From positions 1 to 64,000 of the forward strand of contig JASWJB010000185.1 of the NCBI GenBank assembly GCA_032433595.1: a DNA stretch of 64,000 nt. Direction: 5' to 3'. The notes below the pieces were generated by a model, which had not been told where the DNA came from, ran no database searches, and saw nothing but the letters and a program-made list of their open reading frames with translations. A program made the translations under genes and the position numbers. Positions 1 through 64,000 of this stretch are shown here, one piece after another. Numbering within the stretch: position 1 is the stretch's first letter; each line of letters opens with the position of its first letter. The DNA is from Conoideocrella luteorostrata. Its lineage: Eukaryota > Ascomycota > Sordariomycetes > Hypocreales > Clavicipitaceae.

Positions 1-592
1 TCTTGCTCCCGTTCCGGGGCTGGCTTCAAAAACACCTAATGAGGCTTTGCAGGCGCAGTGGGGCGGGGGGGGGGGGGGGGGTTTACGATACGGACTAGTA
101 AACCCCAATTTCGCGATCGCCTTCCATGATAGGTGACTGCTAGAAGCGCAGCGTCTGGCCCTCACGCCAAATATTGTGCGTGATGTCACTCTGACGGAAT
201 AGTCCATTTCTGGTCGGATATCGGCCATGTCTGCTCCAGGTGCCGCTGCCGCTGTCGGCGCTAACGTATGCTGCCTCCCTGCGCCTGAGGCTACTGGAGG
301 GAGAGTATCATGCAGCTAGCAAACTCTTCGCTGCGGGGTAACGACGAGGATAAGAAGAGAGGAGAGGGCCAAATCTTTAGAAGATCAGAGAAAAAGACGG
401 TCAAAAATAGAGTGTTACCTTGCTGCTACGAAGTAACGAATACATCAGGAGTCTTGTTCATCATTCTACTATATCAGAACCCAGTTGTGACGGCAACAGC
501 TTAAACCAAGCCTTTATTTTATAGTGGCCTACCGTTACTATCCAATATTTTATCACTTAATCGAGCTCAGCTCATTCCGCACAAGACTTAAC
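1..592. other. Intergenic, no supported gene; poly-G run
   Basis: No coding region here has fungal gene structure. A homopolymer of 17 G lies at about 65-81. The 64-codon open frame at 310-504 has no recognisable domain and I do not call it a gene. The stretch just before 593 would carry the methyltransferase promoter. Confidence 0.5.
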
Positions 593-1423
593 ATGAGTTC
601 TGGAGACATCTGGGAGAAGGCGTCGAAGATATATGCGGAGAAAGCCAAGTTAATGACCTATCCTTTTGCGAGAACAATACTCGATGAAGCAAACAAAGTT
701 CTTCCGCTTACAGATCCCGACACTCACGTATTAGATGTTGGCTGCGGATCTGGCGCCATAGCCAATGCACTTGCAAAGGCTTTCCCAGGGGTTAAGATGC
801 TGGCGGTGGATTGGTCAGCCGCGATGCTTGAAATCGTCAACAGTCAAAAGCTACCAAACGTCGAGACAAGACAGGTTAATGGGATGAATTTGACGCCAAT
901 CTTGGCCAGTCAGCCAAAGGGGTTCACACATGTTTTCAGCAATTTCATGAACCAGTTCACGCCTGATCCCTTCCAGCCCATTAAAGAAATGATACGAGCT
1001 GCGCGCTCGGACGGTGTCATTGGGTTGAGCAGCTGGGGAAGCTTCGATATATTAACCATGTTCACCTCCGCAGCTCAATCCGTGGACCCATCTTGGCAGT
1101 CTCCCGGTCCATGGGCCACTAAAGAATTTCCCGAGACAGCTCCACTTATAGAGAACATTTTCCGTTCGTGGGGGCTTATAGAGGTGACATCGCGTGAGAA
1201 AGTTGTTACTTTTGATTTCAAAACCATTAACGAAGTCTTGGATTACTTCTTCGAGTCTGGCAATCCAGCAATGATGAGGCTGATTAATGACTTTAAAGAT
1301 TCTCACTCGGTCGAGGCTTTAGAACGGGTGCGACAAGTAATGCTGGAATCGATTGGGCCGGGGAAATGGGACGTTACGGCTTTGAAGGGCCGAGGGTTTA
1401 TGACTATCGGACGAAAGCCTTGA
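593..1423 (+). CDS. SAM-dependent class I methyltransferase
   Basis: Single-exon gene of 276 residues, a usual size for fungal small-molecule methyltransferases of the UbiE/Methyltransf_25 type. Motif I, VLDVGCGSGAIANAL, sits at about residues 46-60 and forms the SAM-binding loop. The acidic end of strand 2 follows in MLAVDWSAAML. These show a Rossmann-fold enzyme that moves a methyl group from SAM to an unknown acceptor, probably in the cytosol. The frame is open upstream from a GTG at 524, but the first ATG is at 593 and the protein from there (MSSGDIWEKA) starts like family members. No tailoring or backbone enzyme lies beside it, so a secondary-metabolite role is only a possibility. Confidence 0.85.
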   Translation: MSSGDIWEKASKIYAEKAKLMTYPFARTILDEANKVLPLTDPDTHVLDVGCGSGAIANALAKAFPGVKMLAVDWSAAMLEIVNSQKLPNVETRQVNGMNLTPILASQPKGFTHVFSNFMNQFTPDPFQPIKEMIRAARSDGVIGLSSWGSFDILTMFTSAAQSVDPSWQSPGPWATKEFPETAPLIENIFRSWGLIEVTSREKVVTFDFKTINEVLDYFFESGNPAMMRLINDFKDSHSVEALERVRQVMLESIGPGKWDVTALKGRGFMTIGRKP

Positions 1424-2529
1424 CTAGAAGTTGAATAGCAACTCTTCTATCATCTATGCTGCCAAAATTTGAGGCAAAATTTTCTGAAATTTACATACCC
1501 TTGGGATTCTGTGGACTGCGTCGGTGCTTATTTTGGCAGAAAGTGTCGGGAGCCTCGTGCCTCTGACGGAGTAACAGGAGTGGCTCAAGCTAGTCTGGAT
1601 GCGGTTTTCGCGGCCAAGAGCGCGATATCTCCACAATCTTTTCGTAGTTTAGACTTTCCGGTGCATAGAGACTTTAATGTGGGTGGGGAAAAATGCTCCG
1701 ACCGAGCCGAATCCTTCCCCATAATGCATTTCATACGAGATCCTACTAGCTACATACCCAGGCCTATTAAATCACAGAAGACTAGTTAAATCTTGTGAAG
1801 CATGACGTATGATCACATGGGAAGAACCAAGGTAAACCTTCACGACTGCTGGGAATATTTTTCAATGAGCTACGCTGAAACATTGAATAGTCTGCTTGCA
1901 TTGATGACATGTAAGCTTTGACCGAAAGTATTTTGCCCTTACTACTCGTTGTTGAGGCCAATAGCTGCAGCTGCGAGATTAGGCCATACCGCATGAGTCA
2001 TGACCACCATGCGAAAGAGTTACAACCCGTATATGTGTTGAGACTAGAGATGCTCGTCAGGACGATCAGTGCCGTAAATAGCTAGAAAGTTCACAAGGTT
2101 ATATCACAAGGTTAGGTCACAAGGTCGCAAATTGCTTAAAGTGCTCAAAACGCAACAACTGCTGCTACCGCTACTACTGCTTCTACTGCTGCCGTCGCGA
2201 TCTCGAGCGCGTCTCCTTGTCTACAAGTGGGGGCTATATCTCTTGCGGGACTAGCCGCATCTTAGTCCCACGGAGCAGACAACACACGGAGCAAACTCCA
2301 ACTCCGGCTTGGTCTGGACAGGGACCCAGAGTTTCTGAAGTTGGGGTGTGTTGATTGGCAGACATAATGGAGCTCTGGTTAGTACGGTAGTCAATAAAGG
2401 ACGAAGCATTTGGTAACTTGCATTGGCGTTGCCGACTATTCTAAGAGTTAATTGTCGAGCTTTCATAAATCTTTAGATTCGTATAAGATCGTGCTTGAGC
2501 TAATCTTTGGTGCATTGGTCATCCTTGAG
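1424..2529. other. Intergenic, no supported gene; CTG-rich patch
   Basis: Open frames at 1469-1789 and 2251-2466 show no domain or splice structure that I recognise. A CTG/CTA trinucleotide-rich patch lies at about 2153-2200. The stretch may include decayed repeats, but I could not assign them to a family. Confidence 0.4.
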
Positions 2530-2850
2530 CGGCTGTCTTCGAAGGCCCGGCGGTTAAATACACGACATTAGATATTACAGCCGTTAGCTGCGATAGGGTC
2601 ATGTTAAACAGGGGCAAAGAATGCGAATCAGAGCATGTACTGTATTCCTAGCCAAGGATGTCTTAGACTGCCGTGCATGCACTTGGACAAGCGTTCTTTT
2701 GCTCGGTCGTCTTTACTACATGTCCTGCTGTAAAGGAATCAGGGACAAATACTCTACGCCCTGCCCAACTGCCACTTGCCACATGCACCAACCCGGCGTG
2801 ATGGCCGCGCGCGGATTTTGCCGTCTCAGTATAGCTAGGCATTTTGTATC
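2530..2850 (+). repeat. Dispersed repeat family E, partial copy 1
   Basis: Non-coding sequence resembling copies near 18.7, 23.9 and 35.8 kb and a reversed copy near 12.5 kb. Shared blocks include 'cagccgttagctgcgatag' and 'ggacaagcgttcttttgct'. No open frame or terminal repeats are evident, so the class of element is unknown. Ends are approximate. Confidence 0.55.
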
Positions 2851-2851
2851 C

Positions 2852-2992
2852 AAAAATATAATAATTATGCTAATAGTAATTAAATTGCACGAGGGACCGC
2901 GGTAGGGATGCAGGTGTGGTGGTGTTGAGAGAGGGGAAAATTGTGGCTGGCTTCCCTGTGTGGCCGGCTTCGGGCTTCGGGGTGGCCGACGT
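2852..2992 (-). mobile_element. Relic of the Fot/pogo transposon end
   Basis: Read on the minus strand, this matches the first ~140 bp of the intact element at 16851. It starts ACGTCGGCCACC after a TA target, keeps parts of the terminal inverted repeat, and includes the stretch 'ctcgtgcaatt' followed by the AT-rich leader that precedes the transposase ATG. The transposase itself is gone. It abuts repeat E. Confidence 0.55.
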
Positions 2993-2994
2993 TA

Positions 2995-3979
2995 GTGGGT
3001 CACCTAGCTAAATGTACCGGCGCGATCCCACGTAGTTTCAGCTAGTGGTGGGCAGGGTAACTGGCTCACGCCTACTTCGGCGGCTCCGACCTTGCTGTTA
3101 GAAACAAGCATTCGTCAAATGAGTCAAACTTGTCCACCTAGATTAGGAGCTGCCAAGCAATTCGGGATGCATGAAGCTTTATCTAGGAGCAGAAGCTAAA
3201 GTCTAAGTCTTTGGCGGCGATTCTCATCTGTGCGGAGGCTACGCCGACACGCAGCTTGCCACCTGCAACGCTGATTTTGCCCTATCGACTGCTGCTGGAA
3301 CGGGGCGGCCAAAAGTCATGTGCCCGAGTGATGATACTGCTGACGACGATGAGCCTGAAAATCCCTCATATCTCATCCCACTGTCTTGGAATTACTTTGA
3401 TCGGATGCATTTAGCTCTACCTCTCTCAATGCTTGCTCTATAGCCTCGTTAATGCTTCTGGCATTTAATTACGCCCACTGTCCTGCCTTCCTGCCTTCCG
3501 TCCATGTCAGGCATTGGATACGACTCATGAATTTTTCAACCTCCGCAAGGTTTTTCTCGGCGCGGAGTTGCAGTGTGTGGATATTATGACCGTTATGTAG
3601 CTGCCCTGTTATTGCCGGAGGCTATGGTGGCGCTAGCATCCTTTGGGAGGTGATGTATGATGCTGTTTCAGCAAAGACTCCAGCACTTATGCAATTTAGT
3701 AACCAGTTCCAAGAACCCAGTCAGGAAAACTATACCACAGCCCGAGACAGCTTCAAATGCTAAAATGCACCGGTTTTTCAAATTTGTCTTATCAACAAAA
3801 ATCACTTAGATAGCTGATGATTCAATTATAAATAGCGACGAGTCTTGCAAATCTCCGCCCATGGCATAGTTAAACATCAACCCCATCTGATTCAACCCGA
3901 AAACAGGACGTGGCTCTTCTTCATTCTCTGGAAACCCTTCATTACAACCTTTTATTTTGCGTACCACTTAAGAGTCATC
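2995..3979. other. Intergenic; promoter of the secreted protein at its right end
   Basis: No gene is supported here. A TATA-like 'ttataaata' lies near 3827, about 150 bp before the ATG at 3980, and is the likely core promoter of that gene. Confidence 0.4.
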
Positions 3980-4369
3980 ATGAGATATACTTTTATGTCT
4001 ATGATTGCTCTCGTCGGCACTTTAGCCGCGTCTTTTCCAATAGCAAAAGACACGGTAGGGAGGGAGGGAATTTGCGAGTCAAAGGTTAATAAAGACAAGC
4101 TTGTCCAACACTGCATGAAAAATGTAAAATTTTCCCTCAGCAGCGAGGATCAGCCTGAAACTTGGAATAAAAAGATAGCACGATGTGAGAAAAGAATAAA
4201 CGACTGGATCAGCGAGAAATCTAAAAACAATCCGATTTGTTCTGGCAACTCGAACGGGAAGACCGAGACGACCAAGTCTCCAAACGAAGAGACCGAGGGA
4301 ACCAAGCCTCAGATCGAGAAAAACGAGTCTCCAAACAAGGAGGCCGAGAAGGTCAACGCTTCGAACTAG
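3980..4369 (+). CDS. Small secreted protein with charged repetitive tail
   Basis: A 129-residue protein. The frame is open upstream of 3980, but the ATG there begins a typical signal peptide: MRYTF, a hydrophobic core SMIALVGTLAASF, then a small-residue cleavage zone near residues 17-22. The predicted mature part has four cysteines (in ICESK, HCMKN, ARCEK and PICSG), which could form two disulfides. The last ~40 residues are Lys/Glu/Asn/Thr-rich imperfect repeats around ETTKSPNEETEGTK and ESPNKEAEK. Size, export signal and lack of a known domain fit an effector-like protein. The family is not recognised and function is unknown. An LTR of family A begins 88 bp downstream. Confidence 0.6.
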   Translation: MRYTFMSMIALVGTLAASFPIAKDTVGREGICESKVNKDKLVQHCMKNVKFSLSSEDQPETWNKKIARCEKRINDWISEKSKNNPICSGNSNGKTETTKSPNEETEGTKPQIEKNESPNKEAEKVNASN

Positions 4370-4457
4370 GGTGGCATGCAACTAATTGGTCTACCTATAA
4401 AAGGGACCAAAAAGCCTTCAGACGAAGAAGAAAAGGCATAGAGTCGAAAAGGCATGT

Positions 4458-4671
4458 TGTTGGAATTCCTCGTCAAGCATACAAGCAATTGCAGACAAAT
4501 GTCACGTGGCCATCCTAGCGCGCCTCTCTTATACATCGCGCCCGGGGGCATTCCTCTTCCTCTTCTTCTTCTCTTTAGATAGCAAAGAATGAATTAAACT
4601 GTTTTGCACATCGTTTTACTTCACCTTCTGGTATCGATACCATCATCACCCGAAGCTCTGTGCTTCCTACA
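4458..4671 (+). mobile_element. Solo LTR, family A (copia-like ends)
   Basis: Begins TGTTGGAATTCCTCGTCAAGC and ends CTTCCTACA, so it has the TG..CA termini of an LTR. It carries the family's CACGTG box, a TATA-like 'cttatacatcg', a CT-rich tract and the 'ggtatcgata' block. No internal gag/pol sequence and no clean target-site duplication adjoin it. Confidence 0.75.
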
Positions 4672-4674
4672 TAA

Positions 4675-4940
4675 TTACTATCGTTAGCCTCGACGCCGGC
4701 GCCTTTCTCAAGCAGCTGCTTCACCACGGCCTCGTGGCCGTTCACAAAGGCCCAAATCAGTGGTGCTCGGCTAGAGTTGTCCCAAGCCTCGACGTCGGCG
4801 CCCTTCTTAAGCAACTGCTTCACCATGACCTCGTGTCCTATTCAAGCAGCTTAAGATAGTAGTATTTTGCCCAGATTTTCCCTAGCCACAATAGTAGCGC
4901 CGCAGTTAAGAAGTACATATAGAATCTCTAAGTGTCCTTG
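4675..4940 (-). pseudogene. Ankyrin-repeat protein relic
   Basis: Minus-strand translation gives about three degraded ankyrin units: GHLEILYVLLNCGATIVA, then [29 protein letters not shown], then [18 protein letters not shown]. Reading between the first and second units is broken by stops near 4845-4870. The open frame runs on into the family A LTR, so its C-terminal ~30 residues come from the mobile element. It looks like the remnant of a larger ankyrin protein cut by the LTR and then decayed. Confidence 0.6.
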
Positions 4941-6242
4941 CTATATAACTATAAACAGAGCTAACTAATTAATAATAAAAGATATATTTAGGTACTAGGT
5001 TAATATATTTTATATTTATATCATAATAATATTCACCTATTATATGTGTTTATTATGCTCTCTTAGCTCTGTCTAACTAAGGATTTAAGTATACTGTTTA
5101 AGACGGACGAGGTCTTGCCGCGACTGCCGTCATCAACGCAGCAATGTATCTCGACGAACTATTCCCAATACTAGCACTAAACTTCTTTGTCATCCTGAAA
5201 TCCCTTGTATCTCTTGTCCGAGATCCAGAACAGGTGGCGTATTTTGCCTTATTACTATTTCTGACAGGCTTTATTCAGAAGTAAAGGCAGTACTCTCATG
5301 GCCGGCATATTTAGCATGAATGACGAATTTAAGCCAAGGGCCACCCAATTCAGGAAGCTCTGGGCTATTGGTCTTCCAGTTTGCGGAGCGCATGCACTGG
5401 GACTAGTATACGGAAGGCGGCTATGAAGAGTCTTGCCAGGTTTGGCTGAGTACTTGGCAATTGGGATTAAAAGCCGCGATGTTGTGAAGTAAAATGGAAA
5501 TGATTTATATCAGCAAAAACAAGGGAAAATAGAAGTAATAGAGGCTAATAAAGGAAAGAGAAGAAGAGGGATGAGGAACAAGGAGAAGCGGATAAAGACT
5601 AAAATAAAGATAAACTGCTATTAGTTAGTCAACATATCGTCTATGGATGCGCTGCATACCTAGTATATCAGAACTGGTATAGCTGAGCGTATCTATCTAT
5701 GCATGTTCGGTTTGTCTATTATAGCAAGCTGAGCTTTAACAAAATATTAGAACTAAGAACCAAGTTATAGTTGTAAGTAGTCAAGGCAAGTAAGAGGACA
5801 CTACTGAGAATGAAGACTCCAGCACTCGGGCGATCAATAATCCAATGTCTATTGTCACAATGGTTCCATGGGCTAGCCACGGAACAAACCTTCGGCGGAG
5901 TGACATAATGTACGCTTCCTGAGCAAGAATTACATTGTTCTGCCCCTCCACTAGCTGTTGCTGGCGTCCATGAGAAAGATTCTGCGCTCAGCTACGCTTA
6001 CAAAAGTTGCACGGTGAGATGGTGTTTCATATGTGGCGAAAGCTCGAAGCCGTCATGTGCGACACGGACTTTACTAGTGTCATTTTATAGCATACACCAG
6101 GCATTAATAATGCTCACATACATGCAACAAGCCTGCCATTGTGCGGTAACCATCACATCCCATCTTAATTCCCATCACGCTCAGCAATCGTCAAAACAAA
6201 CACCCACCCAATATGAGTGGAACTGCATTAGAGGTTAGACAG
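4941..6242. other. Gene-free, AT-rich and decayed sequence
   Basis: The first ~150 bp are strongly AT-rich. A short plus-strand stretch near 5103-5285 reads like part of a hydrophobic protein (DELFPILALNFFVILKSL) but has no start, no splice context and an early stop. I see no supportable gene. The open frame at 6014-6238 is not convincing. Confidence 0.4.
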
Positions 6243-6734
6243 TCACCCATCCAACCCCAGCTTCTTCACCACCGCATCGCGCAACTTGTCAACGTGGTCC
6301 AAAAACTCGATCCCAAACCTCTGACACACTATCTGCACATTACCCCTCTTGACATATCCCTCTGGAGCTACAGCAATCACCTTGCCCGGTTCACGCGCAG
6401 AAAGTCCGAATTCCAAAAGACTAATCGGAGCCGCCGTGGCTGGGTGGAAATATACGACGAGCAGATCCGCCGCGAGCTGCTTATCAAGCTCCCATGTAAC
6501 TTGCTGGCGATACGGGGCGAAATTAATGTCTTCGCGCCACGTGCTATCCCAGTCTGGCCGGTTGGGATTATATATGGTGATTGGGTACGATGATAGCGAG
6601 GCAGTTAGTTTTTCGCGCCAGTCTTCCTTGTCAACGCTGGTGGTTGTGCCGGCAAGGAATATGGCCTTGGCTCCAGTGGCTGCCTCTTCCGAGGGGGCGC
6701 GTATGATTTGGAATGAAAAAGCCATTTGAGACAT
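6243..6734 (-). CDS. Nucleoside 2-deoxyribosyltransferase-like protein
   Basis: A 163-residue intronless protein. The pattern FLAGTTT..., then YNPNRPDWDSTW, then the ELDKQLAADLLVVYFHP block and LLEFGLSA fits the nucleoside 2-deoxyribosyltransferase-like fold: an N-terminal ligand loop, a conserved Asp/Trp patch and the ISLLEFG glutamate used as nucleophile in the family. Such enzymes cleave or exchange N-glycosidic bonds of deoxynucleosides; whether this one does is unproven. The frame stays open to 6812, but the ATG at 6734 (or 6725) gives the usual length. It sits alone between repeats. Confidence 0.7.
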   Translation of the reverse strand: MSQMAFSFQIIRAPSEEAATGAKAIFLAGTTTSVDKEDWREKLTASLSSYPITIYNPNRPDWDSTWREDINFAPYRQQVTWELDKQLAADLLVVYFHPATAAPISLLEFGLSAREPGKVIAVAPEGYVKRGNVQIVCQRFGIEFLDHVDKLRDAVVKKLGLDG

Positions 6735-7337
6735 ATAGCGCTGAGAGAGCGAGGAACTAAATAAGGTGAGAAGGTGAGGAAATTGAGATGGTGAGAGGAC
6801 CAAAATGCGCATTTCACGAAAGAAGAACTCAGCCTAGAGTTAAAATGAGGCTTGGGCCGTGACGAGATCGCGGCTGCCCGAAAGCCCGAGGCGGAGTACC
6901 AGTCATAATTGCAGGAAGTCGTATGGCCAACAACATTACGGAGTAACTGGTTACTCCGTACTCCGTATGCACCTAAGTATAACTTGTATCGCTCCACTTT
7001 TTCGGTGACAGGCTTGATACCTTATCTTCAAACATTTACTTTGTACTAGCATATATGATTATAACGCGCCCGCTTATTTAGTTAACGAGGAAAAGTTCCC
7101 GCATTGCTTACATATGGCTATTTGTTGCAATGGTGCTGCAATAGTGCTGGGATAGAATAACATGACTTGGCCGTGAAAAATGTCCGCATTCGTTCAAATC
7201 ATCAAATCGTTAGTGTACCGTGGTCATTGCCATTGTCTTCCCTCCGGATGAGTTCCATCAATGTCTCGCCTCGTCTGTACGCCTGTCACCACCCAAACGT
7301 TCAGTAGAAAAACGACAGATCAAAAGAGATGAGCTTT
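6735..7337. other. Intergenic; contains a TACGGAGTAAC palindrome
   Basis: No gene is supported. At 6937-6960 there is an 11-bp perfect inverted repeat, TACGGAGTAAC-tg-GTTACTCCGTA, followed by another ACTCCGTA. A related 14-bp palindrome, ACTCCGTACGGAGT, occurs at about 20230-20243. Confidence 0.5.
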
Positions 7338-10300
7338 TCATGACCTAGTTTGCCTTTTTTGCGCCTCCGTGACTTGTGTTTCTAGGTCCTGAGCCTCCAT
7401 CAGTCTTCCTTGCTTCTTATACATGGCTGCCAGTTGCTCCATGCTTGCGAGCGTTTGGTGGTGCTCCATCCCCAATATCCTGATACGAGTTGCCAAGGCC
7501 TGTAATAACAGCTCCTCAGCCTTTGCCATCTGCCCGTCATCGGAGTAAATCGAAGCTAGGCTACTCATACTCACGACCGTATGATGATGGTCCGGGCCAA
7601 GAACTTTTTGGCGCAGCTCAAGTACCTGCCGACCGATTTCCTCTGCCTTGGCGCGCCTCCCTTGACTATGGTAAGTCAAGGATAGATGGGCCATGCTCGT
7701 GAGAGTTGAGAAATGCTCCGGTCCCAAGATAATTTTACGGGCCTCGAAAACTCGTGACTGCATCGCTTCGGCCTCGTCCCATCGTCCTTGGTTGTGGTAG
7801 CTGACGGCGAGGTTGCTCATGCCACTCAGCGTGTGCGGATGATCCATTCCCAAAACTTTGATGCGAATGTTCATTACCTGAACTAATAGCTTTTCCGCTT
7901 CCTGATATCGGCCTTGGTTGTTGTAGGTGTGGGCGAGATTACCAATGCTGAGCAGAGTGTCGGGGTGCTCAACGCCGAGCACTTTCTTCCGACCAGTAAT
8001 GGTCTGTTTACCCAGTTGTTCCGCCTGGTCCCACCACCCTTGGCAGTTGTACAGGTAAACTAAGTTGCTCATGCCGACCAGTGTTTCAGGATGTTCAAGA
8101 CCTAGGACGCGTTTTCGAAGCTCCATGGTTTGCAGTTCTAGTGCTTCTGCTTTTTTCCATTGCGACAAATCACTGTAAGTCATGGCCAAGTGGCTCATGG
8201 TGGATAGCGTCTCCGGATTGTCCTCACCAAGAATCTTCTTTTGGCCCTCCATCGCTTTCAGCCCAAGGGTCTTGGCTTCTACAAACCGACTCTGCGAATG
8301 ATAAGCCAAGGCCAATTTACTGACACTCCGGAGAGTATCTGCGTGCTCATCACCAAGTGCTCTTGATCGAAATTCCATCACTTCTTGGAACAAGATTGCT
8401 GATTCGTTGAACCTCCCATCACTGTAGTAACACAGAGCGATCTTCCATGCCAGGTCAACTCTGCTGGGATTGTCCCTAGCGATCAGCTTGGAGTCCAAAA
8501 CCTGCCAAGCATGAGGTAAATAAGTCCTCCACGTAGCTCTGTTTCTGTGCTCGTGGTCTGGGATCGCCTCTGCCAGTCGCTTAGCTGCTCGGTGGTTCCA
8601 TTCAGCAAGTGTGGTTTTGCCTCGAAGCCAGTTCCGGATTGCGAGATGTACAAGCCTATGTAGATCAATCGTCGAATCTACCGCTCGCCGTGTTATGAAG
8701 GAATATGCGCTCAACGTCCCGATGGCATCCATCTCCTGTTTGCGCGACGAACCATGTGGTAGAAGAAGCTGTGGAATATCTTTGTAATCGATGCAAGCCA
8801 TAAAGGACATGTACTCTGTTGCCAGTGGATCGCGCTGTTGGATTTGTTGGAAAGAAATCAGCCAGGTCGTAGCTACTGGGTTCTTCAAGTCGGGGTATCT
8901 TGCATCATCCTCAAAATTCTCGCTCAGCAGATCAATAACATGCTGCTCCTGGCAGTTTAGCAAAACTAAGTAGTCAGCCAAAGTGATGCCATTCTCGTTG
9001 ATGTATGCAGCTGCTTGGGCGATTGCGAGCGGTAGATGAGTGAGCCAACGGAGCAATTCTTTTGCATCTTCGGGCCGCGTTTCAACGAGCGTCTTGTCAA
9101 TCAAACAGTTTTGCAGCATATCGATGGCAGTCTCTTTTGTCATTTTCGACACTTCAACCACGTTTTGTTGTGCGAGCTTGACGCCGAGTTTTCTGTCCCG
9201 CGTTGTGAAGATGACTCGTCCAGTCTTGCTTCGTGGAATGTAGTCCATCAAGCTGCGCGATTCGGGTCCAACTTTGTCTATCCACATCTGCATCTCGTCG
9301 GCATTGTCAAAGATGAGTAACCATTGCCCTGCAGCGTCGCTGCTCAGGAAATCTTGGACCAGTTTCTTGCTATCCGCATCTTTGCCACCAGAGTCCTGGA
9401 TCCCCAACTGTTGCGCTACAGCGTGGTACCCCCGATCGAGGCTCTCCATGCTCGTAGCCTGTATCCAGATGGCGGAGCAGTTTTTGTCTTTTTGTTTAGC
9501 TCGGTACAGCAGCTCAAGTACAAGCTGTGTCTTTCCAATGCCGCCAAGCCCACAAATTGCGACTTTCGCGAACTGATCGGCGGCGAATAACTTGTTCTCA
9601 AGCACGGCCAGCTCTTTCTCGCGACCGGTGAAGCGACTGTTCCTATCAAAGGGCACAATCCACTGATTGCCGGGTTGTTGAGATTCCGGCTTCGATGTAT
9701 ACTTGCGAGGATTTCCCAACTGACGTTCGATCTCCGACTGTAGGCGCTGGAGCGCATGCTGTCTCCCTTCTCCGTACATTGCTGGCATGTGAAGATCGAA
9801 GATGCCGAGAAGTGAATAGACACTGTCTTCCTCGCGCGTAGTTTGTCTTTTTTTCATCCACAACAGCTTCTCATCCGTGCTGAAGAAAGACAGAGGAGTG
9901 CCTCTAAGCGCGGCGACAGGAATACCCGTGATTTGAGAAATCTGTTTCTCCAACGCTTGTTTTGAGCCAAAGGGTATTCCTTCCCTGGAGAAGAATTCGA
10001 CCGAGGAAGAAGCCAAAAGCTCCTGTAGTGTCCAACCGCGTGTGAACCAGCGACTGTGTTGTAGTTGTGTATTTACGACGAGGTCGGAATCGCCATTTGC
10101 CAAATGCAATGAAACGTCGCTTAGCAGCACGTAGCATTTATTGGAGCGCTGATACCAGCCAAACATAGAATTGATGGCTTCGCTCAGTTCAGCGCTGCTC
10201 GATTTGTCGATGCAGCAGGTGTCGACCCAAAAGTACTGGAGCTTGTCCTTTTTTGCCTGCTGTCCGCAGAAGTAGAGTTTGTCGAAGCTCGGATCGTTTT

Positions 10301-10454
10301 CGTTCGTCTTGTCCGCCGCCAACGTGACGTCTTGGAACGTCGCCTCGAGCTCACCACGCCAAGTGTGGGACAAGATGGCGTAGCTGGGGACGTCGCGCTC
10401 GTGGAACTGGATCAAGCTGAATGTTCCATCACTGTTCATCCGCAAAAGGCGCAT
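7338..10454 (-). CDS. HET / NB-ARC / TPR NLR-type receptor
   Basis: Intronless, 1038 residues. An N-terminal HET domain (residues ~1-260) shows YAILSHTW, DTCCIDK and WFTRGWTLQELLA. A central NB-ARC/STAND NTPase (about 275-560) has the P-loop GLGGIGKT near residue 300, Walker B WLLIFDNADE near 375, the sensor TTRD and the helical GLPL-like LTHLPLAIAQAA. The C-terminus (about 675-1030) is eight 42-residue TPR_10/kinesin-light-chain repeats plus a partial ninth, each with an LG..HP.TL core. Proteins of this plan act in fungal nonself recognition and heterokaryon incompatibility, with TPRs sensing, NB-ARC switching and HET triggering cell death. The start is set at 10454 (MRLLRMNSDG); the frame continues upstream into an LTR and is not native there. 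Confidence 0.9.
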   Translation of the reverse strand: MRLLRMNSDGTFSLIQFHERDVPSYAILSHTWRGELEATFQDVTLAADKTNENDPSFDKLYFCGQQAKKDKLQYFWVDTCCIDKSSSAELSEAINSMFGWYQRSNKCYVLLSDVSLHLANGDSDLVVNTQLQHSRWFTRGWTLQELLASSSVEFFSREGIPFGSKQALEKQISQITGIPVAALRGTPLSFFSTDEKLLWMKKRQTTREEDSVYSLLGIFDLHMPAMYGEGRQHALQRLQSEIERQLGNPRKYTSKPESQQPGNQWIVPFDRNSRFTGREKELAVLENKLFAADQFAKVAICGLGGIGKTQLVLELLYRAKQKDKNCSAIWIQATSMESLDRGYHAVAQQLGIQDSGGKDADSKKLVQDFLSSDAAGQWLLIFDNADEMQMWIDKVGPESRSLMDYIPRSKTGRVIFTTRDRKLGVKLAQQNVVEVSKMTKETAIDMLQNCLIDKTLVETRPEDAKELLRWLTHLPLAIAQAAAYINENGITLADYLVLLNCQEQHVIDLLSENFEDDARYPDLKNPVATTWLISFQQIQQRDPLATEYMSFMACIDYKDIPQLLLPHGSSRKQEMDAIGTLSAYSFITRRAVDSTIDLHRLVHLAIRNWLRGKTTLAEWNHRAAKRLAEAIPDHEHRNRATWRTYLPHAWQVLDSKLIARDNPSRVDLAWKIALCYYSDGRFNESAILFQEVMEFRSRALGDEHADTLRSVSKLALAYHSQSRFVEAKTLGLKAMEGQKKILGEDNPETLSTMSHLAMTYSDLSQWKKAEALELQTMELRKRVLGLEHPETLVGMSNLVYLYNCQGWWDQAEQLGKQTITGRKKVLGVEHPDTLLSIGNLAHTYNNQGRYQEAEKLLVQVMNIRIKVLGMDHPHTLSGMSNLAVSYHNQGRWDEAEAMQSRVFEARKIILGPEHFSTLTSMAHLSLTYHSQGRRAKAEEIGRQVLELRQKVLGPDHHHTVVSMSSLASIYSDDGQMAKAEELLLQALATRIRILGMEHHQTLASMEQLAAMYKKQGRLMEAQDLETQVTEAQKRQTRS

Positions 10455-10534
10455 CGCGGGTCGTCTCGACACTGCAGGGTGTAAGCTCAGCACTAGGCCA
10501 CTGCGAGCGATGGACGGTCCAATATTGACGTCTC

Positions 10535-10994
10535 TGTTGGAACCCCTCGTCAAGCTTACCAGCAATTGCGGACAAAGTCACGTGACCAACATAGCGTGCA
10601 ATGAAAATGGAAGATTGATGATCAACTAGATAGATGATGAAGTTATAAAGAAACTAATCTAGGTCTACAGAACAAATAAGAAGGCCTTGTGGGCCTGTGT
10701 GTGAGGCTGCCCTAAAGAGTGTGAATCACTTCAACACATCCTGTGAGGCTGCCCTAAAGAGTGTGAATCACCTCAACACCTCTCTTGTACGGCGCTCGGG
10801 GGCATTCCTCTTTCTCTTTGTCACAAAATTCAGCAAAAGGTGAAGCTCCACACTAATAGCGTGAATAATGCATTTTATATAGCCTGTGACACTCTTCCTC
10901 TTAATTAGATAGTCACGAATGAATAGAATTGCTTTGTTTATTGTTTTGCTTCACCTTCTGGTACCAGCCACTCGAAGCCCCTGTGCTTCCTACA
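10535..10994 (+). mobile_element. Solo LTR, family A, enlarged copy upstream of the NLR
   Basis: Starts TGTTGGAACCCCTCGTCAAGC and ends CTTCCTACA. At 460 bp it is about twice the family length because of extra internal sequence, including a 42-bp direct duplication (10700-10741 and 10742-10783, unit starting TGTGAGGCTGCCC). Flanks gtctc and gtcac are an imperfect 5-bp target duplication. It lies only ~80 bp upstream of the NLR start codon, in opposite orientation. Confidence 0.75.
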
Positions 10995-11341
10995 GTCACT
11001 CCTTCGCACCCAGTTAGTAGTGAAGTCGACACATTCCGGGAAAACTTTTCCCTAAATGGCCAAAAAACGCTTGATCTCGTAGACATTCGACTTCAGTCGC
11101 TTTCTAATGACTTCTCTAGGATCTTCATCCGAGTTTGGTCTTTTGCGGCTGTGTGGCTTGACCCGGGTTCGTTTTGACCGCGACTTTAAATCACAGAGCG
11201 TATGTGACTCTAGCGAGTTTTGTTTGGGTATCGACGCGGTATTTGGCAAGGTCGCAGGGCAATTATCTGAATTTCCGTGTGATTTGAGTATGATTTTTGT
11301 CGACGGCTTTCCGCTATGGACTACCCGATCCTCAACACTTT

Positions 11342-12106
11342 TTATTGTGCGAGGGCGCTTTCCGTCCCCATAGCTAGACTGACATAACGCTCGGAAGGGA
11401 AGTCAAGAGCATCAGGGGGGGGAATAGGCCCCAAGTCCTTAGAGGCTTTGTTAGGAATAGCCATAGGCACACCCACATCGTCCAGCCGTTTAGATGATGT
11501 TGGTGTAGCAACGCGGACATTGCTAGCCGTAAGAGTGATGGGAGCAGATTGTAAATCTTCGACTTCGGCTTGCTGACTCGTGGATGGATGTGGTCGAGCT
11601 TGCTGAAAGGCGGTCACACTGTCATATTCTGTCAAATCTATGATTCCTGGGTCACTTCGATCGTCCAGACTCGTTCCGGAATCATCGGGCTCGGAAGGCG
11701 GGAAGGAGAGGAGCTCAGACATCATATCACCTACCTCATCAGATCCTTGGCATTGAGAATAAAAGGAGTCGATCTTGTCATCATGTTCTGAAGAGTGGAC
11801 TAAAATAATGGAACTCGAATAACTTCCCTCTTGGACAGCCTCGCTGTGGTCTTCGAGCAAAAATAATTGCGGATCTAAATTATCTAACAGATTCCCTGAT
11901 GTCACCGCCGAGACCTCCGAGGAAGGCGATGAAAGAGGCTGGCCCTCAAGTTCAAGATCGTCGAATACTCCGTGATCATCATGAGTCGCTGTTGCATCGT
12001 CGAGCATCATCAAAAGCTGCCTCTCAATCTCAAGGTTGTTGTCAGCCATGGGTGATGTGATGGTAGATAAACCGGTGAAGGCATGAGCATCTTGGAGATG
12101 ATACAA
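11342..12106 (-). CDS. Hypothetical acidic protein with a SIM-like motif
   Basis: An uninterrupted frame of up to 254 residues, or 235 from the second in-frame ATG at 12049 (MADNNLEIERQLL). It is rich in Asp, Glu and Ser with no predicted transmembrane segment. The short motif IIDLTEYD resembles the hydrophobic core of SUMO-interacting motifs ([VI]-[VI]-D-L-T). I recognise no domain. A basic stretch, KRPNSDEDPREVIRKRLK, lies downstream on the same strand near 11100-11160 in a different or interrupted frame, so this could be part of a longer decayed gene. It sits between two LTRs, and a transposon-derived origin is possible. Confidence 0.3.
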   Translation of the reverse strand: MYHLQDAHAFTGLSTITSPMADNNLEIERQLLMMLDDATATHDDHGVFDDLELEGQPLSSPSSEVSAVTSGNLLDNLDPQLFLLEDHSEAVQEGSYSSSIILVHSSEHDDKIDSFYSQCQGSDEVGDMMSELLSFPPSEPDDSGTSLDDRSDPGIIDLTEYDSVTAFQQARPHPSTSQQAEVEDLQSAPITLTASNVRVATPTSSKRLDDVGVPMAIPNKASKDLGPIPPPDALDFPSERYVSLAMGTESALAQ

Positions 12107-12197
12107 TTCTGATTGCTGAGTATCGCACTGATAGTCGCGGTCTGTACATGACCACTTTCAGCCATGGTTGGCTTCGATATGACGTATGGCATCGGTG

Positions 12198-12440
12198 TGT
12201 TGGAATTGATAGAAAGAGGTTCGAATTTGTTCGCATTGATGGGATGTGCCGTGTTACTTAGATGATTGATGCAGAATCCCTCGTCTGACGGTCTTGTCCA
12301 AATACCCCTATAAATACCCCCTACACTCTGAGACACTTCCGTCCAGAATTCCTGCTTTAGGCACAGAGACCGCGTAACCTTTCTCTCACAGCCCGTGTAT
12401 CCACACATCCGGTCCACACACACACACGTGTAATCCAACA
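12198..12440 (+). mobile_element. Solo LTR, family B
   Basis: 243 bp beginning TGTTGGAATTGAT and ending TAATCCAACA, giving inverted TGTTGGA/TCCAACA ends. Internal blocks 'ccctcgtctgacgg', 'cccctataaatac' (TATA) and 'cgtgtatccacacatcc' recur in copies at 37.1, 41.3 and 53.8 kb. No clear target-site duplication is visible here. Confidence 0.75.
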
Positions 12441-12813
12441 CAAACCTGGCGCAAAAGACTCGCAGAAACGCAGCGCACACGATGCAGGCAGAAGAAAGAC
12501 ACCGCCGGTGCTGCTTGTGCCTGATTGTATGTGTATCGTGTGCGCCGGGCGTTTCTACATCGTTTACGCCAGGCTTCGTACCGTTTGGTACGCTAGGCGT
12601 CGAGCTGCGAGCCCCTATTGTTAGCCAGACCGTGACCACACACACACGCAGGCATATAGCCAACGCCCCCTCACTGTCATCAGAGTATATACTTGTATAA
12701 GCCTTGCAGAAAGTTCTGTAAAAGGCGAAGCCACGGTGCGGCAAATCAGGCAAAATTCGAAGGCTTTGCCGCGCTCTGCGCGGGCGAACACGCCGGCTTA
12801 AGGCATGTGTTAC
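12441..12813 (-). repeat. Dispersed repeat family E, reversed copy
   Basis: Reverse complement matches the copies at about 24.05-24.32 and 35.82-36.0 kb, including 'ttgccgcaccgtgg', the TATA-containing 'gtatatactctgatga' and 'gtgagggggcgttgg'. It is flanked by LTR B on the left and LTR A on the right. No coding capacity. Confidence 0.6.
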
Positions 12814-13027
12814 TGGGGGAAGCACAGGGCTTCGGGTGACGAGGGTATCGATACCGGGAGGTGGGGCAAAATAATGTGCAAAGCAATTCAATTCGTTCGT
12901 AACTATCTAAAATAGAAGAAGTTAAGGGGGAGGGATGCCCTCGAACGCGCCGTATAAAAGAGGCGCGCAAGGGTGGCCACGTGACCTTGTCTACAATTGC
13001 TTGTATGCTTGACGAGGGATTCCAACA
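12814..13027 (-). mobile_element. Solo LTR, family A
   Basis: Minus-strand copy: plus strand ends GAGGGATTCCAACA (5' end of the LTR) and starts near 'tgggggaagcacagggcttcggg'. It carries the conserved CACGTG box and 'gccgtataaaagaggcgcgc' TATA region. No internal region or target duplication is seen. Confidence 0.75.
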
Positions 13028-13687
13028 ATTCGGTAGCTAAGAGCTCTTCCAAGGATTCAATTAATCAAAGCAAGGCCTCGTCTAATTCCAAAGTAGCCTC
13101 GCAATCAATAACAACGAAACGAATCTTGTCCCCTAGATAGACTTGCCTGACCTTCCCCATATCAGCACACGCAACCATGCAGAATACAACAAACCCCCTG
13201 AGACTAGGACCATCACGACCTAGAATTACCGCTTTGTCACTGGTAAATCTCACGCTGCCTATTGAATACGGGCTATCGTGTGTGTTGGATGGATGAAGGC
13301 CGGCTTCGCCCCGACAATACGCGAGAAAGTAAAGTCATGCCTGAATGGATACCGAGCAAATATTACGCGAGGGATGCGGAGGCGTCTCTCTAAGTCCTAC
13401 CTGCGCCTTGGCAAAGCATCCGAAGTAAGAACGATTTGAACACAAGCGGCAGGGCAGGCACGGTAGCCATGTCCGTGGCAACTGTACAGATGTTTACTTG
13501 CCCCAGGTCCCCGCCAGCTTCAATAAAGGCAGGCAAGCAGGCACCTTCCGCCGAGATGAGATGGTCATCTATTTCTCGGCATTCTTGGCTTTTTTTTTCT
13601 TGTTTTCTTCTTTTTTTTCTTTCCCCAGTTCCCATCTCTTTATGCCGCTCCGACCTCATTATCTTCTTCACTCACCCTTAGTGCATC
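13028..13687. other. Intergenic with CT-rich promoter tract
   Basis: No gene is supported. A long pyrimidine tract with T runs at about 13589-13625 ends ~65 bp before the ATG at 13688 and is typical of a fungal core promoter. The minus-strand open frame at 13065-13253 has no domain. Confidence 0.4.
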
Positions 13688-14149
13688 ATGCCTCTTTTCG
13701 ATACGCCCTTCGTTCGCGACCTCGTGAAGGCAATCATCCTGCTCTTCATTTCGGGCTTGTTCTGCTTGGTCAAGTTTCTCGCCGGGAATCCGATCGCCGC
13801 AAGGCGCATCAAAAACTTCATTCTCTGTCGTGAACAAGCTGACTCTTCCAGGGGTCCGAGACGAGAAGTCGACCTCGAAAATAACCCAGAGCCGAACGAA
13901 GGCAATGATAGCTCCCATCTTCCTCAGCCTCCGGAGCCGACACCGACCGTTCCGTCTACGCCGACGCATGCCGCGTCCCGGACGATTTCGGAGGCTATTT
14001 CCAGCCTGACAAGTTTCCCGGCCGAGGCAGACATCGCGATCTGCAGGCCGCCGTGGTGCGAAAATGGAGATGTGGATGTCGGCAGCAACAGCGAGGATTG
14101 GACGGAGGAGGGTCTGATGCAGGCAGGCAACCGCCTCCTACTTACCTAG
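13688..14149 (+). CDS. Small single-pass membrane protein, hypothetical
   Basis: 153 residues. After MPLFDTPFVRDLVK comes one clear membrane helix at about residues 15-33 (AIILLFISGLFCLVKFLAG), then a basic stretch and a long Pro/Ser/Thr/Glu-rich, probably disordered tail ending in an acidic DVDVGSNSEDW region. The helix followed by arginines suggests a signal anchor with the tail in the cytosol. A CT-rich promoter precedes it. No family is recognised. The composition and intact frame look coding, but the opposite strand is also open, so confidence is moderate. Confidence 0.45.
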   Translation: MPLFDTPFVRDLVKAIILLFISGLFCLVKFLAGNPIAARRIKNFILCREQADSSRGPRREVDLENNPEPNEGNDSSHLPQPPEPTPTVPSTPTHAASRTISEAISSLTSFPAEADIAICRPPWCENGDVDVGSNSEDWTEEGLMQAGNRLLLT

Positions 14150-14590
14150 CGACTTTTATTTTTAGCTGTGGTTCCAGCGATTGTTTTGTTTCTTTCTTGT
14201 CACTCCTTTCTCTTTCCTTTGTCATTTCTGTCACTCTTTTTGTTTTTCCTTTTGTCGTTCGTTTCTGTTTTTGTCAGCGATGGAAAACAAAAACCCAAAA
14301 AAAACTGAAAAATTGAAAAATTGAAAAAAAAATTGGGAACCACAGCAAAATATCTGTACTAGTATAGGTAGGAAGCATTAATATATTGGGTTGGTGGGTG
14401 GGTCTCAGCAGGGTTTGCACCTCATCGCGGTTGCTGGGTCTAGTAGCCTCGTAGCCTCCTCTACAGGTGAAGCCAACGCAAACATCATGTATATAGAAGA
14501 TTAGAAGATTTAGTATGCTAGCTAATTAAATGCATTTTTTTAAAAGCAATATCTTAAACCTACATGCATGACTCCCGGTGACAGACAGCA
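14150..14590. other. Intergenic, T- and A-rich
   Basis: T-rich sequence followed by a run of A-rich triplets near 14285-14335 ('gaaaaattgaaaaattg' tandem). No gene is seen. It probably holds the 3' ends of the two convergent genes. Confidence 0.4.
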
Positions 14591-15946
14591 TCAATCAAGA
14601 TAGAGGAGTGGTGCAATTACAGCCCATCTCAAGTCTTTTTCATCCTGCTGGGTTAGAAATGTAGTATCCTTCATCAATTGCTTGTATGTTATTATTGCTT
14701 TCTTTATAATCTCTGGTTTTAGCTCTGTTATACCGGCCTTCAAAAAAGCATTAAAAACACTGCCTGGGCTGTTATTTCGGAACCGAGCAATACGGGAGAG
14801 GTTATTGTGCATCACTTGAGAAGCCCATTCGGGATGAATTGGCGCGCACTCACCCCCCATATCCAGCCAAGCCATAATAACAATAGCAGTAATCCCGTCG
14901 TTAGGGTCCCAATTTTTAGCATGCCTTCCCTTTAGGACATAAACGCAGAAATCTGTGCGACATAGGGGACACGCGGTGAATATGTAGTCCCACGGCGATG
15001 CGAGGCCGTCATGCACGGCTTTGCAGATAGCTGCTCCCTCCCGTCGAAGCAGCGTTTGACCACCACCACCATCACCACCACTACTCAATGAGGTGATGGA
15101 GGCAGTGCGTTGATGATAATGATAATGGATTGATTGTTTCTCCTCCTTGAATGCGAAATAACTGCTTTCGCTGTATTCTTGGTGTGGACAAATCCGCATG
15201 TTCCAATACGGCTGCTGCACCCGCTCATTCTCTCGGTTCAACTCTGGCCCCGGGTAATAAGTCCATCTCCTATGCAGCATAAACCTGCCCTTGACGATCA
15301 AGGGCGACACATATGCTTCAACGCTAGCTTTTACTCGGGCATCTTCAATATTGAGTTCAATGCTGAAGGGCTGTACAAGACTCTTGATCCGGTCATTATG
15401 AATACCCATTCGTGTCCACTTTAATGCAAGCTGAACATGTCTATCCCAGAGGGTATAGTATGGACACAACTCATCAATTCCACATGTACAGAATGACCGG
15501 ACATGTCGATGGGGGCAGCTTCTAGTCTTGCTCGGGTTAAGCGGCGTGTCCCCCTCGGTAAATCGGTGTAAACGTATGCAATATACGCAAAACCAGTGAT
15601 CTGGCATTTGGAGGCTCATCTGCCACAGGTAAGGGATCTTATACATTTCTTTTTTAGCGAGAAGCCTCATGTTCTTTTTGCGCGCTGTCCAAAATTGGGT
15701 GCATGTATAACTCAGAGCTGCTCTGTCGTTCCCAGAGAGCAGTTTCACTATCCTGATGATCACGACGCCAGGCATGTTTGTCAGGCCCGTCCTTGTCTTT
15801 GTTTTTCGGCCATTCTTCAAGCAGCCGCTAACTTTTTCGATGAGGCGTGCGCTTTTGATTAAACAGCCCTTGTCGTGACTGTTTTTATGTTGCTTGTCCT
15901 TGTCTTTCTGAAGGCCTTCTTCATAGCGTGGCCACACGGCAAACAT
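14591..15946 (-). CDS. F-box domain protein
   Basis: Intronless, 451 residues. An F-box-like segment at about residues 53-97 (LTNMPGVVIIRIVKLLSGNDRAALSYTCTQFW) would dock to Skp1 in an SCF ubiquitin ligase. Downstream come Cys/His clusters, WFCVYCIRLHRF at about 118-130 and CPHRH...CTCGIDELCPYY, seen in many fungal F-box proteins of unknown substrate. A Gly/Ser/His low-complexity loop near residues 280-300 comes from a CAC/ATC triplet tract. The first ATG gives a basic leader; a start at the later Met just before the F-box is possible. The role is inferred from the F-box only. Confidence 0.65.
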   Translation of the reverse strand: MFAVWPRYEEGLQKDKDKQHKNSHDKGCLIKSARLIEKVSGCLKNGRKTKTRTGLTNMPGVVIIRIVKLLSGNDRAALSYTCTQFWTARKKNMRLLAKKEMYKIPYLWQMSLQMPDHWFCVYCIRLHRFTEGDTPLNPSKTRSCPHRHVRSFCTCGIDELCPYYTLWDRHVQLALKWTRMGIHNDRIKSLVQPFSIELNIEDARVKASVEAYVSPLIVKGRFMLHRRWTYYPGPELNRENERVQQPYWNMRICPHQEYSESSYFAFKEEKQSIHYHYHQRTASITSLSSGGDGGGGQTLLRREGAAICKAVHDGLASPWDYIFTACPLCRTDFCVYVLKGRHAKNWDPNDGITAIVIMAWLDMGGECAPIHPEWASQVMHNNLSRIARFRNNSPGSVFNAFLKAGITELKPEIIKKAIITYKQLMKDTTFLTQQDEKDLRWAVIAPLLYLD

Positions 15947-16850
15947 TGTTGTTGTTATTGTAGCTGATGAGAGGAAAGAGACGAAATAACGGTTATTATT
16001 CGAACTGGACTAGGAAATCTGGCTCATAGGGTTATTTGGTCAATTGATAGAATGATTGAATTTGAAATGATCAGTGCTCAAATCAAGTGATTCTTTGGGG
16101 CCTTTGGTAAAGGAGTAGGATGAGGAGGAGCAGGGTTAAGGGATTAGGAGTAGGGGGGGTTATTGTCTATTTATAGGTTTCGGGGAAGCAAATGGAGGAA
16201 AAAGGGTTTTATGTGAGAACAAATCAAACCTTGAGACACAGAAAGCTAATATTTTAACTATCCACCCGCCTGGATACAATGCGGCTGGGAAGTATGTTTC
16301 ATGCACGAAATTTCTGTACCCCCACATCTTGGCGCTCTTAAGCTCGTATCCATGCATCGCATAGGTCTATCTTTTGGTTCTTGTTCTTGCCAGCCTACAC
16401 ATGTTGAATTATGTGGCCTTTGCAGTCCAGCTCTCCATCTACGAGGAACAACGAACGCAGTGAGGCTGGGGGCTTGGGGGCTGGTCCCCATAACGTAAAA
16501 TGACGATGCTTTTTACTACACGGGGGCAAGCCTCCAAACCCCCCCAGCCTCGCTGCTCTCGTTGTTGCGATGAAGTCCAATAATGTACGATCTTCCATAC
16601 AAGGCTTGATACGGCAGGGCGGAGCATGGTACTCTGTACGTGAGATAAGGTTAGAGTTTGTCTAGTTATTTGCGTGAAGGCTACGGAGTATTAGATTCAG
16701 CGGGGCGTCTAAAATAATTAGCTCCTGACGAAGGTTGGTCCTTGCAGGCGGGGCTAATAGCTGGTTAACAAATTTCTGATGACGTGACGAGGGGGAAACC
16801 CCACCTTTTGGACGATATTGGGTAGTCTTGATGAAGCGGCGGGTTAGTTA
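15947..16850. other. Intergenic with a foldback structure
   Basis: No gene is supported. An imperfect inverted repeat has arms at about 16440-16489 and 16525-16572. The left arm contains 'gcagtgaggctgggggcttg'; the right arm is its imperfect reverse complement. It may be a small MITE or a foldback relic. Confidence 0.4.
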
Positions 16851-18678
16851 ACGTCGCCCACCCCACCACCGACCACACCTCTCAACCGACCACCTTTTCT
16901 AGTCATTTCAACGCGAAATAGCCCACATTCCAACCGCGATTTCTCGTGCAATTGCATTGCTATTAATATAATAATTATATCATTAGATTCGCCATGCCTG
17001 ATTACACGGAAAGCGACCTTCAAAATGCTATATCTATGGTTGCAGGTGGGCAATCCATCCGGAAAGCCTCAAAACACTATGGAATACCAAGGACAACTAT
17101 TCGTGATAGGATTCACGGCGCGCAACCGCGCTTAGATGCGTATGAATGCCGGCAGCGTCTCTCACAGAAGGATGAAGAAAGCCTCGTCAAATGGATCCAA
17201 TCCCAGGTATCATTGAATGTGCCTATCACACATCAACAGCTCCGCAGCTTTGTCTCACACATTCTGGTCAAGGGAGGAGACCTTGAACCTATCGGAAAAA
17301 ATTGGGTTGCAGGCTTCTTAAGGCGTCACCCGGAAATATCAACAAAGAAAGGCAAGCGAATGGATTCCTGCCGTATTAATGGCGCATCTGCTGATACAAT
17401 AAAGACCTTCTTTGTGCTTCTCGAGGCAGAGGCTCTAAAGCTAATTCCACCGCGAAATCGGTACAATATGGACGAGGTAGGTGTTCAAGAGGGCCAGGGC
17501 AGCAATGGCCTAGTTCTTGGGCACTCGCGAATACAGATTATTATCAGGAAACACCCTGGAGGGCGATTTTGGACTACAATTATCGAGTGTATTAGCGCAG
17601 ATGGCAGGGTCCTTAGCCCGCTGGTTATTTTCAAGGGAGAAAGCGTACAACAGCAATGGTTCCCTGATAATATAGATCAATATCGCAAGTGGCACTTTAC
17701 GGCATCACCAAATGGCTGGTTATCTAATGAAATTGGCCTGGCTTGGCTACGAGAGGTCTTTATCCCAGAGACTAAGCCAGCTAAGCAGTCAGAGCCACGG
17801 CTACTAATCCTAGATGGCCACGGTAGTCATATGACTGACGACTTTATGCTAGAATGCTTCAAAAATAACATATTCCTTCTTTTCTTACCGGAACACTCAT
17901 CGCATGTGTTACAGCCACTTGACGTTGGGGTGTTTAGCCCGGTCAAGACTAGCTATCGCACTTCAATCATGGACCTTTAATTATTGTATAATTCAGCACG
18001 TATGAATAAAATCCTCTTCCCTGAATATTATTACAAGGCCCGGCTAGCTGGAATCACAGAAAAAAATATCCTATCTGGGTGGAAAGCTACGGGGCTTTGG
18101 CCAGTCAATGTGGCGAGACCTCTTCTATCAAAATTACTAGCATCCGCTGATAAGCCTCTTCAAGCAACGCCTCAAATCCCTGAAAAGCAGCAGGAAGACC
18201 TTCTCAAGACCCCTCAGCGCGGCAGTCATATTCAGCAACTAATTGACCGAGTTATTCCTCCTAGTCAGACAGACCCAACAGCTCGTCAATTATTTCGGAA
18301 GATCCGGAAGGGAATTGACGATAAAAACATCTAGCTAGTACGCGCAGAGCAGGAAATTCGTAATCTTAGGCATCAAGTTGATGCTCACAAACCAAGGAAG
18401 AAGCAGAAGGTCGAGCATAACCCTAATAAAAAATTCGCGAATATTGAAGATGTTGAAAAGGCTCGTCAGCGCCTTCCGGCGCAGATTGCAGCAGCAACCG
18501 CGATTGCCGCTATTCCTTTTGAAGACCTCTGCCACGAGTGGCAGCTTCCTAGCTAGAAAACACCAAATATCACTATTTTGAACGCGTTGTGCCGACTAAT
18601 TTGACGATATCTAATGCAGCTATTCTGCGCCAAAGGTGGTCGGTTGAGAGGTGTGGTCGGCGGTGGGGTGGGCGACGT
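16851..18678 (+). mobile_element. Fot/pogo (Tc1-mariner) DNA transposon, near-complete
   Basis: 1828-bp element bounded by 47-bp terminal inverted repeats (16851-16897 and 18632-18678) that match at 46 of 47 positions and begin ACGTCGCCCACCCCACC. A TA target duplication lies at 16849-16850 and 18679-18680. It contains one transposase reading frame broken by two nonsense codons. A relic of the same family is at 2852-2992. Confidence 0.92.
16994..18556 (+). pseudogene. Pogo/Fot-family DDE transposase, two nonsense codons
   Basis: The N-terminus has a psq-type HTH (SIRKASKHYGIPRTTIRDRI) followed by a CENP-B-like HTH (NWVAGFLRRHPEIS), and then a DDE domain. Catalytic aspartates are in YNMDEVG, LLILDGHGSH and VLQPLDVGVF; 35 residues separate the last two, giving the DD35D signature of Fot/pogo. 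The frame is the same throughout but is stopped by TAA at 17978-17980 and TAG at 18332-18334, then ends at TAG 18554-18556 after a coiled-coil-like basic tail. Both internal stops are one C-to-T change from a Gln codon, as expected of repeat-induced point mutation. The copy is presumably inactive. Confidence 0.88.
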
Positions 18679-18719
18679 TATACTAGTAATGCTTTTGTTT
18701 CCGCCGCACGAGCAGGTGA

Positions 18720-19150
18720 ACATAAGGCCCGACGGTTAATCACGCGCCAATAGAAATTACAACCGTTGGCTGCGATAGAGTGATGTCAAACAGGGGCAGG
18801 GAATGCGAATTGGAGTGTGTGTGCGGTCTTGGTCTGGGTCTAGCAATGGGGGGCTCGACACGGAGGGCATCAAACGGCACGAAACCTACGATGCACACGC
18901 TGCCGGCGCGAGAAATGGCGAAATGGAGGCTCCTGGAGCGCTTTTACTTTCACTGCATTGCGTGCGCTGCGTGTTTGCGAGTCTTTTGCACCAGGGTTGG
19001 TGCCGTTGTGAGCGCTGTTGGTAGAATTGTGGTCGTTTGACTGTTGAGACCAGGCAGGACCTCGTTTTTGGCGAATTGCACGCCGGGTGTTTGCCTTGCT
19101 TTTTGCCACATCTTGTGACTTACTGGCTGACGCCTATGGCAGGAGTTCAA
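18720..19150 (+). repeat. Dispersed repeat family E, copy
   Basis: Shares blocks with the other E copies: 'ttggctgcgatagagtgatg', 'gtgtgtgcggtcttggtctgg', 'ggcacgaaacct' and, further on, 'gcgtgtttgcgagtcttttg'. No convincing reading frame. It starts just after the transposon. Confidence 0.55.
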
Positions 19151-19189
19151 ATGTTACTTTGAAGACTGGCCAGAGGAAACATTTAACAG

Positions 19190-19385
19190 AATACCCGGGC
19201 AGGCACGTGGGCACTTCTCGTGGTCACTCTGGCGCGCCTCTTATATACGGCGCGGGAATAGATACTCTTCTTCTCCTTCTCCTCTCTTTTAGACAGACGT
19301 AATAGATTGAATTGTTTTGTACATTGTTTTGCTTCACCTTTCGGTATCGATACCCTCGTTACCCGAAGTCTCTGTGCTTCCTACA
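19190..19385 (+). mobile_element. Solo LTR, family A, 5' truncated
   Basis: Resembles the variant at 50078 ('ggcaggcacgtgggca', 'cttatatacggcgcggg') and ends CTTCCTACA. The TGTTGG end is missing or too diverged to place. Its 3' end abuts a fragment of LTR family C. Confidence 0.6.
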
Positions 19386-19386
19386 A

Positions 19387-19500
19387 TTCCCTTGAATCTA
19401 GTGGCCTGAGGTCTACGTTCCTTGGCATCGTGCCACCTGCTTCCGCTTTCGTACGATTCTAGCCAATACGAGGCTTCGGTCATTTCCGAAGGAGCTACCA
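19387..19500 (+). mobile_element. LTR family C, 3' fragment
   Basis: Matches the last third of the C copies at 37.2 and 47.1 kb: 'ttccttggcatcgtgccacc', 'tcgtacgattctagccaata', 'catttccgaagg'. The terminal CTCAACA is lost. Confidence 0.6.
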
Positions 19501-20570
19501 CAGGTTAAGAAAGGCTTTTTTGAATTTGGGGATAAGCTTATTTGTATTAATACTTTACCTAATTCGGCACGGTCTATTCTAAAGAAATTATTTCTATTGA
19601 TCTCATATGTAAATATTCTACATTTTCGCTTAATACCCGCAATATACATATTGCGTGGCAGTTCTCGCACATACGTAGTGTTACATGCTGGATCCGTCTA
19701 GCAGGATGCTGGACTGTACACATGGATTGGCAATATTAGTAGATGCAAAAGATGGTCGTATATTATGAATGCATGTAAACAAACATAAAATAAGCCTAAG
19801 GTAAAATAAGATGGTTGTTGTTTCATTTATCTACTAACAGGTTGGATTCTTCCTCGTATGCGTTGAATCCGTCACGTGGGTGACCTCTTCTAGCCATGGC
19901 TATCTGGTACGTAGCACTTAAGTATCAGCAATTACCAAATTAAAGACTAGATACAAAGTTTCACTAGGGCCCGCCACAAAAAAAGGCCAGAAAATTTGCA
20001 TTGGAGAGGCGGCATAGCAATGCGTGTGGCCAATGAGGAGCTATGCAAGACGTATATGGACCTTTTTTTCTCGCTAGGCTTGGAGGAATTACCTCGGTGG
20101 AGCTTGCACGTTCTGTGCCCTATATTAGGCGAGATAAAAATCATACCAGACGCCGGATAGTAGAAGTTAGGCTCGCACGATGTGTATCGTTTATGGGGAG
20201 CATCTCGACCGCAATACTGGCAGCAGTATACTCCGTACGGAGTAAAAAAACACGCTAGTTATCGCTGTACGGCACGTCTAGCCTGATTTGGCCTAGAAGC
20301 TTACCGTTAGTTGCCGCAACCCACTGCGTAAAACACAAATTCCTGGAATCCTACAGAGTGCCTCCCTTCACCAAAGGCGTCCAGCCACGTCAAAATAGGA
20401 CGAATCTTTGAGCATCGCGAGACTAGGCAGGACGACCACTAGCTAATGACCCATCGAAAGCGTTATTGCACGTGAAGAGTAAAATTGGGTGGATAAAAAG
20501 CGAAAATTGTCGCTGTAACAGTTCTGGCGCTGTGGGGCACCTGCGGCCGGCCACCCCATCAGTCTGTAAC
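19501..20570. other. Intergenic, no supported gene
   Basis: AT-rich with no domain-bearing reading frame. A perfect ACTCCGTACGGAGT palindrome lies at about 20230-20243. Confidence 0.4.
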
Positions 20571-20778
20571 TGTTGGAATCCCTCGTCAAGCGTACGAGCA
20601 ATTACGGACAGGGTCACGTGGCCACCCTAGCGCGCCTCTTTTATACGGCGCGCTCGGCGGCATTCCTCTTTCTCTTCTTCTCTCCTAGATAGCTACGAAT
20701 GAATCGAATACTTTGTTTTACCTATTGCTTCGTGCAAGAACCTTTTGAAGCCAAATTTGAAGCCCTATGCTTCCTACA
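20571..20778 (+). mobile_element. Solo LTR, family A, with target duplication
   Basis: 208 bp, TGTTGGAATCCCTCGTCAAGC to CTTCCTACA, flanked by a perfect 5-bp duplication GTAAC (20566-20570 and 20779-20783). This fixes the LTR ends and shows insertion by an integrase followed by LTR-LTR recombination. It carries CACGTG and 'ttttatacggcgcgc'. Confidence 0.88.
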
Positions 20779-20783
20779 GTAAC

Positions 20784-22650
20784 CTACCTGGTTGTCGGTA
20801 TTAACCGCAAATCATGGAAATGCCCGGTCCGGTGCAACTGTAAATTGCTGGAACTCAGGGCATTAAATGCATCAAGGACTTGGACCCCCAGTCATCAGAC
20901 TATCAGGCATTTATATCAAGTTGGATTAAAGCTATCGTGGCTAGGTTCCCTGCACAAATTGCTGACGGATCCTAGTTATCCAATACTATTAAATGATATG
21001 GCTTGATAATTCCTTCCGCATAGAGCTTGGAAGACGCTAGTTAAACTGATGTTTTCGTCAAGTTCATAAGAGAGGGGGCTATATTACACACAAGATACAC
21101 TTGAGACATCACTCTGCAAATTGTTTCTAAATCATCGATCTATCTAGCAGATCCGACACTCTATTTGTCACATTTGTCGCGTGGCAGCCCAATAGTCGAG
21201 ACCCTGTCTGTTGGAACCATAACATTTGAGCTGTCCTATTCTTTCTTCTTTTATTTATCGTCTTTCAATGGTCTAGTTAGTTATTAATTCTGCTGCGTTG
21301 AATATAAGCCTTAATTGCAGCCACTGTGGTGATATCTAGTAGGCCTACTCCCTACACTCTTGCTCTAATGGTTGGGTGGTAAATTGTTCCAGTAGCCGAC
21401 CGGGACTGGTGTTAGAATTGCTCCAGTGCAGCAAATAAACCAGTTCAGCTCTGAACCTGGCTTATGATGGGGCCTAACTAACTAGCCAGACGCCCTAACG
21501 AGTCAGTCAGCCGTGACCGGCATGTTTTGTTTTGGCCGATAAAATCAACCCCCCGGCCCCCACCTTTATCCGGCATTGCCTTCAACGCACAGTCGCACGG
21601 TTAAAAATTAAATCCACGTGGCACGCAAGAATGATGTTTGAAATGGATGATTGAGTAGCAGTAAGCAGCTGATAAGGTTGAGCACATTGCCCTTCTAAGG
21701 ATGACTGATTGGTCAGTGCTAAGGTCTAGTTTTGTCACGGCTACAGCTCGGCGAGTTTCAGATTTTGGATGGCGGAGGCATAAATAACCCATGTCAAAAA
21801 CGTCAGAAAGTTTAAATGTCCGTTGCTCTACCGACATTGGTTGTCTGAACTGATAGCTCGGGCCGCTCGTTAAAGCTCTTTCATACCGTTTTAGAACTTC
21901 GTGACAAGAATGATTCCTCGGACCTCGCGATGCCCACCATGACGATTTGCAAGGGGCTGTTGATGAGCAGACACGACCGGAGGGCCTCCCCTCACCCATG
22001 TTCCATAGACAGCATGAATCCAATGACTCTTTCCCTCTACCCAGCGATATGATAGGCAAAACTGCTCGAATGACTTCACTGTCAGCTCTGCCTCGGACAT
22101 TGAAGCTGCCTCAGCAGGGGAGATGATCCCCCCAATCGATGCACATGCTCCGGTCCGGTGGCTTTGGCATATCTGCCAGTGGAGAAGCGCCTCCGGATTC
22201 TCATGCTCAGTCGTGTTTCTCGACGCGACAGCGTTTAATCTACCTAGACATGAGCAATTTTCTATGAAACGCCAACACCTTTTCTTTCAAACCTGGGCCG
22301 CAAGTTCCTCTCAACTAATAGTCTCGCAGTGACAAACAAAAATTTTTGAATTACAGGGGCATGGGGCATGTATGTTCTTTCAATGCAGACGATTGAGTTG
22401 GGAAAAGAAAAAAAACTAAAACTGGATAGCACTTGATGCATAACGCTGACAGACCTCGTTCGTGGCGACGGCATCAATTCAGACTCGGGGTGAGAGAGAC
22501 GTGGGAACCTGGATAGATAAAAAGCCTTCGAGCCGCCATGCCAGTCAAATCATATCCTTTACATCACTCAGCAACGTCACCACTTCCTCAAACTTATTGC
22601 GCTCTCACTTCACTTCATTGTATTATCAATAGTCCATCATAACAGGCACT
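20784..22650. other. Long intergenic stretch; promoter of the metalloprotease at its end
   Basis: No gene with family support. Overlapping minus-strand frames at 21601-22100 have no recognisable domain. 'ctgttggaacc' at about 21209 resembles an LTR start, but I could not find a matching end. The TATA-like 'gataaaaag' near 22516 and CT/CA-rich sequence up to 22650 suit the core promoter of the next gene. Confidence 0.4.
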
Positions 22651-23706
22651 ATGAAGCTCCTCGTTTCCGCCCTCGCCACTTGTTTTGCACTAGCACTGGC
22701 GAAGACCTCAACTTGTGCTACATCGCTGCAAGATAAGGCAGGGGGCTCGCTTTGCGCTGTTCGTAAAGCACCAGCGGACCTCGTGAAACTTCATCGCCAA
22801 CTAGCTGCTGGCAGAAGTGAAATCAAGCGCCGGGGCAATGAGACGACGGCTCAACTACCTATGATCAATGTTGACGTCTACCTTCATTCTGTTGGCAGTT
22901 CGAAAAAAAGCGATGCCTATCTAAGTGTGAGCTATACATTCATACATTATTTTGAGTGCTCAATCTGTCTGCAGATTGGTGGCTAACTCGAGGACGAATA
23001 TAGAACGACACCATCACGAAGCAGATGGATGTTTTGAATGAAAATTTCAAGCCGGCCGGGTTCAAATTCAATCTCAAAAACGCCACATGGACAGTCAAAG
23101 ACGAATGGTCGTCCGTCTTTTACAATCGCGACAGCATGTACAGGAAGCTTCACAAGGGTGGTTACAGCACCCTCAATATCTACTTTGTAGAGCTCGTGGA
23201 CCCCTTGGGCTCAGCAGGTGGTAGTTCCGAGCCCACCGAAGACGGGAAGTCAAGGCGGCCAGTTGACGATGGCTGCACCATTCTGGGGACCACCGTGCCT
23301 GGCGGCTCTCACCCTAACTGGAACATGGGCAAAACCCTCGTCCACGAAGTTGGCCATTGGCTTGGCTTGTTGCATACGTTTTCCGATAAATGTGATGATA
23401 AAGACCACAAAGGTGATTTTGTGAGCGATACTCCGGCATCAAAGGAGGCAGCTTCAGGATGCCCTACCAAACAAGACTCCTGTCCCGACCAGGAGGGTTT
23501 AGACCCTGTGCACAACCATATGGATTACAGCGACGAGTAAGTCTCTCTCTCTCTCTCGATCCGAAAATGGCCGAGAAAGAAGTCTTCAAGCACGCTAACT
23601 AGAAAACAAAATCAATAGTTCCTGCCGAACGGAGTTTACCAAAGGTCAAATTGATCGTATGCGTGACATCTGGAAAACCTGGCGAGCCACAGAGCCGGCT
23701 CAATAA
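22651..23706 (+). CDS. Secreted M43-family zinc metalloprotease
   Basis: Three exons, 22651-22926, 23004-23536 and 23619-23706, spliced at GTGAGC..ATAG and GTAAGT..ATAG; 298 residues. A signal peptide covers the first ~18 residues (MKLLVSALATCFALALAK), followed by a pro-region. The catalytic zinc site HEVGHWLGLLH lies near residue 220 and the Met-turn in HNHMDYSDD spans the last intron. These are the marks of the pappalysin/cytophagalysin family M43, secreted endopeptidases that in pathogenic fungi degrade host proteins (MEP1-type). Cysteines around CTILG, CDDKD, SGCPTK and SCPDQEG fit its conserved disulfides. All catalytic residues are present. Confidence 0.92.
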
Positions 23707-23740
23707 CCGCAGAGAAGAACCAATGTTAGCTCATGAGAGG

Positions 23741-23900
23741 ATGTTGCGTTGTGAGCATTTAAGAGCAGTTTTGGCAATAGTGGAAACCAGCAGAAATAGA
23801 AGGGCTCCAATAGACTAGTCTTCTGGGGAATAAAGATGATTCTGACCATTCTGAAGAGCCCTAGATTCCTCCAATTCATAGCTGAGACTGCGCCCTGCGC
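23741..23900 (+). mobile_element. LTR family C, degraded 5' part
   Basis: Begins TGTTGCGTTGTGAGC and keeps 'ttggcaatagtggaaa' and 'cagaaatag' as in the C copies at 37.2 and 47.1 kb, then loses similarity. It starts ~35 bp after the metalloprotease stop codon. Confidence 0.5.
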
Positions 23901-23924
23901 ACTGCGCACTGACCTAACCCGCTG

Positions 23925-24480
23925 TACGTACCCTTGGACAAGCGTTCTTTTACTGGGTTATCTTTACTATACGTCCTGCTGTGAATGAATCAGACGCGAA
24001 TACTCTGCGCCCTGCCTAACTGCCACTGCCACATGCCCTAATCCGGCTTGATCGCCCGCGCAGGGTGCCGCGAAGCCGCGCGGACTTTGCCGGACTTTGC
24101 CGCACTGTGGTTTCGCTTTTTGCAGGACCTTTTGCAAGGCCTGTACATGTATATACTCTGATGATAGGGAGGGGGCATTGGCTGCATGGCTGCATGTGTG
24201 CGGTCCTGGTCTGGGCCCAGCAATAGGGGCTTACACGTAACTCGACACCCAGCGCACTAACCGGCACGAAACCTGGCGCAAACGACTCGCAAAAACGCAG
24301 CGCACAAGATGTCGGCTTTTCAGCTCGGGCTGTGAGCAGAAAGGAGAAGACTGTAAGTTAGAAAAAAAGGAGGCTGTGGGCCGTCTCGTTGAGACTAAGA
24401 CGGTCTTCCTAGTAGCGACTCTACTTACAGAGTAAAGTACAGAGTAGCTACTGGGAAGACGTATGTCATACCCCAACGTA
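23925..24480 (+). repeat. Dispersed repeat family E, longest copy, with terminal hairpin
   Basis: Contains the E blocks in order: 'ttggacaagcgttctttta', 'tgccgcactgtgg', 'tgtatatactctgatga', 'tgtgtgcggtcctggtctgg', 'ggcacgaaacctggcgc' and 'gctgtgagcagaaa'. It ends with a hairpin whose 20-bp arms are 24403-24422 and 24441-24460 (17 of 20 paired). There is no reading frame; the element class is unknown. Confidence 0.6.
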
Positions 24481-26749
24481 ATCAGCGATTAATTGCTTCG
24501 ACAGTCTAGTCTGGCAGGCCTGCCAGCCGCCATCTTGCTTGCCTGCCAGCTGCCAATCTGCAATCTTGCCTCCATATTCGCATCGACGATTATCGAATGT
24601 CCCGACCGCTTGCCCCTATTCCTCCTGGCATGCATGCATGCGGGACGTGCGGGATGTTCAGGCATGCCATACTTTCGTCTTCCCTCGGTGTGCCCTTGAG
24701 AAGCCTTCCCTCCGGCTGCAGCTGTCGCAAAGAAGCAAAACTGGTGCTGGCGGAAAACACTTGGCCAAACGTACTCGAGACAGTCCTCTGAGCTATCAGA
24801 CATGGCGCTGTTTGGTGTTTTAGAGCAAGACAGAGAGACACCCTTGCAGGTGCTACAAGACAACGCCATTGTATTACTGTTTACATTACTGGAGCCCCAT
24901 ACTCGCCAAGTGGTCACAAATCATGGCCTATCAAGTCGAATCCTAACCCTTGATCATATGAGGCAGTCACAGAGATGTATTTTTGTTACTTACTGTCACG
25001 ACTGAATCATGATATAGTAGAGTGATGAACAAGACTCCTGATGTATTTGTTATGCCGTAGAAGCAAGGTAGCACCCTGTTGTTCACGGTCTTAATCTCGG
25101 GCCTTCTCTCTAAATTTGGTCCTTCTCCCTCCCTTAATACTCGTCGCTACCCCGCAGTGGAGGATTTGCTAGCTGCATGATATCACCGTAGGTACATCAC
25201 AAGTTCTACAGCCCGCACGAGTCGTCATGCGTAGTGGTTTCTGACACCTACGCGTGCTCTCTACCTGCCAAGCACTTGGCACTTATTACAAAAGTTAGCC
25301 GTCGAGCCGTGGTTATGATCGTGATTTAGTTATTAGAGGCAAAAGCAATCTGTATTGTATACACTAGTACTGTGGCCCCTTTTTTTTTCTGACATCTTTC
25401 ACCTGCAGCCGCCTGACTCGATTCAAAATGTGTGGAGAGACAATACTTATTTTGGGGCCGTGCTGTTTTTTCAAGACAAATTTAGTCAAGACTATCTGCT
25501 TGCCGTTACTTCTCTTGTCGGTTTGACAGATTCAACACAGCACAAGTCTTGATGGACTAAAAACTGCCACAAAATAAGAAGCTGATTCCTCATTGATGTT
25601 TTTAGATTTAGCTACGCATTTGAGACCAAATTCGTATGGCAACTGCCTCTTAAACGTCAACAGTCTAATGTAAACCTCAATTTGTCGATCAATTGCCTTT
25701 GTAGGTGAAGGAGTTCGCCGCGCGCTAGTCCCACTCAGAGGACGCCAACCTCTCGTAAGTTCCCACATTTCTCACAAGTTCGGGACCTTTTGCCGTCTCA
25801 TTTCAAGTTGGTGTCCAGGCGGATACTATAGTTCAGGAACATAATGTACCAGATCGACGGCAGCCCTGCCCGTTTTGGCTAGGAGAAATCGGGGGTACAA
25901 GGCCTTGGGGTCGGAAACTTGTCAGGCAAGTGAGACGAAACTATAACAAAGCAGTTATTTGTATTCTTTGTAAAGTATTTGACTTGTTCTACCAAAACCC
26001 ATTGCATTCGAGTAAGATTTTAGTGTAAGAAGCGGAGGATCAGAAGTGGGGCAAAATAATCCCTCAGCATCAGCATACACTCTAGGTACAATTTTCGAAG
26101 ACAACAGCTCATCGATGTGAAAAATTGATTGGCCCCGTGATACACTCGCTGCAACATAATTTAATCCTTATATAAGAGAAATTGATCGCGAAAAGTTTAA
26201 AACGTCGTTTCAAGGCAGTGTATATCTGAAGCTAAAATCTCACGTCATCTCTATTTACCAGTCTATTCGAAACCTTGAAAAGCGTACACAATTTATAGTC
26301 TCCATTAAAATAATGACATGTCATGTGTTATGCAGTATATCCGCTTTATGTGCCCACTGGTATTAGCTGTTCTTGTTACACTTGTCGTATCAAGTCATGC
26401 ATCTGATTAAATTATAGCCAAGGATTATAGCTACTCAGTGCTTTAATTGAGTTTTGGGGGCCTAAGCTGCGATGTGCCGTCACGACCTTCTGAAAAGCGT
26501 CTGTGTAATTAATTGTGACCTCTGCTGTACCTCGCCACTGTCTAGCTTGACTTATATGCAATGTAATTCTGTCGAGGATTTCAAAAGTACCAACAGTGCC
26601 ATACGTACCTTAGTAGTTAATCAGGCAGCAGCAAAATAGTATATATTGAAGCCCAGCGTCCTCACATTTGGTTAGTCTTAACAACCAGTTTACCTCCAGC
26701 CGCATAAAAGCTCATCACTGGCCAGTTTTCAAGCTTATACTATCTTGCA
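24481..26749. other. Long intergenic stretch before the cysteine-rich peptide gene
   Basis: No supported gene. A 30-codon frame at 26318-26410 encodes a hydrophobic signal-like segment (CPLVLAVLVTLVVSSHA) but stops at once. Near 26639-26646 there is 'tatatatt', and 'cataaaag' at about 26703-26710 is a likely TATA element for the gene at 26750. Confidence 0.4.
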
Positions 26750-27102
26750 ATGAAGCTCACAGTTGCAATCCCTTTTATTGTAGCCCTTGTTGGCGTCCGG
26801 GCTCAGCCTTCTCCCGCCTCTGGCGATGTCGCCACCGTCATTGACGAGACTGGACTCACATGGGTCGGCGAAAGCGAGGTATGTTAACCTCTCTTCTGCT
26901 CTATATAGCACTTTGATATCATAGCTAAGAATTTACATAGACTACTCTGACTGAAAGAGATCTCGGAAAACGATGCAGCTGCTTACCCACCTGCTATGGA
27001 CCAGGACACAGCTGCTCTGTAGGAAAGTGCGAATGCGCGGGCAGTAATGGGTGCTGGTCGCGCAATGGGGGTCCTTTCATGTGCCAGAGGGGTCCGAATT
27101 AA
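26750..27102 (+). CDS. Pre-pro-protein of a secreted eight-cysteine peptide
   Basis: Two short exons, 26750-26878 and 26941-27099 plus stop 27100-27102, joined by a 62-bp intron (GTATGT..ACATAG, branch-like GCTAAGA). The product is 96 residues. Residues 1-18 (MKLTVAIPFIVALVGVRA) form a strong signal peptide. Residues 19-54 are a cysteine-free pro-region ending DLGKR, a Kex2 dibasic site. The last 42 residues hold all eight cysteines, spaced C-x1-C-x3-C-x6-C-x4-C-x1-C-x5-C-x9-C, rich in Gly and with KCEC in the middle. This is the layout of a processed, disulfide-rich mini-protein (effector, antimicrobial or toxin-like). No family is recognised and activity is unknown. Splicing is inferred. 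Confidence 0.72.
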
Positions 27103-28712
27103 GGAGAATGGTTGAGAAAATCTTCATTTAACGATTCTGATCTGTTTCTAGGGCTACACATTGTTCAACACAATAGTTGTAGATAAGTCAATTTCATTCA
27201 GTAGCTAGCTACTTCACCTGCTCATGTGTCCAACAACCAAGTAACTTGACATGGTTGGCTGTAATTGTTTAACGCCTGTCAATAAAACGAAGTAAGGACT
27301 CCCGGTCGACCAAGCAACGCATCCTGCTTTCATTACTCGGCTTTACAGCAACCAAGATACAAACCAAAAGCTGGGATGTAATCCGAATACTATTCGCCGC
27401 AATGGCGATCAGAAAACTCTGAGCGTTGAAGAGCCGCGATTTTCACAAACGCAAGTCTAACCATTGCTAAAATAACGACTAGACTTAGCAGCCAAATGAG
27501 GGTAAAATACTTCTAAATTTTACCAAGACTATCTTAAATAGTGCTTAAAAGCATCTGTAACATTTTTAGATGCTCATTTCTCTCACTTACAGCGTAAATA
27601 ATGCTTAAAGATGTTTAAACCGCTTTCGTTTGTGAGTTGAAAACTAAACCAGATTTGGTTAGCTTAGGGAACAGTCTTAATCCACTAAGCCGCAAATACA
27701 AGATAACCAAGGCTTCTACTCTTGAAGCATTTATTGTCGTTGTATGTTAAATGCCTAGAGATTGTAAAGGGATTCCATAAGGGTATCTTGAGTAGAATCT
27801 ACACACAGATAGATGTAAAATTATACCGGTAAATTCGTCAACAACTAGGGGGGCAACCTTCTTGTTATTATATAACGTGTTTAATTAGAACAAGTTAATT
27901 AATATTCGGTAATATGGTCTCGGGCTAGGTCCTAGAGGCGGTCTGTCTTCTAGCCTTAGCCACGGAACAGCCTTTGCATTCAATTTTCAAAGGACCTTGA
28001 ATCCGACTGCCAGTGGTCTCTTCCACTAGATGTTCTAGAGCATCCGCGCCTAGATAACCTAGTCATTAGTGCCAGATTTCTGCCTCGGATAGCTGCTCTG
28101 GCCGTTGCTCTCTCGAATATTGGAAGCATTCAAGTTGGCTCGATTGGATTGGTTTAATTTGATCTGATTGGAAAGGTTCGATTTGACCGATTTGGCTAAA
28201 TTCAATGACGGCTTATGGTGAGAAGGGATAATGCCCGATGCTTTGATATCCTAGCTGCGGAGTATGGCGAGCATCGGGCTCATAACTGTTGGAACAATTA
28301 ACCACTCGACTATGGAGCAAAATTGTAGGCCTACTGAACTGTGATTCCAGTAGTTACAATTTGGGCTTATATTATTCGCAGCAGATTACAGTACTCTTTA
28401 GAAGATGGATCATTATCAGAGGTCATCAATTTCAAGGCTCGTAAATTCAACTCGTTTGTGTTCAAATCCATCTATTCCTGCCGATTGACGCTGTTTCAAA
28501 TTGCCCCCTCACACCTATGCAAAGGCACATAACGCAACAAATGACATCTGGTTTAGCTGGTGACGGATACGCCTGAAATGTCACTGTATACCAAGTAATG
28601 CTCGACTCTCACAGTTATTGGGCTCATAATCTATCATGTATATACGCCAATAACACTTCATGTGCCCAGGGCATCGTATAAGAGCGGAGAGTCCTTTAAA
28701 AAAAATCTTAAA
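27103..28712. other. Intergenic, no supported gene
   Basis: AT-rich sequence. 'gcttaaaagcatctg' near 27545 and 'gcttaaagatg' near 27602 hint at a small decayed repeat. Around 28138-28200 there is a degenerate direct repeat of a 'gattgga'-like unit. No domain-bearing frame. Confidence 0.4.
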
Positions 28713-29941
28713 TTAGTATCCAAGGGATTTGCTTACCCTGTTCACGACCTCGAGACCTTTGGCACGTCTTTCAAGGTTATGAGATAAGATATTTAGAGTC
28801 CGCTCGTTGAAGTGATTCGAATTGCCTGCGCAATGAGGCGTAATGACGACATTTTTGTAGTTCCAGAGCTTTGAGTTGGCAGGAAGAGGCTCGGGATTGG
28901 TGACATCAAGCGCAGCACCGCGGATCTGCCCTGCATCGAGAGCAGCAATCAGAGCCTCACCATCAACAGCGACGCCTCGTCCGACGTTGCTCAGAAACGT
29001 TTTCTTCCTTTCTAGCCAGGCAAACTCCTCTTTGCCGATTAAGTTAGTGGTCTGTGGAGTTTGCGGCAGCGTGATTACCAGTAAGTCGAGGTCGGAGGTG
29101 AGGAAGTCTTTAAGCTGCTCTTTGCCGTGAAACCACTTGGAGGGGAACTGGCCCTCAGGGTCGCCGAGACCGGGTTCGGTAAAACCATTTTGACGGCGGG
29201 ACTCAGGCGTTGAACGCTCGTGCAAGGTGTAGGCGTGCACATCCATGCCAAAGGCCTTCGATACCCTGGCGACTTGGCGACCAATAGACCCGTAGCCCAT
29301 GATGCCACTGAAGGACTATTAGTTAGTAGCTTCTACTGCATAATTGGCAAGAAATTGGAGGGGTTGAGGCCTTGAGATTAATTTAGGGAACAGGGCGTGC
29401 TTACACTCGTAATCCAACAGCATCCTCAACATCCTCATCAGAGCTTGGGTCAACCCAGTTGTTCTTGCGTTGATTTTCGAAGTGCTCTTGGACTAGTTGA
29501 GTCAAATGCGATTGTCAGCTCCTTCGGCATCGATTGGTAACAATTTCAAAGGGGTACCAACTCACAGTGGTGCTGGAATCCGAGGAATGTCGCGAATACC
29601 CACTCGGTGATCTGAGGCGGATGCACGCCGTTGGATGTACAGAAAGCAATTTCGCTTTTTTCGTAGAGAGGGTTGCCCAAGATCTGGTTGCAACCGGCGC
29701 TATGCAGCTGTACAAATTGTAGACGGGGGGCGAGCTCTCTGGTTGGGAATGCCTTCCATGTGTAGAGAGCGGTGGTCCTGAACCAAACATCCTCGGGCAC
29801 GTTGTTGGGGATTTCCTGGGCGTACATCTCGGTCGGATAGATGTGGATCTCGATGCCGGGGACCCTTGCCTTCAGATCATCAACCCATTTTTTGGTCGGG
29901 ATGAAGGCTACGATGATCAGAAGAACGTCGCAAGTTGCCAT
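28713..29941 (-). CDS. D-isomer-specific 2-hydroxyacid dehydrogenase
   Basis: Three exons on the minus strand, 29941-29566, 29492-29405 and 29307-28713, with donors GTGAGT and GTAAGC; 352 residues, a normal length. An N-terminal catalytic-domain part is followed by the NAD(P)-binding loop GIMGYGSIGRQ near residue 155, the catalytic Arg in NVGRG, the Glu in DVTNPEPLP and the catalytic His in ITPHCAGNS. The enzyme interconverts 2-oxo acids and D-2-hydroxy acids with NAD(P)H in the cytosol; the substrate is not readable. It sits at the left edge of the carbon-metabolism block, but I found no CGG-N10-CCG site in its upstream 400 bp. The start ATG 29941 (MATCDVLLI) is preferred over one 24 bp earlier. 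Confidence 0.88.
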
Positions 29942-31592
29942 CGCTTTTGAATTGTACGAAAGCAATCAATCCGAGTAATGATAGGATGCCAAAAATGATT
30001 AATGACAGACTTGAGCACAGTTGATGATGGATAGTAATTTGTCGTGGTTTAGTTTTAGGAACGTCTTTACCAGCTAGATGCCAACAACTCTTGTTCGAAC
30101 TTAACAATCCGATAGGGAGTTTTAAATTAGGATCCTCGCATGTACAAAATAACGACCCGAGTCAACGGCGGAGTTAGCATCATTAGAGCTTGTACAGTGT
30201 GGAGCAACAGCTTTTGCATGCGTTTCATCATCTTTGGCTCAACCCATGATCATCTCGAGGAGGTATAGGCACGCACATTGGTGCGCTCTGAAGGTGAAGT
30301 GGGTAGCTTTGAGACAGTGAAGCATCCGTGTGTGAGACCGCAAGTTGACTTCATAGTCTAAATAATTGTTGGCCCTGTTAACCTATTGCTTGACTCGGCC
30401 CATGCGAAATACAACGTGCAAAGAGAGGTCAGTATAACTTGTAGACTTCGGCCTGTCGATGACTTCATTATTGTGGGCTCTAAGCTCTCAATCTTATCAT
30501 CCCGCCTTCTGGTCTGCATTAAAAGCCCGAATCGTGGTGCCAGCTTAGGTTGCTGCCCCACAACACCGTAATGCCCCTCGTCAAGCAGTAGCATGGTTGC
30601 TACTCACATGAAAGCGTCTGTTCATGATGCTGCTTCTTCTTAAGCGGGGTAGTGACTCGGCCCAGTGGGGTGATGACTCGGCCCAGCGGGCTGCTGAGGG
30701 ACGAAGGAGGGTCTCTGTTTTTTCTCTCCAACGGACCCTTTGGGCCGAGTCGGCATGATCCCGTGCATTCCTGAGGCGACAGATCCAACCCCGCATCCGG
30801 TTGACAGTGATTTATCCTGAAATACTTCATCTTCCGATAACTTTGTACGGTCGGAGACGTCATTATTGTCTTCGTTTAAGTGACTATCATTTTGAATAGC
30901 TTGAATTGACTCCTGGAGGGCTTTGGTTGTGTCAAGTCCGCCGACTTACCAGTACAAAGTTATAGTCTTACGGTCACCAAAGAGTTGCTATATCAGGGGA
31001 ACTTGAAAAGTATCGATCGGCAAAACAGGGAAAATTTTCAGCTGAGATGGGAACGTAGTTATGCACTCAGGCAGCGTCTCTGAATTAGATTACCTTGCAA
31101 GATACCGTTAGTCATGGATCGCGACCGAGTGATTAGAGCATGCATTCTGACCTACGGTGGCTTCCACTGTGAATGACTCTTTGTTCCCCTCAGATGCTTC
31201 CTTACCAACACTGAAAAATTTTTTTTTCATAAACCTTACTTACAGCAGCTAATAAAATGCCTGGAAAAATGTGCTCACCATTTTAGTCTGGCGACACTGC
31301 GGCGGTGTGCGAGTAGCGAGACAGCCAAGCCAATTCTTTCTTGTAGACATCAGGCGCATGTTTGACGGTTGGATCGTTTACATCACAAAGGTACCCGTGA
31401 TAAGGCTGTTGGGTCTGGGATGTACCCAGGAGGCTTGAGAAGCGATCTGGATGTGTGCTTGTGTCGTGACATTGTTGAGACGAGAGTTGCTTTTATGGGC
31501 AAGTTCGTGCCGTAAATAGCTCTGGAACGGTAAGACATTGGATAAAGAGGCTGTGTTTCGGATCAAAGAGCAGTGCAGGATCAGTGTGATAT
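29942..31592. other. Intergenic with a possible gene tail
   Basis: Mostly featureless. Between 30388 and 30690 the string 'gactcggccca' occurs three times. On the minus strand, 31284-31430 reads as an open C-terminal-like segment (GYLCDVNDPTVKHAPDVYKK ... SHTAAVSPD then stop). It has no recognisable family, is frame-broken upstream and is followed by LTR D, so I only flag it as a possible gene fragment. Confidence 0.3.
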
Positions 31593-31785
31593 TGTTGGAA
31601 TCCCGCCAAGCACAATAGGAAGCACTGAGCTCGTCACGTGGTCACCCTTCGGCCACGATATTTATACGACGATATCGTGCCTCCCACCTTGACTTGTTTT
31701 TTCTTCCTTAGATAACAGAGACTTATGAATATATTCAATTTGAAGCCGACGACCTAGATCGTTGCACAACCCTGTGCAACCCACA
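31593..31785 (+). mobile_element. Solo LTR, family D
   Basis: 193 bp from TGTTGGAATCCCGCCAAGC to CTGTGCAACCCACA. A second copy is at 63281-63481. It shares with family A the start TGTTGGAATCC, a central GTCACGTGGTCACC box and a TATA ('atttatacga'), but its 3' half differs. No target duplication is visible. Confidence 0.7.
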
Positions 31786-31977
31786 ACTAATGTGTCTACT
31801 CTACGTACAGCGGCAGTACCTCCCATCCATCGCTGCTGAATCTGAGGTTTCAAGCGAGTCATCCGCATCTGAGATCAGGGTAGTCTAATCAACAAGCCAT
31901 GAAATAGTGAGGATAACTTGCATGTGAAATTCTTAATACTGGATCACACGTCAACGAATACCAACGAGATCGTTTCT

Positions 31978-34157
31978 CTAAAGCTGCTTCCACCCAACCA
32001 TGCGAGCATTCTTGCCATTCAGATAGCCTAAATACTTGCGCACCTTCGCCTCAATAGCTTTTGCATCTAATCCAAATCGCTCGTAGTTGCTGGGATTTGA
32101 AGCGGAATAGCCATACCCTGTCATGCCTATGCTGGCTGTGACATACCTGGCCCAACCAGTGGCAACGTACTCTTCCACGCTAACAATGGGCGTTCCATCG
32201 TGGGGAAACACGCTGTTCTTGTACTCTTCATCCTGCTTGTCAAATTGAGTGAAGCAGGGAAAACTGACCACGCGAACAGAAATTCCCGAGGCGGACAGTG
32301 ACTTGGCTGCCGCCGCAACATAGTGCAAGTTGGTTCCGCAGCTGGTCAAGGTAACCTTGGGGTCGGGCTCATCAATAATAATGTAGGCTCCCTTGACCAT
32401 CTTGTGCCGGTCGGTAGCTGGTACAGGACCGACGGCGTCTCGCGCCAACGACAAGATGGTGGGTGTAGTGCGGGCCGACAGAGCCAGCATCCAGGCCCCC
32501 AACAGCTCCTCGGAGTCGCACGGACGAATGTACTGGAGATTAGGCATAGCACGGTATAGTGAGTCGATCTCTACCGGCTGATGGGTAGGTCCATTTTGGC
32601 CTTCAGCAAAGGAATCGTGGGTCGCGCAGTGAATTACAGGCAGATGGCTCAAGGCTCCCATACGCACACCGGGGGCAGCCTAATGCGTCCATAAGCATTA
32701 AGTAGAGCCAGCTGGAAAATGAAGCTGAGTTTGTCAGGAGTACTTACGTAGAGATAGAAAATGAGGAACGTAGCCGTTAGCGGCACGAAGGTCCCAGGAT
32801 GGAAAGCAGCAAGACCATTGGAGATGGCAGACATAGCATGCTCACGAATACCGTAGCGTATATAGCGACCCTTGAAGCCCACACTTGGATGGAAAACATC
32901 GTCGTCAGCGTACCCAAACTTATTAGAGTTGACAAGATCTGCGCCACCACCACACAAGCCCGGAATTGCCTTCCATAACTTGTCGATGAGAACACCGTTC
33001 GTTTCTCTTGTTGCGTTGCCCTTGAAATCTTCTGAGCCAAGATTTTGTAGTATATCAAGCCACCTATCGCCGTAGTCACCTCTTCTTCTTGCCTCAAACT
33101 CTTTCGCCAAGTCGGGGTGTGCCTTGGCGTAGTCTCTAACCAGCTCATTCCATTTAGCCTGCAGAGCTTCTCCATGAGTTTTTCTCTCCCTGAAGTAGGC
33201 CAGTGACCTCTCGGGAATCTGGTGCGTGGTGTTGGGGTCCTGGCCAGCAATGCGCTTAGAGATGGCAATGCTCTCCTTGTCGAAGGCGCCGTGGTGAGCC
33301 TTGAATGTGCCTGCCACGTGAGTTCCTAGTCCGATGACGGTGCGAATGTTGATAAATGTGGGTTTTCCGGTATTGGTCTTGGACAATCGGAGAGCGGCGA
33401 CGATGTTTAGCACATCATAAGAGCCGTCAAGTATATCGAGCACATGCCAGCCGCAAGCCCTCATCTTTCCGTTTATGTCCTCAGTATTGATCCAGTCTAG
33501 GGGTCCATCGCAGGTCACTGCGTTGTTGTCATACAAGAGGACAAGGTTTTCAAGTTGGAGGCTGCCAGCCAGAGAGATAGCCTCAAGAGCAACACCCTCC
33601 ATCAAGCAGCCGTCCCCAGTCATGCAATAGATGTTGGATTGCATCACATCGAACCCCGGCTTGTTGAATCGAGCGGCAAGGTTCCGGCTTGCGATGGCTA
33701 GTCCAACAGCATTAGCGATTCCCTGACCCAGTGGGCCGGTAGTCACTTCAACACCGGGGATCTCAATCTCGGGATGGGCGTGGCAGATGGTGGTAAACCC
33801 ATTGGCTTTCGCACTGCCGTAGCCCTTGATCTCGTCCATAGTCCAATTGTCGAAACCAGTCAAATGGTTCAGCGCGTAAAGCCACATGGCAGTGTGTCCG
33901 TTAGACAGGACGAAGCGATCGCGATCGAACCAACTCGGGTCGCTGGGATTGTAGCGCATGGTGTGCTTATACAAAGCCACACCGATAGCGGCCATCCCAA
34001 TGGCAGAACCGCCATGTCCTCCGTTATTTTGGGCACAGATGTCGAAGATGAAGTTGCGAAGGGCGAGTACAGCATGGTCATCGTCGTCAAGCTCTGCCCT
34101 CCAGCCCTTAATCTGGGCTGGTGAGGGAGCACCATTGGTTCCGTTCGCCGCCGTCAT
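31978..34157 (-). CDS. Transketolase, dihydroxyacetone-synthase type
   Basis: Two exons, 34157-32748 and 32679-31978, with a 68-bp GTAAGT..TTAG intron; 703 residues. The thiamine-diphosphate motif GDGCLMEG...LYDNN lies near residues 180-210. The pyrimidine domain keeps the catalytic Glu in RYGIREHAM, and the block THDSFAEGQNGPTHQPVE is typical of transketolases and dihydroxyacetone synthases. The enzyme moves a two-carbon ketol unit between sugar phosphates (or to formaldehyde). The C-terminus ends WKQL, at best a weak peroxisomal signal, so location is open. It is divergent from the SDR gene across a 508-bp promoter with two CGG-N10-CCG sites. The start at 34157 (MTAANGTNG) follows a divergent leader. 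Confidence 0.92.
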
Positions 34158-34433
34158 GATGATGAGGGTATTAGAGCCAGGACGAGTTCTTGGTCCGACC
34201 GCGGAGTCCACTCAGTAGGTATGCACCATCAAGCCGAGAGCGCAACGGCGGGGCTGATTTATATCAAGATATTTTGTTTTCACTGAGGCGGGCTCTCAAA
34301 TTCGACACTTTAGCTCATTGGAGGAGCCGGAGCGTGGCAGGAGTATGGCTCGCCTGTCGCAGTCTCCGACAGCGGATCCCCACCTCGACGGGGAACGGCG
34401 GCCCCAGACAGCCTGCTAGGAATAGCCAACTTT

Positions 34434-34449
34434 CGGGCGTAGAATTCCG
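34434..34449 (-). promoter_or_regulatory. CGG-N10-CCG element in the transketolase/SDR promoter (1)
   Basis: On the minus strand CGGAATTCTACGCCCG, differing from the aldehyde dehydrogenase site (41577) at 2 of 16 positions. It lies ~280 bp from the transketolase ATG and ~215 bp from the SDR ATG. It has the form of an inverted-repeat Zn2Cys6 dimer site. Confidence 0.65.
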
Positions 34450-34472
34450 GTCAGCAAACCCTTGGACGGCCA

Positions 34473-34488
34473 CGGAATCCTAAGTCCG
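34473..34488 (+). promoter_or_regulatory. CGG-N10-CCG element in the transketolase/SDR promoter (2)
   Basis: CGGAATCCTAAGTCCG, 23 bp after the first element. It keeps both CGG arms, the 10-bp spacer and the AA after the first arm, and is the most diverged of the seven copies in the right arm. Confidence 0.55.
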
Positions 34489-34665
34489 GGCACCCTTCAA
34501 GGGTGTACCCCAGTTTGGTTGCAAGCTTAAGTAGCGTATTCGATTTGTCCATGTAGTCGTCGACAATGCGATATTTGGCTACGATTGATTCGAAATTAAC
34601 ACAACTTCTGATCCCTTTAGCAACATTGAATACGACTGAGCTAAATCTTGCATTGTATATACGTG

Positions 34666-35626
34666 ATGGCTGCTTTGGTACCCGACACCAACAACTACTT
34701 GCGCCACTCCGTGCAGGACCTGCTGTCCCTCAAAGGGCGTGTTACGGTCATCACGGGAGGCGCTCGTGGCCTGGGTCTCGCATTCACCCTGGCCGTGGCT
34801 GAGGTTGGCGGTAGCGTCGCTATTCTGGATACCGCCGATAAACCTCACGAGCACTACTATGATATCCAGAAAAGGCACCCGGAGGTCAAACTCGGATACT
34901 ATCAGTAGGATGTTGATGCCGCCTCTCTTTCGTGGGCCTTACTCTAATCAGGGCATTGCAGGACGGATGTCACCGACTACGATCGTCTGCAGCAGACCTT
35001 CGATAAAGTCGTAAAGGACTTCGGTCGTATCGACGGCCTGTAAGACTACACCGCAGCCCTAGTTCACCCACATCGCTCACTCCTTATTCCACAGTGTCAC
35101 GGCCGCCGGAGTCTGTACGGATGAGTCTTTCTTGACAAGAGATCCCAAATCTGTAGCCAGGACTTTCAACATCAATATCAACGGCACCTATTATGCGGCT
35201 CAGCTTGCCGCCGCCCAGATGGCCAGGCAGAAACCCACAGAAGCCAACCCCCGCGGTGGCTCCATGGTGCTAATCGCTTCCATTGCTGCTTACGTAGCTA
35301 GCAAGGGTCAGAGCACGAGCGACTACTGCTGCAGCAAGGGTGCTGTCGTTGCTCTAGCAAAGGCCCTAGGTGTTGAATTGGCAGCTCATGGAATCAGGGT
35401 CAACAGCATTTCTCCCGGCTACATGTTGACGGACATGACTGTTCAGCAAGTCGCCCAGTTCCCTCACTTAGGCGAGATAATGAGGAACGAGCCGCCCATG
35501 AGGCGCATCGGCGACAGAACTGATCTCAAGACTCCAATTGTCTACCTTCTCTCCAACGCAAGCGCCTATCACACATCCGATGACATCCTTATTACAGGCG
35601 GCATCCATGCTGGAAGGCTCATGTAA
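34666..35626 (+). CDS. Short-chain dehydrogenase/reductase, polyol or ketose type
   Basis: Three exons, 34666-34904, 34962-35039 and 35095-35626, with donors GTAGGA and GTAAGA; 282 residues. The cofactor loop TGGARGLG follows the first strand, the NAAG-equivalent is VTAAGV, and the catalytic Ser...Tyr-x3-Lys appears as IASIAAY...YCCSK. Closest in style to fungal sorbose reductases, mannitol or arabinitol 2-dehydrogenases, which interconvert ketoses and polyols with NADP(H) or NAD(H). It is divergent from the transketolase and shares its promoter. Each piece alone looks truncated by a stop; splicing restores a full-length enzyme. The frame runs upstream to 34648 without an ATG, so 34666 is the start. 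Confidence 0.88.
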
Positions 35627-35799
35627 AGTTCTCCAAGGACAGCCATAAATTGAAGTTGGCAAAGTAATAATACAGTTTAGTTTGAAGCATAGTGGCTTCG
35701 AGTGACGAGGGGTTCCGACAAAAACTGATGAATGACGGTCAAATTCTCTGTCAAATTATATAGAAATCAAGGACAATTTTCCAATGCAAAGCATAGTTG

Positions 35800-36107
35800 A
35801 TTCGTAGCTGCCGCGTACCTCGATTTTGCCGAATTTTGCCGCACCGTGGTCTCGCTTTTTGCAGGGCTTTTGCAAGGCTTGTACACATATATACTCTGAT
35901 TACAGTGAGGGGGCGTTGACTGCATGCCTGCGTGTGCGGTCTTGGTCTGGATCCAGCAATAGAGGCTCGACACCAAGCACACCGACCGGCACGAAACCTG
36001 GCACATACGATGCAGAAAGGCCCGGCGTCCACGATAAACATGATGCCAGCCCGAGAAGTCCACAAATGCGCGCTCCCGGCCACTCTGCGGCGGGCAGCGC
36101 ATAAAAT
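35800..36107 (+). repeat. Dispersed repeat family E, copy
   Basis: Matches the copy at about 24.05-24.33 kb: 'ttgccgcaccgtggt', 'ctcgctttttgcaggg', 'acatatatactctgatt', 'gcgtgtgcggtcttggtctgg' and 'ggcacgaaacctggc'. It runs into the foldback at 36108. Confidence 0.6.
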
Positions 36108-36362
36108 GCTAGCGGGATGGGTGATTTTTCGATCGGGTTGTGAGCAGAAAAAGTAGAAGACTGTGGGCCGTGTCGTTGAGACTTGGACTACGTTCTTCTA
36201 GTAGATACTCTGTGCTGTACCTAGTACCAGTAGAGTGACTGCTTGAAGAGCGTAGTCCAAGTCTTAACGACACGGCCCACAGCCTCTTCCTTTTCCTGCT
36301 TACCGTCCACTCCTTTTTCTGCTCACAACCCGAGCGAAAAACCACCCATCCCGCTCGCAGGA
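36108..36362. repeat. Long inverted repeat (foldback) at the end of repeat E
   Basis: Left arm about 36108-36192 reads 'gcgggatgggtga' through 'gttgtgagcagaaaaag' and 'tgtgggccgtgtcgttgag'. The right arm about 36258-36362 is its reverse complement with one ~20-bp extra stretch. The spacer is about 65 bp. A shorter version of this hairpin ends the copy at 24.4 kb. Confidence 0.7.
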
Positions 36363-36981
36363 CCTCATTTTGGCCGATTGCTTGCCAGGTGTTTTGTTTC
36401 ATGCCTTGCTTTTTATTTCACCTCGCGCGCCGGGATCTTGTACATCTTTTGCAACAAGTTTGGATTTGTCTCGTGGTATTGCTGTTTTGTTGCGTTGTGT
36501 CATTGCGCTTATAAGCCCGATCGCTGGATTCCTGACTTAGCGGGTTCTTTTGTATATTGCGCTCCGGATGTGATTTTTTGGGCCGTGATTTCTATTGTAT
36601 CTTATGCGCTACGTTTTTCTGCATCTTGTGTGCTAGTAGTTGTGCTGTGTTGTTGTGTTACTCTAGTGTAACTTGCGAGCCTCGTATCGCTGGTCTGATT
36701 TTCTTGCACCTTAGGCGCTGACTCAGATCTAACACTTACCTAGGCAGCAACATCATCATCAGCAGCAGCGGCAGCATCATCATCATCAGCGGCATTATCA
36801 TTATTATCAGCAGCAGCGGCATTATCATCATTATCAGCTGACTCTTCCCGCCCTCGAGTGTCGACTTTTTCCCTCTGCCGACCGCTCCTATTTTAACCGT
36901 CTTTCTGACTGAAATCCTGACATGTGGCCACCATCATCGTCTTCAGATTGACTTGCGAGATCTGATGCTCCCTGCAGCGCC
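36363..36981. other. Repeat-derived tail with CAT/CAG/ATT microsatellite
   Basis: The first part resembles 19060-19110 ('ggacctcattttggccgatt'), so repeat E extends here. From about 36746 to 36838 there is an imperfect trinucleotide microsatellite of CAT, CAG and ATT units. The 142-codon open frame across 36243-36671 has no recognisable domain and overlaps the foldback. Confidence 0.45.
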
Positions 36982-37149
36982 TGTAAACCGCAGGGCTCCG
37001 GGTGACGAGGGTATCGATACCGGAAGGTGAAGCAAAACAATGTGCAAAACAATTCAATTTAGTGACTATCTAAGAGAGAAGAAGAAGAGGAAGAGGAATG
37101 ACCCGAGCGCGCCGCACAAAAGAGGCGTGCTAGGGTGGCCACGTGACCT

Positions 37150-37756
37150 TGTTGGAATATATAGGAGAGATTCAAGTTGATCTACATTGATGGGAAGAGC
37201 TGAGTTTGTTGCGTTATGTGTCTTCATAAGTAGGAGAAGGAGCGATTTGGCAACAGTGGAAATAGGCGGGAATAGACGTAATAGACGGAATAGACGGAAT
37301 AGACGGAATAGACGGAATAGATAAATTTAACGATATTGAAGAGTGTGAGCAGTGATATTGATAGATGATGTTCTGACTTGATAGATGCCCTCTGAAGGGC
37401 ATCGTGACCCTTCTATATAGTCCTTCAGCGACCGGGGTATTCCCTTGGATTTAGTGGCCTTAGGCCTACGTTCCTTGGCATCGTGCCACCTTCTTCCACT
37501 ATCGTACGAATCTAGCTAATACGAGGCATCGGTCATTTCTGTCATTTCCGAAGGTGCCACTCTATTCTCAACAGTGTTACATTGACGATGGATTAAGAAT
37601 CTCTCGTCTGACGGCTTCGTCCAAATCCCCAAGTTAATACCCCTACAATCCGAGACACGCCTGTCTCAGATTCCTGCCTTAGTCCCAGAGGTCACGTATC
37701 CTTTCTCTCACCGCCCGTGTATCCACACATCCGCTCCACACGTGTGTAATCCAACT
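37150..37756 (+). mobile_element. Solo LTR, family B, itself split by LTR C
   Basis: Starts TGTTGGAATATATAGG at 37150 and ends ATCCAACT at 37756 (the final A changed to T), with GACCT duplicated at 37145-37149 and 37757-37761. Its own sequence is 37150-37206 plus 37574-37756; the rest is LTR C. Confidence 0.85.
37207..37573 (+). mobile_element. Solo LTR, family C, nested in LTR B
   Basis: 367 bp from TGTTGCGTTATG to TTCTCAACA, flanked by gagtt and gtgtt (an imperfect duplication). It includes a tandem of the 9-bp unit GACGGAATA (about 37268-37323) and the conserved 'ttccttggcatcgtgccacc' block. Confidence 0.8.
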
Positions 37757-37801
37757 GACCTTGTCTATAATTGCTTGTATGCTGGACGAGGGATTCCAAC
37801 A

Positions 37802-38236
37802 GCTGCCCTCGGTCGGAATGCCGCCGGGTGTGACGTCGATGCAGGTCTCGGTCTCCGTTATTAGGAACTCTTAGGCATGAGCAAACCAATCAAGGAGATG
37901 AGCATGTCATAGCGCTCGGTCATCAATTTCCGAGATTCATACATTCCAACCACGCCCGGTGGCTAAGCCAATAGGGCAACTGTAATTAATGAACTTGCGT
38001 TTCCCAAATGAGTCGTCACTCAAAAAAGCCCATACCTGTCAGACTCAACTTCTCAACCCACTTTAGCGGTACCAGCTTCGGTCTGCTCTCAGTACACTTA
38101 GAACATTGTAGAGGGTGGCTGTATTAGTCTACCGTAGTCATTTGCCTATAAACTTCTTCTTCGCATGGTCAATCTCTGTGAAAATTCTGTCTTTTTTATC
38201 ACGCGCGAACGCCTGAAAGATCATTCCATAAGGTTG
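37802..38236. other. Intergenic, no supported gene
   Basis: No feature recognised beyond the presumed 3' region of the kinase gene. Confidence 0.4.
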
Positions 38237-39595
38237 CTAAAGGAGAGGCGTCAGTTCCTGATAGATAAAATTGTGAAAAGAACATTCAAAAGTCCTTACT
38301 GGCTCTAGCAGAAATACCGTATCTTCAGGAATTGGCATCTCGGGCAGGTCCTCTCTTTGTAGATCTAAAAAATACGACAATAGGACACGAATAATTGCAC
38401 GGTGAGAAATGACTAGTAGATGTTGTTTAAACCTCTCGAGTTCTACGATCATCGGTCTCAGTCGCTTGATAACATCTGCATACGCCTCTCCCCCGAGACC
38501 TGGCCATCGATAGAGAAGCTTGTGCTGTTTACGTGCTCTATACACCTCAGGAAAGTTCTCTCGAATCTCCTCGAATGTTGCGCCTGCCATATCGCCAGCA
38601 TTGATATCATCCAGCATTTTCTGCTTCGTCTTCTTAAAAATATGGTCCGGAAAAGCTTCCGCTGTTTGGGAGGCCTGAGGCATTGTCGACGTCCAGATGC
38701 TGAGCTTGCTGAGTGGTCTTCCTGCTGTTTCCCGGTGCCATGCGCCGTTTTGGTCCTGCACGAATTTCGCAAGATCCTCAGCGTATTTTTTTCCAGAAGC
38801 GCTGAGATTAGAATCTCTTCCTATTCGACCTGCTGCATCATCCTCACTCTGGCCACCACACGATAACCAGATTTGTCGGTCTGTAAGGTTAAAGCCGATC
38901 ATGTATTCGACCACTTGCGAAGACAAGACGCCTTGAATCATGTGTGTGTTTAGCTTGCGGCCAACATCGATGATTTTGACGTAGGACATATTCTCGGCCT
39001 CTTCATCCTCACTAATCGTAGTGTATGCCCGTTCATATAAAGCGACTCGTTGCTTGAAATCATTGAGTGCATGCTGCGGGTCTTGCGTGCTGTAGTCTGG
39101 ACTGGAAAGTTTCAAGACAAAGTTTCTCTCCAGAACTACAGGATCTGAGCAGCAGCTCTCTAGGAACAGTACTGGCACATCTGGCCCACTGAGGTCCCTT
39201 ATGCGCTGAAGGATCAACCTGCGTCGTTGGCGGGTGCTATTGGTGGCGTCGAGGATTCCCACACAGCTGTTGTCCTGCTTTAACCACTCGATCAGCTCGT
39301 TCAGAACGTTAAGAGCAATCTCATCGCGTTTCGACACATTTTCCTTGATACGAGGGTCGAAAAAAGATGATGGCGAGGCGCTGTGTGGTGCGGACTGAGT
39401 ATCCTCGCTGGACGCTAGAGCTGCTTTTCGTCTAAGCTCTCCAGCATTGAAGATCCTAGTAGATTTTTGTAGCCAATTGAGATAACGAGCGAGCTTCTTC
39501 ACAATGAAGCTTTTCCCCCTTGTAGGTAGTCCCACCATCACAATCACCAGTCGCGAGGATAAATCTGGCATGTTACTACAGACATCGTTCATCAT
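38237..39595 (-). CDS. 6-phosphofructo-2-kinase with degenerate bisphosphatase domain
   Basis: 452 residues. The kinase half is intact: Walker A GLPTRGKS at residues 22-29, YLNW, GILDATNSTRQRR, FLESCC and the SPDY block. It would make fructose-2,6-bisphosphate, the activator of PFK-1 and inhibitor of fructose-1,6-bisphosphatase. The C-terminal half aligns with the histidine-phosphatase domain, but the RHGE box that accepts the phosphate is SCGGQSE (about residues 243-249), and the TS-x-L-x-R-T segment is TSTMPQASQTA. The later His in SHRAIIR remains. So the phosphatase is probably dead and the protein kinase-only. A 42-bp GTAAGG..TATCAG segment near the 3' end could be a tiny intron but is in frame either way. 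It is divergent from the tartrate dehydrogenase gene. Confidence 0.9.
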   Translation of the reverse strand: MMNDVCSNMPDLSSRLVIVMVGLPTRGKSFIVKKLARYLNWLQKSTRIFNAGELRRKAALASSEDTQSAPHSASPSSFFDPRIKENVSKRDEIALNVLNELIEWLKQDNSCVGILDATNSTRQRRRLILQRIRDLSGPDVPVLFLESCCSDPVVLERNFVLKLSSPDYSTQDPQHALNDFKQRVALYERAYTTISEDEEAENMSYVKIIDVGRKLNTHMIQGVLSSQVVEYMIGFNLTDRQIWLSCGGQSEDDAAGRIGRDSNLSASGKKYAEDLAKFVQDQNGAWHRETAGRPLSKLSIWTSTMPQASQTAEAFPDHIFKKTKQKMLDDINAGDMAGATFEEIRENFPEVYRARKQHKLLYRWPGLGGEAYADVIKRLRPMIVELERFKQHLLVISHRAIIRVLLSYFLDLQREDLPEMPIPEDTVFLLEPVRTFECSFHNFIYQELTPLL

Positions 39596-39782
39596 GGTAT
39601 CAACGTGGGATGCTGCGTTATTGACTGCTAGAGTATAAATTTGAGTCTGTTTATTCTCTTTTTAACAAAATGCTCACTAGAGTCGTTGGATTGTCTTTGA
39701 AGCTATGTATGTTGGTGGCGAACGTGTGGGGCAAGCCGCCGGGCCACGGCCCCGAACACTGTGTCATCCATCTCCGTCGCCC

Positions 39783-39798
39783 CGGAAATCGCTTCCCG
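39783..39798 (+). promoter_or_regulatory. CGG-N10-CCG element between PFK-2 and tartrate dehydrogenase
   Basis: CGGAAATCGCTTCCCG, ~190 bp from the kinase ATG and ~275 bp from the dehydrogenase ATG. It matches the monooxygenase site at 14 of 16 positions. Confidence 0.65.
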
Positions 39799-40072
39799 AA
39801 ATCAGGACGGAGCCGTGGGTAGAAAGTAAGTACTGCGATTTCAGGATGATCGAGTTATCTGCCATCCCGATTAATGCTAGTCGCATCGGACATCAAATCA
39901 AATTATTTTTTCCTCCGAGATATGTAGAACTCCCGATATTTTAGGCGGCACCACTTGAAGCAAATAACCCTATAAAATCGGAGAATATCCTGTATTCACC
40001 ACTTTGCAGTCACATATCGCAACGATAATTGAAACACCATTTGAAGAATTATCGCTTTGTGCGCATATTCTA

Positions 40073-41213
40073 ATGATGTCGTTGCGTCAACACAAGATTG
40101 CTACTATCCCAGGGGATGGTATCGGGGTAGAGGTTGTGGACGCTACACTCAAGGTCCTCCAAGCTTTGCAGGATATGCACCAAACCTTTACTCTCAATAT
40201 CGAACCTTTAGACTGGAGCTCCAAGAACTATCTCATCACTGGCACTTATATACCCGAGTCTGCATGGCCCAAGCTCAAAGCCTACGACGCAATTTTGTTT
40301 GGCGCCGTAGGATCTCCAGGTGAGCACCCTTGCGCTTCAGGACACATGTGTGCTAATAGTATTGAAAGACGTTCCCGATGATATTTCGCTGTGGAAACTC
40401 ATTCTGCCGCTGCGCAAAAGATTGAATCAGTACATCAATTTAAGGCCGATTCGCGTGCTGCCGGGGCTTTCTTCACCCTTGAAAAGCTGTGCTCCTGATC
40501 AACTGGACTGGGTGATTGTCCGTGAAAACAGCGAGGGTGAATACGCCGGCCAAGGCGGAGTAAGCCATGAAGACACGCCGTATACAATTGCCAATGAAGT
40601 CGCCGTTTTCACTCGGACTGCGATAGAGCGAACTATGCGTTTCGCGTTCGAAGTGGCGGATTCTCGACACCGGAAGAAGCTTACCATGGTTACGAAGAGC
40701 AACGCGCAACGATTCGGGCTGGTACTCTGGGACCAGATCTTCTACGAGGTGGCCAAAGATTATCCGCAGGTGGAGACTGACAGAATGCTGGTCGACGCAA
40801 TGACGGTCCGGATGGTGCTGAAGCCACAGAGCCTGGATACGGTTGTGGCTACGAATTTACATGGAGACATTCTATCGGATCTGGCGGCGGCACTGGCCGG
40901 CAGCATTGGTGTCGCGCCTTCCAGCAATCTCGACCCCACAAGGAAGTTTCCCAGCATGTTTGAACCAATCCACGGCAGTGCTCCGGATATCGCTGGGATG
41001 GGCATTGCTAACCCGTTGGCGACGTTTTGGAGTGCGGCTGAGATGCTGAGGTGGCTCGGGGAGGGGGATGCGGCAGACCACCTGATGCGAGCGATCGAGG
41101 AGACCACGCAAAGTGATGTTAGAACACCAGATTTGCAGGGCTCAGCCACTATGATGGATGTGACGAACAAGGTTATTTGGGCCATTCAAAACACACTTCA
41201 CTATAACCAGTAG
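40073..41213 (+). CDS. Tartrate/D-malate dehydrogenase (isopropylmalate DH family)
   Basis: Two exons, 40073-40319 and 40369-41213, with a 49-bp GTGAGC..AAAG intron; 363 residues. N-terminal IATIPGDGIGVEVV is the family start. DWVIVRENSEGEYAGQGG is characteristic of the tartrate dehydrogenase/decarboxylase (TtuC) and D-malate branch, not of LeuB. The Mg/NAD signature NLHGDILSDLAAALAGSIGVAPSSN and HGSAPDIAG are present. It would oxidise and decarboxylate a 2-hydroxy dicarboxylic acid with NAD. Two adjacent ATGs (40073, 40076) are possible starts; frames further upstream have no ATG. A TATA-like 'ctataaaatc' lies near 39970. There is no obvious mitochondrial leader. Confidence 0.9.
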
Positions 41214-41290
41214 CTTTTAACTCAGGGGGTACATTCGATGCGCTTTCAAAAAAGGTCTTTCGAACCTGCTAAACACACATCCCGTGTAAT

Positions 41291-41527
41291 TGTTGGAATA
41301 AATTGGAGAGGTTCGAATTGATCTGCATTGATGGGAAGAGCTTTGTTAAAGTGATCACTGAAGAAGAATCCCATGTCTGACAGCCTCGTTCAAATCCCCC
41401 TATAAGTACCCTAAAATCCAAGACACGCCTGTCTTAGGTTCTTGCCCTAAGCCCAGAGACAACGTATCCTTTCTCGCACTGCCCATGTATCCATATATCC
41501 ACTCACACACATGCGGGTTATCCAACA
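41291..41527 (+). mobile_element. Solo LTR, family B, with target duplication
   Basis: 237 bp from TGTTGGAATAAATTGG to GTTATCCAACA with a perfect GTAAT duplication on both sides (41286-41290 and 41528-41532). It lies between the tartrate and aldehyde dehydrogenase genes, 49 bp upstream of the aldehyde dehydrogenase's CGG element. Confidence 0.9.
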
Positions 41528-41576
41528 GTAATGATTGATAACCGATGTTTCCACTAGAGTAGCTCCAAGACCGGGA

Positions 41577-41592
41577 CGGAATTCGACTCCCG
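41577..41592 (+). promoter_or_regulatory. CGG-N10-CCG element upstream of aldehyde dehydrogenase
   Basis: CGGAATTCGACTCCCG, 225 bp before the ATG at 41817, just inside the promoter segment left after LTR B inserted. With its next three bases it matches the PFK-2 site over 16 of 19 positions. Confidence 0.65.
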
Positions 41593-41816
41593 AAAGTGGA
41601 GACCGGCGGTCAGACGGTTGGTTCCTCGGATGTCACTGGTGAAGGTGTAAGCTGCAAGAGCACGAACGGAACCGTGACCACTAATCGACAAAATTATCGG
41701 CTCAGTTATACATATACAGAGTCATTAGCGCCGAGCGCCGCTTCCCTCGAGGTGAGGAACAACTGCTCCGGAACACCCTCAAGTCTCCAGGTCACCAACC
41801 AAAAAAGACTCTCACC

Positions 41817-43555
41817 ATGGCGCCCACAACTAACTATCACACAAATGCTATTTCCAAGGTAAGTATAGTCTTCTGTTCAATCAGGTGATGCTGGAGACAT
41901 TTCATTAAAAATGGAACCAGCTCAAAAATCCAGCTTTGTTCATTCAAGATGCTTTCATCGATGGAAAGTGGACACCTAAAGAAAAGAAGTTTGATATATA
42001 CGGTAAGTGCCACGGCATGAGCATCTGCACTGTCATCGCGCTGATCGGGTTTCTCCAGAACCATCAACGGCGACAGTGCTCGGCCAAGTGAGCGATTGCG
42101 CACTCGACGACTTTCAGCAGGCAATTTTCAGTGCTGTTGAGGCCCAAGAAACCTACTTCGAATCTACTACCGCCTCGCAGCGAGGTTCCCTTCTACGAAA
42201 ATGGAATGACCTGATCTTGGCCAACGCTGATGACTGTAAGTGGATATACTCAGCCTTCCGTGTCCGTGGTCCGACCTGTACATGTACTAATGAAGGACTC
42301 CAGTGGCTGTCATTCTAAGTCTCGAGAATGGCAAGACGCTCCCCGAAGCAAAGGGAGAGGTACTGTACGCAGCAAGCTTTATCTCTTGGTTCGCTGAAGA
42401 AGCGACACGATCATACGGCGCCAGCATCCCCTCCTCAACACCACACACAACTTTGACCACAGTGCGCGAGCCTGTCGGTGTCTGCGCCATCATCACCCCT
42501 TGGAACTTCCCCGCAGCTATGATCACGAGAAAGATTGGCCCAGCATTGGCCGCTGGCTGCTCAGTCGTGATCAAGCCGCCCAGTGAGACCCCGTACAGCT
42601 GTCTGGCACTAACGAAACTCGCCATCGAAGCGGGATTGCCACCAAAGACGATTCAAGTCTGCCCGACAAAGGACAGGCAGGCGGCTGCTGAGCTGATTAC
42701 TAGCCCTCTTATTTCAAAGATTTCTTTCACCGGGTCGACTGAGGTCGGAAAGAAGTTCGCTCAACTTGCCGCCGGAACCTTGAAAAGGGTTAGCTTGGAG
42801 CTTGGTGGCAATGCGCCTTTCATTGTCTTTGATGACGCCGATGTCGATCTTGCCGTGGAAGGCGCTATGTTCTGCAAGTACCGCTGCTCAGGCCAGACAT
42901 GCGTGTGGTAAGTGGCTCCCAGGTGCAGCTCGAACCCCTGCAACAAGGGAAGGCTAATCCCCATGACAGCGCCAACCGTTTATATGTCCAGAAGGGCATC
43001 GCTCCAGCTTTCACTGCCAAACTGACAGAGAAGGTCAAGACGCTGCAGATGGGCAGCGGTCTGGACAAGTCATCCACGCAAGGGCCGCTTGTGAACAGGG
43101 CAGCTGTGGACAAGGTACACCAGCACGTGCAAGATGCTTTGTCTCGTGGTGCCAAGATTGAGATCGGAGGCAAGGCTCCCGATAAGCACGGCTTCTTCTT
43201 CGAACCCACCGTGCTGTCGGGCGTTACACAGGATATGGTGGTCAGCAAGGAAGAGACTTTTGGGCCCCTGGCTCCCATTTTCCAGTTTGAGACTGAGCAG
43301 GACGCGATCCGTCTCGCCAATGATACCGAATTTGGCCTGGCCGGGTACTTCTTCTCTAAAGACGTTGGTCGCGTCATGCGCGTTGCTCACAAGCTGAAGG
43401 TCGGCATGATTGGCGCTAACACGGGCAAGATCAGTGCTCCCGAAGCCCCTTTTGGAGGTGTCAAGGAAAGCGGCTATGGCAAGGAGGGAAGCTTGTACGG
43501 TTTGGCTGAATACCAGAACATCAAGAGCATTACCATTGGTAACCTTGACAAGTAA
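41817..43555 (+). CDS. Aldehyde dehydrogenase, succinate-semialdehyde class
   Basis: Five exons, 41817-41858, 41921-42002, 42059-42235, 42304-42907 and 42970-43555, all with GTAAGT/GTAAGTGG-type donors and CAG acceptors; 496 residues, the normal family length. PWNFPAAMITRKIGPALAAGC is the NAD(P)-binding region, SLELGGNAPFIV holds the general-base Glu (about 267), and GQTCVCANR holds the nucleophilic Cys (about 300) beside the fourth intron. FTGSTEVGK and the PFGGVKESGYG..G..Y C-terminal block fit succinate-semialdehyde-type dehydrogenases. It oxidises an aldehyde to the acid. In this cluster it may handle an aldehyde from sugar or sugar-acid breakdown instead of GABA-derived semialdehyde. Confidence 0.92.
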
Positions 43556-43955
43556 ACAATAGACAGATCTCTCATGGATTCAACATGGCCCTGAGTTTTG
43601 GTATTATTCCTTTCGATATTGTAAACACACTACGAAGAAGGGTAGATGTCTGTTGTACCAATTGCCCTGACCCAGGAACATTGATTTTGACATGCTGCAA
43701 GGTCACACCATGACGACTTTACAGATTACCATGAGAGACTGCACATTGTTGATTCACGGCTTATCTGCTCATGCGGACGACGAAAAGAACCGAACCATCT
43801 GTTCTGTTGCAGGAAGGTTATCCCCACCGTCGGCTGAGGCTGGCACTCTCACAAACAGTGGCGATCAACCTGGCGATAGGTAGAGACTTCGTGAAATTCG
43901 TCAAGTTAGCCAAGAATACTTGTTTCTTCAAAGCAATTTGCCCTCGCTACCAGAC
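43556..43955. other. Intergenic, no supported gene
   Basis: 3' region of the aldehyde dehydrogenase. Short open frames here have no domain. Confidence 0.4.
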
Positions 43956-44396
43956 GACCGAGAACCACACCCCTTTCCTTTGTTGTGCTTGTTTTGTTAT
44001 GATGTTTATGTTCCCGGATCCGGTAGCTCAGAGGGTGTTCCCGCACCCCTTGAGCAACCGGTCGTCTATCTCAGGCCGCACTTGCAGTCCGCGCCAGAGG
44101 GTTTGCCTAGTCCCCGTAGAAAGACTGGCATTGTTGCGGCAGCAGTCGTGCCCGGTGACCCGCTGACGGGTGGAGGGCCGAAATGAGAGCGCCTCTGAGC
44201 CGATGCCATGCTAGATGGTGTTTTGTTTACATTTTGCGGAGGAAGAGGAGATGGTTGGAATGCTCTTTCTGGAGCCCAACATCATGTGTGGCCAATCACT
44301 AACCTAGAACGTCCTGTGCCCCAGAGGGCCTGAGCGGCCTTCGGCCGCTGGACGGAAAATACAATTATTACTATTATTATTATTACTATTATTAAA
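43956..44396 (+). mobile_element. Possible 3' end of a LINE-type retroelement
   Basis: Ends 'gcggccttcggccgctgga' followed by 'cggaaaatac' and a run of ATT/ACT triplets (about 44362-44395). A trinucleotide tail after a G/C-rich 3' UTR is typical of fungal Tad-clade LINEs. No reverse-transcriptase sequence is attached, so the assignment rests on the tail only. Confidence 0.35.
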
Positions 44397-44658
44397 TCAC
44401 ATGTCACGTTTTTCGACACATGTTTCTCAATCAACCCTAAGTTTGGTATACCTATGGGGAATGAATGTAATACAACAGACCCTCTCTTGAGCTCTTCGTG
44501 GCAAGAAACGTAAGGGTGGGAAGCCTCAAGGCCGCCGAACTATATGAGCAGGGAAGTGTACGAACAGGACCGGCAAACGCGGGGTCGAAGGCTGTCGGCA
44601 ACCTCGGGATCAACTGTTTTCCGACGGGATATTCCGAATGCAAACAATCCCGATAGCC

Positions 44659-44674
44659 CGGAAATGGCATCCCG
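44659..44674 (+). promoter_or_regulatory. CGG-N10-CCG element upstream of the monooxygenase
   Basis: CGGAAATGGCATCCCG, 165 bp before the ATG at 44839. It matches the transporter site at 15 of 16 positions although the surrounding promoters are otherwise unlike. A shorter relative, CGGAATATCCCG, lies ~25 bp upstream on the other strand (about 44624-44640). Confidence 0.7.
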
Positions 44675-44838
44675 CGGGGAGCTTCTAACATTGGTATGGT
44701 GTGGAAAAGGGTGGGGTGGCCATACCCTTGTCGCATATTATCTCCAAGCCGCAAAAGCATGATATATCGCTCCCATACACAGTCGAATGCGATATTCAAT
44801 ATACTTGCTCTCCACTCGTCGTGAGCACTTAGTGTAAA

Positions 44839-46869
44839 ATGGCACCCTCAGTTGTTGATCCGGTCCGGGACACGGTCGTCCCGTTGGCCAACCCACAGTC
44901 GAAGACCGTTTTACTTGGCCACGATAACGTGGCTAAGCCCGTGGAGGATGACTTCATGTACGATTTCAAGTACAATCATCCCCTGCCAACGACCGACGTC
45001 CTTGGCTTGGACATCCCCGACGATTGTGACGCTCAGAAGGAAGCCGAACGCATCGTCGCTCATCTCTCTGAGTCAACTGCCAAGGCAGATGCTTCTGCGT
45101 TCGCTGACCTTTTTCTCGACTATGGTAAGACTCCCCATACAGAAAGAGTCTTATCACCATGGGATTTGGGTGCTAAAACAGAATCACAGGCGTGTGGCGT
45201 GATAAATTGTCCTTCACTTGGGATCACCGTACTTTCAACTTCCGCGACGCAATTTATAAGGCTGCTTCCGACTTGTTAGATCAAACTGGAGCCACCAACT
45301 TTTCCTTTCTCAACCCTGCACCAAAGGTTGATCGCCCCTATGATGGTTATTCACAGCTGCAGTTTGTTGTTAGATTCGAGACCAAGCTAGTCCATGCATC
45401 GGCTGTCATTAATGCAGTCCTTACTAAGAACGGCTGGAGGATCTACATGATGCACACTGTTGCGGAAGGTCTCCTCCAGTTCCCAGAGCAGCCTGCTCCA
45501 GATGGACACATGACTGGTGTCGTCAGCTGGGCGGCACAAAGAGCCAAGACGGTTGATACCGCCGACCCTGAGGTCTTGGTCATTGGTGGAGGCCAGAAGT
45601 AAGTGCTTTCCACTTGTGTCCCTTCCTTACCTATTGCTGACCATCTCATGTAGCGGTCTTGCTCTAGCAGCACGCTGCAAGATGCTCGGAATGGACACCT
45701 TGATAATTGAACAGAGTGACGAGATCGGCGATGTTTGGAAGAAGCGATACGAATACCTCTCTCTCCATTTCCCACATTGGCCAGATGCCCTTCCATACTT
45801 CAATTATCCCCAACATTGGCCAACATACACTCCCGCACAAAAGCAAGGTCTATACATGTCGTGGTATGCCTCGGCGCTCGAGCTCAACGTCTGGACTAGG
45901 TCAACAGTTGCCACGGCTGATCGGCAAGACGATGAGTGGACTGTGACAATCAACAAGCATGGTGACACTCGCACGCTTCATCCAAAGCATGTTGTCATGG
46001 CCACTTCGCTTTGCGGCCTCCCATCGACCCCGGAAATCCCTGGTATGGCTGACTTCAAGGGTGTTATCCGCCACTCCACTGCTCACACTTCTTCCCGTGG
46101 ATTCAAGAAGGTCTGTGTTGTCGGCACGGCTTCCTCTGGGTTTGACACGGCCTACGAATGTGCGCGCTTGGGTATCGACGTTACCCTCGTGCAGCGGTCT
46201 CCCACCTACATCATGTCTTTGACTCACTCCGTCCCCCGCATGATGGGCAACTACGCCCCGGGCGAGGATGGTAGCCGCCCTAACATAGAAGACCAAGACC
46301 GAATCTTTTTCCATACCCCTATTGGTCCCGGAGAGGAACTAAGCAGGCGTTTGACTAAGACGCTGGAGGACTTGGATAGACCGTTGCTTGAGGCTCTGAA
46401 CGCCCGTGGACTCCGGACCTGGCGTGGCCAGCGTGGTACCGGTACCGCGACTCTTGGAGCAACCCGCAACGGAGGTTTCTACTTCGATGCCGGTGCTTGC
46501 GAGGAGATCATCAACGGCAACATCAAGGTCGAGCAGGGGTACATCAAGCACTTCACAGAGGACAAGGTGACCTTGGGCGGCGAGAGCGAACGAGAGCGAG
46601 AGTTCGATCTGGTTGTGTTCGCGACAGGCTTCACCAACACCATTGATTCCATCCGAGCCACCCTTGGTGAGAAGATTGCGAGGCAAGTCGGGCCAATTTG
46701 GGGTGTCGACGAGGAGGGAGAGTACAAGACGGCTTTCAGAGAAACTGGTGTGAAGAACCTGTGGCTCATGGTTGGCTTCCTTCCCATGACCCGCTTCTTT
46801 TCGAGACCACTAGCACTGCGCTTGAAGGCTTTGAGTGAAGGCATCTCCCCCCCTCCATACAAGATCTAG
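44839..46869 (+). CDS. Flavin-containing monooxygenase with N-terminal extension
   Basis: Three exons, 44839-45124, 45190-45598 and 45654-46869; 636 residues. The N-terminal ~225 residues form an extra domain resembling an NTF2/SnoaL-like fold (VWRDKLSFTWDHRTF). The FAD loop VIGGGQNGLALAA follows at about 227-240, then the W-RY-L-LH block (WKKRYEYLSLHFPHW), the FMO-type FKGVIRHSTAH, the NADPH loop VVGTASSGFDTA near 385 and FATGF near the end. These mark a class B flavoprotein monooxygenase that adds oxygen to a small molecule using NADPH. Its substrate and its role in the cluster are unknown, but it carries the shared CGG element. The stop codon lies inside an ATCTAG tandem. Confidence 0.88.
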
Positions 46870-46884
46870 ATCTAGATCTAGATC
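46864..46884 (+). repeat. ATCTAG tandem at the monooxygenase stop codon
   Basis: Three full ATCTAG units and a partial fourth. The in-frame TAG of the first unit (46867-46869) is the stop codon. Confidence 0.8.
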
Positions 46885-47091
46885 CATAGAGATATAGAAA
46901 GTAAAAACGGAAATAATTGAATTGCATAATTGTTGACGAAGCTGCACAATACATTTTGTTATCCGACTGAATGTTCCAAGATATTAACCTGCCCAAGCTG
47001 ACGGACAGTTTGACCGGTTCGCTTCAAAGTACGTAGCGCGGTTTCATCACCTATTACTGCAAGAACAAGCTCGGATTTACATATATATGTG

Positions 47092-47397
47092 TGTTGCGTT
47101 ACGGGCCTTTACAAAGGTGTGTGGTAAAGGAGCAATTTGGCAACAGTGGAAATCGGCAGGAATAGATGCAATTAATGAATTCTGACAATGATGAATATAA
47201 TTTGATGATGATAATGATGCCCTCTGAAAAGGCACCGTGACCCTTCTATATAGTCCTTCAGTGACCGGAACATTTCCTTGAATTTAGTGGCCTTAGGCCT
47301 ACATTCCTTGGCATCGTGCCACCTTCTTCCACTATCGTACGAATCTAGCTAATACGAGGCATCGGCCATTTCCGAAGGTGCCACTCTAATCTCAACA
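47092..47397 (+). mobile_element. Solo LTR, family C
   Basis: 306 bp from TGTTGCGTTACGG to AATCTCAACA. It matches the nested copy at 37207, including 'ggcaacagtggaaat', 'tagtccttcag' and 'catcgtgccaccttcttcc', but lacks its GACGGAATA array. Flanks (atgtg / atatg) are at best an imperfect duplication. Confidence 0.8.
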
Positions 47398-48964
47398 ATA
47401 TGGTGTAGCAGTGATTTGGACTTCTCCTAGACCGATGCGAAGTTTGGGGACCCCGCGGGGCATGGCACCCAACTTTTTTCCTCTTCGTAGTTCATCACAT
47501 AGCGTAACTAGATTCTGTCTAGCAGACTCTGGCTGAAGCTCGAATGTTGATACAACGCATACCAATCACGCCTCTTATATCTAGAAAAGCAAGGCGATGG
47601 CAATGGCTGCCTTATGACATGCGGTTCACACAGATACTGATGAAAGGCCCGCATCGAAATACGTCTAGATTGCGTTTGTTCCTTGAGACACCCAGAAGAT
47701 GCCTTGATGGAAAGAAATCCTCAAGAACTAATTGCAAGACCTATGCACATGCAACAGGGCTCGCTACAATGGCTCGATGTTGTCGAAGCATGGGTTTCAA
47801 AATTATTGACTAGGACTTGTCTTGATGAAAAAGACTTCTTCCAGATCATTGATTTCGACACAGTTGGTCTGTTAGTCTAGGCAGAGAACGGAAGCAATAC
47901 CACATTGCCGCAAGTAGAGCAACAACCCTTCGCTCGAAGTTACAGTTCGCCCTGGCCCGGAGAAGCGGCATTCACAGAGCCGAAACAAGATTGACCGGTA
48001 TTTGGAACAATAGAAACTCGTTGCGGGTGAACGTCTACAATGTTGGTGCGCACTGGCCCCCCCACTCCCCCTTCCTTCATAGTAATTGGCTTTCAACGAC
48101 CCGCGCAATGTTACGACCATCACAGTCTTGTCGTGCCTGCTACTAGCGAGAATCTCGAGGGCGCTTCGATGCTGTAACTGTTGATTGGGCTATAAGTATA
48201 AGCACTAGAACGCTTCGTACGTAAGCGAACTCTAACCTTCGAAACCATTTTTCACAGAGGAGAAATTAGAATTTATTCTCAACATTGGGGATGAGTTAAA
48301 TACAAGCTCAACGCTGTAGTCATAGCTCGGCACGAAACGAGCCTAAACGCTGCCAGCTGGATTCGAACAGACAGTCGACTTCTCTGGCTCGCCACCGAAG
48401 CCTTGAACTTCTCTTTGCCTCGGCGAACGTCGCTATTGGCCATGAACCCACAGTACCAGGGAGATGGCACTGATCGTATCTTTGAAGTTTCTGTTCTCTA
48501 CACTATTGATTTCGAATCAGCTCTAGGCCATCCAAGGCCACTGCCAGGCGAATCATCACGTTCCATTAGGGATGCATACTCGGTATATTTTGTGCTCCGA
48601 TTCGGAATGGCAAATCCGAACAGCCCCACACTTTCTCAAATTGCGCACTACCGCGCTCGAAAGTAATTCCTATTGGCCAAGTGCAGCGCGTCCCCACTCT
48701 TGCTGAACAACCACACTGGCCTATTGTGCATTGTATGATCACACTAAACCGCGACGTGAGGGCGACGCTTAAATCCAGACAATACGACTCAGGGCAAGAC
48801 TGATATTCCTCGGGCATCCTTCTTACAGTAGCAGATATATTTCCTCGAAATCTTCTTGCCAATTATCAGCGCATGGGATTTTGCCGAAGTCTTTTCGTAT
48901 AATTGGCCAATCTGGTGGTTGCACCCAAAGTGTCTGCCTGGTGTGTCATTGAAATTAACACCAA
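47398..48964. other. Intergenic, possible decayed coding sequence
   Basis: Overlapping frames at 47544-47880 (including LQWLDVVEAWVSKLL...DFFQIIDFDTVGLLV) and 48403-48666 look partly coding but show no known domain, no clear start and no intron pattern. I cannot call a gene. I saw no CGG-N10-CCG element upstream of the aldo-keto reductase relic. Confidence 0.35.
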
Positions 48965-50076
48965 ATGACGCATGAACGATTAGTTTTAAACACTGGTGCT
49001 GAGATTCCAGCTTTAGGCCTTGGTACATCTCGGCTGCTGAGTTATTACCGTATTGTACTGACACGATTACAGGGACCTGGCAAAGTAAGCCAGGACAAGT
49101 GGCTAATGCCGTCCTGCACGCCCTGCGATCTGGCTACAGGCATATTGATGCTGCTTACTGCTATGGAAACGAGTAAGAAGTAGGGGCTGGCTTAAAGGCA
49201 GCATTTGATGAAGGCGTTGTAAGAAGAGAAGACGTCTTTGTTACCACCAAACTTTGGTATACTTATCACACCAGAGTGGAGGAGGGGTTGGACAGAAGCC
49301 TACAAAACCTGGGACTCGACTACGTCAATCTTTACCTTGTTCATTGGCCTGTTGCTTTGAACCCAAACGGTATGGTAGTGAAGTCGGAAGGTTGGAGAGC
49401 TACGCTAAATTGTTGCCAGGAAATGACGACAAATTTCCGAGTCTACCGAGCGTGAAACGCGATTTATATCTTCAACGATCCCATACGGAGACATGGAAAG
49501 ACATGGAGGCTGTTTTTGCGGCAAGGAAGGCCAAGGCTATCGGGGTTGCCAACTATAGCCTGTCGTATTTGAAAGAACTGTTGACAACGGCGAAGATTAT
49601 GCCGGCTGTCAATCAGATGGAGAATCATCCATTGCTGCCTTAGCAAGAGATAATCGACTTATGTGACTGGAGGAGGATTCACGTGACAGCCTATAGCCCG
49701 TTGGGTAGCGCTGGTAGCCCTCTCTTAGAGCTTCCTGTCATCCAACATATTGCTACAAAGAAGGGCGTCTCTCCAGCCGCCGTACTTCTCGGATGGCATA
49801 GTAAGATCTATAACTCTGAAAGAGTAGCAGTTCAAGAGGTTCGCTAACTACAGTTTAGTTTCCACCCGTCGATCTGTATTAGCAAAGTCTGTAAGGCCAA
49901 GCCGGATCACGGAGAACTTTAACTTGATTAAATTATCCAAGGATGAGGTGGTTGCTATTGAGACTATAGCAAAAAACATCACTCAAAGGGAAGGTTTTAC
50001 GCGCTATGTGTATCCTTCATTTGGCGTCTATTTCGGATTTCCTGATAAGCGCGAACAGCATCGAGTTGTAGCATAG
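48965..50076 (+). pseudogene. Aldo-keto reductase, inactivated
   Basis: Begins [20 protein letters not shown], has an intron (about 49020-49072, GTACAT..ACAG), then [11 protein letters not shown] with the catalytic Asp and Tyr, VTTKLW with the Lys and LYLVHWP with the His. It ends FGVYFGFPDKREQHRVVA after a second intron near 49801-49859. Three lesions break it: TAA right after YGNE (near 49171), a frameshift between about 49370 and 49430, and TAG after HPLLP (49640-49642). Both stops could be Gln codons changed by C-to-T. The parent would have been an aldose or xylose reductase-like NADPH enzyme, matching the polyol dehydrogenase downstream. LTR A begins two bases after its stop codon. Confidence 0.85.
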
Positions 50077-50077
50077 C

Positions 50078-50294
50078 TGTTGGAAATATCCCGTCATGAC
50101 ACACCGGCAGGCACGTGGGCAAGTCACGGAGTCACCCTGGTGCGCACCTTTTATACAGCGCGGGCATGGATCTTCTTCTTCTTCTTCTCTTCCTTTTCTA
50201 GATATGATCAGATGAATTGAATTGCTTTGCACGTTGTTTTGCTTCACCCTCCGGCATCGATTCCCTCGTCACCCGAAGCTCCGTGCTTCCTACA
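50078..50294 (+). mobile_element. Solo LTR, family A, between two aldo-keto reductase relics
   Basis: 217 bp from TGTTGGAAATATCCC to CGTGCTTCCTACA, with the 'ggcaggcacgtgggca' variant shared with 19190-19385. No target duplication. Confidence 0.78.
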
Positions 50295-50476
50295 CTTACA
50301 CATTCTGTATGCGCTAAGAAAGTAACGCCAAACCGTATTATGAATGACGTAAATCTCGTTGAGCTGTCCAAGGGTGGCATGGATCTCATCGAAGCTTCAA
50401 TGAAAGGCAGTGCTGCCACGTGTTATATTTATCCTGCGTTTAGTATCGACTTTAGTTTTCCTGATAAAAACCATTA
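50295..50476 (+). pseudogene. 3' tail of a second aldo-keto reductase
   Basis: Reads SVCAKKVTPNRIMNDVNLVELSKGG...YIYPAFSIDFSFPDKNH then stop. It aligns with the C-terminus of the relic just upstream (SVRPSRITENFNLIKLSKDE ... YVYPSFGVYFGFPDK) but is clearly a different gene. The 5' nine-tenths are missing, replaced by LTR A. Confidence 0.75.
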
Positions 50477-51022
50477 GTCCAGCAACCTAAGATCTGCTCA
50501 ACATGGAAAGATTAAGCTTAAATACTGCAAGAAGAAGAACAAAGTTCACTAAGAAATACATATTGGGCATCATATTAATCACATCTTGCCGAAAAGTGTA
50601 TCTTCTTGCATACGTGTGCGTGTTCAAAGCCAGTCGAAGTTGAGTATGCTTCCGAAAGACAACCGACGCATCGAATGCCATAGGGGCATGCAAATACACA
50701 AACGTCTCCGCCCATATTTCAGTGACCAGGTGAGGAGTTAATAGAGTATGAATTCTGTTACGGAGACTGTCGCATTTCTCCTTCATGTTTTAAGCTAACA
50801 TCACATGGTTAAGCCCGGATTGAGATTGGGTTGCAGGAGTTCCACAAGAGTTGGACATCCATTTCTAGATACTTATTGTTAGTAAAGCCCATGCACGTTT
50901 GATAAAATGAATATTTACACATGTACAGTTGTGCGCTGATCACAAACAGAATTTGCAAGCCTTCAGCAGCTTTCCCAGCTAGAGTGAAATGGTTTACCCT
51001 GGGTTAGTCGAGGAGGTGGGAT
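50477..51022. other. Intergenic, no supported gene
   Basis: No recognisable coding sequence; it leads into the promoter of the polyol dehydrogenase. Confidence 0.4.
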
Positions 51023-51038
51023 CGGGAATCGCCGCCCG
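51023..51038 (+). promoter_or_regulatory. CGG-N10-CCG element upstream of the polyol dehydrogenase
   Basis: CGGGAATCGCCGCCCG, 290 bp before the ATG at 51328; it matches the PFK-2 site at 13 of 16 positions. A CGG-N11-CCG arrangement (CGGGTCCAATGCTCCCG) also occurs ~55 bp downstream. Confidence 0.6.
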
Positions 51039-51327
51039 ACGTGGGCTCAGCTCCGCCACCCCCGTCACCCGGATCCAGGGAGATTGATCCACGGGTCCAA
51101 TGCTCCCGGAAAAACAAAACATGCCTAGGTGCAGAGGAGAGAAATGCAGCCAGCCCCATCAATTAGACCCTGTAGCTTTGGACGTTGGTTATTCCAGAGC
51201 CTAAATAAGAATCCGAGGGCGAGGAGGAAGTCCGTACTTATTTTAACCTTGTAACAGGAACTGATTCGGCATGCAAGAAGAACCTTGAGAAGCAGCAGTT
51301 CACTACAACGCCGCCAAAATCGTCGAC

Positions 51328-52556
51328 ATGTCTTCTCCCAATTTGTCAGCAGGTCAGTATCTTTATGCTGCTAAAGACTTACGCTTCGAAACACGCGAAA
51401 TTCCTACACCCGGCCCTGGCGAGGTAGTTGTCGCTGTTAGGTCTACAACGCTCTGCGGTTCAGACCTTCACTACTACAACCACTACAAAAACGGGTCTAT
51501 TCTCGTCCGCGAGCCATTGTGTTTAGGTCATGAGTCATCAGGAGAAATCGTTGCCGCTGGCGAGAAAGCCAGTCTGAAAGTAGGCGACCGTGTTGCGCTT
51601 GAGGTTGGAGTCCCTTGCCGAGAATGTGACCTCTGCAAAGCTGGCCGCTACAACATTTGCCCCCACCTTCGCTTCCGTAGCTCGGGCTCAAAATTCCCGC
51701 ATTACCAAGGGACGTTGCAAGAATACGTTTGTCATCCGGAAAGTTGGGTGCACCCGCTGCCAGAGAGTCTCGACTTTGAAGTCGGTGCCCTACTGGAGCC
51801 ATTGGCCGTAGCCGTTCAAGCCGTTCGTCGCATCGCCATGATTAGCTCCCCACAACCCGTTGAAAATGTTCTGATCTTCGGTGCCGGCGCCATTGGGCTT
51901 TTGACAGCTTTAGCTCTTCGCGCAACCGGGGTCAAGAATATTGCCATGGCCGACATCCACCTAGGGCGACTCAAGTTCGCGAGGGAGAATGCCTTTGCTT
52001 CCATAATTTATGAGGTCAAACCAAAGTCTGCGGCGTCAGTTGATGACGCTATGAGTGTGGCGAAGGACGTGGCCCAGGATATGGGAGAGCTGCAATGGCC
52101 ACATGACAAGACGATCAATAAGTTTAACGTGGTGTTTGAATGCACTGGCGTTGCTTCATGTATACAAACATCCATATACGTGAGCTTTTTACTCTAATCA
52201 TTGCATAGTTTACTGCTAAATTCAGCATTTAGGCAACTAAATCTGGCGGCTATGTGGTAGTAGCTGGTCTAGGAACCCCCAACATCACAATTCCCATATC
52301 CGAAGCTTCTGCCAGAGAGATCACTATCGTTCCCACCTGGAGGTACGCCAACGCCTATCCAGAAGCCATGAGAGTCGCAGAAGCCTCGGTCAAAAGTTTT
52401 GCGTTGGGCGCAGAGCAGAAGTTGCCTGACATCCGAAAGCTTATTACCCATCGGTTTGAGGGACTAGATTCTGTTCCTGATGCATTTGCTCTTGCTGGTG
52501 CTTCAGGGGATTCCAAGGGTGGCGTGGTCATCAAGACCGTAGTCAACTGCGCTTGA
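51328..52556 (+). CDS. Zinc-dependent sorbitol/xylitol-type dehydrogenase
   Basis: Two exons, 51328-52179 and 52233-52556, with a 53-bp GTGAGC..TTAG intron; 391 residues. Catalytic zinc ligands are in LCGSDLHYY and GHESSGEI; the structural-zinc lobe CRECDLCKAGRYNIC has all four cysteines. The NAD-binding loop is GAGAIGLL, followed by MADIH, whose Asp favours NAD over NADP. These fit medium-chain polyol dehydrogenases (sorbitol, xylitol, L-arabitol), which oxidise a polyol to a ketose in the cytosol. About 30 residues longer than the shortest members because of an insertion near residues 230-265 (PKSAASVDDAMS...). It carries the cluster's CGG element and follows two aldo-keto reductase relics. 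Confidence 0.92.
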
Positions 52557-53831
52557 AAGGCACGTTGTAGGATTCAAACATATTTTTGGCTGAAAGAGCT
52601 ACTAAATAGACTCTTGTAATGTCACCTTGCCTGAAAAGGCTGGGGCGCCTCTCGCGGGTCCCGCCAGGTGTGTGCGCCCCCAAGTAAGCATGTATCTATG
52701 TGAAGCACCAGTCCTACCTGTCCCTTCTGAACCTGGAAATCGAAGTAAGTCATTAGCATTCGACATTGCGGCAGCCTATATGATGAGTGTTTTGAAAATG
52801 GAGAGGATAGTTCAAGTGGTATTACGGATATATATGTGTCAATTGAAGACTTAGGAAACCGCCTCTCAAATAGCCGCTTCTATCTATCCATACGCACATT
52901 CCTGCCAGCCAACGCTTCAATATACTTGCGAACCTTTGCCTCAATCTGCTGCTCCTCTAGACCGGACGTGTGTGGTTCCTCATCTTACGCCCAATCACGA
53001 AGGATCGCTACGCGCAATCCGCATCTGCGTGATCTCGTCAACACGGAGATCACCGCGCTCACTCTGGATCGCTCCGTGATCCCCATGAGCTTCTCTGAGC
53101 CATCTAGTATATAGACGCACCCAAGACGCCCCCAGTAGAGCTACTCTCAGCTCCTTAGCTATCAATAACATAGTCACCGATTGACTTGCCTTTCTAGTTA
53201 CCACGTCTCGCACTTCGACTGTGGCACGCGACGGTAATACTCATTGCTCAGTATTGACATCCTAGAACATCAACCGACTTCACTCTTCAGCTCCCCTACA
53301 GCCGAAGCCCAAACGTCACAAAGAAGTGGCCCTTCACCTTCCCCTACTTTATTGCTTTCTTGGCACCCAACTGTTAACAAAGTAGCCTAATTTGCACCTA
53401 TCTGCCTGACATTCATACTGTGAACCCCTTTCAAGCGCGCACTGCCCATCTTAAGGCAGCTTCCAGCCCGCCGCCCGCCGTAGATAGCTTTGACCTAGGC
53501 ATCCATACTCCAGTTAACTTAGCGGAAGGAGCCGCTCTGCTCTTCTCAGAAACGCTCCGGCCGTAATATGCCGCTCGATTAGCACCCCGCCACCCTTAGG
53601 TAGGGTGGCTACCATCCTCAACACTCCGTGCTCTATCAAAGAGCTGCAGCGGCGGAAGGCGCTCAGCGCACCAGCCCTCCTCAATCGCGGAGTCAGCGAA
53701 TCGGATTATGCGCGGGCATACCGAATCGTCCAATGCCAAGCTCCGAATGTTTCATGTTTTTTGTGAAGCGTTCGACGCGACCGCTCGGCGATTCACCGCC
53801 GAAGCAGATGTCGCAATCGCCCAGAAACTCT
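52557..53831. other. Intergenic with a transketolase fragment; otherwise no gene
   Basis: Apart from the relic at 52881-52980 I see only decayed, partly GC-rich sequence. A plus-strand stretch at 53405-53840 reads protein-like in pieces (AVDSFDLGIHTPVNLAEGAAL, then FDATARRFTAEADVAIAQKL) but has stops and no known domain; it could be an old retroelement. Confidence 0.4.
52881..52980 (-). pseudogene. C-terminal relic of a second transketolase
   Basis: Minus strand reads GLEEQQIEAKVRKYIEALAG then RNVRMDR and a stop at 52881-52883. The intact transketolase ends GLDAKAIEAKVRKYLGYLNG-KNARMVG..., so the match is unmistakable over ~25 residues. Nothing upstream on that strand is recognisable. Confidence 0.7.
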
Positions 53832-54011
53832 CACATTGATGATTGAAGAAGAATCCCTCGTCTGACGGCCTCGTCCAAATCCCCCTATAAATCCCCCTAC
53901 AATCCAAGACACGCCTGCCTGGGATTCCTGCCTTAGGCCAAGAGGCCACTTATCCTTTCTCTCACTGCCCGTGTATCCACACATCCACTCACACACACGT
54001 GTTATCCAACA
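53832..54011 (+). mobile_element. Solo LTR, family B, 5' truncated
   Basis: Retains 'gaagaagaatccctcgtctg', the TATA 'ccctataaatcc', 'cgtgtatccacacatcc' and the end GTTATCCAACA. The first ~60 bp are missing. Confidence 0.7.
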
Positions 54012-54127
54012 GCTACACATATCTACCAAGGTCTTGAGCCGGAATATCGGCCCTCGCAAGTTAAATCCGAGACTAGCCTACGCTATGCGTGATAGCGCTG
54101 AAACGACTCTCCGAGGGTTCGGAATAC

Positions 54128-54318
54128 TGTTGGAGTCCATCGTCAAGGTCACGTAGTCACCCTAGCGCGCCGTATAAAAGAGGCGCGCTAGGTTGCATAC
54201 CTCCTCTTCTTCTTCTCTCTTGGATAACTATGATCAAATGAATTGAACACTTTGTTTTTACGTATTGCTTCGTGCGAGAACCTTTTGACGTCAATCAGAA
54301 ACCCCTGTGCTTCCTACA
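54128..54318 (+). mobile_element. Solo LTR, family A, with target duplication
   Basis: 191 bp from TGTTGGAGTCCATCG to CTTCCTACA, flanked by a perfect AATAC duplication (54123-54127 and 54319-54323). It is ~500 bp upstream of the sugar transporter. Confidence 0.88.
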
Positions 54319-54536
54319 AATACTGTCCCGTTTTTTGAACCATATAGTATAGAGCTACTTGTCTACCTCTAGGCAGCTCAAAGTCGTGCCGTGGCTCTAA
54401 TCCTTCCGGATTCAGCTTGTGTTTCTAATAACTCAAGGCGGCAGTAGAGGGAAGGCTCAACCAGTAGGAATTGCTCATCCGACATTAGTGCTACAGGCGA
54501 ACTGGGGAAAAATATGGGTCGCTGTTCGGAAATGCC

Positions 54537-54552
54537 ATCCCGCACCAGCGTC
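54537..54552 (+). promoter_or_regulatory. CGG-N10-CCG element upstream of the sugar transporter
   Basis: CGGAAATGCCATCCCG, 263 bp before the ATG at 54815; 15 of 16 positions match the monooxygenase site. A compact palindrome, GCGGAATCCGC, lies nearer the gene at 54669-54679. Confidence 0.7.
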
Positions 54553-54814
54553 GGCCAATCAATCCTTACATTAGGGTTTCTGTCGCTACGCATTACAGTA
54601 CCAGGGGTCCCCATGGGGGTGCATGCGACCGTTATTTGGTCTTACCCCAGCATATGATTATTAGGGGTGCGGAATCCGCGTGATTTTGCGCTCAGCACTA
54701 GCCTCTGGACAAAGACACCTCTATCCCCAGTCCTTAAATATCTTTGATACGAACCGGCTTCTTACTCCTTCTCCCCACTGCAATACCTCCTAAATTCCAT
54801 TCATCTCTGTCAAT

Positions 54815-56517
54815 ATGTGTCAATCATCTGCAGAGAAGTTGGAGGATGCATCCGTCCACAAAGTGGAGGATGCTGTTCCCGGGTCCACCGCTATGACAGC
54901 CTCAGCTCTACATCTGGAGCCGGAGGTTGGTTTATACGGCCGTAGTGGAATCATAGGATTGTTTGACTCCAACTACGTGCTAGGGGCAGCCTTTCTTGCT
55001 TCCTTAGGTGGATTCTCGTTTGGTTATGACCAGGGTGTTATTTCCATCATTAATGTCATGCCAGAGTTTCACCGTGTGTACCCTAAGGCTGCTACGCCTT
55101 TTGGCAAGGGATTCATGACTGGGATGCTCGAGCTGGGTGCTTTCATCGGGTGCCTGTTCATGCCTTTGCTTGCGGATAGGGTATCCCGCAAACGGGCGAT
55201 CGTTATTGTCGTTATTGTTTTCAATATAGGTGCGATTATGCAGACTACCGCACCAAACTATGGCGTTCTTGTCGCTGGAAGAGCTATAGGTGGTATTGGT
55301 GTTGGTACTTTGGCTATGGTGAGCTTTTGTGAACCTTTGCTTTCTATGTAAACGGTGCTGACTCAAGGTTTCTTCAGGGCGCTCCAATTTATATTTCCGA
55401 AATTGCGCCTCCTAATGTTCGTGGTACACTCCTCGTCCTAGAATCTATTTCCATTGTTACTGGTGTTGTTGTGTCCTTCTTCCTTACTTATGGGACACGT
55501 CACCTGTCCGGAGAAGTTGCCTTCCGCTTGCCATTTGGCCTTCAGATGGTCTGTTCAACCTTGCTTGGTGTATTTATCAACTTTTACCCATTCTCTCCTC
55601 GCTGGCTCGCGCTCGTCGGTCGTTCGGAGGACGCTCTCGAGTCACTTGAGCGCCTTCGACGCCTGCCGGCCACAGACCGTCGTGTGCAAAGAGAGCATCG
55701 GGATATCATGGTTGAAACGGAGGTGCAAAAGGCCCTTATGGAGAAGAGGCACCCTGGTGTCAAGGGAATTAAGCGCGAGCTGTACTTGTGGCTGGATCTG
55801 CTCTCGAGCAGGCCTATGAGGCGCCGCACCTTTGTTGCCGTCGGAGCCTGTGTGTTCCAGCAATTCAGCGGAATCAACGCTTTCATTTACTACGCCCCCA
55901 CTCTGTTTGGCAGTCTTGGGCAGTCCGACGAGATGGCGTTGATTATGTCGGGGGTTTTCAACGTGCTTCAACTTGTTGCGGTAGCTGTTTGCTTTATTGT
56001 AATCGACAAATTGGGCCGCAGGCCTCTGGCCATCTGGGGAGCTCTTGGTGGCGGAGGCTCCTGGACGATGATGGCTATTATCGTAGGTGTTTATTCGCAT
56101 GACTGGCAGACCAACACTGCTGCTGGCTGGGGAGCTGTGGCTATGGCCTTTGTATTTGTGCTCGTGTACGGCGTTTCGTACTCCCCTTTAGGATGGGTTC
56201 TACCTGCAGAAGTCTACACCAACTCATCACGATCCCGTGGTGTTGCCTTGGCTGTGGCTGTGAACTGGCTATGCAATTTCATCGTTGGCGTTATCACGCC
56301 ACCCATGATCAGCAACATCGGATTTGGTACATATGTCTTCTACGGCGCTTTTTGCTATATTGGCTCCATCTGGGCCTTTTTTTTGGTGCCAGAGACCAAA
56401 GGCAAGACGCTTGAGCAGATGGATGCTGTGTTCGGCGACCACTCGGCTGAGGAGGAAGAGGAGATCCTGGCCAGTCAAGGCACTGGCCAAGCTCCGCTTC
56501 GCGTCGGTATCGTTTAG
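54815..56517 (+). CDS. MFS sugar/H+ symporter
   Basis: Two exons, 54815-55318 and 55378-56517, with a 59-bp GTGAGC..TTCAG intron; 547 residues. The sugar-transporter marks are in order: GGFSFGYDQGVIS in TM1, ADRVSRKRAI after TM2, AGRAIGGIGVGTLAM in TM4, SPRWLALVGR before the central loop, QQFSGINAFIYYAPTLF in TM7, DKLGRRPLAIWG and PETKGKTLEQMDAVF after TM12. It belongs to the hexose/pentose family of 12-TM plasma-membrane proton symporters. The N-terminal 45 residues and the short acidic tail (EEEEEILAS) are cytosolic. It carries the shared CGG element and precedes the regulator by ~575 bp, so it is the likely uptake step of the pathway. Confidence 0.93.
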
Positions 56518-57091
56518 ATTACCGCACAGGGTGAATTGGAGAGGATTCTGCAAGTCTCCAGGTTTTCGAGGACGGGCCTGTGCACTCTTTGGCAGTTTCA
56601 ACCTGGTTTTCTATTTATTTATTAAATGCACGAGCAAGCTGAGCCAGTCTCAAATGAATGGATCTCAAACCAGATACGATAGTTTGCGTGAGATGCATTT
56701 GTAGCATCATGAATCTCCAAAACAGAGTTGTCGTAGAACTCTCCGGCTCCAATGAATGAGTAGAGTGGAGTCCTTCCGTTTAACACTATGACACGTGACT
56801 ATGCATCCTCTAGATACTGAGGTGGCGACATGACGCACACGACGAGACTGACTTCGAACGCTAGGGAGAGTTGGGGGCCGAGGCCGCTCTCGAAACGTAT
56901 TTGGATGGACCATCGCACTGTAAAAAAAGGGTTCAATTTCCCCGCACGATCATCTGCCCCAACGACCCAGACAGCGTGAGTCTGAAACGGGCATCCGTCC
57001 TCGGCCGTGTTTTGTCGTCGAAACGTGAGGGATTTTTTTTTAAAAAGTATTTGTAAGCGCGTAGTCAGGTCACCGCTCAGGACAAGGCAAC
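56518..57091. other. Intergenic; promoter of the Zn2Cys6 regulator
   Basis: No gene. Several CGG triplets occur (for example CGGGCATCCG near 56987), but I found no CGG-N10-CCG element here, so self-regulation by that site is not supported. Confidence 0.4.
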
Positions 57092-60049
57092 ATGTTTCCT
57101 TCGGATCCGTCGGACTCTAGTGCCACGCGGAGGAAGCACACTACTACGGCATGCGGGCCATGTCGCGAAAGCAAGGTCAAGGTTAGCTGCCATATATCCT
57201 CCGGCCCGGCCAACCTTCATTTCATCTCATTCTGACACTCGCCATGGATGCCGCGCATACTTACTGTTCAAACACTGCAGTGTGATGGAGCTGCGCCCAC
57301 TTGCACCTCTTGTGAGACACGTGGCAAGCAATGTCATTACCAAGCTGGCGATGACAAGCGACGGTAAGTAACAACTGTCTCTGGCGGTCCAAATCGTCCT
57401 GCGTCGCGCTTTGCCAGGTACGAATGCGTTGCTAATCATGACATGGCTTCAGACTTTCACATCGCCTTGTGGTAGAGTTGCTATGCGACCGCATTGATCA
57501 GCTGGGCCGCTTCATACGCGAAAATGCGCATGAACCACCCGCAATGGACGTTGACAAGCATAACTTGCTAAGAAAAGCGCTAGGACACCTGAGGTTGTTG
57601 GATGCTGTGCCCAGTGAAATAACCGTCATGCAACCCGGAAAGTCGCAACCAGAACACCAACATGAAATGGCGCTGGATTTGAACAATTTCGTCATGCCTG
57701 ATCCAAAAGCCCTCACATATCAAACGACAACGGGGCCTATCGATGGCTTGAGCTTGGTTCAGGGCACAGACGGATCTCCAGCAGGACAAACTGGTTTGAA
57801 CAATTTCTCTGACCTTAACGACCTTGGTGCCGTGTTCAATGATCCCCCAGGTAACCTATATGTTAACTGGGGTTGGTCGAACGATGACCTTAACCTGCTA
57901 ACTATGCACAAATCCCCCAGAGACACTTCTGATATACCGCCACAGGAGTCTATTTTCGACCAAGTGGAGACAGGGAACATTCCGGGATCTGAGACTACAG
58001 GCCTGTTACAGAAGAAAAATGAGCATGTGGATGCTGAGGACACCGAGATCCTCGTCAGTCAGCTTGCAGACAGAATTGGGAGTCTTCGCATCGGACCGGG
58101 CGGTCAAGTTCTCTATGATGGTGTCACCTCCAACTTCAATCTTGTGGACATGGGGGCGCCAGATGACTTCACAGTACACAGAACAGTACGACATGACGGA
58201 CCTATCTACCTCGAACAACTCAATATGGGGAAGTCAGTGCCCCAAGACTTGGAGGACCACTTATCAAATCTTTACTTCGCATGGCAAGATCCGGCGTTCC
58301 ATGTAGTCAAGCGGGACATTTTCGAGAAGGCCAAGGCGACCTGGCGAGTAGAACAACAAGATACGCCTTACTTCACCGAGGCTTTGCAGAACGCCATCTG
58401 CTCACTAGGAGCTGCTTTTGAACCGAGGCATTTCCCGACCTTTACCAGCTACCCCAAATCCTTGGCTGATTTCTTCGCTGATCGTGCTAAGACATTGCTC
58501 GAGATTGAGCTCGATTCTCCCAGCATTGCCACTGTGCAAACATTGGTTATTCTCAGCGGTCACGACATAGGATGCAAACGAGACAGTCGAGGGTGGCTCT
58601 ATAGTGGTAAGTTTCTCTCTGTACCCTGGATTCTCTGCAGTCTCAATCTGGTTGAACATACTGACTTGTCGTCACATTAGGCATGGCGACCCGGCTGGCT
58701 TTTCACCTCGCGATGCACCTAGACATGACGGATTATGTGTTAACCAACCGTGTTACTCAACAAGAAGCTGATTTGCGCCGAGACGTGTTCTGGGCAGCCT
58801 ACACAGTTGATCAGTAAGTGATGCAGTCTGTGATATGTACAGAAGAACACGCTGATAAAGATCCGAAGTATCTGGAGTTCTCATTTAGGTCGAACTTTTC
58901 GAGTGAACATGGAGTGCGTAAATTTGGGCCTCCCGAATGCAGAAGATAGTGTCAACCCTGTTGGTCAATGGTCCCCGTACATATCAGACCGTATGCCATC
59001 GGCCCAGAACCCTTTGCCGGATCCAACAGTAGAGCTTCATCGGCAGCGGGTTTTGCTGTGCGAAATTATAGCACCCCTAGGTTTTGCCCTGTACGTTCAT
59101 TTGATATCCTCTTGAAGGCGAAGGCACTGTCGCAATTGAAGGCTAATTTTAATAGCTATGGCAACATGAATATAGCTCCTGAGGCCTTGCACAAATTGAA
59201 CATATCTACTGTGGCAAAATTAATGGCATGGAAGGAAGCCTTGTCACCTTCGGTGCAGGTGCGAATTGACGACTTTGAAACCGCATACCTTCCTCATGTC
59301 ATACTATTACAGTAAGCCCTTTGCCGCCTGCATGGTCTTGTTTTTTCTCACCACTTCTTAGTATGTCTTTCCACCAAAATATCATCTATATCCATCGACC
59401 GTGGATGTCAAAAGGCAGTAACACAGGTCAAGCGTATCTCAACGTGGGGCATGACCCCGAACATGCGCGAGTTATGTGTCTTGAGGCAGCCATTTCTATT
59501 GGTAAGCTCCTCCAAATGTACGAAACTCGATATGGTTTGCGGCGGATGCACATACAAGCAGTGGGAATCACTTGCTCGGCAGCACTGCTTCTCATCTTCG
59601 CCGTTGTCATCAACAGCGGCGACACGGGAGATGTGGATGCGACAGCGATCAACGGTAGTCACTCCAAGTCTTTGAAGCAAACTTCTGTACAGCAAGCTGC
59701 TTTGTACTTGAGTGTCTGCTTCAACGCCCTAGACGAGTTTGGATTCGCATGGGAAAGTGCGAAGAAGGCTAGGCATTTTCTGGACCTGTTGCAAAAGCGG
59801 TGGGAGAGACAGGTGCGCAGAGTTCGGAAAGGGGAGGCAACGATACCTTCAAAACGGCAGCGTCAGCCGCAAGACAACGATGCGGAGCCGCTATCACAGA
59901 GACCATGGTCTGGGATGCGATATGGACATCATCAAATGCTCAACTCGGTGGATATGAGCGCCGATCTCGAGTGGATTATGATGGACAACGACCAGTCGCC
60001 TGCCAGTGGCCTTGGTTTGACAGGGCCGGGTTCAAGTTCAATGGGGTAG
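57092..60049 (+). CDS. Zn2Cys6 transcription factor, likely cluster regulator
   Basis: Seven exons: 57092-57181, 57281-57363, 57453-58606, 58681-58813, 58869-59090, 59156-59311 and 59362-60049; 841 residues. The zinc cluster CGPCRESKVK..CDGAAPTCTSCETRGKQC (Cys 21, 24, 31, 38, 41, 48) is split by the first intron at the conserved place. The middle homology region appears as SGMATRLAFHLAMHLD, HIWSSHLGRTFRVN and NIIYIHRPWM. The acceptor at 58868 (AAG) is chosen because it alone restores the HIWSSHLGR motif. It is nuclear; such proteins bind paired CGG triplets as dimers. Its position next to the transporter and the CGG-N10-CCG sites at cluster promoters make it the probable regulator. Confidence 0.88.
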
Positions 60050-60993
60050 GAAGCAGTTGAACCAAGTCGAAGTCACTAATTAATACTTGCATTTAGACAG
60101 AACTCATCTTTTGTCTTCACTAACCCAGTCTACGATGTTTGATAGCCAACTACCTTGTTCAACCGATGAGTGTCAAAGTAAAAGGCTTTATCTCCTCCAT
60201 GTATCCTATTTCGAGTCTACTTCATCGTCTAACTGACCAAAATGTCGGATTAGTTCCCGGGTGAGTAAATTACCAGTTTTACGTTCAATACAACCAGGCT
60301 ATTTCTGAGCTTTTGTTTTGGAAGAGCTGTGTCACAGGAAACATTCCTCAACAATGCACTCAATATCACTGAAAGCGCACGATGCGACCGGAATCATTCA
60401 ATTTCAACAGAATCGTATGACTGGAAGCATTTAATATCGTCGGAATTGAACGATGCCGACGAAGGCGCCCCGCCCCGCACGAGGAATTCAACATCACCGG
60501 AAACGGACGATATCGCCGGAAACCTACGATATCGTCAGAATCAATGGAATGGAATAAATTCAAAAAATGAGGAATGTTGCAGAGATAAATAGTAGTCGAA
60601 TTCCCCGTCAATTAGACAGAAATCAAGGACATTTTTCCACTGCCTTAGAGACCCGACTTCCATATCTGCTCACTTGTGACAAGCTGGCTAACCCGTACCT
60701 TACCTCCTAGGTTGTGGACGAGATGTCGGTTTGCATCCCCAGCCTCGATAGGTATGCACTCGACAAGGATCACTTGGAAATAAACAAGTATTTCGACCCA
60801 ACGGACCCTGCGTTCGAACGGGTCTCCGATGTGATGTCCGAGCTGTGCCGCAGAGCGACCAATATCGTTCGACGCCGGTTTGAGCGTGCGTGTTCCTTAC
60901 TCCGTTGCTCTTGCCAGTGATTTTGGCTAACCTTGCTGGGCAGGGAGGGGAATCATCACAGATAATAGTGGTAGTCAAGCTCGAACATCACCC
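60050..60993. other. Intergenic with an exon-like fragment
   Basis: Degenerate ~24-bp direct repeats around 'cggaa' occur at about 60370-60545. An open segment bounded by AG/GT at 60712-60887 reads VVDEMSVCIPSLDRYALDK...FERVSDVMSELCRRATNIVRRR. It looks like an orphan exon, but I do not know the family and no neighbouring exon is visible. Confidence 0.35.
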
Positions 60994-61197
60994 TATAGGA
61001 AGCACAGGACTTCCGGTGACAAGGGTATCGATACCGAAAGGTGAAGCAAAACAATGTGCCAAACAATTCAATTCATTAGGTCTGTCTAAGAAAGAAGAAG
61101 AAGAGGAAGAGGTATGCTGCCGAGCGCGCCGTATAAAAGAGGTGCGCTAGGGTGACTACGTGACCTTTGCTCGTATGCTTGACGAGGTATTCCAACA
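60994..61197 (-). mobile_element. Solo LTR, family A
   Basis: Minus-strand copy. The plus strand starts TATAGGAAGCACAGGACTTCC and ends GACGAGGTATTCCAACA, with 'ggtatcgataccg' and 'gccgtataaaagagg'. The CACGTG box is changed to ctacgtg. No target duplication. Confidence 0.75.
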
Positions 61198-61483
61198 ATT
61201 ATCTTGTCAAGTCCAGCATCCCACTAGACGAAGCCAGCACGTAACAGGGAGGCCGTTGAAATGTGGCGCGGTGCACCGCCACTAGAAGGCGCAGTCAAGC
61301 GATGTCCCCACGTGATCCTTGCGATTAGCCAGTATAACCCCATGCATGCTTGCGGCCGCGCGACAAAGACTGCGAAGTAATCTCAAGCACAGTCAGTACA
61401 CACACTCTTGCCTAGCTACATGAAATACCTAACAACAACCCCCATGAGAAAAATATCGGTGTTGCTAATCACTGAAATGAACA
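61198..61483. other. Promoter region of the second Zn2Cys6 gene
   Basis: No gene is seen; it separates LTR A from the regulator. Confidence 0.35.
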
Positions 61484-63160
61484 ATGGCCGGCCGCACCAT
61501 CGAAGCCAGCATTACAAACGCCAACGCATTGCAGGGCCGTCTAATAGCGTCGCAGCGTCGCAGACGTTGGGCTCCCAAAGTGAAAACGGGCTGCATGACT
61601 TGTCGGTTTGTGCTACCATCTCCGTGCTATCCTCGGCAAAAATATAGCTAAGAATCTACCAACAGGGCCCGTCATCTTAAATGCGATGAAACGAAACCAT
61701 ATTGCAGACGTTGCACATCGACGGGTCGAAATTGCTCTGGTTACGAACCAAGATCAGGACTGGAACCAACGTCCACCGTCTATGCATCATCAACATCAGT
61801 GGTTCGACAGCCCACGGATTACGTGACACCACTTTATGCAAACTCAACAACAGAGGAGAAATACTTGTTCTACACCTTCCGTGTCGAGGCAGATCGTCAG
61901 GCCGCCGGTTCACTTGATGAATATTTTCCATCCACTGATATCTCGCTGGCCTGCTACATACACCCTGCCATTTGGCACTCTGCCCTGGCCATGGCCGCAA
62001 TGCGGATCAAGGAGCGAACTCAGCGAAACTCATATAACTCTCAGTACTATAACCAGGTTGCCCTGTATCAGTACAACAAAGCAATTACACACCTCATCCA
62101 GAGCACCCAAATAATGAGTTCAAGTGTTCTAGGCCAATCAATTGTACTTCTTGCCACTCTACTTCTTTATGGAGTTGCTAGTCTATATGGGGATTTAAAT
62201 GAGGCAAAGATGTTTGCTCATCACGCTTGTTATTTATTTTGGAAATGGGATTTTCGGTCTTGTAATAGCCAAATTATTTCCATTTCATCTCTTACTGCTT
62301 CAATCGCCGAGATTTACTTTCAATATTCCTGGACTGCTCGACCTTCACTCTCACAGCTAAGGAGCATTACCAAAATACCTATCTTGCAAACCCCGTTTGC
62401 TTCTACAACAGCTGCGCTCTCCGAGTTCCGTAGCCTACAACTAGAGCTATTCGAACTAAGACTAAAGAGAGACGTTAACCCATCGCAGTGGTACATTAAC
62501 CGCCAAACATGGCTCCATCACTTGTCTATATGGAAGAATAAATTTTGGCAGTTTCGACAGGCAAGCAGGCATAACCAATCGCATGTAATAGCATTGCATA
62601 TGTCGCTGATTGCCTTGGAAGTATTAAGTCAAGTTGACACGAAGAAAAATAACGGCGAATGTAGGAATACCTTATCCTGGAATGAATTGTCTTGGGATAG
62701 ATTTACACCTCAATATGAGCGGATTATTAAGCTCGCAGAAGATGAAGCTACGCAACAAGTGTGTATGCCGCCTATATTTGGGTTCGCTCTCGGCCCTTCA
62801 ACCATGAGGACAGTATATGGGGTTATTTCGTTTTGCCGAAATCATAGAATACGCAGCAGGGCCTTAAGATTACTCAAGGGGTATAATCAGAGAGACGGGA
62901 TGCTTGACAGTCGATTAATCGCCTTACAAGCAGAGGCTAAGATTCAGCTGGAGGAACAAGGACAAAACTTATTTTACTTACCCATTGAACTGGGAAGATG
63001 CCAGTGTGTTCCGGAAGAATATATATGTGAATTCCATCGATTGTCGGACAATGGTGTGGAATTTCTTGAAAATGGGGAAGCGACGCTATCTTTCACATCG
63101 CCTGGCAGCGCCACGCAGCCACCATGCACACGATCAGTGACAGTTAAATGGAGAGAATAG
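61484..63160 (+). CDS. Zn2Cys6 transcription factor, second
   Basis: Two exons, 61484-61605 and 61666-63160, with a 60-bp GTTTGT..ACAG intron inside the zinc cluster; 538 residues. After a basic leader (ASQRRRRWAPKVKTG) the cluster has Cys 37, 40, 47, 54, 57 and 64 (CMTCRARHLKC, CRRC...NC) with C-x2-C-x6-C-x6-C-x2-C-x6-C spacing. The ~450-residue remainder is helical and resembles the DUF3468/fungal_trans_2 regions of such regulators (SALAMAAMRIKER, SLYGDLNEAKMFAHHACYL). The start at 61484 (MAGRTIEAS) is the first ATG in the frame that reaches the cluster. Without the splice the gene appears as two unrelated frames. Target genes are unknown; it could be a co-regulator or serve genes beyond the window. 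Confidence 0.82.
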
Positions 63161-63280
63161 ACGACTAGGAATGAGACGGCCCACCTTCCGCGGAGAACAA
63201 TAAAAGTCAAAATGAATAAAGTTGTTTTGTTCTCCTGAGAGTGCCTGACGGCTAATGTCGGAAGCGACAGTATGGAAGTG

Positions 63281-63481
63281 TGTTGGAATCCCTTCGTCAA
63301 GCACAATAGGAAGCACGGAGCAGGTCACGTAGTCATCTTTCAGCCATGATATTTATGTGACGATTTCGAGCCCCTCACCTTGACTTGTTTTCCGCTTCTG
63401 AGATATACAGAGATTATTAAATATATTGCATTTTGACCGCAATGGTATCGATACCCTGCACAACACCCTGTGCAACCCACA
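63281..63481 (+). mobile_element. Solo LTR, family D
   Basis: 201 bp from TGTTGGAATCCCTTCGTCAAGC-like start to CTGTGCAACCCACA. It keeps 'gtcacgtagtcat' where the other D copy has CACGTG. It adjoins the LINE relic directly. Confidence 0.7.
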
Positions 63482-64000
63482 ATCCTGGTCTTTGATTGTG
63501 AGAGGTTTATTACAAACTTTAATTTTATTCTTCGTGAAATAAATAATTACCATTTTACCTGATTCAAATGTCGCTCCGCTCCTTCGCTCCCACTCTACTA
63601 CAATAGCTTGCAGTTTATCACGATTGAGCTGTACCATCGGGCTCGCCACCCAAGCCGTAAAATCGTCCACAAAATGACATCGATCCTCCGTTCGCGTCAA
63701 TGCGCCGTTGGACCAGGTCCGCGTTAAAAAAATAAGTAGAGGATCGGGAACAACAGAGATCCTTATGGTAAGCCAGCCTGCAGCAAATTCTTGGCCTCGA
63801 AGGTCCAGCCATTTACCTGTATGGTTGCCGTGCAATGAGAACAAAACACTTCAATCCATCTGAGCAGGTCATCCGGAATCCCTCGTGCTTTTAGTCTCTG
63901 CAGAAGCCTTTCCTTGAACACTCCGTAGTATGTTCCCTTCAGATTAAAGCTGATTAGACTCACGACATGGCGCCTCCTCCAGGCTACATAGATATGTTCT
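63482..64000 (-). pseudogene. LINE (Tad-like) reverse transcriptase relic
   Basis: Minus-strand pieces in more than one frame: SFNLKGTYYGVFKERLLQRLKARGIPDDLLRWIEVF, then VNGWTFEAKNLLQAGLP, NADLVQRRIDANGG and FVDDFTAW with the catalytic Asp pair, then WERRSGATFESGKMVIIYFT. This is the palm of a non-LTR retrotransposon reverse transcriptase. Frameshifts lie around 63690-63780, so it is non-functional. It continues past the right edge of the window, and its downstream side is cut by LTR D. Confidence 0.82.

What the first reader, a model, noticed from the sequence alone, without database searches (positions are those of the whole stretch)
34434..54552. A shared CGG-N10-CCG palindrome marks an eight-gene regulon
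Seven 16-mers of the form CGG-N10-CCG lie in the promoter regions of transketolase/SDR (34434-34449 minus, 34473-34488), PFK-2/tartrate dehydrogenase (39783), aldehyde dehydrogenase (41577), monooxygenase (44659), polyol dehydrogenase (51023) and sugar transporter (54537). They agree beyond the CGG arms: consensus CGGAAWTSSMHTCCCG, with the 44659 and 54537 copies identical at 15 of 16 positions in otherwise unlike promoters. Zn2Cys6 proteins bind paired CGG triplets at fixed spacing, and one is encoded next to the transporter at 57092-60049. The inference is a single pathway regulon with a spacing-10 inverted site.
Basis: partly seen in the sequence, partly recalled or inferred. Interest (0 to 1): 0.87.

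Follow-up and report, generated by a model that had tools for sequence, protein, structure and literature searches.

The report
Shared operator of fungal catabolic cluster
Eight similar 16-base DNA sites sit in front of nine neighbouring metabolic genes (one of them probably broken) of an insect-killing fungus, most likely as the docking site of a regulator protein encoded next door, so the genes are probably switched on together; this is a well-supported new example of a familiar kind of fungal gene switch.

Summary
The window lies in Conoideocrella luteorostrata (contig of 87,721 bases). An eighth, 48603-48618, was missed: it lies before an aldo-keto reductase frame with in-frame stops. All seven enzyme/transporter promoter regions carry at least one site, 172-356 bases before an ATG. 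CGG-N10-CCG occurs 10 times in 9.1 kb of cluster promoter DNA against 1.5 expected; no other inverted spacing exceeds 5. Left out one at a time, each of the eight outscores all 36 other N10 pairs examined. The tight form CGGAAWT-N4-TCCCG occurs 11 times in the genome, four of them here. The neighbouring Zn2Cys6 gene reads through and has no close paralogue; some of its relatives lie on the same contigs as transketolase or PFK-2 relatives in other fungi. Best reading: a pathway-specific regulator with a Put3-like spacing-10 site. Binding and substrate are unproven, and conservation of the sites in other species could not be tested. It is a new member of a known kind.

The parts
34434..34449 (-). 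site 1, CGGAATTCTACGCCCG on the minus strand, between transketolase and SDR
   Evidence: leave-one-out
34473..34488 (+). site 2, CGGAATCCTAAGTCCG, same divergent promoter
   Evidence: weakest site (1 of 36 other pairs scores as high or higher with the symmetric matrix)
39783..39798 (+). site 3, CGGAAATCGCTTCCCG, divergent promoter of PFK-2 and tartrate-dehydrogenase-like gene
41577..41592 (+). site 4, CGGAATTCGACTCCCG, about 232 bases before the ALDH ATG (41817)
44659..44674 (+). site 5, CGGAAATGGCATCCCG, 172 bases before the FMO ATG
51023..51038 (+). site 7, CGGGAATCGCCGCCCG, before polyol dehydrogenase
31978..34157 (-). transketolase (QQS21_008273), close relatives often annotated dihydroxyacetone synthase, 2 exons
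   Evidence: Pfam (P0069)
34666..35626 (+). short-chain dehydrogenase, 3 exons as read by eye
   Evidence: Pfam
38237..39595 (-). 6-phosphofructo-2-kinase; phosphatase-domain Arg-His-Gly motif reads Cys-Gly-Gly, so probably kinase only
   Evidence: Pfam
40073..41213 (+). isocitrate/isopropylmalate dehydrogenase family, closest solved relative tartrate dehydrogenase (3flk)
41817..43555 (+). aldehyde dehydrogenase, best NCBIfam model succinate-semialdehyde type (each exon piece below the whole-protein cut-off)
44839..46869 (+). flavin monooxygenase-like protein
48966..50079 (+). aldo-keto reductase frame with at least two in-frame stop codons; likely pseudogene (Pfam 22.6 bits on one piece, cut-off 24)
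51328..52556 (+). zinc-dependent polyol (xylitol/sorbitol type) dehydrogenase
54815..56517 (+). sugar porter family MFS transporter
57092..60049 (+). Zn2Cys6 regulator TF1 (7-exon model; Zn cluster, short linker, coil-like stretch, Fungal_trans); proposed binder

Best explanation
The eight 16-mers are operators of one pathway-specific regulon. The Zn2Cys6 protein encoded at 57092-60049 most likely binds them as a dimer, one zinc cluster on each outward CGG, with the ten-base spacer set by linker and coiled coil and partly read itself (CGGAAW... on one side, ...(C/T)CCG on the other). An inducer then turns on uptake (MFS porter), oxidation of a polyol, sugar or sugar acid (SDR, polyol dehydrogenase, tartrate-dehydrogenase-like enzyme, ALDH, FMO) and entry into the pentose-phosphate and glycolytic pools (transketolase plus a probably kinase-only PFK-2 that would raise fructose-2,6-bisphosphate). 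Shown by computation: sites, placement, enrichment, shared inner letters, rarity of the tight form elsewhere, a regulator gene that reads through and has no close paralogue, and contig sharing of some of its relatives with relatives of two of the enzymes. Inferred: binding, dimer geometry, inducibility, substrate.
For: Sites in all 7 enzyme/transporter promoter regions, 172-356 bases before an ATG. At the genome density an N10 pair in a given 500-base stretch has chance 0.081, so 7 of 7 is about 2e-8 by a simple Poisson estimate. CGGRAW-N6-YCCG: 8 in 3,987 bases of proximal promoters, 0.046 expected from 534 genome matches (partly circular, as the pattern was drawn from the sites); spacings N6-N9 and N11-N14 give at most 1. 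Less circular: a pattern drawn from sites 39783 and 41577 with the central four bases left free (a choice made after seeing the other sites) finds 9 further places in 46.4 Mb, two of them in the FMO and MFS promoters. Of the 7 places outside the cluster, 4 fall inside open frames of 214-1005 aa. No promoter-wide similarity: between promoters the four blastn matches with E below 0.1 all lie on the sites. TF1 has no close paralogue: next best match in the genome 30% over part of the protein. Its DNA-binding region is strongly alike in the 9 of 11 aligned relatives that retain it. Of 68 TF1 relatives, 8 have a listed contig identical in length to that of a listed transketolase relative (small ones 13,757, 25,688, 58,485, 133,875 and 217,120 bases) and one to that of a PFK-2 relative (80,282; locus tags TPAR_02968 and TPAR_02975); transketolase and PFK-2 rows share 7 besides this contig.
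Against: No binding or expression data. No site before TF1. A second Zn2Cys6 gene lies about 1.4 kb further on. Sites 34473 and 48603 score low (2.3 and 2.5 bits, against 5.3-10.2 for the other six). The flanking 2-hydroxyacid dehydrogenase (28.7-30 kb) has only an N10 pair at 30732 without the inner letters. Two further N10 pairs in the long region before the MFS gene (53558, 53786) lack the inner letters. Looser motif forms are no rarer than reversed controls by much, or not at all. Conservation in other species untested: scans for related loci found none. Most TF1 rows (59 of 68) shared no listed contig; three of the eight shared TF1/transketolase contigs are 0.48-9.3 Mb and four of the seven transketolase/PFK-2 ones are 0.7-3.9 Mb, where sharing says little; three of the eight have no species name, so rest on length alone; in Neopestalotiopsis the two locus tags are 424 apart.
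Confidence: 0.75

Rival explanations
1. The sites are real operators but are bound by the second Zn2Cys6 protein (about 61.5-63.2 kb) or by a regulator encoded elsewhere.
For: A second Zn2Cys6 gene is close by (Zn_clus 23.8 bits, cut-off 21). Zinc-cluster genes elsewhere can regulate a cluster.
Against: No coil-like stretch is evident after its zinc cluster, as judged by eye. Relatives of TF1 share contigs with relatives of the same enzymes; the second gene was not searched, so this comparison is one-sided. The tight motif is largely confined to this cluster, which argues against a global regulator.
Confidence: 0.15
2. Sites are left over from duplication of one promoter segment rather than kept by selection for binding.
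For: Genes are neighbours; 44659 and 54527 differ at one base; the match between sites 4 and 1 runs five bases beyond the 16-mer.
Against: Information outside the 16-mer is low (at most about 1.1 bits a column, against 2 at the CGG arms) and blastn between promoters finds only short matches, the four best lying on the sites.
Confidence: 0.04
3. Chance: a reader choosing among many CGG pairs found a pattern.
For: CGG pairs are common (7844 N10 pairs in the genome), raw N10 density over 20 kb is not exceptional, and the eight were picked from 17 pairs.
Against: Among inverted pairs only spacing 10 is enriched, all seven enzyme/transporter promoters are hit, and each held-out site outscores 36 of 36 other pairs.
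Confidence: 0.03

Closest known systems
Put3 of Saccharomyces cerevisiae (proline utilisation), site CGG(N10)CCG
   Same: Zn2Cys6 protein, inverted CGG pair ten bases apart; the spacer is also read by the protein (passages of PMC5729217 seen). Spacer letters are shared among the sites here too.
   Different: Not shown to be an orthologue: in a PDB search Gal4, Lac9, Hap1 and Ppr1 score higher than Put3 against the TF1 DNA-binding region, all weakly. The enzymes here are not proline enzymes.
Gal4 (CGG-N11-CCG) and Ppr1 (CGG-N6-CCG) of yeast (spacings recalled, from no call)
   Same: Zinc cluster, linker, coiled coil, inverted CGG pair.
   Different: Spacing differs: here N11 has 2 pairs and N6 has 5, against 10 for N10.
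Regulators of filamentous fungal catabolic clusters, such as the nicotinate hxn cluster (PMC5746545, start of abstract in a search listing only)
   Same: Clustered genes with their own regulator.
   Different: hxn uses a Cys2/His2 regulator; the present cluster has a transketolase and PFK-2 with unknown substrate.
Dihydroxyacetone synthase of methylotrophic yeasts
   Same: Several close relatives of the transketolase are annotated dihydroxyacetone synthase.
   Different: Annotation only; no test of formaldehyde use. The C-terminus is WKQL, with no evident peroxisomal signal by eye.

Membership tests
Zn2Cys6 regulator (TF1) | six-cysteine zinc cluster of the Zn2Cys6 type (spacing rule recalled) | tested here: met
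   CGPCRESKVKCDGAAPTCTSCETRGKQC after splicing; the cluster spans an intron and Pfam Zn_clus did not score on the raw pieces sent; 14 of the 68 listed relatives carry PF00172 by the precomputed column, by hand count
Zn2Cys6 regulator (TF1) | Fungal_trans middle domain | tested here: met
   PF04082, 36.3 bits, cut-off 23
Put3-type CGG-N10-CCG regulon | inverted CGG pair at spacing 10 in target promoters | tested here: met
Put3-type CGG-N10-CCG regulon | the neighbouring protein binds that site | not testable with these tools
   needs gel shift or DAP-seq
Put3 orthologue | closest relationship to Put3 among Zn2Cys6 proteins | tested here: inconclusive
   Put3 ranks below Gal4, Lac9, Hap1 and Ppr1 among solved structures, but all scores are weak (20-25 bits)
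pathway-specific catabolic gene cluster | regulator, transporter and enzymes linked, linkage kept in other species | tested here: inconclusive
   linked here; in other species contig sharing was looked at for TF1, transketolase and PFK-2 only, from capped lists (68 TF1 rows, 120 of 7998 transketolase rows, 63 of the 120 listed PFK-2 rows), and was found for a minority
pathway-specific catabolic gene cluster | co-induction by one substrate | not testable with these tools
   no expression data
pathway-specific catabolic gene cluster | operators conserved in orthologous clusters | not tested
   no fungal DNA collection; related-locus scans found no relative
bifunctional PFK-2/FBPase-2 | phosphatase Arg-His-Gly catalytic motif (recalled) | tested here: not met
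   Cys-Gly-Gly at the aligned place

The most novel reading that the evidence does not exclude
A widespread, uncharacterised Pezizomycotina catabolic regulon, read by a Zn2Cys6 family (2 of 68 listed relatives carry a NirA/Nit-4 name) through a spacing-10 site with a shared spacer, contains its own phosphatase-dead PFK-2. The regulator would then switch on not only the pathway but also the fructose-2,6-bisphosphate signal that pulls carbon into glycolysis: feed-forward allosteric control built into a gene cluster.
Probability: 0.33. Interest if true: 0.66.

Novelty: new member of a known kind. Interest (0 to 1): 0.46.

Why it matters
It gives a concrete, testable DNA code for an uncharacterised group of fungal regulators and helps to draw the boundary of a pathway whose substrate is unknown. 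The operator can be used to ask which other genes belong and, by testing growth substrates against a reporter, which compound is degraded. The inclusion of a probable kinase-only PFK-2 in the regulon suggests that flux control of glycolysis can be written into a pathway cluster.

Tried and rejected
Chance and promoter duplication were tested and disfavoured. A regulon reaching beyond the cluster was looked for: of the seven outside matches to CGGAAWT-N4-TCCCG, four lie inside open frames (L001, L008, L009, L010). The other three (L006, L007, L011) lie outside frames of 130 aa or more; all such frames within their 1.5 kb on each side were scanned and gave only an endonuclease (L006) and an adaptin (L011) domain. 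Looser genome patterns gave no sign of a wider regulon: CGGAA-N7-CCCG 236 with reversed control 307, CGG-N10-CCG 7844 with control 12736, CGGRAW-N6-YCCG 534 with control 439; only the first 100 places of each were listed, so clustering elsewhere was not checked. The N10 pairs that follow the window on the contig (64175, 74863, 75625, 81043) were not tied to a cluster gene; 64175 lies over 2 kb before the first frame of 100 aa or more in L012. Linker length as proof of spacing 10 was dropped: the PDB alignments are too weak. A pathway assignment (formaldehyde, apiose, tartrate or polyol) was considered and left open; the tool evidence names enzyme classes only. Conservation of the sites in relatives could not be tested: scans of genome contigs and viral contigs with the TF1 alignment found no relative, and metagenome scans were capped at zero. 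Seven paper searches showed no description of this cluster in the titles and abstract starts listed; two searches listed only 10 of 601 and 12 of 56 matching papers, and the library holds open-licence papers only, so this is no proof of absence. The structure prediction, RNA-family and plasmid or phage tools were not used.
Full report
WHAT THE WINDOW IS. The window is bases 1-64000 of contig C185 (87,721 bases) of a 46.42-Mb assembly. Database records for its transketolase (97% over 94% of the query, which includes some non-coding read-through) and PFK-2 (100% over 94%) name Conoideocrella luteorostrata, on a contig of the same length. A draft genome announcement of this scale-insect pathogen exists (PMC12352038; abstract and outline seen).

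THE OBSERVATION. One search finds 17 CGG-N10-CCG pairs in 64 kb. One more, 48603-48618, lies 356 bases before the start of an aldo-keto reductase frame. With it, every enzyme or transporter promoter region of the cluster (7 of 7, serving nine genes counting the aldo-keto reductase) holds at least one such pair, 172 to 356 bases from pair centre to ATG. None lies before the regulator gene.

IS IT MORE THAN CHANCE. Eight promoter stretches (9,133 bases, TF1's included) hold 10 spacing-10 inverted pairs; first-order Markov shuffles give 1.5 on average and at most 6 in 1000. The genome-wide count, 7844, gives the same expectation, 1.54. Of the inverted spacings 0 to 25, the next highest count is 5. 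Direct pairs reach 9 at spacings 0 and 19, but direct pairs are commoner overall. In the proximal promoters (about 500 bases each) the count is 8 against 0.75 by shuffling, at most 5 in 1000. Genome-wide, CGG-N10-CCG is not enriched (reversed control 12736).

The inner letters agree as well. A matrix built from seven sites gives the eighth a score above all 36 other N10 pairs examined (27 from 17 stretches of 10 kb in the same genome, 9 from the rest of the window), for all eight sites; with a strand-symmetric matrix one site, 34473, is passed by one of the 36. Two caveats: the eight were chosen from the window's 17 pairs after seeing them, leaving out two promoter pairs (53558, 53786) that lack the inner letters, and 34434 was turned to fit. 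These patterns were drawn from the sites, so the counts describe rarity rather than test it. A less circular version takes the pattern from sites 39783 and 41577 (central four bases left free, a choice made after seeing the rest) and finds the FMO and MFS promoter sites among only nine further places. Sliding the spacing to N6-N9 or N11-N14 leaves at most one match. A 6-mer count made without the motif puts CCGGAA/TTCCGG first, 6 of 7 promoters, though this would not survive correction for the number of 6-mers. Single half-sites are only mildly enriched. N10 density alone over the 20 kb, 12 against about 3.4, is not exceptional among some 2,300 such stretches (hand estimate). Placement, spacing and inner letters carry the case.

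NEIGHBOURS. The aldo-keto reductase frame at 48966-50079 has at least two in-frame stops; its Pfam score on one piece is just under the cut-off. Two Zn2Cys6 genes follow. The first, TF1, reads through without a stop in a seven-exon model.

WHO BINDS. TF1 has a zinc cluster, a short linker and a coil-like stretch in a region strongly alike in nine of eleven aligned relatives (the other two database models lack that end). It has no close paralogue in its genome. Some relatives of TF1, of the transketolase and of PFK-2 are listed with contigs of identical length: eight TF1/transketolase pairs, one TF1/PFK-2 pair (Tolypocladium paradoxum, locus tags seven apart) and seven transketolase/PFK-2 pairs besides this contig (Scytalidium lignicola, tags five apart). 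That is 9 of 68 TF1 rows; the lists are capped (120 of 7998 transketolase rows; 63 of the 120 listed PFK-2 rows entered). Three of the eight TF1/transketolase contigs are 0.48-9.3 Mb, and four of the seven transketolase/PFK-2 contigs 0.7-3.9 Mb, and say little; three have no species name; in Neopestalotiopsis the tags are 424 apart. So the regulator travels with the pathway in at least some species, which favours it as binder over the second gene, whose relatives were not searched. Binding itself is inferred.

HOW IT MOST LIKELY WORKS. A TF1 dimer places one zinc cluster on each CGG; the shared spacer letters suggest the spacer is also read, as reported for yeast Put3, whose site is CGG(N10)CCG (PMC5729217, passages seen). 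On an unknown inducer the seven promoter regions fire together. The gene content points to uptake and oxidation of a polyol, sugar or sugar acid and its passage through transketolase chemistry. The PFK-2 has Cys-Gly-Gly where the catalytic Arg-His-Gly of the phosphatase stands. The histidine is missing in 8 of 8 fetched PFK-2 relatives that share a listed contig with a transketolase or TF1 relative; but it is also missing in 5 of the other 6 fetched (P0190, P0207, P0223, P0272 and P0191, which lacks the stretch), so the loss is not specific to linked genes; only P0261, annotated PFK26, keeps it (read by eye). A kinase-only PFK-2 would raise fructose-2,6-bisphosphate and drive glycolysis; this is inference.

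AGAINST AND OPEN. No site before TF1; two weaker sites (34473, 48603); N10 pairs at 53558 and 53786 without the inner letters; no expression or binding data; no conservation test of the sites, since no fungal DNA was within reach. The substrate is unknown.

VERDICT. It is a new member of a known kind, with an unusual PFK-2 as the most interesting passenger.

Noticed in passing
38237-39595: The PFK-2 in the cluster has lost the phosphatase catalytic histidine (Arg-His-Gly reads Cys-Gly-Gly). 8 of 8 fetched relatives sharing a listed contig with a transketolase or TF1 relative have lost it too, as have 5 of the other 6 fetched: a kinase-only PFK-2 lineage that is at least sometimes linked to this cluster.
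   Followed up: partly
48966-50079: Aldo-keto reductase frame with in-frame stops but with an operator-like site still in front (48603); by eye, a fragment like the C-terminus of a second aldo-keto reductase lies at about 50340-50480.
   Followed up: partly
61480-63160: Second Zn2Cys6 gene beside the cluster, likely with an intron inside the zinc cluster; not searched for relatives.
   Followed up: no
28713-29965: D-2-hydroxyacid dehydrogenase gene next to the cluster, without an operator-like site; may or may not belong to the pathway.
   Followed up: no
L012 position 175 (contig C185 base 64175): CGGGATGCTTCTTCCG, alike to the operator on the minus strand, just past the window end, with no frame of 100 aa or more in the next 2.7 kb.
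   Followed up: partly
L037 (C25) and contig C37: Other transketolase-like genes of the genome: 40% identical at C25, and 57% over part of the protein at C37, the latter possibly a second member of the dihydroxyacetone-synthase-like group.
   Followed up: no
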